Positions 1 to 64,000 of a DNA stretch of 64,000 bases are shown in pieces. Position 1 is the first letter of the stretch. Each line of letters opens with the position of its first letter. The translations under genes and the position numbers were made by a program. Below the pieces are notes generated by a model. That model had not been told where the DNA came from. It saw nothing but the letters and a program-made list of their open reading frames with translations, and did not search any database. This DNA comes from Phorcus lineatus (taxonomy: Eukaryota; Mollusca; Gastropoda; Trochida; Trochidae): the NCBI GenBank assembly GCA_921293015.1, contig OV121088.1, positions 3,100,001 through 3,164,000 of the forward strand, read 5' to 3'.

Positions 1-333
1 GGCTGTCCGTTTTGAAACCACAAGTAAAAATATGCTGTTGACAAGGTTGAACCTATAAACCTTAATGCTAATCATAATTAAACTAAGTATCTTAAATAAT
101 CATCTTCTTAAGGATAATTTTTTTTACCAATTATCTGCTTAGGAAACTTTTCAACTAAGAATATGAATTTTTGACTATATAGTCAATCTTATTAAAGATT
201 TATTTCAAATCATTCAATCTCATGCACTGACGCTTTTGATGACCTTGGGTTATTTTTAAGGTCATTTGCAAAGGGTTTTGCTTTTCTTTTCAATCTTGAA
301 AGGTAGAACTGACAGGACATCATTTTGTTTTAG
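1..333 (+). other. intron of gene copy 1 (window opens inside the gene)
   Basis: No coding signal. The stretch resembles the end of the copy 2 intron before 52857 (a shared motif of a TATA-rich tract, 'gatcctta'-like words and a GGTCA-containing word close to the acceptor). It ends at a T-rich acceptor with AG at 332-333. The 5' part of copy 1 lies outside the window. Confidence 0.6.
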
Positions 334-438
334 TAAAAGAGAGTACAAGCCAGAATCTGAAGTCAAGAAAGCAGAAAATAGAAGAAGCATTTCCAAAAGT
401 GTTCTCTGGCTTGTATGATGAAGTTCCCTCCTTCACAG
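334..438 (+). CDS. copy 1 exon a: first half of post-TIR module
   Basis: Acceptor AG at 332-333, donor GT at 439-440, phase 1 to 1. It encodes a helix with the motif QKIEEAFPKVFSGLYDEV, aligning with EKIGKMFPELLQEVYDGV of copy 2 exon 17 (52857-52970). Confidence 0.65.
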
Positions 439-3400
439 GTAAACACTCAACAGAGCTTCATAATTTCCTCCATGTATAAATATATATAGTTATGTAGAGC
501 AAAACCATTGCTGCATTGTTTTACCATGCTAATTTAAGTGGAACCGTTGTGGTTAATGATTAGTTTATGACTATAAAATGATGGACAAAGGTTTCACTCC
601 TGGGAAAATGTTTCACTCAAAGTTGCAACATTGCTGCAATGAAGCAGAGCTACTGCAGCACTGTAGATCTTTTTGCAAGGGTATAATGTTTATAATAGGA
701 CTGAACCACAGTATTTGTATGTATTGTTTAAATGGAGATGTATCAACAGACCAATGTTTTGCAGTTCAAGAGAAAGGTGACACGATCACAATCAAATGGA
801 CTGAAGAGAACCTTAGGAGGAAACACTACACATTAAGAAGTCTGGAAGAAGGGAAGATATCTGGCATGAGGAAAACAGACCAAGGGGAGACAACCGGGAT
901 GAGGAGAGCAGAAGAAGGGGAGACAACTGGGATGAGGAAAACAGGAGCAGAGGGAGAGAAACATGTCGATGGTGCCACAAAACTGGCACAAAAAGAGGAA
1001 AAGCGTAAGATTAAGAAAACTGAATTGATGTTTAATATTGACAGTTTATGGGGATTCACTCAGTGATATCATCAGAGAATGAGTGACCTTTGACTTTTAA
1101 GAGCACTTGACTTTCCAATTTCAGACTGACATTACCAATATCTTGTAAAATCATCACTTCCCACAGTTTTTCGTCAATCTCTCTGGAATTTTGCATATTT
1201 CTGGAATTGATAAAATAAAGTGATTCACAATTGAGTTGATGATTCAGAGAATATTATAGCCCTTTGATAAACACTATTGATGTAACAATGTCAGACTGAG
1301 GGTAATATGTGATTTCCATTTGTCAGACATTATTTATAGCTGTATCCCATGCAATACGACCTTTAAAATATCCATAACCATACACTGAGTGACCTAGACT
1401 TGATCAATAGATATTTCTTACTGGAACTTTAAACTCAAATTAGCCCTTTTGATTGGTCAGATAGAGGCCTTCTGTTTACACATATGTGTATACATATCCC
1501 TTTATGTCTGTTAATCTGCAGGGAATTGTATTACCATGGCCTGTTTTAATTTTTCAAGGGTTTTCACCTATTAAATAAGCCATTGTAGAGCTGAAAGATT
1601 TGACCGTTATTACAAACGTTTTAGGCTGAAGGATATCAGGGTATATGATGGAGCTAGGCTGAGACAAATGCGCTGATGTAGCAGGATGTTTATACACATG
1701 TCAACCATGATCCGTAGATTTTCCTTTTGAATAACAAACCAAAATCTTTAATTTTCTTTTTCACGGTTTTTATGGAAACATGATGTTATCAGTGTCTCTA
1801 TGAAAAAGTCATTTTTGCAGTAGTTTATATCTCAAACTATAAAGGCTATCTTCATCAAACTTTTTATCTCATCCATAATATCTAGAGATGTGAATTTTGG
1901 ATGTAAGACTCTTGTATATGAATTAAATTCAGACTTTTATTTTCATGATTTCCATAAAACAAGTAAAGTTAAGATAACAACTATAAAGATACATATTCAA
2001 TATTTCCTGAAATCATGTATTAAGTTTGGAATATTTGATGGGTAGAATATTGTCAACCAGATTTGTCTTTATCAACAAATCAACTATAATTTGAAAAGTT
2101 GACAAAAGTGAAAATAACAATGAAACTCTCTGCTCCACTTTTTTCAACAAAACACTTTAACCAGTAACCATAATTGTGGAAATTTCCTAATTTGAAGTTC
2201 CTTGTTGTAAGTTGGGGTATGTGAGGTATGCTCGCTTCTACACTTGTTTTTAAACTAATCATTAAGTTAAAAAATCAAACTGTCATCACAGGCATAGTGA
2301 ATTTTTTGTATTTCAGACACAGTCAACCTGGAAGAAGTTCTGGAATCTTATGTGAGAGAAGGGAAGAAGGTGGGTTAATTCAGGAGTTGAATTGCTTGCA
2401 TACAATAAATATTGTCAAGTAATCACTACTGCTGAAAATTGATTTAGAAAAGGTATTTTAGAAAAGTTTATCTTTCTAATTTGTTTAACTAGCTACAACT
2501 CAGATGAAAAATAAGACAGCATCCCCGACATTGTAACTCAAGTCAAGCATCATGGTATCTTCATCATAACACCAGCTTAATCTTTTCTAAATCTTTCCAA
2601 ATCCCATCTGTGCAAGAAGTCAGATGCTGTTTGATAAGCATATGAAACTCCATTTCTTTAGTCTTACAATGTGAGCTAAATTCCCATTTTTGGTAAGTGC
2701 ATGCAGATACCTGATACCATTTGTTCCTAGCCATCCCAGCCCTATTTACAAGATAGAGTAAATGCAGATTTATTAATGAATTGAGGACATGATGTATCAA
2801 TGAAATTACATTCTGATGTTGAAAATATATCTGAGTATGTGTACACCAATCACAATGCACACATTGTGCACAAATTTCATAAAATATAACATTTGACCTT
2901 TTTTTATACATTTCTATCTCTTCTAATAAAGTAAACATTACATTGTTCACCTGTCAGGAGTCAAAACAGTTTGTCAAGAAACAAATTTGTTTTATATATT
3001 GCATTAGTCTGTTTAATATTACAATATAATCCTCATCCTGTATATATCTTCTAGTATGAAGATTTCCGAGAAGCCGTGCACAAAAGTCTTGGCAGTGAGT
3101 CCAGCTGGCGGATGATCGCGTCGGTGCTGTACGCAACCAAAAATGTCATGTCTCGTCTTGGGACCACGATGGCCGCACCATTGAGACAGCTAGCAGAGAA
3201 GTTTGTCCAAGAAGAATGTGCAGACTTCATTATACAGCAGGGAGGCTGGGTGAGATGATGCTTTCTGTTCTTCACCTTTTGAACCCAGTCATTATCAACT
3301 GTATCTATTCTCTTAAAATCTACTATGGATAATTTATGATATCATGGCCACCCCTTGCTGGTAACATATTAGGGTTATTCTTTGCTGGTCCTTTTTTAGT

Positions 3401-4231
3401 CACGGCATGGGCTGTTTTCTACCACCCTTCGTTTATTCATTTTAGACATTCTAGGCTTTTCTTCCAGAACCACTGCAAGAGTTGAAAGTTTATAAGGAGG
3501 TAACTTGTAACTATTGAATCAAAATTTGAACATTTGATCCTGACCCCCTCAAATCATATGGGCAATAGCATGCATTTTTCCTGCAATAATTTATCACCAA
3601 ACCAGCTTGAAATTGGAATCTCATGTATAACCTTTTTGTCATATGGAGACAGCAGTGTATGTAGATTAAACTTTATCCCCGTCAAATATGGTGTCCACTT
3701 CTCCCAACTACTCTCCAGTACTGGCACTTCCAGGAAGCTCAGAGCTTCAAACTAGGTTTTTTCAGTTGAATGGAGACTAAAATTTGTAATTTCACATTTT
3801 CCTACTCTTAAAATAAACGCATCGATGTAACTCTATGCTATGACAAAAGGGGTAATTAACTTTCAACTTGATGTCTATAGCAAAATATGAGGGTATATAT
3901 ATATCAAAAAGTTTGTAGAATTGGCATGATTTCTGCCGTGGAGAGATTACTTGAGACCAAGGATGCAGAGTTCTGCATGAATGGCATAAAGAAGCTAGAA
4001 CATCGCTGGTCCAAATTTATTGATGTCCGTGGAGACTATGTTGAAAATAAAATGCAAAAAGGGATACTTTGATCTTTTTTACATTCTACAGACTTTTTTA
4101 TTATACCTCGTATTTCTATGATTCTTCTGTATGACACTGGAATTTCAACTAAGGAATATTTGACTATTCATGGTTTTGTGTTGTAGGAGGCAGTGCTCGA
4201 TCAAGAAGGAAGTGACCTTGAGATTGACTAG
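334..4231 (+). CDS. gene copy 1 (3' part): TIR/Bcl-2-homology fusion family, BH3-less C-terminus
   Basis: Five coding exons can be matched one by one to the last exons of the complete paralogue at 33395-58152: 334-438, 765-1043, 2317-2369, 3055-3249 and 4187-4231 (TAG stop). Exons 3 and 5 have the same length as their partners (53 and 45 nt); the BH1/BH2 exon is 9 nt shorter. The encoded end contains the small post-TIR module, then a Bcl-2-type BH1 region and a BH2 motif (FIIQQGGW). Seen: no counterpart of the 63-nt BH3 exon of copy 2, and the exon that should carry the first BH3 diverges and reaches a TGA at 1064-1066 unless a weak GT donor at 1044 is used. With that donor the frame stays open to the TAG. 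Whether it is a functional, diverged paralogue or a decaying copy is undecided, but the BH1/BH2 exon is well conserved, which argues for function. Confidence 0.7.
765..1043 (+). CDS. copy 1 exon b: second half of post-TIR module plus Lys/Glu-rich linker
   Basis: Acceptor AG at 763-764. It begins VQEKGDTITIKWTEE, matching VQHKGDTFTIEWTE of copy 2 exon 18. It then carries three near-repeats of a GETTGMRK-type unit not seen in copy 2, and a Lys-rich segment ending KKTE as in copy 2. After KKTE the copies diverge: the IAEKLKELGDEI helix of copy 2 is absent. The proposed donor (GTTTAT at 1044) is weak, but its phase fits the next exon. Otherwise translation stops at 1064-1066. Confidence 0.55.
2317..2369 (+). 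CDS. copy 1 exon c: BH3-BH1 connecting segment
   Basis: Acceptor TTTCAG ending 2316, donor GTGGGT at 2370. It encodes TVNLEEVLESYVREGKK, aligning with HVKLEDVLESYLRGEKE of copy 2 exon 20. Both exons are 53 nt long, phase 1 to 0. Confidence 0.75.
3055..3249 (+). CDS. copy 1 exon d: Bcl-2 BH1 region and BH2 motif
   Basis: 195 nt, phase 0 at both ends, acceptor AG at 3053-3054 and donor GTGAGA at 3250. The BH1-like stretch reads SSWRMIASVLYATKNV; the Arg aligns with the NWGR arginine of Bax/Bak. A central helix (LRQLAEKFVQEECADF) leads into BH2, FIIQQGGW. It differs from copy 2 (57034-57237) by a few substitutions and by lacking the first three codons (Ala-Arg-Arg), probably because the acceptor lies 9 nt further downstream. 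Confidence 0.8.
3887..4072 (+). mobile_element. mariner-type transposase C-terminal relic in last intron of copy 1
   Basis: The encoded end (MNGIKKLEHRWSKFIDVRGD, followed by YVEN) has the pattern of the extreme C-terminus of Tc1/mariner transposases: an 'xGIxxLxxRWxKCIxxxGDYVE' type ending. Only about 40 recognisable residues remain, without the catalytic DDE/D part. No terminal repeats were located. Copy 2 lacks this sequence in the matching intron (57238-58107), so it probably arrived after the duplication. Confidence 0.5.
4187..4231 (+). CDS. copy 1 exon e: acidic C-terminus and stop
   Basis: Acceptor GTTGTAG ending 4186. It encodes EAVLDQEGSDLEID then TAG, 45 nt exactly as in copy 2. 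The short acidic tail means there is no C-terminal membrane anchor. Confidence 0.75.
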   Translation, partial: EAVLDQEGSDLEID

Positions 4232-4249
4232 ATGAAGGTTTGAAGATGA

Positions 4250-4255
4250 AATAAA
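4250..4255 (+). promoter_or_regulatory. AATAAA polyadenylation signal, copy 1
   Basis: Canonical AATAAA 19 nt after the stop codon. In copy 2 the matching position carries a splice donor (GTAAGA at 58172) instead, so the two genes probably end their transcripts differently. Confidence 0.45.
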
Positions 4256-4452
4256 GCATTTCTTTCAAATATCGTTAATTTTCAAAAGGGAACATCTTTG
4301 TTTGAGCTAATTATCCCTATAGTATATATTGTATATTTGATAGTTTCTATTACATATTTCTATGAAATTAAGACAGTTATAAAATGTCTCACATGACTAC
4401 AGTGTATTCAATTTGTGTTTTAACCTCATGTCTCTCTGTTTTAGTGTTCAAG

Positions 4453-4519
4453 GTACAATGGCTTGTTTCATGGAGACATGGAGGATGAAGAATATCCAGC
4501 AGAGAGATAAAATATAATT
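4453..4519 (+). other. 3' untranslated exon relic of copy 1, homologous to 58384-58446
   Basis: Starts after TTCAAG and shares GTACAATGGCTTGTTTC, then GAATATCCAG and GAGATAAAATATAAT, with copy 2. In copy 2 it looks like a spliced 3'UTR exon. Copy 1 has lost the upstream donor but has gained a nearby AATAAA. Confidence 0.45.
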
Positions 4520-5540
4520 ATTGATTGAGTGATGGCTGGTTTTTAATTGTGTGAACCTTTTTATTATCACGTATCTTTGACTAGATTTGACAACTTTCCC
4601 TGCAGATGATGACTCATGTCAGTCTCAATTGCAAGCTTTTAGGACAGCTCTTCAAAGTTATGGCATGCAGGGGAGGTTTAACTATGTACAAACTGTTGTG
4701 TTGGTCAACATGAAAAATAAGGTTTAATTGTTGATGGTGCATAATATATCATTCTTACCAATGTTTATCAGATAGAGTGTTTCATACAGGCATAGAGAGC
4801 CTAAGTAAACAGTATATCCATCACCTGATTACCCATTCCCCAAAAATACCATTGGTTGTGTTAAGTGTTTGAGATAGCTGCTGACCTGTTAGCCAATCAC
4901 TGGTTAGTGTCTGATGTTGTGCTAGCTATCATATCATATTTGTATAAGTTATTGCTCATAAGGCCTATTTGGCTGTCAGTGGTCCACTTCTACTCCAGAA
5001 TGATAACCTTGGCCACTTTTCCACAAATGGTTACCACTATTCAAAATATTTCCATTAAAGAAATTATATGCTTGACTGAAATTTATTTTACCCATGTCTT
5101 TTATTATACCATGACCATTTTCAGTTTGAATATATATATATATTGCTTTTTTCATTAGAACGTTAACCTGTAATATATTTACCAATGTTTATACAACATG
5201 CTGCAAATGAATGTACTCAACTGTGTGGACAAAGAAAAATAAAAATGTCAAAAAACTTTTCTCCAGAACTGCTGCGACCACAAAGCTGTAAATCTGTAGG
5301 GAGGTAGCTGGCTCCTGAGGGATCTGTTGACCCTGATCAGCCCTCCCCTCAGATATGGGTGTGGCAAGTATAATCTCTGAAACATTAAAAGTCCCTGTTT
5401 GGGTGGGGGAGGGATACAAAGCGACTTAGCACTAAGGTTCACCTAAGTGCCATTCTTTAACATTGAACTAAGGCTACCTTAGTGATTTAAGGTTACCTTA
5501 GTGTTTTGTGCAAAGGGACCCAGAGCTTTATGAAGCTGTC
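4520..5540. other. intergenic, no gene seen
   Basis: AT-rich DNA with short open frames of random composition. 4530-4600 resembles 59705-59775 (shared words around TGACTAGxxxxGAxAACTT), probably a decayed interspersed repeat. Confidence 0.5.
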
Positions 5541-6712
5541 ATATCTGCAGGTTGCAAATACATTGTTGGTCAACATATATGCTGTCTCAATGATTTCTTT
5601 TACTTGTTTTAAATATTGGTACCTGTTGTTTCTTTTTATATATGCTGTATTTCACAACCATTTAAAAAAAATTCAGATCATAGTTTCGCTTTTTGCAATA
5701 TCCTAGAATAATTTTCATTTTAGAAAAGACGATATTAGTTTCTGTTGTTTCTTCTAATATTTTCAAAATAATTCTAACAAATTTTGCAGTTGTAAAACGT
5801 GTGTAAAACTGACTCTTTCTGTGTTTTGCAAAATGTGCATGTGTTATAATTCTTATATATCATTTTTGTAAATATCTTACTTGTTGGTAGAAATCAATTC
5901 AGTTTGCTATATTGGAGTCAAGAATGTTTTACGTGCACCATTATGGGACATAAAAGTTATTATAGGTTTCATAGATTAATTTGTTTATATCCCTTTGCCA
6001 TTTTTTAAAGAGTTTTAGTGCTTTTTCTTTTTATGAGTACACTGTATATGTCTCTACAGCCTTTAAGGTTTCCAACTATATTTTGTAAAACATGGTAGTT
6101 GTATCTTCTTTTCAATTTGGACTGCTGTGTATTTACAATAATATTCAATGGCTTGTATTATTTCTTTGACTTAAAGGAAATCTGTCTTGCAATCAGATAT
6201 TTCTAAGTGTTCCACAGTTAAAAAAATTCCGTCTAAGTTCCATCGTTCTGTCTAATGTCTTTTGGTAAAACATCATTTTCAATTTTTAGCGTTTTTGCCA
6301 TTTTTGTTATTAAATTTGCCCAATGATGCTAAAGTGTCTTTCCAAAGTCATTTGTTTGGGTGGTTATTATGGTTTTCTTTAATTGTTTCATAACTTTGTA
6401 ACCTCTAATATTTGTTTGTAGCAGTGTCCTGATATCTTATTTGGAATTGTTTATCATTTATATTTAGAAGAATTTTATATATGCTTAAGAAGACTTCCTA
6501 TATCTTGGACGGGATTCCCCCTTGATCATAGTTGTAGCATTAGTGTGTTGATTTACTTAGTCAGGTTTGTTTTTACATATAATCTTACAGCAGAGTTGTT
6601 CTATTTCCATTTGATTGTTTGGGTTTGGTAACGTTGCTAAAGTGAGCTTTTTAGAATAGTATTACGACCTAAATGAGTTAGATGTCTTTCCAGCCATTGG
6701 TTCATAGATATC
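5540..6712 (-). mobile_element. LINE (L1/Tx1-type) relic, 3' half
   Basis: Reverse-strand translation, broken by many stops and frameshifts, shows typical ORF2 C-terminal features: NQWLERHLTHLGRNTILKS just below 6712, and a Cys/His knuckle CTFCKTQKESVLHTFYNC near 5770-5830. Together with 9164-9985 it forms one LINE interrupted by the TTAA element at 6717-9159. It is heavily decayed and not functional. The counterpart flank of copy 2 (58.5-60.0 kb) has no LINE, so it inserted after the segmental duplication. Confidence 0.6.
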
Positions 6713-6716
6713 TTAA

Positions 6717-9159
6717 CCCTCAAGCCGCGGTTTACGGAATGGTCCGGGATGAAATTAAACTACGCCGCAGTTAGCCTTAGCGAACCCCGGAAGCCGGACT
6801 TATAATCTGACGCATTTACTAGTTAACGCAATTGTACCATGTAGCGGATCCCGGAAAAAAATTGCACGGCAGTCGTGTCGGTTGAACGCTTATATTTTCG
6901 TTCCGGCTTTCGCTAAGCTGCCGATGTTTTTTTCGTGGTTGTTCTAAAGAATGGGGGCATATTTTCCGAAAATTTTATAGATATTGGTCAATTTTATCGT
7001 ACCGAAAATATGCATAACAAACGCTCAATTTTCCCCCACTACCCGCCGGGCTTGCTATAGGCCTGTGAGTTATTGCTCCCCTCGCGCACGAGCTTATCGA
7101 GACGCGCACGTTATTGTTTGCTTAGGCGTGCGCACTCAAAACAAAAGCACACCTTGCTATCGCACGCCCTGTGATCTAAACCATTGGGCGGATTTCAGTA
7201 CAGGTAGGGTCATGTGAAAGAGAAGAAAATTGTCTTCAATTCGATATAAATTACGAGCATGCGCTACTTGAACTGAAGATACAGCATGTGCCGTAAAAAA
7301 GGTGATTTTACATAATTTTAGTTTTAGACCATTTTGTCACATCAATTTTCTCATGATGTGCTCATCGTATTTTTAAAAAAAATTATATCACAAGATAGAG
7401 AAAAAGATTGTCTTTTATTCTATGTAAAATTTGTGCATGCGCAAAAATAAATAAAGACACCGCAAGCGCCGCACAAAAAGCTAAATTTTCTATTCAAATC
7501 ATGTGAAATGAACGGCGATTTTGACATGTGCCTTTCTTTCGCTCGTATCTTATCAACAGCTAGGCGTATTTTGAAATTGATTACATCGTGATAAAGAAAG
7601 AGTAATTGTCTTCGATTTGATATAAAATTTTTATATATGCTATGTAAAATAAAGATACAGCAAGTGCCGCAAAAATGTGAGTTTTGTTTATTCTTTACTT
7701 TTTTACCATTTTCTCGCACTTCATATCACATAAAATTCTCGGCACATTTTGAAATTTTATATATCAAAATAGAGAGAAAAGGATGATCTTTATTTCCATA
7801 TAAAATTGGTATGTAAACGAAAATCAGTAAAGACCCGGCGAGCATTGCACAAACCGGCAATTTCTCTATTCATATCTTGTTAACCGAGAAGGGATTTTTT
7901 TCACCTGATGTTTACACTTCCTATCCATTTAACGGCAGAGCGCATTATCAACATTTCTATACCACAATAAAGAGGAAAGGATCGTCTTCATTTCTATATA
8001 AAATTTGCAAGTTACAATGAGACAATAAACGAGCGTTAAGTGATGTCGCAATGATCAAATTCTGTTCTAAAATACCTTAGGGTACCATATTTTCAAACTA
8101 TAAACATTCCAAACCAAGTGGTTTATATTTATTATTTTTATATCATCGTAAAGAAGAAATAAATACCTTCGTTTTCATGTGTAATTTGCTCATATTTGCA
8201 TCAAAATAAAACGTGTGGAAATGATGCGACAAATGGCGCGGTAAAAAATTATCAAAGATTTTATTCACTAGCTATACCCACGTTTCGTTGGCAATAACTT
8301 CTAATTACAGTGCGAAAGATTGTTATGTTTTATTTCTTCGTAAAGAAGTATAAATTTCCTTCAATTCCATATATATGTTGCATGTATACAAAGCGAAACA
8401 CTTGATTTATAAAGTGGGAAATAAAGACAATTTCTATTATGTGTGAGTGTACTTTTCAGCGGGGTCATCCCGCCTGCACGCGCCGAGCGCGTGTGTTTGC
8501 CCGGGGCTAATAGCTTAGTAATATTACTGTGGGGGTCAGAACGTTATCGGGGTTTGAAACTAGCTTGCTTTGGTAATTTATATCTTTCGTTTCGGATGGC
8601 GTATCATCATGAAATTTATCGTAAAATATAGAGCAATAAATTAGCTTCATTTTCGTACATAATTTGTCTTTGTGCACTCAGTGATGAAATGATTTTGTAG
8701 AGTTTGAAATAAATACAATTTTTAAATAATCGTAAAATTCGTTCTAAACATATTTTTGTAATAATTTTTATATCGATGTCAAGAGGAACTATTCGACTTT
8801 AGTTTCGTTTTGATTTCGCGCATGCGCTCTCACAATTTTAGAGTTACGGCGCTCGAATTAAAAACAAGTTTACTTCGCTTAAAGAAACCGTTCTAGGGGT
8901 GATATAAATTTCATTCAAAGTTCCAGGTAAGTATCATCCATTTGTCATACGGGATTCGCCGACTAGTTTTGTATACAACGATATTTACATCCGTATTCCG
9001 CCACGTAAACAAACCATATATCGGCAAAATGGTCGCGACTCGCGGCACTGGAAAATTCAGCCACTGGTGCTAATTACGCATTAACGGTAGCGAGGCGAGT
9101 GCTGGAAAATTCAGCCACGGGGGCAAAACTGGTCAAAATAATATTCAGCAACTTGAGGG
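6717..9159. mobile_element. TTAA-flanked non-autonomous DNA transposon (piggyBac-like termini)
   Basis: Begins CCCTCAAG and ends CTTGAGGG, with TTAA on both sides (6713-6716 and 9160-9163). TTAA duplications and CCCT-type ends are typical of piggyBac-class elements, but the perfect terminal inverted repeat is only 8 bp, so the superfamily is tentative. It splits a LINE reading frame that continues on both sides. No transposase was found. The interior is dominated by diverged tandem repeats (7229-8810), and the ends are richer in CpG than the surroundings. Confidence 0.65.
7229..8810. repeat. diverged tandem repeats inside the TTAA element
   Basis: A landmark word of the form TTGTCTTCxxTTCxATATAAAATTT recurs near 7229, 7408, 7607, 7784, 7983, 8165, 8354 and, more degraded, 8643 and 8795. 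Early spacings alternate near 178 and 199 bp. Most units also carry GATACAGCAAGTGCCGCA-like words. Units are strongly diverged from each other, so the array is old. Confidence 0.6.
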
Positions 9160-9163
9160 TTAA

Positions 9164-9985
9164 AGATTTAAGTTTATCTTTATAGTTGCATTCTACCATT
9201 TCCTCTGCATTGTGCATTAATGTTATTCTTAGTAGTGTAAACGTGTCTTGTTCTAATCTGAATTCCAACTTGTAAAAAAAAAAATTTCGGAGTTTTTCTC
9301 TCAGAACTATATATAATAACTGTCTTTTTCAGTGTTTCTAATGTAGCTTGTATGCATTTTGCAGTGCCCTCTAAATAAGGTATTAAGTATTTACAATTAT
9401 TATACCTGTAAGTTTAGGATTACTTTTAATCATTATGGCAGGATTTCTGCGCACATAGGAATATATATAGGGATATAGGATCTCCTTGTCTACATCCTCT
9501 GGAGATGTTCAAATAATTTGAAAGGAAGTTTTTTTACTATGATACACAATTGACTATTGTTAAAGTAAGTAATGATCTAGCTCGTAATAGATGTTCAGAA
9601 GTTGAAAAATTTAGGAACAACTTGAATCTAATTCAAGTAAAAAGAATCGAAAGCTTTCTCAAATTCTATAAGCAGAAGAATACCTGAGATATTCATGTAG
9701 TCTGTACTCGATTATATGTCATTGATAACACTTTCACCAATATATATTTTTTACATAAATCCTTTTTGATGTTCTTTTATCATAGAGGATAGGAAAGTTT
9801 TTATCCTATTTGCTGTAGTTGTTGATCCTGTTTTATATTTTATTTTCAATGCTATGTAGTTTCCATTTTCATCATATTCAAAATCTTCAATGACAAAATC
9901 GAAGTTGTAATAATTATTAAAGTATGGGTGTCCCTCTCGCAGTGCTTTTATAAGAGCTAAAATAAGCAATATTTTGATCCCAATT
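9164..9985 (-). mobile_element. LINE (L1/Tx1-type) relic, reverse transcriptase part
   Basis: On the reverse strand the broken frame shows the RT core: YIGESVIND near 9750, then GILLLIEFEKAFDSF near 9660, then a degraded QRG..QGDPLSPYLF-type segment ending MCAEIL near 9440. This is the order expected for L1/Tx1-like RT (fingers, then the first catalytic Asp in a DFEKAFDS-type motif; here the Asp is Glu). The intact 72-residue stretch at 9751-9969 on the minus strand is part of this ORF. It has multiple stops and is not functional. Confidence 0.65.
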
Positions 9986-12900
9986 TACAATGAATTAGTT
10001 GAACCATTAATTATATTTATTTAGATTTAAATAACTTGTAGATGATATGTATGGTTACTGTTTTACTAAAAGATATTCAAATATTCCCAGAAATAACATT
10101 CTCTCCAAAAAGAGTTTTATTAATTATTTCTTATCAAGTTACCTCTGTTAAAAGTGGAGTGGCTTCTGGGCTGGGAAAACAGAATCAAGATGGTTTCCAA
10201 TTGATGTCACTTGTTTCAGCACTCATTTTGTTCCTCTTTTAAAATTATTGAAATAAGTCGGTTTCAATGTTGCAAATCGTCTGCTGGCAGAGTTTGAAGG
10301 AGCTGAGAAGTGTACAGCCAGCTGGCAGGGAGATTCGCTTGAGGAGCCTTGTGGCAAGAGAATGAAGTTGAACTAGAAGTGAAGGCTAGATATGAGAAGT
10401 GTACAGCCAGCTGGCAGGGAGATTCGCTTGAGGAGCCTTGTGGCAAGAGAATGAAGTTGAACTAGAAGTGAAGGCTAGATATGAGAAGTGTACAGCCAGC
10501 TGGCAGGGAGATTCGCTTGAGGAGCCTTGTGGCAAGAGAATGAAGTTGAACTAGAAGTGAAGGCTAGATATGAGAAGTATACAGCCAGCTGGCAGGGAGA
10601 TTTGCTTGAGGAGCCTTGTGGCAAGAGAATGAAGTTGAACTAGAAGTGAAGGCTAGATATGAGAAGTGTACAGCCAGCTGGCAGGGAGATTCGCTTGAGG
10701 AGCCTTGTGGCAAGAGAATGAAGTTGAACTAGAAGTGAATGCTAGATATGAGAAGTGTACAGCCAGCTGGCAGGGAGATTTCGCTTGAGGAGCCTTGTGG
10801 CAAGAGAATGAAGTTGAACTAGAAGTGAAGGCTAGATATGAGAAGTGTACAGCCAGCTGGCAGGGAGATTCGCTTGAGGAGCCTTGTGGCAAGAGAATGA
10901 AGTTGAACTAGAAGTGAAGGCTAGATATGAGAAGTGTACAGCCAGCTGGCAGGGAGATTCGCTTGAGGAGCCTTGTGGCAAGAGAATGAAGTTGAACTAG
11001 AAGTGAAGGCTAGATATGAGAAGTGTACAGCCAGCTGGCAGGGAGATTCGCTTGAGGAGCCTTGTGGCAAGAGAATGAAGTTGAACTAGAAGTGAAGGCT
11101 AGATATGAGAAGTTTACAGCCAGCTGGCAGGGAGATTTGCTTGAGGAGCCTTGTGGCAAGAGAATGAAGTTGAACTAGAAGTGAAGGCTAGATATGAGAA
11201 GTGTACAGCCAGCTGGCAGGGAGATTCGCTTGAGGAGCCTTGTGGCAAGAGAATGAAGTTGAACTAGTAGTGAAGGCTAGATATGAGAAGTGTACAGCCA
11301 GCTGGCAGGGAGATTCGCTTGAGGAGCCTTGTGGCAAGAGAATGAAGTTGAACTAGAAGTGAAGGCTAGATATGACTAAAATGTATTGAACATATGAAGT
11401 AGATGATTAAAGATATATAATATTATAGTAATAATTGATTGCTTTTCTTCATTTTGTTGCATTTTAAAAACTTTTTAATTTGTTTAATTTCTATTTCATA
11501 ATAACCTGTTTTTGCTATGTAGCAATTTTTTCACATGTGTCGATTGTTGAATTAACATTAATTCAATTTGGAATACAATTGTGATGCTTACAAACTGGAA
11601 GATACTGAAACATGATCATGGATTTTAGCCAACTGCTTCATTAAAGTTAATCTTTTTTAGACCCTTTTGACGTGATAGTTGTTTCAATGGGATGTACATC
11701 TGGTTTTGGTAACTTTATATGTCACTATATCAATACTATCATGTGGTATTATTTTACTGGTATGTGGTTTTTTCTCCGGCTGGAAGAAGGAACAAGGGAC
11801 TATTTGTAGTCCAGAATGCTAAACGTTTAGTTTCTTGCTTGACTTGAACCAAAGTTTAGATTATCTGGTGACCTTGACAGCATTTTCAAGGTTTTTAATG
11901 TTATCACCTGGGGAATTGTATAATAGTCGTAAACACTAGTTATGAGTTTTATCACCCTGCTAACAATATTGTTGGGGGTGTCGCTGTGCATATCCGTCTG
12001 TCCATCCATCCGAATGGTTTTTGGAGCATAACTTGAAAATTATATAAGAAACTTCATATTTTGTCTGAATGTTACATATGAAGTGCTGATGTGCCTATTA
12101 GGGGTTTAAAATTCAGGGTGGCAATAACTTTTGAACACAAATTGCAAAGTTTTACGACTTTGATTCTTTTCTGCAGCATTTCTCGAAAACTATGACTTGG
12201 AAACTTAAAATTGGGTATGAATATTATCTACGAGGTGCTGATATGACTTTTAGGGTTTATACTCCAGGGTTCCAATGATTTTTAAAGTTTGATGTGCCTT
12301 TTAGTTGTTACAACTCCAGGGAGAAAATTTTCTTTGAAATCATCAAAAAAAGCATAATTTCAAGTTTGTCAAACTATGTTACATCACCCAGGGGGTAGGT
12401 TAGCTGTGCTCAACTTTGCCTTATCTTCTCAGTAAGATTTTGTGTATACGCTTTGCTGTGAATAACTTTCTTCATACTAATATTCGTCATGAAAACTTCT
12501 GACAAGAGAACTTTCTACAACTTAGAAAGTAGGTATTATGTTACACTAAAATTTTGGCTAAAATCGGCAATAACAACATTATTTTTGATAATTTTGCAGT
12601 CTAACTGCAATTGGCTATTGCCAGTCAATAAAGATACAAAATTATAATTTCACCTATATTTCTTCAATATAAGCAAACATTAAACAGAATAATTGTTCCT
12701 TTCTGTGAAATATTATGTGATATTATGTATATTTTTTATTGTTCCTCATTAACATAACTTTTGAGTTTATAAAAAAGGAGTCAACCTTAATATTGATTTT
12801 CCTATCTCTGAGAATTTCTTTTTCATATCCTATTGCTTTCATGTAATAAAAATGCTGTAAATGCTGCTGTTGTTTGTGTTTTACTGAATCAAAGTTTCAC

Positions 12901-13045
12901 TGTGTATGTGAAGGATAATTATGAAGAGTTGGTGTTTATAGAAAACCTAATATTGAGAGCAGGGGGTCATTTTGTCAGAAAGCTAAGGGCAGAGGTCATT
13001 TTCTACATTCTATACCAAAAAACATTAAATGTATTTAGTTTTGAG
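9985..13045. repeat. segmental duplication block A (matches 60025-62530)
   Basis: Long collinear similarity in the same orientation: for example GTGGAGTGGCTTCTGGGCT (10158 and 60193), a tract ending in TCAACTTTGCCTTATCTTCTC (12409 and 61899), and TTCCTTTCTGTGAAATATTA (12696 and 62189). It lies downstream of gene copy 1 as block B lies downstream of copy 2, so gene and flank were duplicated together. Differences include the minisatellite expansion at 10305-11373. An open stretch at 12833-13159 is broken in block B and is probably not a gene. Confidence 0.75.
10305..11373. repeat. minisatellite, 12 copies of an 89-bp unit
   Basis: Unit starts at 10305, 10394, 10483, 10572, 10661, 10750, 10840, 10929, 11018, 11107, 11196 and 11285, beginning GAGAAGTGTACAGCCAGC. 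One unit is 90 bp (extra T after GGGAGATT). Units differ by only a few substitutions. The unit contains CAGCCAGCTGGC, which is nearly palindromic. Only a partial single unit is present at 60335-60395. Confidence 0.95.
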
Positions 13046-15300
13046 CCGTCTTTCAAAAGCAGGAGAGCTGTCCATATTATTTTGCATTATGTAAACATGA
13101 AAGTCAGTGGATTTGAAGCTCACCTCTTTCAGCTCATCCGCTGTGGGACAGTGGTATGAACGAAGGATTTAGCAGAAGTATGAAGATTTTGGGTTTATGA
13201 CAGACTTTCGCAAGAAATTGGTATTTTTTACTGGAGTTCTGTTTTAAAAGATTTAGTCACTTATTTTCATTTTAAAGAAAAAATCTCAGCATCAAAATAT
13301 TATATTTGACATTACAAGATAATGTCCCTGTTGGTAGGGGCTTGAATACATTGATAAAGCCCTGTCCTCAGGTTTTTATTTCGGCTCATAGCTAAAACAG
13401 ATGGAATTAACATGAAATCACCCCCTTGTTATCAGAAATTGGCAGTTCGCTGCAAACGGAAATCGCCAGATCATTCCTGAAGACAGGTCAATATCTAACT
13501 ATCTTGTGTCTAAGTGATGTCTTTTTAGAATTTGTTTCAAATTTCTAACAAATACTGGGACTTCACTGATATATGGAATTTTGATGTTACATGATCAGAC
13601 ATGTTATTTAGCTCATCTGGCCTGTGGGTCCTTATAGGCTGATGGCATGGCATGTCGGTTTGCTTCCGACCATCAATTCATCTGTCCGTATACTTTTTCA
13701 TCTTCTTCTCCGGATCCACTGACTCAATCTGAACTCTTGTGTACAAACTTCTTTACTAAAGAGGTTCTAAATTTATAGATAGTAATAACAGCCATACCCT
13801 TAACATTTATTTTTCATCTTCTCCAGGAGCAAAATTAGGCCTACAAAGCTAAAACATTTACTCCTTAGTGGGATTCGTATTCATAGATTTGGTGATCATG
13901 TGACCCCTAATAGGGGCCACAGGTACCAAGCCCTAAAAACCTACTTTCATCTTGTTCTCCAGAAGCAAGAGGCGTAAAAGCTAAAATCTTGTTTACAGAG
14001 TCCTAAGCTGATTAGGATTATAATTAATGGATTTGGTGATCCTCACTAACGGTTGCAGCTCATATGGTGACCCCCTGGCCATTTATGAAATGAATTATAG
14101 ATAGTCTGATTAGCTACGAAGCAAATGGCTCTACTTTACGAGATACGATTGTTCTCCAATCTGAATTCCAGCTTTATTAGAGATCCTGTTTTCTTGACAA
14201 ACGCACGGCAACTTGGCAACGAAAGCGACTATGACATCTTTACTGGTGAGGTCTAAGCGGGATTAGACCGTAGCCTGATGTGGATTTTATGATTTGTGTT
14301 CATATACAAGTGTTATTAAAAAGGAAAGAATAAATTTGGTACAAAAGAACAAATTAGATATAACAGTAACACTTTTACAGGGGCATTATCGTTTCCAGAC
14401 GTCAACAGTCTTCTGAAAAAATCTCAAAAAGATTAAAACACTCTGCTGGGGTTGTGGGACGTTTATTTCACTTGACTAGCTGTTAAGATTATGATAATTG
14501 AGTTCTACACCATGTAACAACACTTAGGTTATATAATACACACCACACATTTAAGATACAGGATATATATTCCTCACATATGATAATACATATATGAAAT
14601 AAGATTGTTATTATTATCCATCAATTACTCAATGCATAATAGAATAACATTACTTAAAACATACAATATTTTGCATATTACTTTTGATATTACATCATCA
14701 CATACACAAAGTCAAATATTTGATATATTTGATATATTTCATGACATTACAAATATGATACAAATCACAACATTAAATACAGTTCAATGACATGCCATTA
14801 CGAACGTTAAGATAGATTCATACAAAGTATTATATATACACATGGTACATAGCCTGACGTAATTGGTACAAAGGTTCAAGTAGTTATGGTTAAAGTGTGT
14901 GCAGAATAGATACGAATCTTGCTGTAGTCGAAACCATTGAAACATTAAGTAAAGGTTTTGTTGAATGCATTCCAATATCGTCAACATTTCTTCAGCATCA
15001 CTACATAATTAGACCAACAAATAGTCAAAGGGGCACGGGTGATGTTGTTGCAGTCAAATATGTCAAACTTCGTAAAGGGTGTTATTATATCGAGAAGTAG
15101 TGGTTGCTTCAGAATATCAGAATCATGATGCTTCTCAGTTCAGTATAGTGACAATAAAAAGGTTATTGTCGTCATATGTAATCGAAAACCGGACAGTGAC
15201 GCGCGCCAATGATTCAAACGTAATTTCGGCAATTTATTTAAAGTAGACACAACGACGTTTTCTTGACGTTTGATTAATTTTGGCTCTTACTCAAACAATA
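13045..15300. other. repeat-rich intergenic DNA, no gene seen
   Basis: 13610-14110 belongs to an interspersed family (AGCTCATCTGGCCTG at one end, then 'CTTCTCCxGAxxCAxxxG' words) that recurs inside gene copy 2 near 35573, 38576 and 53137. 15045-15240 belongs to a second family seen again near 33748, 34090 and 40863. Short open stretches have no recognisable products. Confidence 0.5.
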
Positions 15301-15304
15301 TTAA

Positions 15305-15553
15305 GGAACCACTCCGTGAGTTAAGAACATTCCAGAAAAATAACCAAAAATCAAAGCCCCTCTGAAGAGCATAAATAATTTTTTTAGATTTTTTCGACCA
15401 CAATTTAAGAAGATACAGCAAAGAGATAAAAAGGGGTTCCGTGTCTAAAATAGATCGAAATTTAGGGGAATTATGTTTCTTTCGAGTGATGGTATTTTTA
15501 AGTGGTAAAAGTTTTATTCCTCTAGTAGAAATACTAACTCGCGGAGTGGCTCT
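15305..15553. mobile_element. MITE, 249 bp, TTAA target duplication
   Basis: Left end GGAACCACTCCGTGAGTTA and right end TAACTCGCGGAGTGGCTCT are inverted repeats with a few mismatches. Both ends are bordered by TTAA (15301-15304, 15554-15557). No coding capacity. Confidence 0.7.
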
Positions 15554-15557
15554 TTAA

Positions 15558-16270
15558 AAGATTGAACTGAAGTCTAAGTATTTTCCGGATTTTAAGATAA
15601 AAACGAACATTGCCGAAGTTTTGCGATTGTCGTCTATTATTAGAATGGGAATTCCCAGTGGAAATTCACCACAGTTTCGTAGAACTTTATTATTTTATGT
15701 TGACTTGTTGGGTAGACACAGAAGAGATCAACTGATTTCATATCTTAAATATGGACAGCGAGGTGATAACAGCTATTTGTGTTGTCGGTAATAATTTTAT
15801 TTTCAAAGATAACTTATGCAAATATCTAAGAAACGTGTTTTAAATCAAGGATTACGTATGAATAATCGCTTCCGGCTTTTCACTGAACTGAAAGTTGAAC
15901 TCTAAAGCCTAAGGTCAAAAAAGGTTTATAATCTACAAATACTTTGGGAGTATAGTACTGAAAACTGAAAAAATGCAAATCTTAACATCACAGGGATAAA
16001 ATTGTCAAATTAACATTTGAACATTTAAACATCTTCATTAAACCTGTAGTACACGATTAAAATTCTACCGCGAATCGCTCTTACGTCGCCGAAAACAGGT
16101 GAAACTGGGATATAAGAAATCTACAGAATTTTGAAGGTACGTGTATAACATAAGTATAATAAAGGCACATCAAGGAATTATAGAAGTTACATATGTTAAT
16201 TACATTTGTAACATGTTTCATATTATTTAAACAATCCATGTTTAAGCTATGGGAGGAACAAGAAACATGA
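15558..16270. other. intergenic, no gene seen
   Basis: AT-rich, without recognisable coding or RNA features. It possibly continues the interspersed family around the MITE insertion. Confidence 0.4.
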
Positions 16271-16377
16271 AGACAACAAGGAATTTTATGGATAATCAAC
16301 TTCTTTATTATACTGGTAGCGACGTTTCGGTATAGATTCTTATACCGTTTTCAAGCAATAGGTGATATGGTGAGATA

Positions 16378-17283
16378 CAGTCAGACCCCGATAATCCGGA
16401 CCCCGATAATCCGGATCTCGCAGTATCCGAACGGTAGCAAACTGTAACCAAACTAATCTCTATGTAAACTCATTAAATGTTGATTCATTAATCCGGTGAT
16501 TCAGTCTCCGTATCCGAACGCTAATTAGCTGTAACAGATTAGTCAATTACAGCTATTTCTGCTTCATTAATCCGAACGTTTATCAAAGCGTTCGGTAATC
16601 CACTAGTCAAGCGAGCACCACACTGATTGAATCGGTAAACATCAATGACAGTGCAAGTTGAGTTGAGCGTGTCAGCAGTTTGTGATTGTAATAAATTGAG
16701 ATGTCTCACTTTGTGTATCTGGAGTTTGTGATTTGTGTGATAGTTATAAATATCGTGTCAGAATGAGTTTAGTTGCATTTGACACTTGTCACGATGGCAA
16801 GTCCCGCCCCTAAGCGTAAACGATTCGAAATTACTGCCTCACAAAAAAGAGAAATTTGTAGATTTAAGCAGGAGAATGTAAAGGCCAGTTTTGATTCTGA
16901 AGATTCTGCTTCACTTATCAGGGCAAGAAATGCCAAACATCAAAAACTAGAGGAAGCACTTTATGTTTGGATTAAGGAAATGACCAGTAAAAATCCCGCG
17001 GTCAGTGATGACATTTTGTTAGTAAAGGCAAAACAATTTGGTGATAAATTGCAAATTACTGATTTTGGCTATTCTCGCGGTTGGCTTTTCCGCTTCAAAT
17101 CTCGCCATGCTATGACAAAACAAGTTTACCAGGGTGAAGCAGCAAGCGCTGATAAGACAGCTGTATTTCGTGGTCGAGTGTCTGTCTGTCTGTAAATTTG
17201 GTTCGTTTCAGTAGTCCGAACGTTTCACTATCCGAACGTTTTTGATGAAAAACGGAAGTGTTCGGATTATCGAGGTCTGACTG
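16378..17283 (+). mobile_element. Tigger/pogo-family DNA transposon, 906 bp, internally deleted
   Basis: Starts CAGTCAGACCCCGATAATCC and ends with the inverted counterpart (TTATCGAGGTCTGACTG), flanked by TA at 16376-16377 and 17284-17285. This is the classic Tigger border. It sits inside the Penelope-like relic and interrupts that element's frame. Only the DNA-binding part of the transposase remains. Confidence 0.85.
16794..17195 (+). pseudogene. Tigger transposase N-terminal DNA-binding region (CENP-B-type HTH)
   Basis: The start at 16794 (MASPAPKRKRF) was chosen because it opens with the basic segment usual in pogo transposases. A CENP-B/Tc5-type helix-turn-helix follows: LEEALYVWIKEM, then the FGYSRGWLFRFKSRH signature near residues 98-112. 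The frame ends after 133 residues (VSVCL, TGT-AA border), lacking the whole DDE catalytic domain. The deletion probably makes the element non-autonomous. Confidence 0.75.
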
Positions 17284-17481
17284 TATATCATAGAACACAT
17301 CACAAAATTTCCTCAGCACAAAATCAATTGGGACACAGTCAAAACACTTACAAACAACAAACATGATTACACTCAACGTCGTTTAGCTGAGGCTATTCAA
17401 ATTGTTAGATTTAAGCCCTCTTTAAACAGGGATCAAGGCTATTTCATCCCATCAGCTTACAACCACCTAATCCGCCCATGA
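17284..17481 (+). pseudogene. Penelope-like element GIY-YIG endonuclease, C-terminal fragment
   Basis: Open in one frame up to TGA at 17479-17481. It encodes ...HITKFPQHKINWDT..., then RRLAEAIQIVRFKPSLNRDQ and a GYFIPSAYNHLIRP end, which matches the pattern EAIxIRxxxPxLNRDxG...Y..L of Penelope GIY-YIG tails. It is cut at its 5' side by the Tigger insertion, and no upstream half is left between the left terminal repeat and Tigger. Confidence 0.6.
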
Positions 17482-17901
17482 TTAATCCACTTACTTACTC
17501 TGGCTTCACTCATCACCCCTCCCTCTTTGTTCCCTAATCCGCCTCAGCCTAATTAACTCCCCTCTGATTAATAGGTAATCCCACAAATCCTATGTTTTCC
17601 TACCTGTAACCTTTCATCTTATTGTTATCTCATCATGTTATCATTGTTACCTTGTTATTCCATCCATATGCAACTTGTGTATAAAAATGATATATCTCAC
17701 CATATCACCTATTGCTTGAAAACGGTATAAGAATCTATACCGAAACGTCGCTACCAGTATAATAAAGAAGTTGATTATCCATAAAATTCCTTGTTGTCCT
17801 TATACCCACAACTTCTAGAATGCCACTAAAACAGCTTAAGAAACATGAAGCATGATAAATGATCCCAAATTTTGAATTATCAACACTATAGAATCTATTT
17901 A

Positions 17902-18643
17902 TGTAGCAGCAGTTTTGTTTTGTACATAGTTTCTTTTTATTTATTACTGCATTTAGAGTATTTTATTTCACGCTTCAGTGACTTTCTGTTTGGGGCAAAT
18001 GTCCAAGCAGACTAAACTACTTTATTTCAAGGGTGGGCAGCTTAATTCATTCTTGTCCTATTGTTCTCTGTCCAGAACAATAGCCTTTGCTTTCTCTATA
18101 ACTATCTTACATAACCGTAGGTCTCTTTCTACCTTTTGCATGCTCTTTTCAAACACACTGCCTACAACTCTGCACTGATATGGTCACAGACTGGACTGCG
18201 GTACATGAATCTATCAGATTAGTTAATTATGTTATTTGTATTATTCTCTTAAATATTGCCTAATCCTAATGTTAAAGTTAATATCTAAAAGCTTATAGGT
18301 AATCTGTAATTCTTAAACTAAAAGATATCATTCCTTATTTTAAGTATATTTTCTCTATTGAGGTTGTGATTGTGTGAGAGAATGTGTGATTTAAATGTTT
18401 GAGTAAAGCTCATCATTTCTAATCTATATTTCTGTAATGGCCATGATTTATTATATGTGGCAAGGCATTAGTTTTTACCTTTTATTCTATTCTTTCTAGG
18501 AAACGTTACTAGATAATCAGTGGCGTGATTGAACACCTCTGTGTCACCCACAGGGGTTTGTGTGATATATATATATCATGGAATAAACTCCACATCCTTG
18601 AACACACGCAGTTTGTCGTATATTGACAAGGACCTCTGCAACA
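17902..18643 (+). repeat. 5' LTR (742 bp)
   Basis: Begins TGTAGCAGCAGTTTTG and ends CTCTGCAACA. It carries an AATAAA at 18582-18587, expected for the R region. It matches 26111-26763 joined to 31634-31719. Confidence 0.92.
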
Positions 18644-18644
18644 A

Positions 18645-18662
18645 TGGAGCCCCCAGTGAGGA
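18645..18662 (+). promoter_or_regulatory. putative primer-binding site
   Basis: TGGAGCCCCCAGTGAGGA begins one base after the LTR. The leading TGG pairs with the CCA end of a tRNA; I could not identify the tRNA. Confidence 0.5.
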
Positions 18663-20450
18663 TGTTGGAACCTTTTCACCGCCACCTACAGTCAAGCTTC
18701 TAGGACTGATTCTGATTCTAGTGAGTCTGTGACATTCCCCCTACTTGTTATGTTATCGTGCATAGTGATGCAGTGATATAGAGACACTTGATTGTCACGT
18801 GACTGTGACTGTGCTCTACCTTATAAGTGCCTTGGACACTTCCACTTTTGTGATGAGATACATGTTTATGTATTGGACTCTCCATGCCACCTTGTGTGTT
18901 CCCTCATAAACTGTTGTCCATTTTGATTGATAATTTATGATGTAACTTTATTTTTTTATGTTAACTGATTTGTAGACCATGTAAAATATCATATATTCCC
19001 GTGTGTCATACCATAAATTACTTTGTAATATATCCTATACATATTCATATCATGTGATTATAATATGTAACATACTATACACTAGTTCATACCCTTTCGT
19101 ATATTAATATGTAATATTATCTCCATTTCATAATCATATTCATCATATTTGCCATGTAATATATTATATATTTATCCATACATATTCATGATACATACAT
19201 TGTAGTTGTGTATTATTGCATTGCTTATACCATGTAACTTCAAATATTGACAGCCTTGTGTTAATTTGATAGTTATTCAATTAAGTTTAAATTAATTGTT
19301 TACATATGTGAATATTGCCTTAACCCATTTAGATTTTGCTTTGTAAATAACATACCTATTCAATTTGCATTTTGATTATTTCATCTGCTTGATTACTGTA
19401 ATTAGATATGGCGCCTTAGTATACTTCTTTACTTTTTGCACTTAGCTATCACTTGGTTTCTTAGGTCTTGTTTCAATTTATTTTGTGTGTTTGCTTGTGT
19501 GCTTGCATAAACATTAATTAGTCATAACTAATCGCTCTATTAAAATAAATAGTTATATTTAAATAGGTTTAATTCAATTAGCTTACATAGTTTATCATGT
19601 AGGTTTGAGGTGTTTCATGTTCATTTCTTTGACTGAGTGACGCTCGACTTAGCACTTATCATATTCACATTTGCACACATTTCACTTTTTCTTCTATGCC
19701 TTTTCATTATGTAGATTCTTTTGGCTAAGTTTATTGGTTTTGGTATACATTGTCCTGATCTAATTGGTCAGCCTGTTAATATTTTTCATTCATTACATTT
19801 TTTTCAACATGCCTTAGTTTAGTTTAATTAGTTCTGTTCCTGGATTTAGTCTCCAAAATATTTATATTTTGGTACATCCCCAATCCCATCGCCGATTTTC
19901 ATTTCAGACTTCAACATTTAATTTTCAGGTTTTCAAGATGCATTTAATTTGATTTCAAATTTGTTTCTTGGTTCATTACTGTTAAGTACATATTGCTTAT
20001 TACTTCATTACACTTCAATGTGAAACCTTCTTTATGATACATTCAATCATCACATTATTTGTTAATCACCTTGTGATTCCTTCTTAATTACAAAGTGATA
20101 CATTCATCCCAAATACTATTCTTTATCATTCTGTGATTTCAATTTAATCACAAGTGATATATTTCCCAAATAAAACATTCATCCTCCCATACCTTTTTCA
20201 TTAACATAATACTGCAGTCAAACATCTTGTTTGTCTGACTTTGTTTATCTCTTATTGTTTGTAACATGTCCCCTTTCCCCTTTGAGTAAATATATATCCA
20301 TTTTTTGTTGGTTTTCTACTTCTTTATACGTTTAAAAACTTGGTTACATTTTCTTTCAATTCACTGTCTTATTTCAAATGGTCGAAGCCATTTGATGTTG
20401 CACTTGCTAATTTAGCATTCAAATACTTTTCTTAAATTATTATTATTATT
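18663..20450 (+). other. long non-coding leader of the Ty3/Gypsy element
   Basis: About 1.8 kb of very AT-rich sequence between the primer site and gag, with no coding signal. It is unusually long for a Gypsy leader and T-rich on this strand. Confidence 0.6.
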
Positions 20451-21755
20451 TTGCACCCAAATATGGACATCACTAAGGAAGAAATGGACAATACATTGGC
20501 GGCATTCAAGAAGATGGGTATATCACCACCCGAGGGATCCCCTGAAGAATTTCAGAAGTGGATGAAAAATTTGACCCAGGCACAGCCACAGCCACAGCAG
20601 GAACAAGAACAGAGTTCTCCCAGGCATGAGAAGGATGTACATGGCGCCAAGTCACCTGGAGAAGGATCTTATTCTTATTTCCCAAAACTTCCTTTCTTCA
20701 GTGGTGAAGCAGGAAAAGACACGGACTACGATCACTGGATCTATGAAGTGGAGTGTCTCTTTGCAGCCAAGACCCACCGCCCTGATGTCATCTTACAAGC
20801 TATTAGGAAATCTTTGAAGGGAGAGGCAGCCATAATATCCATGAAGCTTGGACCCCATGCAGATCTAAGAGATCTTCTACATCGCCTCAAGAGTGCTTTT
20901 GGAACATTGAGACGGAGCTCGGCTTTGATGTCGGAGTTTTACAGCACTTATCAGGGAGAGGACGAAGATGTGGCCACATGGAGTTGTCGCCTTGACAGAC
21001 TTATGTTTCAGTTAGCCAAGCAGAAGTCTTTTTCATCGATGGAACAGGACGATATGCTTCGCACTATATTATGGGATGGACTTAACCCAACATTAAAGAC
21101 ACTTGCAGGATATAAATTTGAGCAGATGTCTACGTTTGATGAACTTCGTCTATGTCTGAGGGAGATGGAGTTTGAACTGAGACGAGGCAAGAAAGAGACA
21201 ACAGAAAGACAAAAGACAAAGGTGAAGACAGCCACAGTGAACATGGCAACTACCTCAGACCTTAAGGAGAACAAGGGCGAGTTGTCGGAACTGAAGAACC
21301 TGGTTAAGGAGCTGCACACTGGAATGACGGAACTACAGAACCAGCAACAGCAACTATCAGCACAAGTGTTTCAACAGCAGGCACAATTCTCCTCTTTCCA
21401 GCACACCCAGGACTTCGGACGTCACAGAAGAGGAAGATCTCGCGGCCAAGGCAGAGATTACTTCACTAACCCTCTTGCACCTGGACAAGCCCCAGTCACT
21501 CCTCAGGTCCCGAATGGATCAGATCCAACACAGTATGGACCGCCGCCTTCTCACTTTGGACCTCCGCCTACACAGTTTGGACCCCAGCAACCAGATGACC
21601 TTCAGCCAGGACCTTGGACTTTGCAAGCGCCCCAGATGCCTGTATGCTGGAGATGTGGATATCCTGGTCATCTATCCAATGGATGCAGAGTGAGAACTGA
21701 CCACATCAGACAGCCTTTAAACTGTCCCAGGCCTATGGGGAGGGGCTACCATTAG
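20451..21755 (+). CDS. gag: Gag polyprotein of Ty3/Gypsy element
   Basis: 434 residues, intact. The Ty3-type capsid region spans roughly residues 75-230 (FSGEAGKDTDYDHWIYEVEC opening, then a YQGEDEDVATW segment). Next come a basic and a Gln-rich stretch and a Pro/Gln-rich linker with FGPPPxQ-type repeats. One CCHC zinc knuckle (CWRCGYPGHLSNGC) lies near residue 400, for RNA packaging. The start is a Met-rich cluster (MHPNMDITKEEMD); either of the first two Met codons is possible. The stop is in a different frame from the protease, so pol expression needs a frameshift. Confidence 0.9.
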   Translation: MHPNMDITKEEMDNTLAAFKKMGISPPEGSPEEFQKWMKNLTQAQPQPQQEQEQSSPRHEKDVHGAKSPGEGSYSYFPKLPFFSGEAGKDTDYDHWIYEVECLFAAKTHRPDVILQAIRKSLKGEAAIISMKLGPHADLRDLLHRLKSAFGTLRRSSALMSEFYSTYQGEDEDVATWSCRLDRLMFQLAKQKSFSSMEQDDMLRTILWDGLNPTLKTLAGYKFEQMSTFDELRLCLREMEFELRRGKKETTERQKTKVKTATVNMATTSDLKENKGELSELKNLVKELHTGMTELQNQQQQLSAQVFQQQAQFSSFQHTQDFGRHRRGRSRGQGRDYFTNPLAPGQAPVTPQVPNGSDPTQYGPPPSHFGPPPTQFGPQQPDDLQPGPWTLQAPQMPVCWRCGYPGHLSNGCRVRTDHIRQPLNCPRPMGRGYH

Positions 21756-21799
21756 GCCATAACCCATGTCCCAGAGGAAGAAATGTTCCAGAAGACTTA

Positions 21800-22075
21800 G
21801 TGGGCAGTTCGACAGAAGTCACAATTTGGATTGACAAGATACCAGTACAGACACTCCTTGATACAGGCGCAACAGTCTCAGTGATGTCTGAGAATTTTTA
21901 CAGGAACCATCTTAGCCATATTCCACTGAATTCACTAGAGGATATCCTCAATATAGAGTGTGCTAGCGGTGACCAGCTACCATACCTGGGTTTCGTTCAA
22001 GTTAGTCTTCAAACAGATGGAATTGGCAATGAAAACAAGGAAGAACTACCATGTTTGTTCTTAGTCGTTCCGTGA
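21800..22075 (+). pseudogene. pro: retroviral-type aspartic protease region (frame broken at its end)
   Basis: The motif LLDTGATVSVM, near residue 17, is the catalytic DTG of retropepsins. The frame differs from gag, compatible with a programmed shift between 21640 and 21800. It meets a TGA at 22073-22075 while sequence resembling the rest of the protease and the linker to RT continues in another frame. This is a probable small indel, or an assembly error. Confidence 0.75.
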
Positions 22076-22217
22076 TACTCAGTACAACAGACGTGTACCA
22101 ACTCTTCTAGGAACCAACATACTCTCTAAGCTGCTGAACAGTTGTCAAGACACCGTTGGAGTACAATTCTTACAGAGAGCAAGGCTTCATACACCTTGGT
22201 ATCTTGCCTACCGCACC

Positions 22218-23828
22218 ATGGTTCTCCGGGAGAGACAGCTAGCCAGACATGGGAAACTTGGACTTGTAAAATCTTCAGAGTTATGTAATACCATTATTCC
22301 AGGTAATAGCGCAGCCACTATCAGAGGACGCCTAGCCAGAGGGATTGTTTATCCACAGGTATGTGCTTTACTACAAGCCACAATCAACTCTGCTATACCA
22401 AGTGACCTTGACATTGCTCCCACTATTATAACCTATGAGTGTGACAAGCCAACAGAGATTGAGGTACATATCTCCAATGTGACAACACAGACAGTAGTGA
22501 TACCATCCAAGGCCATCATATGTGAACTACAACCTGTCACAGTTCAAGATTTGCCCCTTGGAAACCCAGTGGACACTGATATTATCCTTGACCAAGTGGA
22601 TATCAACACTGAAGGACTCACAAAAGAACAGATTGATGAAGGAGTTGATATTATCCTCAAGTATCAGGACATTTTCTCCAAGAGAGATGATGATCTCGGG
22701 AACAGTTCTTTAGTAAAGCACAGAATAGACATGTATGATGAGACACCATTCAAGCAACGCCATCGGAGGATTCCCCCAGGAATGTACGATGAAGTCAGGA
22801 CTCACCTTCAAGAACTTCTGTCAGCTGGAGTCATCAGAACATCTCACAGTCCATGGGCCTCCAATGTAGTTCTAGCTAAGAAGAAAGATGGTCGTCTCCG
22901 GATGTGCATAGATTTTCGCGAGACTAACCGGCGAACCATTAAAGATTCATATGCTCTCCCCAGAATCGAAGAACTTCTAGATTGTCTCGGAGGAAACACC
23001 TTCTTTTCAGTGTTGGATATGAAAAGTGGATATCACCAAGTGGAAATGGAGGAGGAGCACAAAGAAAGAACAGCATTTACAGTAGGTCCACTAGGATTTT
23101 ATGAGTTCAATCGGATGCCTTTTGGACTCTCCAACGCTCCTGCAACCTACCAGCGACTGATGGAAGAATGCCTTGAAGGATTGCACTTGAAGATCTGCTT
23201 AATCTACCTGGACGATCTGATAATATTCTCAAGGTCATATGAAGAACATGTTGAAAGGTTGGGACTTGTTTTCCGTCGACTGCTAGAGTGTGGACTTAAA
23301 CTAGCACCAAAGAAATGTAAGTTTTTCCAGAGAAAAGTCCGCTATGTTGGTTATATCGTTTCAGCAGATGGCATTGAAGCTGACCCAGCTAAGGTTGAGA
23401 AGATTACCCAATGGCCAACACCAACCAATCCAGAAGCTGCGAGGAAGTTCCTAGGTTTTGCTGGCTATTATAGGAAATTTGTGAAGAACTTCTCCAAGAT
23501 TGCCAGACCATTATCGGAACTGATGCCAAAGTCAGCGGCAAAGAAGACAAAATCCAAGCAGCATACTAATAGCTCAGGATGGAAGTGGGGAAAGGAGCAA
23601 CAACAGGCATTTGATGAACTGAAGATTCGTCTCTCCTCGCCACCTGTTCTTGGATATGTGGACTTCTCCAAACCTTTCGAGCTGCATGTAGACGCTAGTG
23701 CACACGGCCTAGGAGCGGTTCTATACCAGGAGCAAGGGGGACAACTGCGGGTCATCGCTTATGCAAGTCGCGGCTTGACAAATCAGAGAGAAACTATTCC
23801 GCACATAAACTGGAGTTTCTGTGTTTAA
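22218..23828 (+). pseudogene. pol: reverse transcriptase and start of RNase H (pol, broken at 3' end)
   Basis: 536 residues after the first Met, though the true polyprotein starts upstream in protease. RT landmarks in order: KKKDGRLRMCIDFRETN, FSVLDMKSGYHQVEM (first catalytic Asp), FNRMPFGLSNAPATYQRLM, and the YLDD active site near residue 330, then the thumb region. RNase H begins with FELHVDASAHGLGAVL (first catalytic Asp). The frame breaks at about 23795, inside RNase H; the next segment continues one frame over. Confidence 0.9.
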
Positions 23829-24379
23829 AGTGGGCTATCTCTGAAAAGTTCAATGACTACTTGTATGGGCATGATTTCGTCGTTGTCACAGACAACAACC
23901 CACTCACCTACGTGTTAACCACAGCCCGACTGGACGCCACGGGTCATCGTTGGCTGGCTGCCATATCAACGTACAACTTCAGCATCAAGTACAGACCAGG
24001 AAAGAACAACATAGACGCTGATGTTTTATCTAGGATGCCCGACAAGTTGCCTCTAGAAGAACTCTCCAGAGATTCTGTGAATGCCATCTGCAAAGCCACT
24101 CAAGTGGACAACCTTGTTGAGAGTTTTTGCATGTCAGCTCAAGTAGTAGCAGAAGATGACGTTGATATTTCAGGTCACAAGTGTGAAGATAATGCCAAGG
24201 ACTGGAAAAGAGCACAGATGAGAGATCCAGCCATAGCAGTCATTATGGACTACCTTGAGAATGGAACTTCACCAGACAGACATCAACATCTTGGAGACAG
24301 TGATGTTGATGAAGACATTTCCACAGATGAAATTGCGCCAAGGAGTCCTGTACCGATCATTGAGGACAGATCAAGGTGA
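23829..24379 (+). pseudogene. pol: RNase H remainder and linker of pol
   Basis: Reads FVVVTDNNPLTYVLTTARLD, then RWLAAISTYNFSIKYRPGKN and ADVLSRMP, the standard Gypsy RNase H end. An acidic linker follows. The frame ends at 24379 while integrase is already open in another frame from about 24330, giving another frame break. Confidence 0.85.
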
Positions 24380-25562
24380 ACAATTACAGCTTGTCTTGCC
24401 TAAAAGGTGTTGTGGTGCAGTTCTGCACAGTTTGCATGATCATGTTGGTCATCCAGGTAGGGACCGAACACTCTCTCTGGTGAGAGAACGGTTCTTTTGG
24501 CCTGGAATGACCAAAGATGTTGAAATGCACGTGCAGTCCTGTGATCGTTGCATCAAGCGCAAGACAGCTACAGCACGAGCACCTCTAGTGAATATCACAA
24601 CGACACTTGAACTAGTTTGTATGGACTTTCTGTCTCTAGAGACATCCAAAGGAGGCCAGCAATATGTTCTTGTGGTCACTGATCACTTCACTAGGTATGC
24701 GAAGACGACGGCTGAGCTATTCTTCAACAACTTTGTTATACACTACGGCTTGCCTAAACGGATCCACTCAGATAAAGGAGCTAACTTTGTCGGGACACTT
24801 ATGACTGAGCTTTGCCACCTGTTAAAGATTGAGAAATCCACTACTACCCCTTACCATCCCATGGGCAATGGAATGTGCGAGCGCTTTAATAGAACGTTAT
24901 GCAACATGTTGGGAACCTTGGATCCACACATCAAAAGAGACTGGAAGACACATGTTGGCCCTCTTGTGCATGCCTACAATTGCACTAGGCATGAATCTAC
25001 GGGCCAGTCTCCCTTCTTTCTGATGTTTGGTAGGCATCCAAGGCTTCCAGTTGACTTAGCGTTCGGCCTCGACATTGAGCCATCCAAACCCCTGTCCATT
25101 CTCAAATACACCAAATCTTTGCAGGGTAGGTTAAAGCAGGCCTACGAACTGGCAGCAGAGACGTCAACCAAAGCTCAGGACCGACAGAAGACCCACTACG
25201 ACAACAGGGCAAGAGCAGCTGTACTGGAGCCGGGAGACAGAGTCTTAGTAAAGATTGTTGCATATGAGGGTCGCCACAAGATTGCAGACAAGTGGGAAAA
25301 CGATGTCTATACAGTGTTGGACAAACCAAATCCTTCCGTACCAGTTTATGTAGTGGCGAAGGAAAACGGAGAAGTAAGAAAGAGAACACTGCATAGGAAT
25401 CTGCTTCTTCCCATTGGAGCCATCACCAAAAAGTTCAACGTCAACCCAGATCCTCCAGCAAGACCAGTTCCAGCTCCAAGAAGAAGGCCAGCCACAAGAG
25501 CATCAGTCCAGAAGAAACCTGAGTCCGAAGACAGCGAGAGACATCTCGATCCTCAGCTTTAA
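24330..25562 (+). pseudogene. int: integrase of Ty3/Gypsy element
   Basis: An HHCC zinc domain (H..GHPGRDRT, then CDRCIKRK) is followed by the catalytic core: CMDFLSLE (first Asp), IHSDKGANFVG (second Asp), NGMCERFNRTL (Glu). A short stretch is missing in the core between RYA and KTTAE, where related integrases have about ten more residues; the loss is in frame. The C-terminal GPY-like part runs to 25562. Another break near 25550 separates the acidic tail. Confidence 0.85.
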
Positions 25563-26008
25563 CTGCTGGAGCAGTTGATAGGCCAGCGGAGGAGGGAGAG
25601 AGAGAAGAAGAGATATCAGAAGATGTTGAGGATGAAGAGGACGCTGATTCCCAGGAAACTGTTCAGGAGTCTGAGCAGCAGGAAGATACCTCGCAGGAAA
25701 GAGACTCAGGAGAGGAGACGTTGGCAACTTCACCTGCTGTTCCAGGATCAGCACTGAGGCAGCTTACAGAAGAACCGGCGCTCCAAAGACGAGACTCAGA
25801 AGAGGAGACATCATTAAAGGAAGTCCCTCCTGATCCAGTTACTGAGCAGGAAGACAGGGACGAACCAGAGGATGCTCCGTCTGAACCACCATCTCGAAGA
25901 TCTACTAGACCAAGACAACAGCCAGAGTGGATGAGATGCAATGAGTATGTGATGTCAGCTAATGCTAAACCAGAATGGATGACAAGAGCTACCTCAGCTC
26001 ACTTCTAG
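25563..26008 (+). pseudogene. pol: acidic C-terminal tail of pol
   Basis: Glu-rich, low-complexity frame ending with RRSTRPRQQPEWMRCNEYVM and a stop at 26008. An RRSTR-type basic patch near the end is common in Gypsy integrase tails. It is out of frame with integrase by one indel. Confidence 0.7.
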
Positions 26009-26092
26009 CTGAGGGCATGTTGGATATCTCACAAGATAAAGCTCAGGACACACTTCTCAACATCATTGCTGGCAAATGATGAGGACATCATT

Positions 26093-26110
26093 TCCCCGGG
26101 GGAGGAAGTA
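26093..26110 (+). promoter_or_regulatory. polypurine tract
   Basis: CCCCGGGGGAGGAAGTA directly abuts the 3' LTR. The purine run primes plus-strand synthesis in LTR elements. Confidence 0.75.
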
Positions 26111-26763
26111 TGTAGCAGCAGTTTTGTTTTGTACATAGTTTCTTTTTATTTATTACTGCATTTAGAGTATTTTATTTCACGCTTCAGTGACTTTCTGTTT
26201 GGGGCAAATGTCCAAGCAGACTAAACTACTTTATTTCAAGGGTGGGCAGCTTAATTCATTCTTGTCCTATTGTTCTCTGTCCAGAACAATAGCCTTTGCT
26301 TTCTCTATAACTATCTTACATAACCGTAGGTCTCTTTCTACCTTTTGCATGCTCTTTTCAAACACACTGCCTACAACTCTGCACTGATATGGTCACAGAC
26401 TGGACTGTGGTACATGAATCTATCAGATTAGTTAATTATGTTATTTGTATTATTCTCTTAAATATTGCCTAATCCTAATGTTAAAGTTAATGTCTAAAAG
26501 CTTATAGGTAATCTGTAATTCTTAAACTAAAAGATATCATTTCTTATTTTAAGTATATTTTCTCTATTGAGGTTGTGATTGTGTGAGAGAATGTGTGATT
26601 TAAATGTTTGAGTAAAGCTCATCATTTCTAATCTATATTTCTGTAATGGCCATGATTTATTATATGTGGCAAGGCATTAGTTTTTACCTTTTATTCTATT
26701 CTTTCTAGGAAACGTTCCTAGATAATCAGTGGCGTGATTGAACACCTCTGTGTCACCCACAGG
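26111..26763 (+). repeat. 3' LTR, first part
   Basis: Matches 17902 onward of the 5' LTR up to CACCCACAGG, where the insertion starts. Confidence 0.92.
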
Positions 26764-27174
26764 GTATGTATCATGTACTAATTATGTATTTTATATCTAT
26801 AATGTATTGTATATATATGACCAGTGCCTTATGTTTATATATAGATCTGAGTGTAATTGAGCACTGTGAATTTATTATCTAATGTAAGATGTGGTTGATA
26901 TATCTTGAGTATTGAACTTTAAAGGGTAAGTCCAATGAAAAATGAAAATTAAGCCTTTCATACAATGTATATTGGTAAATCCATTCATTTCGGCCAATAA
27001 TTTTTAGATATTTTACTTAAATTACAATAAAAATTCAAAGTTGGAAAAATTACGTTTTGACGGCTTTGATGGGGGCCGCCATATTGCTATCTCGAACGGT
27101 AAACGAGAGCGAGAAACAGCGGGAGTATGACATCAGCGACACACCACGAAATTAGGAGACACCGCACAATAGCA

Positions 27175-27290
27175 TTACAGCGCAATGCCCGCCTGACAGG
27201 CTTGGGCTGCTCCAACCGAAACGACCGGGGAAAAGACGTCCCCGGTCACGGTAAATCATATTTTCAGATCCTAAAACCTGACAGGTATAA
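27175..27290 (+). pseudogene. THAP domain, N-terminal half (exon relic)
   Basis: The frame reads GCSNRNDRGK, then KSYFQILKPDR, resembling the start of THAP zinc domains (C-x-N-R..., then a syF-x-iPk segment, here L instead of the usual P). It probably continues into 28202-28325 after splicing. Exact borders were not resolved. Confidence 0.5.
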
Positions 27291-28201
27291 AAACTTGTCA
27301 AAACCTTGTCTACATAACATTGGAACGGGCTGGACGGTTCGACTTTCAAGTTCGGTCGCCACAAGGTTTGAATACTTCTGACATTTTGTTCATATGATTA
27401 ATTACTAAATATCATTAGTTTGAATGAAGTGATTGTTTTCACAAGTTTTTAATTTCATAATTATGATCATATATAATCTAATTGGTATCAACGAAAATTA
27501 TTTTCATGATAATGGGGTTTTTTCCTTGCCATAATAAACAAATCTGTTAGATCTTGTAAAAGCGAATCCTAAAGCGAAAGCTCGCTCTTTTAGTGGCATG
27601 TTCGTAATCAAACTGATATTCGCCCATACGTATACGATTTTATCTGATTCGACCAATATTTGGCTTAATTATGTTTGGATTTGGAATTAAAAGTGTGACT
27701 AGCAATTTGTTAGTAAGTCACAGTCTAAATATTAGTATTCCCACAAAATACCCAATGCATTCACTATTGGTACGAAATCAATTTGATTGCGAATAAGGTT
27801 GAAATTTTACTCTATGATCAATGCATTCTATTAGGCATTTATATGGCATCTTAATTTCATTTATATAGGATCTTAATGTCATTGAATTTTTTGGTTTGCT
27901 TTGGTATTTTTTTTTTACATATTTTGAAAAAAATATGTATAATTAGCATGATTTTTTAAATTCATCCGGTTACTTGTTCACTATTTTAGAATAAAAAAGT
28001 TCAGACAATGCATAATTATGGTAAGACTTACCTTGCAGATCTTTTACATTAAATCAAATTCTGTTGTTAGTGAAAAAGTTATCTTTGAATGATAATTTAT
28101 AGATGAATAAATATATAATTTTTGGTCTTCTTTTAAGATGTGTGACTATAATTTTGATTTGTTGACAGTGTTTAATTATTGTTTAATAATTTTTGGTACA
28201 G

Positions 28202-28325
28202 GTTGTTTGTGAAGAACATTTTGAAAGGGACTGCTTTGATGACAATATCCAGGCAAGAGTATTGGGAAGCGGTCAACTGAGAATATTAAGAGCAGATGTA
28301 GATACCTACTCTCTTTGCTCATAAA
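28202..28325 (+). pseudogene. THAP domain, C-terminal half (exon relic)
   Basis: After a TTGGTACAG-type acceptor the frame reads VVCEEHFERDCFDD, then RVLGSGQLRILRADVD. The C-x2-H-F pair is the last half of the C2CH zinc site of THAP domains. A stop follows at 28322-28324. Together with 27175-27290 it gives a nearly complete THAP domain. Confidence 0.65.
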
Positions 28326-28871
28326 AAAAGACCAAGTCACAAGCGAGGATAAGGCCTTGTTGAAAGGAAAACGAGACAGGTAACTATATTAAGAGAAAAA
28401 AATCATACACATGTACATTACTGTTTTTCAGTATGTTTTGCATGAAAAATGATTTTAATAACACATTATCAGATGGAAATTAGGATAAATAAAGTCATGA
28501 ACATTATCTGAGTAAATATTATTGTAGTCTGCTTTAAATAGTCTATCATATCACTTTGTCATCATTCAAAAGAGACAATCTTCATAGGAAACCAGGAGGG
28601 TAGTAACTTTTATTACTGTGTCAACTACTTTGCTGTGAGTGCAAGCATTCACAATTTCTTTTCAAAATGTTATCAGTAGCAGCATCAGAATTCAGCAACC
28701 TTCAGCAGCAGAAGGAACTCACATGTACTTGTTTATTATCATCATGTAGACCCACCAAACTTAAATTGGTTTTGTTACCAATTTTAAAACCTGGTGAGCT
28801 ACAGAGTCATTGGATCTATTATTCAACTAATGCATTAAGTTGGAATTTTTAGTATAATACAGTTTTTACAT

Positions 28872-28985
28872 TTTATTTTAGAGCATTGGAGTTAGGAAGA
28901 ATGACTGGTGTAGAGACTGTGGCCGCACTACCAACCACAAATGCAGCGGCCCAGACGCATCCTCCTCAACTATACTGTTAGATCA
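28872..28985 (+). pseudogene. possible zinc-motif exon of the TTAA element
   Basis: One frame after an acceptor at 28871 contains NDWCRDCGRTTNHKCSG, a compact C-x2-C-x8-H-x-C arrangement. It continues open to about 29120 with low-complexity content. It could be a chance frame. Confidence 0.35.
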
Positions 28986-30092
28986 TTCCTGCCATAGTTC
29001 ACAGTTAATGTTTATGAAATTAATCATAATGACATGGACAGTCAATCATTTGACATTGTTGACAATTGTAATGAATCATTTTCTTCCCAAATTGTTGATA
29101 CTTGTAAAAATCATCTGTTCAAAATGAATCATTTTCTTCACATATATCAAGTGAAACATCTTTTTATGAACCCTCATCTGATGCAGATATGCAAAGTGGG
29201 GATAACAAACCAAAATGTGACCATATTTTCAATATCATATCATTCAAGATAAATATTGTGTATTTTCAGATTCACTTGATGAGCTTTTGTACCAGAATCA
29301 TTGTAAATCCTGTTCATGTCCTGTACATGAAATAAAAAAATAATATTTTGGTAGTATGATATCGGCAAAGTTATATTGTAAAGGTGACAGTCATGAGGTT
29401 CTTTATTGGAGGTCAGTCATAAAGTTGCATCATCATCTGGTAGTTACTACTATTATTATTATTGGGGCTCACCTTTGAGGAGTGATCGTCTGCAAGTGTA
29501 TTCACAAGTTTTCTTTGAATTGAAATATTTATGTCACTTTGTATATGTCTGAAGGTATTGTCCTTCCCAGCTTATTTGAGAAATTTGAGGTACAATTGAG
29601 ATTTTTTGACTGATAAGCTCTTTCAAGTTTCACTGTAGTTGAAATTGTCAGATATTATTCATGTGATATAATTGTATATCCAAGCGTGATAAGAATTTCA
29701 GATAAACTTCTTCTGATATTCAAAAGTAGTTAATCAATATTCTACTTTCGCAAAAGCTGAAATGATACAAATTATTTGCTGATTTGTTAAATGATTTTAT
29801 GGATGTAAACTTGAAATTATTGAACATTAGTGTAAATATTATTGACAGAGTGTTGTGGATAGTAAGCCAATATTGTGGAACCTTAAAACAATTGGACTGA
29901 TTGATTAGCTGCCAATATTGAACCTTGGCTCAGGTACTACACATATTATGATAATTGAATAAATGATGATAATTGTGATCGATGGTTTTTGTCCACTCAT
30001 GATTAGAATACTAATTTTCTTACTCAAATAAAACAATCATCTTTTCAAATATTCCCTGTTTTTTGATATTGCAGACAGGTCATAAAACAGAG

Positions 30093-30151
30093 TTAGGGTG
30101 ATATCACTCATGAAGGGCCATTTAGGGTGATATCACTCATGAAGGGCCATA
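30093..30151. repeat. 29-bp direct tandem duplication
   Basis: TTAGGGTGATATCACTCATG plus GAAGGGCCA occurs twice in a row, starting at 30093 and 30122. Confidence 0.9.
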
Positions 30152-31633
30152 GCTTCGCCAACGTCTTTGAAGCCAATATAATCTTGTCCTGGAAACCGAT
30201 CTCTTATTTTCCTGACTGTACAAGCAGGGATCACTTTTCACACCCCTTTCTCAAGTTTCTGCCTGCTGTGAGCCCATGACATAAAGTTTCTCTTTGCCTT
30301 ATGTCTTGACTGTCTGAAAAAGGTAACGGGTGTTTTATCGTGCTATCAAAATGTTTTCCAAATGCTTTCAGAAAACTGTCTGTCATTTTCTATCATAAGT
30401 CTACTCTCTATCTAGAAGAGGGTGTTTATCTAATAAATTATAAGTACTGATAATGTAAAAAATATATAAATTTTTCAGTTGGTCTTTTATGCATGAAAAA
30501 TTAACAATAATATGTAAATAAAAAATAAATTAATTTATTGGTTTATTTGTATTTTTGTTGTTTATGTTATTTTATTATTCATAGCTAGTTTCTCATGAAT
30601 AAGGAAGCAGCTAAATATCGATAATCCATAGACTTTTGATGCTGAATATCATACTACGACTTACTTTTGATTTTAAAAAACCCAGCCAGTTATTGGTATT
30701 GAAGGTTTATAAAAAAAAAGGAAATAAAAATTTTGACAGAAATAACAGTTTTACAATTATCATTCCGTTTTCAAATTATCATTACGTTGAAACCAAAATA
30801 AAACATGTCGAAATTTACATATTTAGACAACAATCACTATCGTCGACCCCACCCCTTAAATAGCATGAATTGGATATAAGACATGAGTGATACCGCTGGG
30901 CTATGGCAAATCGTTGAAAAGTCTATGTGCTCAGTTATACACGAAATGCCAACGGTTCGATCGTGCAAGTACGACACTTTTTGGGCAACATGCCATGTCT
31001 TCGAATCGACCACGATTACCGGATTCAGTATCTGAGTCGCTACTGCTGTTATCACTTTCCTGACATTCCCTTTCCACAACCTGCATGAGGTTCAAACATG
31101 TAAGGTTTTAAACTAAACGCCATAGCTGGTTGTAAAAGAAAAAAACGCGACTGGGTTTTGCAATATGACTCAATGTTTATTTTTCTTTACAAGTGCGCAG
31201 CGCGTATATATAGAAACTCTAGTTTTCGTTCGCAAACTCTACAGCACAAAGATGTTCGGAGATTACAAATCAAAGCTCCTCACACCGATTTCTTGTGGTG
31301 TGTCGATGACGTCATTTTTTCATAGAAAATGGCGACCCCCTTCATCGTGCAAATGCACAGGTTTAAAATTATGTAACTAATTAACCCAATGACCAAAAAA
31401 TTTAGAAAATTATGAGAAATCGTCTTATGACACAAACTTTCGATAGAATTAACTTGAATCTTTCTTGGACTTACCCTTTAAGTAACATTATTAGCCGTAA
31501 TGTTCAGGTAATTATCTTGTACAAGTATTGTATTTATCTCTTTAATTAAGAGGTATGAACTAGTATGTTTTATGACGCAATATGATATATTTTATGGTTA
31601 ACATGTATTTATTATTGTTCTACTGTTTTACAG

Positions 31634-31719
31634 GGTTTGTGTGATATATATCATGGAATAAACTCCAACATCCTTGAACACACCCAGTTTGTCGTATATT
31701 GACAAGGACCTCTGCAACA
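31634..31719 (+). repeat. 3' LTR, last part
   Basis: Resumes with GGTTTGTGTGATATAT and ends CTCTGCAACA, followed by the TTTA target duplication. It includes AATAAA at 31657-31662. Together with the first part it gives 739 bp versus 742 bp in the 5' LTR. Confidence 0.92.
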
Positions 31720-31986
31720 TTTATCTAAATATGCAATTAGATATTTTTTTTAAGTATGGCGTTATTAAGACACTTGCGCAAATCAAGCCATTTGATAAAT
31801 TGTTAAGGTTTCTTGAATTTGTATCATTGGGAAAGATAAATATAATCATTCAAAGATTAATAATTTTACCTGTTGTTTTCATTGTATGAGTCTATTTAAT
31901 AACAAATATGTATCTATGTTAAATATAATGATATAGAAAACAGTAGCAAGGCCTTTTATATATTACCTACTTGTATAAACTCTCAG

Positions 31987-32295
31987 GGGGCGGGATAGCG
32001 CAGTGGTTAGCTTGTTCGGCTTCGGATCAGGAGGTCAGAGGTTCGAATCCTGCCAGGAGCTCGGCAACTTTTCATTGCAGTAGAGAACTGTTCTACACGC
32101 AGTCAGTTTTGGGTGCAATGCGACACTGAAATTCAGTGCAGTACCACCCATGGTTTGCTAGTTCCAGCCGATGCTCACAGGTTTCACCGCAATACATAGC
32201 CACAATAGTGTTGTGGGCTTTCTCCCTGCAATAATACTAGCAGCCGCGATATAAGTGAAATAATCTTGAATACACCAACTCACCTCACCTTACCT
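31987..32295 (+). mobile_element. tRNA-derived SINE with 9-bp target duplication
   Basis: The head of the element is tRNA-like, with an A box (TAGCGCAGTGG near 31995) and a B box (GGTTCGAATCC at 32040-32050). A non-tRNA body and a CACCTCACCTTACCT tail follow. It is flanked by AACTCTCAG at 31978-31986 and 32296-32304, so the insertion is fairly young. A related, older body fragment lies at about 58530-58620. Confidence 0.85.
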
Positions 32296-32304
32296 AACTC
32301 TCAG

Positions 32305-33363
32305 TCCTGTAGAGCTCTTTTCTATTTGTTGTTCCAGAAGTATAAAGAACATTGAATAAGGCAGAGAATTCAGGGTGATTTTTATATGAGCATCAGTTTT
32401 TAAGAATTATATAACCCAATCGTGCTTAAATTGTGCATCTTTTTTTCATTTATAAAGGCTTTATGATAATGTTTTTTAGCCTTGCTTTCAATGATTGCTA
32501 AAGAAAAATGGTTTTTTACCTGTCTATTTTAAAATGACCCTCCCCATCCTTTCGTATTTTTTTTCATGACCCTTCTCTGTTGGCTGTATATTTTTTTCTG
32601 ACCCTCCCCTGAAAACCCCTGGCCCACTCCCCCCTGTAATTAATGACTGGTCCCTAACTAAAGACTATAAAGCTGAATTATCTTTAATTTAAGCTATTGT
32701 ATCTTTTCTCAATAAATGTAATTATGAAATTTCTCTTAAACAGGTAAATATGTGTCATTTAAATTTGCAACTTTTATGCAGTTAAGGATATTTCACCATT
32801 TTATTGAAAAAATCAGTTGATATTTTACACTCAAGTAGCTTTGACCAAGAGTTTCAAACAGTGACGACTACTTGATGTAACCTTGAAAGGACTGTCCTTT
32901 TGAAAACAGAATTCAATACATGATATAGCACATGAATATATAACGTATATAACACAGTTGAAACATTTGACTAATGATGTCATTTTGGTGGATTTGAATT
33001 TGTCAACTTGATAAATATGAGCGCACACTCAGAAAAAAATCCGTCATTACATAGCATTGTTGATTAGTCTTATCATAAATAACTTATAAGTGTGTGTATA
33101 TTCTACTCTAACATATCGTGTATTGTTAAAATGATTTAAAAAAGGTAAAAGTAAAGTGCATTTTGTCATGTCATTCCCCTGAAAAAAAGCCATGGCGGGC
33201 TATCATTCTTCTCACATGCTTGCTTATGTAAAACTCTCTAATAATTAGTTATATTAGTAACTATAAAAACACAACTAACAATGCTTTGCAATAAGAGTTT
33301 TGTCAATTTAAGATGTATGAATAATTGAACCCTGCCTCTATTTGTGAATTGTTTCTATTCCAG
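32305..33363. other. upstream region of gene copy 2
   Basis: AT-rich, no coding exon recognised. It ends in a polypyrimidine acceptor (TTTCTATTCCAG at 33352-33363), which implies at least one untranslated 5' exon further upstream that I could not locate. No promoter could be assigned. Confidence 0.4.
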
Positions 33364-33377
33364 ATTTTGAGGTCCTG

Positions 33378-33398
33378 ATGAAATTGTTATCGAGATGA
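33378..33398 (+). promoter_or_regulatory. short upstream ORF overlapping the start codon of copy 2
   Basis: ATG AAA TTG TTA TCG AGA TGA: the TGA overlaps the main ATG (33395) as ATGA. An in-frame TGA at 33368-33370 blocks any upstream extension of the main frame within this exon. Confidence 0.5.
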
Positions 33399-33466
33399 TC
33401 TCATCGCCATTTTCAGTTGACATGGAAACCATCGAGGGACATGTTCCATCAACCTCAGAATTCATT
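33395..33466 (+). CDS. copy 2 exon 1 (start)
   Basis: ATG chosen as the first Met after an in-frame stop in the same exon. Encodes MISSPFSVDMETIEGHVPST and SEFI. Donor GTAAGA at 33467, phase 0. Confidence 0.65.
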
Positions 33467-36400
33467 GTAAGAATATATTCTTAACATCAACCACTAAAGT
33501 ATATGTAAATCTAAACTTAAAACAAGAGACAACATTCTTGTCCTTAATTCAAGAAACAATGAAGAATCTTGATAGAATTATACTAAAAGATTTCATATAA
33601 TCTATAACAACAGTCAAATGATTTTGCAGGGAAGATAACTTTTAAGATCAAATATTGTTGTTTTGATAATGCTGTATACATATCCAAATATCATGCATAG
33701 CACAAACAAGAACTTTATTCCTTAAATCGGCACACTGAGTATGTTGTTAGAGTCAAATATGTCAAACTTCATAAATGATGTTATTTCATTGAGAAGTAGT
33801 GGTTAATCCTGAAATTGGTTTGCCCTCATTTCGCCTGCCCTCATTTCGCCTGCCCTCATTTCGCCTTCACCTCATTTCGCCTACACCTGAAAACCCCCTC
33901 ATTTCACCTACACTTAGTGCAAAGGGTCACTTCCTCACCCCTATTGTGAATGGTGTAACCCATGACAGACATGAGCCGGACTTGAGTAGATGAACCATGT
34001 GCATGTCATCTGTCATGTGCATCCAACTATAACTGTGTTTTGATAAGAATTTAGGTGAAATGAGGTTTAGGCAAAATGAGGACAGGCCCTGAAAGACCCT
34101 CATGATGGATATCAGTTCAATATGGATAATATAAAGTAAAAGTCGTAATTTGTGATAGGAAACCTGACAATAATGTGCCAAACGTAATTTTGGAAATATA
34201 TGTACAACAGATATGGTAAAAATATGGATTACTAGTGTTAAGTAGGTTATTTAACCTTTAGTCACGTAAAAGGCATGCAGCGTTCAAATTATTAACATTT
34301 TTATTTTTATTGTTTGATATTATCATGGAAAACAAGAAAACTTTGTTTTGGACTTTTAGAGGTTAAGATGCAAGTTTAGGGTAGCTATTTGAACTTGACA
34401 CAAGAATATGATATTTTTGCTCTCATTTAAACTGCATAAAATGATGAAACATACTCTGTGTCATTTTAATATGGTTGTACAAACAAGACAATTATTTCGG
34501 AATTCACAGATATCAGCAAAAGCAGCGAGAGGACAGTCTCCACCAAATGGTTTGACTGGAACAAATCAGCAAGACATGAACACTCAGGTATTTTATCTTA
34601 CATGTTAAAATAAAAAATATTCAAAACAAGAAACTTTGAAATCAAATGTATGGAAGCGCACCTCTGGCAACAATGCACTTCCATAGAAATGATATCTAAC
34701 TTTAACTTTTGATCAGGGATAAAGTGTGGTAAAGAACAACTGGTTCTATATAGAGGATATTATATGAGTGTCGTAAACATAGTATGTCATGGACACAAAT
34801 ATGATATTCTGTTTATTACCGAAGTCGAGAAATCAAAGAAACTGATCAAAATCAACATCCAAGCATAGGCATAGGCGCATTTGGAACACAACGTCATAGG
34901 CGAACTGTGACGTCGAAGCATTGTTTTTTACGTGACGTCACAATGAAAATGTGATATGTTGCCCTAGGGCATCGCATGAATAATATGAACCGCAAAATGA
35001 TTGCCCTCGTAGGTAATAAAAAGGTTTTAAGACTCAACTTCGATAATGTAAATAACATATATATGGTTTTGGGTCTAAATGGATATTGCACTTTGATGCA
35101 TGGTTCGCCAGGCAAACACCACAGTACATGTACTATAGTTGTGAACTGTATATCCCTGAATACATGTACAGTGTTGAGACAAACAAAAGGTGAGGTAATA
35201 ATTTCTGGCCCACTTTGCACGAAAAATATAACTTTCCTATTATTGATTATATGATTATTAGAATATGAAATTTGTATCTCTCACTTATGAATTTAAATTT
35301 TCGATTAAATTAGTTGATGCTTAAAATTTTTTTACACTTATTTGGAGTCCCTTTCCTGTTTTATAGTATGATAATGAAATTTGATATATTATGTTATTTT
35401 CTTTCTTTCTCCAGGAAGACAAGAATATGAATGGTGAGTTCTTCATAATGGATTTATGTCCCACTGATAAATAATTCTCTGGGAGAAAGTTATTGCCCCA
35501 TCTTTCTGTCAATCACTTTATTTCTCTGTTATAATTTTGTTTCAAGAATTCAGAAAACTTTTATAATAGCTTTTTAGCTCATCTGTCTTAAAAGGCCCAA
35601 TGGGCATGGCACTTCCTTGAAAATAATTTTTGTCTGATTTTTGAAAAGCAAAAGTCAAAGAAAGCTAAAATCTTGTTCAGCTGATTATGATTCAGATATG
35701 TCGTTCCTGTGACCATTTGTCAAAGAATTATAGTTTTCATTTATATCATAACATATACCAATAGCTCTTATTTAGAAACTTGCACAGGTATCACTTATCG
35801 ACTGGAATAGTGTTGTTTTTGATAATTTCGAAAATTTCATTTCATTGTTTCCATGAAAACAAGCTAGATATGGACACTTTATAGAAATAGGTTTGGTTCC
35901 CGGGCAAAACTTCAAAACTCTTTATCATATATTAAGGAAACTTGGAATGTGTATTATATTCTGAAGCAGTGCCTTTTAATATTTTATTTTACTTAGGTTC
36001 ATTTCCAGAGCAGTTCAGTTTGTATTGTAGTCCAGTCTGTAAATACTCAAGGGTAGCATGAAATGTAGCAAGGATATAAAAAGGATCTTGTTCTTTTGCC
36101 CTGTCTTCAAATTGGTATGTTTAATTGAATTGAGTAATTTTATGAGGTCTAGAAAGCTGACACTAAGTGTACACACTGCTTTGTAATTCATAGATTTAGT
36201 TACCCTTTTTGGCCACTGATTAATGTCTCAGTTGTCTAACTTCTCAGATGTCTCACGTCTCAGTTGTCTAACATCTTGCTCCTTAAATACATTTTTTCAT
36301 TAGCATCTAGAAGAAAAAAGAAAAGAAAGCTGTTAAGTTCTTACCGTCTAAAGCCTACTGAGCTACAGAGACCATGGCCTTATTCTTTTATCATTTTCAC

Positions 36401-39400
36401 ACAACTTCTCAAGCCTGTTTTCGACTAGTGATAAATGTTTTTTGCACATCATTTAGGAAATGTATGTTCATGAAGCACTGAATTTATTTTCAGTCATTGT
36501 CCATTCTGATCAAGCAAAATCATCGGCTGAAACACTACGGGATGAAATGCAAAAACAGTGTCATTCTGTTTCCTTGCTGTGCTTAAGAGGTGAGAATCAA
36601 AAGAAGATATTACAAATATGGACAAACATTTTAAAAAACATTTGAGAGTGAATATGTCTTCTCTTACGGAAATAATATAAGATTAATTTGATCTCAACAA
36701 CTTTTAAAATCAAATCATTGATTGTTTCCCTATTCGTGGTTTGTCACTTCCAATCATCTATAAAGTCACCTATCCCATAGATGTCTGTGTCAACAAGAAC
36801 TTTGTATAGCAAATTACCTCAAATGAGATGATAGGACTGACAGATATCCAACCAATATGACCCCAACTTTCTCGAGCACTTTGCTTAAGCATTAGATATT
36901 GCTACCATCAACATTTTCTCTGAATGATTCTCTGTATGACACACATATATTTTGTATAAAAGTAAATCTTTTTCTATGTGTCAGGTTGGCCATGGTAAAT
37001 CACTGTTACTCCTATCAAGGGGTGGATGTGCATCAGGTTGGCCATGGTAAATCACTGTTACTCCTATCAAGGGGTGGACGTGCACCACCATTCTGCACCC
37101 TCATGTTTCTAACTTTCTGTCTTTAGTTCTACAAACCAGAACGACAATTTTCTTACAGATCCGACGGACCTAAAGGAAAAGATCCTTCTTGATTCAGTGA
37201 CGGGCCTCTACATGTTGGTAGATCCCAGTCTCTTTGAACTTTTATTCCAGAGAAAAGTTCATAGGGGTCTCCATTCTGATGTTTATGACTTTATGGATGG
37301 TAAGTAACTCCTTTGCATTTAGAATATCAGTTTTAAGTTACTTAGACAGGTCTAATTTGTTAATGGCCATCCGTACTGCCTAATGATGTTCAGTAATAAA
37401 AAAGCTTTGTCACAAGAAACTATGTTTCTTAGATGTACTACTAACCTATTTTCATTTTCTTACCCATAAGCAAAAAACCCAGGAAGCTTTTGGTATTGAC
37501 TCCTTGACTAATGAAGAATCTTATTTATAGTTTGAACCCCCTGTGGTACTATAGATTCTTAAGAAGAAAAACCTTCATAGCTGAAACGTTTTCATACTCT
37601 CAAGCCATGTGGATTATAATGCTGTGGCCCAAACCTATTGATAGTAATTTTAAAGCCTGATGGGCTACAAAGCCCACGAATAATTTTTAGTATTCATAGT
37701 CTGTCTTGCTTCATTTTTAATGTAAGTTATACTGGATAAAAAACGTAGCCCAGAACACTGGTTGGCTGCTTGATGTACTGAGCTACGTCACATAATATTA
37801 TCGTTATCATATAATGGATGTTTAAAAGGCACAATCTCATGACACACATCAGGTCAAGATTTAATAGTGATGCATAAATATTTGCTTTGCAGGAGGTTTT
37901 GTTATGTGTTTGAACTTTATTTCTTTGTAGAATTGGAAGAGAAAGACAAATGTATTAGCTTGTTCAACAAAATGGAAAAAGGAGATGATCGCTTTATGAC
38001 GCTCTTTTATCACCTCCCAAAAAAATGTGCAAAGATTGTGAGACAAATAACGGTACAAGGTGGTAAAGTTCAAGGGATGAAGAAAAGGTCTTCAAAGTCA
38101 ATTGACTCAGGAATAGCAGACTTATCATTGAACGAAAACTCCAAGCAGGACTCTGGAGGTACAGCTGCTGATTCAGGGAATAAGCTCAAGGATGGTCCTT
38201 CATCCAATCAGAGAATAAAGTCTGACTCTATCAAGACAGGTCCTGGCGGGGACGGTAGAGAAATTGTTTATTCCCAAAGAGATGCTAGTTTGATGTCAAG
38301 TCCTCCAAAAAGTCTAACTGTTCCATTTGATAGTGAAGAGAGTCCTGAGGGTGAAGCTGAAGTGAAGTTAGAAGACCAGGGAGAATTGGAACTGACTGAG
38401 GATGATTCTCTGTCTGAGGATTCTGAGGAGGATGATCCTCAGTCCAATGGTGAATCTTTTTGTCTCTCTTTTAGTCTGTGACAAAGTGATAGTTCGGGGT
38501 AAAATTTTGTTTGACTTGTTTAAAATTTTGTGCAAAAGTTTATTGATGAGAAGTTGCATTTGATGACCTTCAGCTTTTGAGCTAATCTGGCCTGAAAATC
38601 TCAATGGACTTATGGCACGGCATCGTGTCTGGTTTCAAGCTCCAGTCAGTAAACTTTTCACTATTCTGATCTTCTTATCCAGAACATTTGAATTAGGACA
38701 TCTGAAATCTTGTACACCGACTCTTTGACTAATGAAGTATTTAATCTAAAGGATTGGTAACCCTGTTACTCCAAATAAAGGCCAAAGACGCCATCCAGTG
38801 AAAACCTAATCTTCACCAGAAGCAAAAGGCCTTGAAAAAAATCAACCTTGTGTAGCAATGCTTTATCTAACGGGGCTTCTTTTTCAAAGTTTTGATGAAC
38901 ATGTGACCCATCAAATGGTCACAAGGCAATAGATTTTAGAAAGCCTGATGAGCTACAGAGGCAAAGTCTCTAATCTCAATTTTTCAAAGTCACAACAAAT
39001 GTTTAGTCATACTCTCAAACTGCAACTATGCAAAGTTGTATGCATTCTGGTTAAGATTTCTTTTAGGCATATATAATATGATCAAGATGGTTTCATGTGG
39101 AAAGATAAAGATTATTTTCATGTACAATTGTAAGAAAACATTATTTATAAACAAGTTGGGAAATAAAAAGAAAAAAAAACATGAAAAATTTCTGGAAATA
39201 TAATGTTCCTGCACTTTGTCTTACCGGTAGTTGATGTCCAAGCAGTCCAGATAGGTCACCACCAGACCATGGAGGTCCAGTGGATGGCCGGTCAGATGGT
39301 CAACGCATCACAGGAGGGCTGGAACAACACCTTGGAGGTCAATATAGGTGGGCTGTACTGAAAAAATTCAATTTACAAAGAAAGCTTCAATTGTCATGTT

Positions 39401-42400
39401 CTTAAATCTAAATATCAAGAAATCAGACAATATTGTATTAGGTTAAAAAAGCTCATATTTTCAGAATAATATTTGTTACATGTAGACAAAATTTGTAGAT
39501 TACATATCCTGATGGCTCTTTTCATCAGAATTAGGTTGAAAACTTTTGTTTTATTGGTTGAATGTGAATTTGTATCAAAAAGGTAGTATGTATTGTTTCT
39601 AAACTTTGGCTCGAGTGCCAAGATTTGATGAGGTCATTATCAATATGTACAGCATGACCTGGACTCAGTTGTAACTAAGTTACTTGAGATTTGTTTCCTG
39701 TCCAAATCATTGTGAGAAATGCAGGGATTGGTATGGTGCAAAACATCAAGAGATTTTATTTTTAATAAATTTCATCTTATGTTTTTGGCTGTCCTATAAA
39801 CAGTTTTGAAGGTGCATGGTAAAGGTATATATGCCAGCCCATACTTTTGCAAAATATTCTAATCAGAATTTACCTAAAATGGAAATAATTTGTCTTTTCT
39901 ACAAGAACAAGAAAATCTATGCTGAAACAGCAAAGTCTTGATGTTCTTTGGGGTTTTTTAATGCCAAAATAAGGAGGTTATATTTCAAACTTCATTTTCA
40001 AAGTCTTATTTTTGAAAGTCATCAGAAACAAGTGTCATTGATAGCATTTCTCTCCAACAGTGCCACCAGCCTCAAAGTCGAAGGTGATCGTTGTTTTTAC
40101 CACAAACCCTCCTGACAAAAACCTCGACAACCTGTTGGTGAAGGAGTTCAATGATGAAACAGAGCTCATCAATGTTCGGGTTCAGGATTTGGATGGCAGC
40201 AATGTCAAGGTCTCAAGTGGCTCTGTTGTCATGGAGATAGAGGTCAAACCAGGGGTCACCATCGATGAGCAATACATTGAGAAGTTGATGAATGTAATCT
40301 TCAGTGGGAAAGCTGGCAAAGTTATTCCGGAGAACACAAAATTTGATGTTGACATCCAAACCAAAATGGTGGTCCCTTTTGACCAGCTTGGAAAATATGG
40401 TAAGAAAAGTCTCTTACCTAAATTTGATTTCTCTTTCTTTTTTTAAAAAGTATTTTTACAAAAAAGAAGCATTAGATAATAACACAAAATCCAAGTTTCA
40501 ATTGATACCAAATTAGATATGTCGGCAAAATTGTGTATCAAAATTTTTACCACCTTATAAGCTTTCTTCCAAAATTGTTGTCAATTTCTGTACTTTCATT
40601 CTTCTCTGTAAAAAAAGAACAGATGTTATAGCGGTTATCTACCTTTTATTTCAGTGCACTTGAACCCTGAGAAAATACATGAAAACTGTGTGAGCAAAGA
40701 AAAGGTGAGACTGTGTTCATCAACAATTGTCGCTATTTCAAATCTACAAATGATATTCATTATTAGGGTACTTTTATAACACTAATAAGGGATACTCTCT
40801 AAGTGTTGAACATGCATATTCTATGGACACTGAAGATAGTGAAGGGTTTGCTAATAAATTCAGGATGGTGACAATAACTGGTTTAAGTCATGATTTCTGA
40901 TTGAAAACAGACACAAGCACGCGCTGATGATTCAAACTTAAATTTGGATAATTATTACAGCACACACAAAGATAAACATTGCTTGATATTGTTATGTAGA
41001 TCATTTAACTGATAAATATAGTAACTTAACAAAGAATTACGACTTTTTGAAATTTATGAGGCTGTTTTTCGATTATCATTGAAAACAAGAAAATATCATA
41101 ATTCTGGCATTTTAGAGATAATGATGCTAGGCTATTTTTTACTTATTTCAAATAATAAGATTTTTATTGCTGAATAAAATCTGTCTGATTGTCTGTCTGA
41201 AGATGTTCTTCGGAATAATTGACTTTTACTATGACTCTATTCTATTGAAAGTTAAACTTGATGAGGTGTCAAATGTTCTATTCATCCTTAATTTATCATT
41301 CACTTTTCTTCTGACAAGTCAACAACCTAACACAGGTAAGAGTGATATCTCCACCCACCTCTGGGGGAGTCCCGCTGAACACTTCACTTTTACTTTGACT
41401 CTATTCTGATTCCAGTATGAAGAAAAGGTTAGAGAGATCCAACAACTCCAGAGCAGACTGGTGCAGGGTAATACAACATCACATTTATTAGATGGAGGAT
41501 CCATGTGGTTCTCTTTCTCCTTGTATTTATGATTATAGTCATTTATGGAGAACTCTTGTCATATGGAAGTTTATGGGGTTTTTTTTATCAAGGCAGAAAA
41601 TAATAATATTATGTTGGGTATAAAAGTTACAGATTCAAGTTTTTCTTATCTCAGTCTAACTTACAGTAAATGAAAACAACACATTAGATAAACTTGAAAT
41701 TTTTGCTCAAATTTGTCTCCTAGAATATAGCTTCAGTTCTTGACTTGTAAGCTGTGATAATTGTAGCTAACCTAGCAACCCAAAGCCATGATGGTTTAAA
41801 CCAGCTTGAGCACACTCTGTTTGAGGCATAAATATGAAATAAGGTTATCATTATCCATGATTTAAGAGCTGTTGATATGTATTTTACCCTATGTAGGTAT
41901 TTTAAAGAATCCAAAACACGACCAGGTGCTACAGAATGCTCTGAAGAATTTCATCTCATCAGTTCTGACTGCTTTTGCCTTTGCCATGTTGACTGAAATA
42001 CCAGCTCTACAAGTATCAGGATCAACGAAACAGGAGGCTACAGCTAGAGAAGAAGAGAAGAATGTAAGTGATAGAGCTCCTTCATAGCTCAATCTTTTTC
42101 ATGAAGCCATCCATCTATCTGTTCAGCACTGGGATGTTAAGTAAAGCTAGTACAGATGGAGGTTCATGATATGTAGAGATAATCTTGGAACATATTCAAT
42201 TTGAATCAGACTGAAAATATCTCTTTTTGATACATTACTGAAGATATCAAATGGAATTTATATTGGTAAATAAGAGATGCCTTTTGGAATGGCACAGAAA
42301 TTATCAAATTGAAAAGCTAAATTGTTATTTAATTGAGGTTATTTATTTCTTCTTTTATTCAATTGAATGTATATATTACAATTATATTATAATTATTATA

Positions 42401-45400
42401 TATCATAGTATATAATCAGTTATTACTATGCAGTACCATTATCTGTATAATACATCTTTCGTTATAAATTATATTAGAAAACAGAAGAGAGTTGAAGTGT
42501 CACAAGGCAGATGGAAACAGATGAGATATAACCATACCTTGAAAGATAAAAAATTTGTTTCACCTGGACAACTAAAATAAGGTGTAAATCAGTAAGGGAA
42601 GGAAGTTATGATTACAGTAGCCAATTAGAAAACATTAATTCATCAAAGATAGCAGTTGATATGACCTTTAAATTGAAGTAATCATTATGAAGTCACTCCT
42701 AAGTGTGTTTCCAGCGGATTAATTTCAAGAATGTCTTGTTTTGTGTAGTGTTAAATTGGATTTGAGATAGAGAATGCAATCAAAGTCAAGGATTCTTTTA
42801 AAATAATCAACTCGTCCCTTTGGGGATTTCGAAGTCATGGATTTGGGGCTCGTTGATCATTTTCACAAATCCACTTCTCTTTGTCAATTACCATTACTTT
42901 AGTAAAGCCCAATAGTAAGGAAGTGAAGGATGGTCCTTGTTTGCAAGGCTTACGCAACAGTTAGAATGTACAGGGAAGCATTTAACTGTAAACACTGACA
43001 AATTTACATAGAAGATAAAACAACATAAAAATACATGATGAGGCGATAGGAATCATAACTTTATTAATGAATTTATGATTTAATTTTAAAAGCACTTTTT
43101 TTAAAAAGTTATTAATTTTTGCTTTATGTTTGAATAACCACACAGCAATCTGTCAGGAGAATTTTCCTTGAATCATGTTTCTATTGGAACAGTAAGAATC
43201 TTTTGGGTTTTTTAGCTTTTTATTGTGAAAATCACAATATTTCAGATTGTATGTTTAATCCTTCATCAGGTTGGTTGAAGGAGTGAGCATATACTCCGAG
43301 TCCAAAAAGTCATGATTTTTGTAAAATAAGATGTTGTTATCTTTGTTTAATCAAACATCTCAATGAAACTAGGGAAAACTGGGAGATATATGATGATTCT
43401 ATTTTTAGACAGTATGAATTAACTCTCACTTTCAGCCGATCGTAAGTGGCAGGCAAACTTCATCGGAGCAGGGGTATGAGCTGCAAGGTTTCTCTCAACG
43501 GTCAGATTCCGGATATAATGAAATTACCCCCAGGAAAGGTAAAAACCATTTTTTCAATATCCAAACATCCATTACATCAAATGTAACATTGTAGTATTCT
43601 GGAACAAATTATGAGATCCCAATATTATTTTAATAATATTACATAGAGGATACTAAACCACCTTCCATTTAATACAAGTTTTATTAAACGAGTTAATGAT
43701 TAAGTATAAGACATGTGAAAGTGAGTTTGATACCATATCATTACTGAGTTTAATAAAATTAGTATTTGCACCCTTATTCACCAACTTTCATCCAAAATCT
43801 AATTTCAACATCAATGGTTACTTTATGTGCCATCAAAGCTTTTGAATTCTTGTTTTCAAAAATGTGTGACAGCATACAGTTTCATGGTCACTAAAACGGT
43901 TTTACTAATCGTTAATGAAATTTATGAAGAACATGATTATTATCATCTTGTACAAACCAGTAAGCACATCTCCCCTTTGTCTTTATTAGTGGCAGGGGAT
44001 TGCCATTTCATGACAGTTATTGCCAAAAACTTGTTTTGAATATTTTGATAACATTTATTGGTTGTTACATTTATTCACTTTTCTATAATTAACCCTTGGC
44101 TTACAGGGGACTGAGTTTATTATTCTAATTATCACTCGCTGATTTATATGAAATGAAAAGCATGAATATCGCCGAGATGTGACGTCATGCTTAACGATTG
44201 TGACGTTATGTGACGTCAATCAACACGCGATGTTATTGTGTAATAACATGGTGGATTTATTAAACGGCGGTACCTTCAACGGGCGAGTAATAAAATTGCT
44301 TTAATTCTTGTTCTCAATCTTCCTACCACAATGTGTGAGGATTATCTTTCATTGTCTGTCAGCCTGCCATCTCTTTGTCTTAAATCTATAAAAACAACTG
44401 GTTACAAGCGGCACACCAACCAATTGCTGGACAGTTTCAAATCTTATCGTTGGAGAGAAAGTGAAGAAGAAATGAAAAATGAATTGATATATTTTATCCT
44501 CTGCATTGGAAAAAAGGGGGGCCTTCAGCTGAATGTATTTTAGAGAAAAATTTATATTTTTTATTCAGGCTCCTGGCTGACCGAGGAACAGTCCGACACA
44601 GAGCCATGTTCTTCTGGGATAACTACAAGACACAGCAAATGGCATTTTGATGTCCTCATTATTCAAGGGGCAGACCCATTTTTTGGGATAAGTTTGAATG
44701 AATTGTTAGCAAAGCATGGATTAAAGTGTGAGACAATTGACAGTACAGAATCACTGACAGATCATCATATGTCTTCACAATATGTTGTTGTAAGTGATCC
44801 AAGTTGCTTTGAAAAAAAAGAGCTGTTAGAGATACTTTCACTCCATCACGGAAGATTAATTTGTCTTATTTCTGACGATTTTGAGCTTCATCGTCTACCC
44901 TCCATCCAGGATGGGGTGTTAACTGTCATAGATAGAAGGAGGCGGTTCTGGAGAGAAGATTTACTTGAACAACTAGGAAGTGAGTTTTGTAAATTTGTAA
45001 AGGATCAAACAATTTCATTCATTGATACCTGAATTTTGATGACTACTATGGGATAACTAACACAAACTTCCAGCAATCAAATATTCAATCAAACATTCTT
45101 TTGCTGATGAGAAAAATTTATTTTCATGAAAATCAAAATAACTTTTCTATATGTATGCTTGATCGTTAACTGTCTCTCAGCCCTGTATTTTATTGTATCT
45201 GCTAGCCAATGTGCAATATACTAAACATATTATATTTCAGTGATATATACAATCGGTTGTCTTCTTAAACTAATACAAGTGAATTTTATCCCCCAAAGGA
45301 AAAGAACATGAAAAACTGGAGGAGTCAACATTTGAGAAACTTGCGGAGAAAACTCATGAACTCTTTGATTTGGTTTATGGACACCAACCAGTCTTTTCAG

Positions 45401-48400
45401 GTAGTAATTTATATTATCCATATGGGAAGATGGACACAGGGTATTATTTTTCCTGTAAGTCACACAGGATTTACACATTTTCCAGTAATTTGATTGGTTG
45501 TCGTGAACCAATGAAAATTAAAGTTTTGCAGGGATTATTTCATTCATCCCATCATACTTTTCCCGACTGGTACTTTTTTACCAATATTCCGCATTTTAAC
45601 AATGTTTAATAAGGCCACATAGTTGCCATTCATTATTTTTCTGATGTGCCGCCGCAAAAAATGGTGAAATGAGTCCTTTAATTTGCACAAACTTTAGAGA
45701 TTATTGAATTTTACGTCCTCACGTTAAACTTACAGTCACGTAGAAGCGCCTTGTTTTGTTTTATTGTAATGAAGTCATAGACTCAAGCAGATATGACGTC
45801 ACAGTACAACCAATTACGTCACAAGAATTTCAGATTGAGCCGTCTTATAGCAATACTGTAGCGCGTCGCTGACCTCTTCAAATCAGCATGAAACTGTTTA
45901 AAGTAACCATTTTGAATGACCGTTATGAAAAGAAGGAATAAACTTTTACATTTAGCTTTTATTTTGAAACTTTTTCACAAATGACGATTTAGCTGTGCAT
46001 AGGTAGGTGTCAGGTAAAGCCACAGCACAGGCGTATGAATTTGAGGATAGGGTAAAGTTACCGTATTTCCTCGATTACAACCGGGTCTCGAATACAACAT
46101 GGGCCTTGAAAATAACCCTGGGGGTAAGGAGATGCTGAGTAAAATAGAACCAGGGCCTCGAATATAACCCGGGGGTTGTGTTCTCAATGTTAAAATAATT
46201 TTCGTATGATTTCCAGATGGAAAGTTTTGAGATATAGAATGCAACTTTCTCACTCTTGCAATAGCTTTTGTAATGCCATTTCAGGTCTAAAAAAAATAAC
46301 CCAGCCTCGATTAGAACCCGGGGGGTAAAGGGGTGCTGAGTGAAATAGAACCCCGGGGTTGTATTCGAGGAAATACGGTAAAAGGGATGATGCAATGGAC
46401 TGGGGATTTAAGGGAGAGGAATGAAATTGATCTTATGTCAGGTACATTTTCCTATGTTCTAATGCCAGTTTTGACATTGAGACAAAATCTAAATAATGAA
46501 TGAGGTCAGCGCTAATGTTTAAGTGCGCTTCATACAGTTGCATGCTTTATATATTAGCAAGCTATTTTTTAAGAAAAAAAAACCAAAAAAAAGAACTGAA
46601 ACATTTTTAGACTAACCCTGATAAATCTAATTTTGTATGTACATTTGATTAATCTCTAACTTTCAGTGAAACGTAACGGTCCTAAAATCGGCATTCAGTG
46701 GAGAGAACAGAAACAAGGAAATGTTGGAATGACCCCTTCAATTCTGCCAGGAAAATCAAAAGGTAAGATAACCTAGTAAGTTAGCTAGATCAATTACTAA
46801 TTTAGGAAAGATTAATTCTTAACTGCAACGATATGACATGATGTAAATTTTTTATTACATACTTTTTATCCCAGTTCTTTTGTGACATTGTGACATTGGG
46901 AATCTCTTTATTTGCAAGTATCCCAAAATCCATTTTAAATGAATATGAAGTATCATCACATTTTAATGCTATTAGCAAAATAATTATCTCTCCTTCCATC
47001 CCCTACAAAAAATATCCATAGAAAGTAAGATTCAGAAGCATTGCCACAACTGAAGAATTTTACTGGAGTGTATCCACAAGTACTTCAAAACCTAATGCTA
47101 ATGGAAAGGTTTCGGAAATACTTCCAGAAAGTCATAAAACGTTCCAGCTTGAAGTTTTTCCTCACCATCTTTACAAACAAGCGATAAAACCTTTCAATAG
47201 CTCTTACTTTTTTTGTGGAGATGGTTCGGAAGTATTGCCGCAAGCTTGTAGAGATGGTAACAGTTTGGAAGCTTTGCCATAAACTTTGCCCAGCTTATCA
47301 CCAGAATAGCGGTTGTAGCAATACTTCAAAGGCATCTCCACAACACACTCTCCAAGACCCCCTTCCCTCTCCCAAACATTGGATATGTTACGCTCCTTTG
47401 TTGTCTCATTCACATTTTACATAGAATTGAAGACTATCCTGTGTACTTTATTGTAATATGAAAATGTTGATAATGCGCTCCGCGTTTAAAGAAAAAAGAA
47501 GTGTTAAAGAAAGGTAAATGATAAACCCGCTTCTAAGTTTTTCTTTATTGTGATATATGAGGGTCATTTTCAAAATTGGTAGCCTTTTCATTTGCTTAAA
47601 GGGGTAAAAACAAACTCCTCAAAAATGGTAAACTTTACATCAATAGAGATTAGCAACCACCAGATTATTACAAAATAGTAACAAGCAGGCTTAAATGTAC
47701 TTACTTACCTTTCAATTGATTTATAAGTAATTAAAGGTATGGAAGATGTCCTGACCGTTACGGATTCATAACTAGAGCAAGGATTTTAAAATATGATTCA
47801 GAAAAATCCTTTTACAGTGCCATTCACATCTTCTACACTCTATAGTTATAACTTGATGGTAAAAATTGTCAACATTAATCATTAGAATATAAATTTGTAC
47901 CTTTCAGTAGCTTAACAGAAAATAACAGCATTTTCAGAAATAGTTTTGTGTTTATACTCTTTAAAAGGAAACTTTAACTAGAATAAACATCTGCTGCTTA
48001 ACCCATAACTTGTTTTAATGACATCTATATTGAGAAGATTGTTTCATAGATCCTTATGGATTAATGAGAGCAGTCGATTAAGACCAGTAACGGTTTGGAC
48101 AACAGAGGTAACGGTATGGACAGGATATGTAAAGGGTTGGACATAAATGATATCAATCCAATTAACATGGATTTCATGAACTTTTAAATACTAGTAACAA
48201 ATTATATCATTTAGTTTAAATGCTTACCCTAATTTTGACAGACAGTGAAATTTGAATTACAAATGGTGACATTTAAAAAACTTGACATATTTTCTTCAAT
48301 GCCGAGGTAACGGCTTGGACATTTCTCAGAATTTCAATATGAAACTAATGAAGAATTTTTTCTTTACAAGATATACTGAAACAACTTAAAAGAAAAATTA

Positions 48401-51400
48401 AATAACACTTTCATGATAAAGGAATTACTGATAGCTGAATGAAATGTGCAGTTGTAGATAAAAAATGAAATGAATTGTAAAATCAAAACAAAATCCTTAA
48501 AGGCTGAATACAATCAGTTTGGCAAATGATTTATGTTTGAGTTCGTAACAACTCATTCTCAAAGTATATGACATAAATTGGTTACATATCAAATGCATTT
48601 GTTTTTTCTGAACAGATATAGGTCTTTGACCTCCTTTGACACTCCTCAGTTTTTCTTTCTCTTAATGAATGGTTCTTTTTTATGGATACAGTAAGCTATT
48701 CAACTGATGTCATCTTAAGTTTTTCATCAGCATTTCAAAACCATTTTGTAATAAAATAAGAAATACATGTTGAAAATGAGACATTGATAGGGAGCAATCT
48801 AATTTCATACCAAAACTGCTAACTTGAATAAAAAAAGAAAGAAAATATTATCATGTGTTCATAATGTATTGTGATACACAGACATAAAAAGTTCAAGACA
48901 TAAAATTTACGATCTTGAAGATAGTCTCAAATAGGATTGAAATGCAGTGAAGCTCAATGGGGAAATTATTGTAGGAATTTTATGTTGCTGTAACGGTCAG
49001 GACACAAAATTTACGGACAGACATGTTACACATTGCAGATTTTTTGTTTTTCAAGATAATGAAAAATCAACTGCACTGATGAAATAAATTATCTCTAATG
49101 ATAAGCATGATATGATAATATTTGTTTGATAAGGTTTATTTATACAGTTTTTGTGAACATATATACCATGACCGTCACCTCCGGACAGAGTAAACCTGTT
49201 AATTTTGACCCAAAAATGTGATTTTATCAAAACTTTCAAAATGACAAGAATGAATCTATATTACTAAAACTGACCATTTACATCTAAATATTCTTCCTAG
49301 AAAGTAAAAGCCCTTTTAAAACAAGTATTTTTTTTAAAATCTTGATTGGACGGAAAATGACACCAATTTTGAAAACAACCCATAAAATGGTAAAAATTCA
49401 CTGCACATGCTGCATAAGAATACATGGCAATAAAAAAATCTTCCTAGTATTATTCCACCTCTCCTACTCTTGTGCAATCTTCTCTGAAACATCAAGTAAA
49501 TCAGTTGTGAAGCAAGATAAGAAATAGGAAGGAGCTTAGCTTAGGTACTTAGGGAGGAAGGAAGTTAAGAAGAAGACATAAAGACAGATATATATATATG
49601 ATAATGTATGTAAATATTTACAACGATTGCTTTGGTACAGGAGTGTATTTCAGGTGACCTTAAATCATATTCAGGGGATAATGAGAATAAAGCAGAAAGA
49701 TATTCACAGCTTGCATGTTCAATGAAATGGCAGCGAGAACAATAATATGAAGACAATGTGGAGTTTTTCTGGCCTATCAAAGAATTTTTTTAAAAAGACT
49801 TAAAAAGCAAGTACATTATTAATATTACATAACAAATATATCAAAAAGTCACCATTTATGACTTTTTGTGTAAACTCAACACATTTTTTCAAATTTTTGG
49901 GCTTAATTTTTTCTGTCAAGATCGTGATTTCAAATACCTGGAAACTGAGTACTCAATACTTTAGGTTTGCACTGAAATGAAACAAGGGAAAGCTTAAAAG
50001 TGCTTTCCCCTAAGTAACTAAAAGCCAATGCTTGACACAGTCTTGAGAAAAATGTAAATCATAATTTGCCTCCATGTTTTCTCCAAGATGGTGGCCAAAG
50101 AGTGCCACTTTCCTATCCCTCTCTTGCTGTGAGGGGAAATTAGACAGTCCCCTCTGATGTGGGCACTCTGTGGCCTCTGATTGGCTGGCTGCAGGGATCG
50201 ACTGACTGATCAGAATTTAGCCTGTATCATAACTCCCATCTCTATCACCTTTTCGTTATATCAGTACTGTAAAGTAAGCTGATAAACTGTTCTATGAAAG
50301 CAATACTGGACTATGAGCTGAAAAAGTGTGAAGTTTGATTTATACATCAGGAGATATAACCATATACAAAGCATGTAATAAGGGTATCATTATGTTTTAT
50401 TGTTGTATATCTTGTTTCCTGGCGTGACATTTTAAACATTGTTTTGATAATATTTTATTAACAATTGAATTTTTCAAAATATTCCATTACTTTGTTATTT
50501 TTCCGAAATGAATAATAATAATTTAATTCTAACTTCCATTTTTATTTTGAAGTCGTTGGTCATCAATATGCTCTTTCATTGAAAAATCTTCCCTAAAATT
50601 CTTCAAATTTCTTAGTCAATAAAAATAAAATGACCTCTTTTCTTCAGACAAAATCAAAATATATTGTTGTTATATAAAATCTGTACTGGGTTTTACTTTC
50701 TCATATTTTATTCAACACTAGGCTAATGTCATGAGCACAATTGTAAAACTGTTGAAACAACTTTTAGAGAGATATTTTTTACAGGGGATGTTTTGAATTT
50801 AAAAAAAAATGCATGCATTTTTTTCAGAACATATGAGAGCATTGAGCCGGAGGTTGGAAATCATTTTCATACTTCATCGTGATGCTGATGAAGAATTTGC
50901 ACATGTACTGAGGAAATATTTGGAAGACCTGAAGGGATATAAATGTTCCTTGCTATCAGAATTGGGTGAATTATCGCCGATTATGAGATCATCAAGCACA
51001 ATTATCTCCATTGTATCAAAGAATCTTCATGAATATAATTTACCAGCATTTCTGATGGGTGATGGCATTATAGATGGTATAGACAAAGAAGACAAAAAGC
51101 AGATTATACCAGTTGTCCTTGATCATGCCTCAGTCCCTCAAGGTTTGCAGTCATTTCAGAAGGTTAACGTTGGAGAGAAATTATGGCAGGAGAAGTTGAC
51201 TTCTCTACTTGATGCTTCAGGTATATATGTTGTTGTGTTTCATTCACTTTATTTGCTTATTCTAATGGATAAAGTTGCATTGTACATGTTGATGTGTTAT
51301 ATTTTACTCTTCAGACCTGAAGGTCAAATTGGCATAACTTCTATAGCAATGTTGCATCCCCACAGCTGAATTTTTGTTAGATGCAACATGTAACAAGGAC

Positions 51401-54400
51401 ACCGGAATTTATAACTTTTGGACTGACCAATCCCCACCCCCTTGTCATTGCAGGTTTTTCCTTAAAATCTTTAAAATTCTTCTTCTCCATAACTTTAATA
51501 TTGGTCATTTTAAAATAAAAAATATTTGGTAAGGAGACTACAAAATTTAATTTTTGTGTTGCCCACGTCTGAAATATGGGCAGAGTCACAATGAGTGCTA
51601 GTAATCTCAAATTTTGAAAATATCATCTTACTGCAGGTTGGAGACTAAGTTTAAATGTCTACAGCAGAACTATTAGGATTTCAGGGGTGTCTTTTTGGTG
51701 GTTAACCAAATCCGGAACGAGTTGGCAGACAATTGTTTATTTCAGTCTCACTTCTGTACAGCAACATATTCAAATACTTGGTAGATATACAGATAAAAGT
51801 ACAGAACCACTCAATATGAGTTATGAGAGACTATAATACAAATCATTTAAAACACAGTATAAAGTAGTAGGTTAAGAAAATAGAAGGCGTTTCCTTCTTT
51901 GTAATATTAAAAAGCAGGTTTTGGCAAAATAGTAAAACATGTGCATGGAAGCTTAAATATTCAGAATAACATCTTTATTTAGTGGATACTAAAGTTTTTA
52001 GAATCAAATATGGGTGTTGCAGGGTATCTAGGCAAAAATCTTTTATGATCTTTTTTAAGAAACCAAAATAATGAATAGAGAACAAGTTCTATGGATTTAC
52101 AACTTCTCTATTACAGGAATGCGACGTTTCGGTGTAGATCTCGATACTAACACCGTTATCAAGCAAGTGAAACGTCGCATTTCTGCAATAAAGAAGTTGT
52201 AAATCCATAGAACTTGTTCTCTATTCATCTCATAAACTTCTAAATGTCTCTCAAAGAAGAAGGAGCCAAAATAATGTTAGGAATCCCAAATTTCATCTTT
52301 GAAGGAAATATTTATTCAGAAGGAAGAATTGGGGACAAATTATCCATTTAGTGAAACCCTATCCTAGGATTGAGCCTTGATATATATAGTAGCACCAACA
52401 ATTCTGTCTGTCCATTCGTTCGAGGCCATTTTTTGTGCGACCAATTTCAGGAAAACTATTTATCCCATTCTTTTCCAAATGTGCACGTCTTCTCCACTAG
52501 TAGGAGGGCAATATTTCAAGGATGTATGTGAATTTTTAAAAATATTTTACACATTATATATGTTTCATACTTAGTCATATCAAAAGGTCACTATTTGTTG
52601 GACCAATTAAAGAGAGACTATTCAACCGATTCTTAAAACCATAACGCTAAGCATAATGAAACTAAAGATCCTTAGCAATTATATCATGTAGGATAAATTT
52701 GTGATTGAGTCATGTGGGTTTCATCTGCTAATACCTGTCTATTTTGGTGACCTTTGGATATTGCAAAGGTCAAGTCAACAAATTTTGCTTTATGTAAAGA
52801 ACAGTTTGTTTTTGTCTCGGGATATCAAGTAAATATTTGGTTATATTCTTTTTCAGTTGAAAGTAAGATTTCTCAAATGTCCACACAGGAGAAAATAGGA
52901 AAAATGTTTCCAGAGCTGTTACAAGAAGTGTACGATGGAGTGGAAGGTGTCCATTTCACTCAAGCAAAAGGTTAGTAAATGATACAACCGTCAAGTCCTC
53001 CCTGAAAGAGCGATTGTTTACATGTTTAGTTTCTTCAGCTGTTTTGAAGGTCTCTACCACTGTATTTATCAATTGTGGACACAAGATTTGGGGATATACT
53101 CCTGTTTGTAATATATATATAATAATTTAATAATATTTGTTGAAAGCTCATCTGACCTTACATGGCAAGGCTTGGTGATTATTTTTCTGTCTGTTCCTAA
53201 ATTTTGTCCTTTTCAGACTTCTTTTTACGAACCACTATATGATTATAGACATTTGAAATCTGGTGTACAGATCCCTTAGCTACTAGGTATTGTAAGTTGG
53301 TAACATAGAAGGGAATCTGTAGTTATTTTGATTTGTATATTTTGTGACTCTGTAATAAGTGATATCTCAAGCCCAGATAACATTTCTCAGTTTGAGAACT
53401 AATTAAGATTCTTTCAGTATTTATCGTCTATTAAAGAAAGCCAATGGTTCATGTGTATATCATAAAATTTAATATCTTTTTTTTTTCCGACCATGATTAT
53501 TAAATGTTAAACCTTTTGCAGTTCAACATAAAGGGGACACATTCACAATTGAATGGACTGAAGTTGAAGAGAGCTCGAGGAGGAAACTCTTCACAATAGG
53601 AAGTCTCGAAGAAGGGGAGACAACTGAAATAGATGCATGGGAGTCATGTAGCGGGCCGATAAGAACAGAAACAGAGGAAAACAAGGTTGCCAATAGTGCT
53701 GCAAAACTGACACAAGAGGATACAAAACCAAAGAAAACTGAAATCTATGACACTATTGCAGAGAAACTAAAGGAACTTGGCGACGAGATACATGAAACCA
53801 ATCCTTTGCCACAAGGTTTCATTATTTTATGTTTTTCTTAATTTCTTATTTAATAGTGTTCATATTGATTTTTAAATGTTTCTCTTAACCAATTTGGTAA
53901 GTATAAAAGATATTTCAGATTTCAGTGTTAATTTTCACAGTCAATGTTCCCCTATTTACTCAATGTATGCAATGTTTATGATCCTGTTTTAGATTAATAT
54001 ATGTATATGTAAATATAATATATGTAAACACAAAGATATTAGTAATATTATAGACAGAGATGTACTTTCTTTATATACATGTAAGACTCGAATCCATGGC
54101 AGGCCTCAAATCTGTGGCGGGTTTCCAAATCTATGGCAGATTTTCAAATGCCTGGTTAACTCTGCACCTACACAGATCTGTGGCGGATTTCGGATTGATC
54201 GAAATCTCGCAATTAGGCACATTAGGTTAAATAACATTCGTCTATGTCTATATCATGTTTACTGTATTTAAATCAGTTAATTTAGCATTGATACGTTTCT
54301 GATCACTTTAAATTCAAATTCTTATCTTTATTGGGCAAAGAGTTCATGCCTTTAGAGTAGGGCAAGAATCGACAAGAACTACTTAACCACCGCAGCCTTT

Positions 54401-57400
54401 AAATGTTACATAAAATGTGATCCGAAAGAAATTACTATCTAAATGACATATTTTTTAAATCAATTAAAATTATAGAAAATGTCCTTGGTTTATAATTTAT
54501 TCGCCTTTATAAAACTCCGAAAAGAAAGACAATAAAGCGTGACGGGTATGACATTAATTTATTCATAATATAATTTGAAACTCTCGATCGTGGATTTGCA
54601 ATTGATTACGGTTCAAGTGGCCCTTTTCAGAGTCGGACACCTCGTACATTGAAAACAGTACAGCTGGATTTCAGCAATGTAAAATCTACCACACAAAACG
54701 TCGTCTTAGTTCATTGATGGGAATTGTCTGAAATATACAGATATATTTGATATAGATGATGTATTGAATTACATTAGACAATTGAAGATGAGAGCATTGC
54801 ATTATACCGGGCAATAGTAATTATCAACTGCAATGATTTACCAAACCTTACGCTCGACAAACCAACCCTAAAAGATCGTCGACGTGAATCCAAGGGTTAC
54901 AAAAGATAGTCTTTTAATATGTTAGGGCTAAAGAAGATACTGTCAAGGGATTCAGAGGGCTAAAAATGATGGTAGAATTTAAACACGATTGATGTCGCAT
55001 GAATCCGCAATTGTCTTATCCGTTTGCAGTAGCCCGCTGTTGCTTTCTTGCTAGCGACGCGACTGGAACAGTTAGCTATTATGACGTCATCACACAATGA
55101 CGTCACCTAGCATAACGTCATGAAACAACCTAACAATCGAACTGGCCACGGATAAAGAAATCCGCCACAGATTAGAGACCCGCCACAGATCTGAGTCCTA
55201 CATACATAATAAATACAACAACACGTTTACAAAATAAACATGAAAATAAAATTTTCTTTTGATTTTTTTTTTCAGATACTGTCCTTTCGCCTGAAGCCAT
55301 TGGAAGAGAACTGGCAAATATTGGGGATAGAATTGATGGTTTGAATATTATTATGATGATAATGATAATACCGTTAGTAGTCATGCATACGTCCATTTTC
55401 TCTGAGATGAGCTCTTGTTTCTAAATATTTTGAAGTCTACCACAACCACGTCAGATTTTGCAACAAGATTTTGGTCACTGACTTAGTTACTTCTCATAAG
55501 GCAATGTTAAATGGATCTTTACAATCACACCAAAGCTACAAAATAGTCAGGTGTCAGGATGTATAGAGAATCTCACCCAAGTGTCATCTGATATCAAATA
55601 AATCAACACGATTTTAACTTTTTGCTTTTATCAAAATGTATATTTTCAACACTGCACTACATGTTTATGATGTCATAGCATTGTGATGTCATAGCATTGT
55701 GATGTCATAGCATTGTGATGTCATTGCTTGCATGATGTCACAAAACAATAGTGATGTCATTAACTTTGCTGTAACAGACCATTGTTCAAAATCCACTGTC
55801 AAAAAGATATTTACTAGGAGATATCACTTGATCTTTCACAAGCGATATCTCCCGTGGAACACAGCTTTGGATGATGAATAACAGTTGGCTCATGTCTGTC
55901 AGTCACACATTATGTTCTGCTCATAAATCATAAATCAGACACTTATAGTTAAAAAGAATTTAAACTTGACATATATTTTATCTTTTCTATCTTTTGGTCC
56001 CTCATTAGCAATGATTAGGGAAATAATCTTCAGTTTCCTTCACTGATTTCTTCCCCTAATAACTTGGACACTAATTGATTAAATAAACAAAACTTGGCTC
56101 ACATAATCACTGTTTCTGTTGATTGGCCTTTTGTATGTTTGGGTCACTCATTTCATTACATAAATGGATTATTTCTGTCTTTCTGATTGGCCTTCTTGGT
56201 CACATGACAGCAATGGCTTCAAGCGATGTCAACCTGTGTGGATCGTGAGAGGTTGATATAACAATCCAAACACCTCTGGTGGATAAAAATAGATTTCGAA
56301 AATCTCGGTCTATCGGAAATACCAGAAGAATGGTAATTCAAGACCTAATTCTTCGCCTCTGTGAATATCACATGTCCAAGGTCGATAAATCATTGGATCA
56401 ACCTCACTTGAAGTCAATAACTGTTTATTATCATAGATTTGCATGAAATCCAACTCTGTTTTTATTTCAGACCATGTCAAACTGGAAGATGTTCTTGAGT
56501 CTTATCTGAGAGGAGAAAAGGAGGTGGGTATATTTGGCCAACTATAAGTGTTGCTTGCATGTTTGAGATAGCATCAGTAATTCTAGGATAGGAAGGATAA
56601 GAAACCACATTTACAAGTTTGGCCAGAGCTAGGTAAGATCAAGATCAGCTGGTTTCCTGTCCAATGTTAGGAATCAATTACCTAGACTTAGAAAAGTTAT
56701 GTAAAAAAACTTTACCTTTATTTGTTTATCTGAAATGTAAAAGAAAGCTTAAGACAACATCCTCACTTGTTAATAGCCCTTGAAGTATCAGTGTATCGTC
56801 ATCATCATAACAGTGGGTAAACACAAATTACATGTACATCTTTTCCAAATAATCCCAGGCCCAGTTTACGAACAAATTGATTCATGAATGAAAGGTTATG
56901 GTACTTTTACAATTATTTTGTACAATCTTACTCTGCCAGGAGTCTAAAGGAGAGCAGCTTGTCAAATTTGCGTCATTATGCAATTGCCTTTTAGAAAACC
57001 CAATATATACCTCATCCTGTATATATCTTCTAGGCAAGACGGTATGAAGATTTCCGAGAAGCAGTTCACAAAAGTCTTGGCAGTGAGTCCAGCTGGCGGA
57101 CAATCGCGTCATTGATGTACGCAACCAAAAACGTCATGTCTAGATTCGGTACATCGATGGCCGCACCCTTGAGACAGCTTGCAGAGAAGTTTGTCCAAGA
57201 AGAATGTTCAGACTTTATTATACAGCAGGGAGGCTGGGTGAGATGGTGCTTTCTTTTTTTCACATTTTGAACCCAGTCATTATCAACTTATCTTTTCTCT
57301 TAAGATCTACTGAGGATAATTCATAATAGAAATCCCATTAGACATCTTACACTTTTGACATTCTTTCAGCTTCTCTCCAGCTTTTTCAGTTTGTTGGAGA

Positions 57401-58152
57401 CTTTAATTTGTAATTTCATTTTTGCCTACACTAAAATAATTAAATTTATCTGTTAAGAGTTGTGACTAAAGTGACACTAGAGTAGTTAGATTTATCTACG
57501 ACTTACTGTGGTCATTACTTTCAGCCTCATATTGATAGCACCATATATACCTATGACTTTTGGTTTGAGTGGGGGTAAAAATGATGCTTCACCCATTTCC
57601 AACATTGTCTTTAGGACATTGTAGTGCATAAGAAGTGCATTTGATATTTCTCAAGACATAATGTTTGAGAGTCTGGGAGACTGATATGTAATGAGTCCCA
57701 AGGTAAGAGTAGATAACTCTTGTAAGCAATTTTTAACTTCCAACTAAAGTACCAGAAGGCTGAAATCTGGTGAAGACAAACCTAATCTAGCAATAGTAAA
57801 AGGGTTTGGATTACTTCCTTTGAATAGTTAAAACGGTCAAGATCCATGGTATATCATGAACCTATCATTTCAATTGTAAATATTCAAGCTTGGATATATA
57901 AGGACCGATAAGCTACAGGGCCCAAAAGACTGTTAGGACCTAGTCTATCTCCTTTTGTTCTAGATTGTGAACTTTCTGCATTAATGATGGCGACTTTAGG
58001 ATCTATGTTGAAACATCGCTTCCACATAATAAAGAAGTTGCTTCTCCATAAAAATCGTCTTTATCCTTCATAAAAATTGTATGACTATTCATGGTTTTGT
58101 GTTGTAGGAGCAAGTACTCGATGAAGAAGGGAGCGACTTTGACATTGACTAG
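33395..58152 (+). CDS. gene copy 2: CARD - TIR - TIR - Bcl-2 homology fusion protein (1175 aa, 22 exons)
   Basis: All 22 exons have AG/GT borders and matching phases, giving 3528 nt including the TAG. Domains in order (residues): CARD about 89-178; Ser/acid-rich linker 179-308; unrecognised alpha/beta region 348-460; short coiled coil 461-494; hydrophobic helix about 507-528; TIR-like 1 about 606-721; module B1 722-787; TIR-like 2 788-918; module B2 919-1000; BH3-like 1035-1046 (IAEKLKELGDEI) and 1062-1074 (AIGRELANIGDRI); BH1 about 1108-1125; BH2 about 1154-1161 (FIIQQGGW). No signal peptide and no C-terminal membrane anchor are seen, so a cytosolic protein is likely. CARD and TIR are homotypic interaction or NADase folds of innate immunity; BH3/BH1/BH2 form the groove of Bax/Bcl-2 proteins. 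Inference: an adaptor or effector coupling immune sensing to mitochondrial apoptosis. Whether it kills or protects cannot be told. Splice sites are by eye; alternative isoforms are possible. Confidence 0.82.
33811..34090. mobile_element. inverted-repeat insertion with CCCTCATTTCGCCTG tandem units
   Basis: At the left, CTGCCCTCATTTCGC-type units of 14-16 bp repeat about five times; at the right, the inverted form (AGGTGAAATGAGG, then GGCAAAATGAGGACAGG) appears. It interrupts an interspersed repeat whose uninterrupted form is at 15090-15130 (GAGAAGTAGTGGTT...TCATGATG). It lies in intron 1 of copy 2. Confidence 0.6.
34510..34587 (+). CDS. copy 2 exon 2
   Basis: 26 codons, phase 0 to 0 (ISAKAARGQSPPNGLTGTNQ...). 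Low complexity, no domain. Acceptor AATTCACAG, donor GTATTT. Confidence 0.6.
34840..35300. other. intron 2 sequence, no gene seen
   Basis: Contains TGACGTCA-type palindromes near 34903-34945. Overlapping open stretches on both strands have no recognisable product. Confidence 0.4.
35415..35433 (+). CDS. copy 2 exon 3 (19-nt microexon)
   Basis: Strong acceptor CTTTCTTTCTCCAG and donor GTGAGT. It shifts phase 0 to 1, which the following exons need. Encodes EDKNMN. Confidence 0.65.
36494..36589 (+). CDS. copy 2 exon 4
   Basis: Encodes VIVHSDQAKSSAETLRDEMQ and KQCHSVSLLCLR, a strand-helix-strand pattern similar to the first third of the TIR-like domain in exon 16 (IIFILHRDADEEFAHVLRKY). It may be a truncated TIR-like unit or an N-terminal extension of the CARD. 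Confidence 0.7.
36981..37084. repeat. 52-bp direct tandem duplication in intron 4
   Basis: Two adjacent units at 36981-37032 and 37033-37084, starting TCAGGTTGGCCATGGTAAAT, differ by about one base. Confidence 0.9.
37159..37299 (+). CDS. copy 2 exon 5: CARD, first half
   Basis: Encodes LKEKILLDSVTGLYMLVDPS then LFELLFQRKVHRGLHSDVYD, matching the CARD pattern of helices 1-3 (..LLxxLxxxxLLDxLxxxxVLxxxxxxxI..). Phase 1 to 1. Confidence 0.75.
37931..38449 (+). CDS. copy 2 exon 6: CARD second half and acidic linker
   Basis: CARD helices 4-6: KDKCISLFNKMEKGDDRFMT then LFYHLPK, corresponding to the K..LLxxLxxKGxxAFxxFxxxL signature. A Lys patch and a long Ser/Asp/Glu-rich linker follow, with EDDSLSEDSEEDDPQS near the end, a likely casein-kinase-type phosphorylation region. 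Donor GTGAAT at 38450. Confidence 0.75.
38576..38965. repeat. interspersed repeat in intron 6
   Basis: Same family as 13610-14110 and the fragments near 35573 and 53137: starts GAGCTAATCTGGCCTG, carries CTTCTTATCCAGAAC and CACCAGAAGCAAAAGGCC words, and ends with GATGAGCTACAGAG. Confidence 0.55.
39231..39347 (+). CDS. copy 2 exon 7
   Basis: Encodes VDVQAVQIGHHQTMEVQWMA..., an amphipathic beta-rich segment of unknown family. Phase 1 to 1, acceptor TTACCGGTAG. Confidence 0.7.
40061..40399 (+). CDS. copy 2 exon 8: unrecognised alpha/beta domain
   Basis: 113 codons. Strands KVIVVFTTN, LINVRVQDLDG and GSVVMEIEVKPG alternate with helices (DNLLVKEF, DEQYIEKLMNVIF). The 'VSSGSVVMEIEV' strand resembles the GSV strand of SEA-type folds and of regulatory domains of invertebrate CARD/death-domain proteins, but I cannot name the family. 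Confidence 0.75.
40655..40704 (+). CDS. copy 2 exon 9
   Basis: 50 nt, phase 1 to 0, VHLNPEKIHENCVSKEK; start of a charged helix. Acceptor TTTATTTCAG, donor GTGAGA. Confidence 0.65.
41416..41467 (+). CDS. copy 2 exon 10: short coiled coil
   Basis: 52 nt, phase 0 to 1, YEEKVREIQQLQSRLVQ with heptad-like hydrophobics; probably one coiled coil with exon 9. Confidence 0.65.
41897..42063 (+). CDS. copy 2 exon 11: hydrophobic helix
   Basis: Encodes NALKNFISSVLTAFAFAMLT then a charged tail (EATAREEEKN). The apolar stretch FISSVLTAFAFAML is about 14-16 residues, short for a membrane helix; it may instead pack against the neighbouring domain. Phase 1 to 0. Confidence 0.7.
42064..43435. other. intron 11, no gene seen
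   Basis: AT-rich, with no recognisable exon, RNA gene or element ends. Confidence 0.5.
43436..43538 (+). CDS. copy 2 exon 12: Ser/Gln-rich linker
   Basis: PIVSGRQTSSEQGYELQGFS..., phase 0 to 1, no domain. Acceptor CTCACTTTCAG, donor GTAAAA. Confidence 0.65.
44569..44979 (+). CDS. copy 2 exon 13: TIR-like domain 1
   Basis: 137 codons. HFDVLIIQGADP forms the first strand; then helix LNELLAKHGL, strand QYVVVSD and strand RLICLISDDFELHRLP; and RFWREDLLEQL matches TIR box 3 (FW) and the last helix. The usual BB-loop proline motif is not obvious. Catalytic capacity for NAD cleavage cannot be judged by eye. Confidence 0.75.
45299..45400 (+). CDS. copy 2 exon 14: module B1, helix part
   Basis: FEKLAEKTHELFDLVYGHQP, matching IGKMFPELLQEVYDGV of exon 17. 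Phase 1 to 1. The donor GTAGTA is fair. Confidence 0.7.
46061..46378. mobile_element. MITE in intron 14
   Basis: CCGTATTTCCTCGATTACAA at the left and TTGTATTCGAGGAAATACGG at the right are inverted copies, flanked by TA. Internally a second motif pair (AAATAGAACCxxGG, AACCCGGGGG) recurs. No coding capacity. Confidence 0.8.
46667..46762 (+). CDS. copy 2 exon 15: module B1, strand part
   Basis: VKRNGPKIGIQWREQKQG, aligning with VQHKGDTFTIEWTE of exon 18. Phase 1 to 1. It is followed by a 4-kb intron. Confidence 0.7.
47747..49004. mobile_element. possible inverted-repeat element with dispersed GTAACGGT..GGACA motifs (intron 15)
   Basis: TGTCCTGACCGTTAC at 47747-47761 is the exact inverted copy of GTAACGGTCAGGACA at 48990-49004. 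Related motifs GTAACGGTxTGGACA occur in direct orientation near 48091, 48109 and 48307. No coding capacity. Confidence 0.5.
49005..50827. other. remainder of intron 15, no gene seen
   Basis: AT-rich. 50060-50230 is less AT-rich (around a GTCCCCTCTGATGTGGGC word) but has no recognisable coding content. Confidence 0.45.
50828..51220 (+). CDS. copy 2 exon 16: TIR-like domain 2
   Basis: 131 codons. LEIIFILHRDADEEFAHVLR (strand A and helix A), GYKCSLLSE (strand B), SSTIISIVSKN (strand C), KKQIIPVVLDHASVP (strand D), and KLWQEKLTSLL (box-3-like Trp). This is closer to canonical TIR spacing than domain 1. Phase 1 to 1. Confidence 0.8.
52071..52229. repeat. long near-perfect palindrome of Penelope-type terminal sequence
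   Basis: Arms of about 60 bp (ATGAATAGAGAACAAGTTCT ... AACTTGTTCTCTATTCAT) surround a loop with CGGTGTAGATCTCGATACTA. The inner words (GCGACGTTTCGGTGTAGA, AATAAAGAAGTTGTAAATCC) resemble the terminal repeats of the Penelope-like relic at 16271-17800. It lies in intron 16. Confidence 0.75.
52857..52970 (+). CDS. copy 2 exon 17: module B2, helix part
   Basis: VESKISQMSTQEKIGKMFPE then LLQEVYDGVEGV. Paralogous to copy 1 exon at 334-438 and to exon 14. Donor GTTAGT. Confidence 0.75.
53522..53815 (+). CDS. copy 2 exon 18: module B2 strand part, linker, first BH3-like helix
   Basis: Opens VQHKGDTFTIEWTE. A Thr/Glu/Lys-rich linker leads to TIAEKLKELGDEIHE, which fits the BH3 signature L-x3-L/G-D-E; compare LKRIGDELD in Bax. 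The donor GTTTCA is weak, but the phase fits and the next exon starts with a second BH3-like helix. Confidence 0.75.
54079..55204. mobile_element. non-autonomous DNA element between the two BH3 exons
   Basis: The left end (ATGTAAGACTCGAATCC, then AAATCTGTGGCGGGTTT) and right end (AAATCCGCCACAGATTAGAG, then CCGCCACAGATCTGAGTCCTACAT) form inverted repeats of about 60 bp with internal duplication of the CTGTGGCGG motif. No transposase; CpG-rich compared with the intron. Confidence 0.7.
55276..55338 (+). CDS. copy 2 exon 19: second BH3-like helix
   Basis: 63 nt, phase 1 to 1, so it can be skipped without a frame change. Encodes SPEAIGRELANIGDRID with the conserved GD pair. The donor is GTTTGA, again weak. 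Copy 1 has no counterpart. Confidence 0.7.
55670..55735. repeat. 16-bp tandem repeat with TGATGTCA core
   Basis: TGATGTCATAGCATTG repeated three times plus a partial fourth, followed by looser TGATGTCA copies to 55760. The core is one base from a CRE palindrome. Confidence 0.85.
56471..56523 (+). CDS. copy 2 exon 20: BH3-BH1 connector
   Basis: HVKLEDVLESYLRGEKE; same length (53 nt) and phase as copy 1 2317-2369. Acceptor TTTTATTTCAG, donor GTGGGT. Confidence 0.8.
57034..57237 (+). CDS. copy 2 exon 21: BH1 region and BH2
   Basis: 68 codons. YEDFREAVHKSLGSESSWRT then IASLMYATKNV corresponds to Bax/Bak helix 4-5 with the BH1 arginine. LRQLAEKFVQEECSDF then FIIQQGGW is BH2. Phase 0 to 0, acceptor TCTTCTAG, donor GTGAGA. 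Confidence 0.85.
58108..58152 (+). CDS. copy 2 exon 22: acidic C-terminus and stop
   Basis: EQVLDEEGSDFDID then TAG. The hydrophobic tail that anchors most Bcl-2 proteins in membranes is missing. Confidence 0.8.
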   Translation, partial: EQVLDEEGSDFDID

Positions 58153-58171
58153 ATAAAGTTTTGAAGATGAG

Positions 58172-58446
58172 GTAAGATGACTTATAGAAACAATTTTGTT
58201 TTTAAGTAGTGTTAATTTATCAGATGAGTTAGTCCTTGTAAACATAATTAAATCCCTGTTGGTATTTCTTTGGTCAAATTGTATTGAATACATAAAAAAA
58301 ATTAAAACATAATACAAAACCTACGACCACAGTTTATTTGATTTCTTGTTTTGAATTTATTTCTCTCTCTTTTATTATTCAAGGTACAATGGCTTGTTTC
58401 CAGATGTGGAGGTTGAGGAATATCCAGTGGAGAGATAAAATATAAT
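58172..58446 (+). other. 3'UTR intron and untranslated exon, copy 2
   Basis: A good donor (GAG|GTAAGA) 20 nt after the stop and an acceptor TTATTCAAG ending at 58383 predict a spliced 3'UTR. The exon from 58384 (GTACAATGGCTTGTTTC...) is conserved in copy 1 and ends near GATAAAATATAAT. A canonical AATAAA is absent. Confidence 0.45.
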
Positions 58447-58529
58447 TCATCTTCAAATTGCTTGAAGTTATTTGAAGATTTGTTAGCTGTTTGGTAACAT
58501 TCAGTTTGACTTTGGTTGGTCTTTATTCA

Positions 58530-58620
58530 GTGTCATTGCAGTACCACAGATGTTTCACTAATTCCAGCAGAGGCTCATAGGTGTTGCGCAGCTGCAATGG
58601 TCCTGCCAACTTCTACCTTT
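58530..58620 (+). mobile_element. old SINE body fragment
   Basis: TGCAGTACCAC, TTCCAGC and GCTCA(C/T)AGGT words in the order found in the SINE at 32130-32200. No tRNA-like head remains. Confidence 0.5.
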
Positions 58621-60024
58621 AATGATACATGTTACCATGAGGCCATTTTCCCACGTGTGGCTTATACTTGCACTCGCCTTAATGAGTTACTAAAATAGTC
58701 TTTGTCTCATTTACCCAACTTTTTCTGTGCTTTTCAGGCTGCAGCAACTGATCTTGTTAGTCCAATGAGAAATCATTATGAGGTTTGCAACTCTTTGTCG
58801 AAGAGGGGCTAAACTCATATCGCAAATTCTGACGGGTTGCAGGGATTGGAAAAGACACCTTTGATAATGAGCCATCTATAGAACTTTAAGTCATTTTCAG
58901 AATTTTTAAGAATTTTTAATGGGCGATTCCCCTTAGTAGCTATGGTAAAATTTCAAATATGAATGGGCCATTTTTTCATCCAATGTGCAAAATGGCCGAT
59001 GGCCCCTGCCTTTCCCAATCCCTGGGTTGGAAGCAAGGTTTGAATTAGCTAGTGCAGTTTGAAGCCATGCAGGGGGAAGATGCCATGAGGCTGCATTTAG
59101 ATGATAAAATGTTTCTTAGCTCATGATTTTTATGGCATGATAATTGAAATATTCATTAAAGTGGTTTTATACTCCAGACTGCCTCACTTCCCTTATACTG
59201 TTTTAATAACTGCATTTACTAAAAACATTGATTGCATTTATGAACATTTGTTTATTATTATTCTACTTATGCGTACCCCTGTACATGCTTTAATGGTCAT
59301 ATCATTTGTTATTCCATGATATTTTCATAAGTTTCACAATTACAGCATTTAAAAATGTGTTTATGCTTGATATAGTGGTCAGGAATGAGAAATAAGAGAT
59401 ATCTAATAATATTCATGCACATGTCTACATATGATCATGAAAAATAAATTGAGAGTTGAATTGATAGGATTTGTTGATGACAATAATGTCATCAAGTAAA
59501 GTATAAATTAAAATGTGCAAAGGACTGTGTGTTGGTATTGTTTCTTGTGTTATTGTTATATTTATTGTGAGCAAATTTATACAATCTCATATCTAAAAAC
59601 CATGACGTCTTAAAACATGCCTGTAGTTGATTTCCAAAATGCCTGAAAATCTTTTTTACATGAAACAGATACATGATTAAGAAAAGAGTGTGTATACCCC
59701 TAATGACTGATGACTGGTTGTTAACTGTGTGAACTCCTTAGTCATCGTGTATGGTTAATTTGACTAGGGAAAACTTCCCCCTGAACGCATAACTGATGTG
59801 GCGGCGTTAAACCTCATATCACCTCACCTCATATCTGAAGTCAGTCTGAAAAATATAGAAATCTTGCATATCTTATTCTTACATTACCTGCAGATAAAGA
59901 TTGCATGTTTGATGGCAGTCCATTGCATATTATTAACCTTTCAGTTGTTCATTGAAAGTCATAAATCTCTTGCCTGCTTAGCTACACAGTCAGTGGATCT
60001 GTTTTCTTTTAGATTAATCAATAT

Positions 60025-62530
60025 GTTACAATGAATTAGTGGATCGGTAATTATATTTATTTAGATTAATATGACATGTAGACTGTTTTACTTAAAGATA
60101 CACATTTATTCCCAGGAAACACAATGTGTATATATTCATTTAAAACAGAGGTTAATTAAGTTATTTCTTGTCAAGTTATCTCTGTTACAAGTGGAGTGGC
60201 TTCTGGGCTAGGAAAACAGAATCACGATTGTTTGCAATTGATGTCACTTGTTTCAGCATTCATTTTGTTCCTCTTTAGATATGCTGAAAATAAGAACCGT
60301 TTCAATTCTCACTGTTAGAGGGTTCTTAGGGTTGACTTGAGGAGCCTTGTGGCAAGAGAATGAAGTTGTACAAGAATTGAAGGCTTGATATGACTAAAAT
60401 GTGTTGAACATGTGAAGTAAATGGTATAAGTTATTGTTACCAACCGAGTTGGAGGTGTGCATGAATTGGAACACCTAGGCACGTGCGAATTGTTATCCCG
60501 AGATAACCCAATTACCTGGTTTTTGCTGTGTGTCGATTGTTGAATTGAAATTATTTGAATTTGAAATACTATTGTGATGCTAACTAACTGGGATATATTG
60601 AATTTGTATTGTTTTGTGTGTTTTTGTCCCAAGCAGAAAGGAGGAACATGGGACTATGTAGTCCATCATGCTTGACATCTTATTTTTTCAAAGTCATCGC
60701 ACATGAACCGCATTTCAAGTTCACCATGGCACTTTGACCTCTTATCAACTCTTGTCAACACTATATTTCAATGCACCAAATTTGGTAACAGCCTAAACTA
60801 GAAAATCACATGGACACCAGTTTTCAAGGTCACCGCGAAACTAAATCCAACTAAATTCAAACTTATCCTGGTGTTATGTTTCATTAGCTCTTGCACCCAA
60901 TGTCTCCAAATTTAGTAACAGTGTACAATGGGCATTATGAAAACATTGGTTGCTTATGGTGACCTCGACCTCATTTTCAAGGTTCTTATTGTTACCGGCT
61001 GCGGAATTGCAATGTAATGGTATCACTTGTAGTCCCTCGTTGCAATAAGAACAGGGGACTATGAATTCAGCGGCGTCTGTCCAAACGTTGGCACGTACGT
61101 CCGGATTCTTGTTAACGCGTTAACTCCTAGCACCTAGAGTGTTCATATTTGGTGACAGCTTTCAATGCAGGAAGACTCAGACGCCAGTCAACATTGGTGA
61201 CCTTGACCTCATTTTCAAGGTCACCACAACACTTTGACCACTTTGTAATACATTGTAAACACCATATCTCGTAAAGCTTAACACTTAAAGTGTTCATATT
61301 TGGTGACATTCTTCAATGGGGGAAGACTCGAATGCCAGTCGACATTGGTGACCGTGACCTCATTTTCAAGGTCACCACAACACTTTTACAACTGTGTAAT
61401 ACATTGTTAACGCGATATCTCGTAAATCTTAGCCGCTAAATAATTTTTATCTCATAACGGCGGGGGACATTGCCATGTTAGTTGCAAACACTTGTTATGA
61501 TTGTTACAACCCCGCTGCTACGTAAGTGGGTGAAGCGCTCAACATGTCCGTCTGTTCATCCATTTTAGGAACATTCCTTTAACAGAATGACTTAGAAACT
61601 CAAAATTTTGTTTGAATGTTACTAAGAAGTTATGATTTTACGACTTTGTTTCTTTTCTTTTCTCAAAAACTATATGACTTGGAAACTTCAAAGTTGGTAT
61701 GAATGTTCCCAACAGGGTGCTGATGTGCCTTTCAGTGATTGAAACTCCAGGGTTCCAATAATTTTGAAAGTTTGATGTGTCTTTTAGTGGTTACAACTCC
61801 AAGGTGAAAATTTTCTTTGAAATCATGAAAATCATCAAAAACAGCATAATTTCAAGTTTGTCAAACTATGTGACATCCCCCAGGGGGTAGATTAGCTGGG
61901 CTCAACTTTGCCTTATCTTCTCAGTCAAATGATTTTGTGTATATGCTATGGTGTGAATAATTTTCTTCAAACTAATATTTGTCATGAAAACTTCTGACAA
62001 GGGAACTTTCTTCAACTTAGAAAAAAGGTATTATGTTACACTAAACTTTTGGCTCAATTCAGAAAGTGACAACATTATTTTTGATAATTTTGCAGTCTAA
62101 CTGCAATTGGCTATTGCCAGTCGATAAAGATACAAAGTTCTTATTTCACCTATATTTCTTCAAATATTAGCTTATATTAAACAAAAGAATTGTTCCTTTC
62201 TGTGAAATATTATGTGATATTATGTATATTTTTATTGTTCCTCATTAACACAACTTTTGAGTTTTAAAAAAGGAGTTAAAATGAACTTAATATTGATTTT
62301 CCTGTGAAATTTCGTTTCATATCCCTTTGCTTTCATGTAATAAAAATGCTGTAAATGCTGCTGTTTGCGTTTTAATGAATCAAAGTTTCACTGTGTATGT
62401 GAAGGATACTTATGAAGGCTCTTTGTTGATAGAAAGCCTGATTTCGTGAGCAGGGGTCATTTTCCACAGAAAGACAAAGGCAGAGCTCATTTTCTACATT
62501 CTTTACCAAACGACATAAAATTTATTCATT
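60025..62530. repeat. segmental duplication block B (matches 9985-13045)
   Basis: Collinear with block A in the same orientation, but holding only a partial copy of the 89-bp minisatellite unit (60335-60395). An extra stretch at 60640-61500 with tandem 151-bp repeats is not obvious in block A. No coding gene was recognised. Confidence 0.75.
61138..61440. repeat. two diverged 151-bp tandem units
   Basis: AGTGTTCATATTTGGTGACA recurs at 61138 and 61289, and each unit contains GACCTCATTTTCAAGGTCAC. An older, partial third unit precedes at about 60890-60990. Confidence 0.8.
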
Positions 62531-64000
62531 ATTTTTAGATGGCTTGCTAAGCCTTCTTCAAATGGCAAAATGGGGTACTTGCGTTCAGGTATATACAAGA
62601 GAAAAATGAGCATGGCTCACATACCCCCGCAGCCCGTCTGATTTCTTCTCCCTCTTCCAAACTCACATGTGAACACAGTTTATCATATAATATAAAGTCC
62701 TATGTTTTGTGCCATACGGCTAAGATCATCACAAAATAAACAATGAATCAGTGAGCTTCACTACAAGTCAAATTGCGCTTTCAAGGGCCATAACTTTGTG
62801 AAAAATAATATTTCGGTATGGCTTTCGAACTCGATCCAGAGCATCAACAGTGTGTGCAAAACCAAAATTTCACTCGCATAAGTGTGATACTGTATGAGAA
62901 AACTTGTCCCCATTGGAGCATGAGATCTGTCAATCACTTCAAGTCAAATTGTGCATTAAAAATAAAATCAAAAGAGTAAAAAAAAAGAGTATCATTAACT
63001 GTATCCATAAAGAAAAAATTTCACTCCTCAGGGTGTAAAAGTTTCTGAGAAAATCCGTCCCCATTGTACACCTTATAACTAAGTAAAAAAAATTACGTTT
63101 CTATGCAAACGACAAAAATGAATTCAAGAAAATTCAAAAGTGGTCCAAACTGTAGACAAGGTTATGGTTAACAAGTCGACAAAGTTTGGTTGACCTCGAC
63201 CTAACGGTTTAATCATGGGGAGTAAATTATTTCAAGGGTTTTTCAAAAACTAGGCAGAGTAGAATAATACACTTAGGGCACCAGGCCAGGGCAAATTTTG
63301 GCCTGTTACACCTGGTTAGATTAGGGACCCAGCATCTCTATGTTTGTCACATGAGGCAAATAAAAGCAGGGAGGTCTTTTTGCCGTGGACTGCGACTTGT
63401 GTTGTTGGAGGTAGAATGCCTGATGATTGAGGGAGGCGGAGCTGAATAGCTTACACTGACTAATTCAGCGCTTTGGCCCCAACTTCATCTACACAGGAGG
63501 AAAAAATGGCCCTGTTTGGTCAATCAGCTGGTCATACCATGCCATGCACTTGGTTGCTTAGTTCTTTTCTATACTTTTTTTTTTTCATATATCTTTGCCT
63601 ATCTTGTATATTTTCTATCCCTCTTCTACATTTCCCTTCTTCATTCCTTTTCAGATACTTCCTATCTTTTTCTTTGCAGTCATCTTCTTTCCTTGTCATT
63701 TCTGCTCCCCTGCATACATTTTAACTATGCTTTCAAGAAAGCGATGGCAACTCTAAGTGGGAGTAAACACCCTGGTATCCTTGGTACTGCTAGCTGGTGT
63801 CCCGCTGGCATGTAGCACCTCCCTTGTTGGCGCTCCGTGGTGTTTGGTAAAACCCAGGTTGATGAACCTTTGGGACTATTTCAAAGGACGAGAGTCCATT
63901 TTCAGAGAAAGAGATTCACTCCATCAACCTCGACTTCATCAGCATTATCAACATCAAAATCGGCACCAAAATAAACTCTGCAATCTCCATAACCTGGCTG
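62531..64000. other. repeat-like intergenic DNA, no gene assigned
   Basis: No recognisable gene. T/C-rich tract at 63560-63720. The last 250 bases (GC-richer, 'CATCAACCTCGACTTCATC' then an AAATAAACTCTGC word) have a Ser/Thr-rich frame broken by stops, possibly a retroelement 5' end; not assigned. Confidence 0.4.

Follow-up and report, generated by a model that had tools for sequence, protein, structure and literature searches.

Background

To our knowledge, TIR signalling and Bcl-2 control of cell death sit on separate proteins in well-studied animals, and no TIR-Bcl-2 chain was found in the literature searched. Two of the closest described systems are the following. Fusions of a DEDD2-clade TRADD-N domain to Bcl2 have been reported, and retroelements are proposed to help create them (Kaur et al. 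2021, PMC8195603). Vaccinia A46 is described as a Bcl-2 fold acting on TIR adaptors (PMC5156371).

Gene model

The genome of Phorcus lineatus (957.8 Mb, 74 contigs) was searched, and the window, i.e. the whole stretch of 64,000 nt analysed here, corresponds to C13:3100001-3164000. The original prediction of 22 exons in a single open frame was confirmed in its coordinates: once spliced, exons 1-22 encode 1,175 residues with the sole stop being terminal, all 21 introns are GT-AG, and 15 of them are in phase 1. The in-frame coding score was positive in 21 of the 22 exons (all except exon 5) and exceeded the 95% value obtained from intron pieces of 35 codons in 19 (all except exons 5, 9 and 13); the frame of the model was strictly the top of the three in only 15 exons, with a tie in exon 21. 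Upstream of exon 1, an AG is seen at 33362-33363 behind a pyrimidine-rich stretch, and the sequence suggests that additional 5′ non-coding exons may precede it. No Rfam match or tRNA was found in the 64,000-nt window, and nothing at E ≤ 0.001 was found for the whole model among 8,000 candidates scored from a protein database. The exons are as follows.

33395..33466, + strand: exon 1, start codon at 33395
34510..34587, + strand: exon 2
35415..35433, + strand: exon 3, 19 nt
36494..36589, + strand: exon 4, where the N-terminal domain begins (identity to copy C 65%, 31 residues)
37159..37299, + strand: exon 5, initial part of the stretch previously named CARD (not supported)
37931..38449, + strand: exon 6, remainder of the exon 4-6 domain, then a Ser/Glu-rich linker
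39231..39347, + strand: exon 7
40061..40399, + strand: exon 8, domain weakly resembling DEDD2 TRADD-N
40655..40704, + strand: exon 9
41416..41467, + strand: exon 10
41897..42063, + strand: exon 11, where the hydrophobicity of the protein peaks (identity to copy C 95%)
43436..43538, + strand: exon 12
44569..44979, + strand: exon 13, TIR-like domain 1 with the box-3-like RRFWREDL (by profile comparison)
45299..45400, + strand: exon 14, module after TIR-like domain 1
46667..46762, + strand: exon 15, other part of the module (GPKIGIQWRE)
50828..51220, + strand: exon 16, predicted TIR domain 2 (by Pfam and shuffle tests)
52857..52970, + strand: exon 17, matching exon 14
53522..53815, + strand: exon 18, matching exon 15 (GDTFTIEWTE), then a linker and the BH3-like motif IAEKLKELGDEI from 53755
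55276..55338, + strand: exon 19, carrying from 55299 the other BH3-like motif, IGRELANIGDRI, which aligns with the BH3 of BAX
56471..56523, + strand: exon 20, Bcl-2 domain (by Pfam)
57034..57237, + strand: exon 21, BH1 and BH2 region (by BAX alignment and profile search)
58108..58152, + strand: exon 22, acidic tail and stop, with no membrane anchor

The Bcl-2-like C-terminus

The predicted Bcl-2-like C-terminus, with BH3, BH1 and BH2 in order, was upheld by three comparisons. First, the spliced exons 18-22 matched PF00452 over its whole length (E 2e-5), at 25.5 bits, which is below the curated cut-off of 31.4. Second, human BAX aligned to this end of the protein with an E of 3.6e-6, the GD of exon 19 falling on the BAX BH3. 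Third, a profile of two sequences, with matches taken at E ≤ 1, retrieved 123 PDB sequences, the best 60 of which were all BAX, BAK, Bcl-2 or Bcl-xL, one of these 60 being named Bcl-2-like 4.

The typical BH1 signature of the Bcl-2 family is NWGR, for which SSWRT stands here. The BH1 arginine that had been claimed was not recovered: in the BAX alignment, the W of SSWRTIA lies on the W of NWGR, which sets R at the Gly place and T at the Arg place, although a shift of one residue would set R upon R. Since the Gly-Arg pair of BH1 is not retained, it is doubtful that the protein's own groove could hold a BH3. The BH1-BH2 region, with dN/dS values of 0.15 and 0.26, looks constrained at the sequence level. 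Furthermore, two BH3-like motifs were found, at 53755 (exon 18) and 55299 (exon 19); the pattern, which was drawn up after both motifs had been seen, had only these two matches in the protein, and 0.9% of 20,000 shuffles gave at least two. A C-terminal membrane anchor, which is common in the Bcl-2 family and not universal, was not found, the best 19-residue window near the C-terminus having a mean hydropathy of 0.38.

The TIR-like exons

Of the two TIR-like domains that had been predicted, that of exon 16 is strongly backed by its sequence as a TIR domain, and that of exon 13 less strongly as TIR-like. Exon 16 matched the Pfam family TIR_2 with an E of 7.9e-5 (23.6 bits versus a cut-off of 28), a read-through copy of it scored above the Pfam cut-off, and none of 500 shuffles was as good in its comparison with the TIR proteins L023 and L025. 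For exon 13, TIR homology was found by profile-profile comparison, but not by single-sequence tests. In addition, an internal repeat was detected, in which exons 17 and 18 echo exons 14 and 15, a module placed behind a TIR-like exon.

The catalytic Glu and the BB loop have established roles in TIR domains. Both exons showed a gap at the BB loop when aligned, of eight residues in exon 16, and a Leu of exon 16 occupied the column of the catalytic Glu in the alignment with L023 and L025. The predicted structure of exon 16 was a poor model (mean pLDDT 45), and a fold search with it was led by ribosomal S6 and PII-like proteins; none of the 50 matches listed was a TIR. Nothing was found at E ≤ 1 among the 15 candidates of a protein database search with exon 16, while PDB searches returned unrelated proteins as best matches for exon 16 (E 0.075) and exon 13 (E 0.15).

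The N-terminal domain

The CARD with a KGD-type pattern that had been assigned to exons 5-6 found no support in sequence, profile or profile-profile tests. Of the predicted CARD-TIR-TIR-Bcl-2 protein, the two TIR-like parts and the Bcl-2 part are borne out and the CARD is not supported, and the complete four-part chain is now very improbable. Exons 4, 5 and 6 were 65-70% identical to copy C, and the PDB search with them gave an unrelated protein as best match (E 0.096), as did that with exons 7-10 (E 0.33). The hydrophobic peak of the protein, a 19-residue window in exon 11, had a mean Kyte-Doolittle value of 1.64.

Another reading of this part is that the protein is a relative of the immune proteins with DEDD2-clade TRADD-N, exon 8 being the TRADD-N and exons 4-6 a DED-like domain. 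The domain of exon 8 had 10 genome matches at E ≤ 1, itself included; the family so formed keeps GS where DEDD2 has GSVV, and its hhalign comparison with DEDD2 gave an E of 0.035, with none of 60 shuffles as good. Exons 4-6 were equalled by 3 of 60 shuffles against DEDs, and a Bcl2 fusion of a DEDD2-clade TRADD-N is on record (PMC8195603). However, the probability of exon 8 against DEDD2 was only 1.47%, falling to 0.35% against DEDD2 plus TRADD (2 of 60 shuffles as good), whereas shuffles were as good in 45 of 60 cases against TRADD alone and in 28 of 60 for a two-sequence profile of exon 8. Similarly, exons 4-6 reached only 1.28% against DEDs, and a TRADD-N match was absent in Pfam for all eight members of the exon 8 family examined, and in PDB too. 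Such kinship is therefore doubtful, and the likeness of exon 8 to the DEDD2 TRADD-N may be taken as a lead only.

A third TIR unit in exons 4-6 was also discarded: these exons gave 0.5% in hhalign, with 13 of 100 shuffles as good, and exon 7 was no better than shuffles when compared with exons 15 and 18.

The tandem cluster and the number of genes

The gene belongs to a cluster at 2.65-3.16 Mb of C13, which comprises four copies bearing exon 8 and three Bcl-2 halves, with some pieces being antisense. Copy C, about 0.3 Mb from the window gene, has exons 4 to 15 in order (C13 2821497-2845813), exons 12 and 15 being matched only in part; another exon 12-like match follows, and an exon 15-like match is antisense. 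In copy F, exons 8-12, 14 and 15 are present and exon 13 is absent. Copy A lies within the window, and its parts are as follows.

334..438, + strand: exon 17 counterpart, its end being placed according to phase
765..1004, + strand: exon 18 counterpart as far as a phase-1 GT donor, lacking the BH3-like motif
2317..2369, + strand: exon 20 counterpart
3055..3249, + strand: exon 21 counterpart, protein identity 91%
4187..4231, + strand: exon 22 counterpart

If read past the donor, the frame of the exon 18 counterpart stops at 1066. No BH3-like motifs were found in the scanned stretches of copies A and C. Between the window gene and copy C, dN/dS was 0 to 0.26 in exons 9, 10, 11 and 21, 0.41 in exon 14, and 0.53 to 0.64 in exons 8, 13 and 18, all from small counts, a pattern that would fit faster change in the TIR-like parts and the linkers.

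The weak spot of the model lies where exons 15, 16 and 17 meet. Two neighbouring genes of the cluster, a TIR-type gene of exons 1-15 or 1-16 and a Bcl-2 gene of exons 17-22 with an unseen first exon, could have been joined by the model. In copy C, exons 17, 18, 20 and 21 lie about 27 kb beyond the half with exons 4-15, and about 120 kb separate exon 15 of copy F from exon 17 of copy A, with an antisense copy of exon 16 in between; because this copy is antisense, the two-gene reading was weighed higher. Moreover, copy A has exons 17-22 with no convincing match to exons 4-15 within 40 kb upstream, N-terminal halves outnumber Bcl-2 halves, exon 16 was found beside exon 17 only in the window, and the exon joins are unspecific, as so many introns share phase 1. 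On the other hand, exons 17 and 18 repeat the module that follows TIR-like exon 13, and hence fit behind a TIR exon, the distance between exons 16 and 17 in the window is only 1.6 kb, and, after a lone N-terminal half at 2649 kb, the halves follow each other along C13 on the same strand as N, C, N, C, N, C, as expected for one repeated unit. Taken together, two genes are possible but rather unlikely, and exons 1-22 probably form a single gene.

The 3′ flanks of copy A (9985-13035) and of the gene (60026-62526) share stretches, the longest being 909 bases at 86% identity, and therefore the duplication extends past the gene.

The window also contains a tandem array at 10304-11375 (12 copies of an 89-base unit), with a related piece near 60336, downstream of the gene. 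Between copy A and the gene, a putative Gypsy-like retroelement with gag zinc knuckle, RT and integrase was noted at 20436-26008 on the + strand (ORFs by eye), and an ORF at 16773-17195 resembles by eye the N-terminus of a pogo/Tigger-type transposase.

Proposed function

On the preferred reading of a single gene, the product would rather likely be a cytosolic adaptor linking TIR assembly to Bcl-2-regulated death. Its layout would comprise an N-terminal domain (exons 4-6), an acidic linker and a second part (exons 7-11), followed by two repeats, each made of a TIR-like exon and a pair of short module exons, and, at the end, by tandem BH3-like helices and a BAX-like Bcl-2 domain with no membrane anchor. 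With a BB-loop gap in both and, in exon 16, no residue matching the catalytic Glu, the TIR-like domains would serve other TIR proteins as docking sites rather than cleave NAD. Clustering of the protein might expose the tandem BH3-like helices, which could then bind Bcl-2 proteins and either promote or counter the death of the cell. As BAX is the closest relative with a solved structure and there are two BH3-like motifs, we lean towards a sensitising direction. It is a good deal less likely, and in our view improbable, that TIR-mediated clustering unmasks the tandem BH3 helices of the same chain to drive mitochondrial death, with copies A and C as natural decoys.

If natural, a TIR-TIR-Bcl-2 chain at a duplicating locus would be a short cut from infection sensing to cell suicide, and its sister copies that lack the BH3 motifs could readily be compared with it.

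Comparison with known systems

Within the same genome, two TIR proteins of C29, L023 and L025, have a TIR domain homologous to that of exon 16 (L023 also by Pfam); both keep the BB-loop stretch and the residue of the catalytic-Glu column, whereas exon 16 lacks the two. A second relative, here relative D (L004, C9:39751337-39752710), shares the BH3-like motif of the exon 18 type, a BH1-BH2 exon (37% identical) and, by eye, an acidic tail. Unlike the window gene, it shows a single BH3-like motif across the 3.8 kb scanned and, by eye, long basic N-terminal exons, and its 60 kb examined held no convincing match to the TIR exons. It carries NWNQ at the BH1 site and, joined by eye from three pieces, scored 32.5 bits with PF00452, above the cut-off of 31.4. 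Relative D is itself a Bcl-2 protein with no apparent membrane anchor.

Among known proteins, BAX and BAK are the best solved relatives and share the BH3, BH1 and BH2 regions in order; the window protein differs from them in having in-frame TIR domains and two BH3-like motifs, and in lacking the membrane anchor and the Gly-Arg of NWGR. With Vaccinia A46 (PMC5156371), the shared theme is a Bcl-2 fold acting upon TIR proteins, but A46 is viral, binds host TIR proteins and has no TIR fusion. Finally, the available text on the TRADD-N and Bcl2 proteins (PMC8195603) names no TIR partner, and the TRADD-N of the window protein is only a candidate; according to that text, they are likewise invertebrate immune-type Bcl2 fusions, with lineage-specific copies and nearby retroelements.
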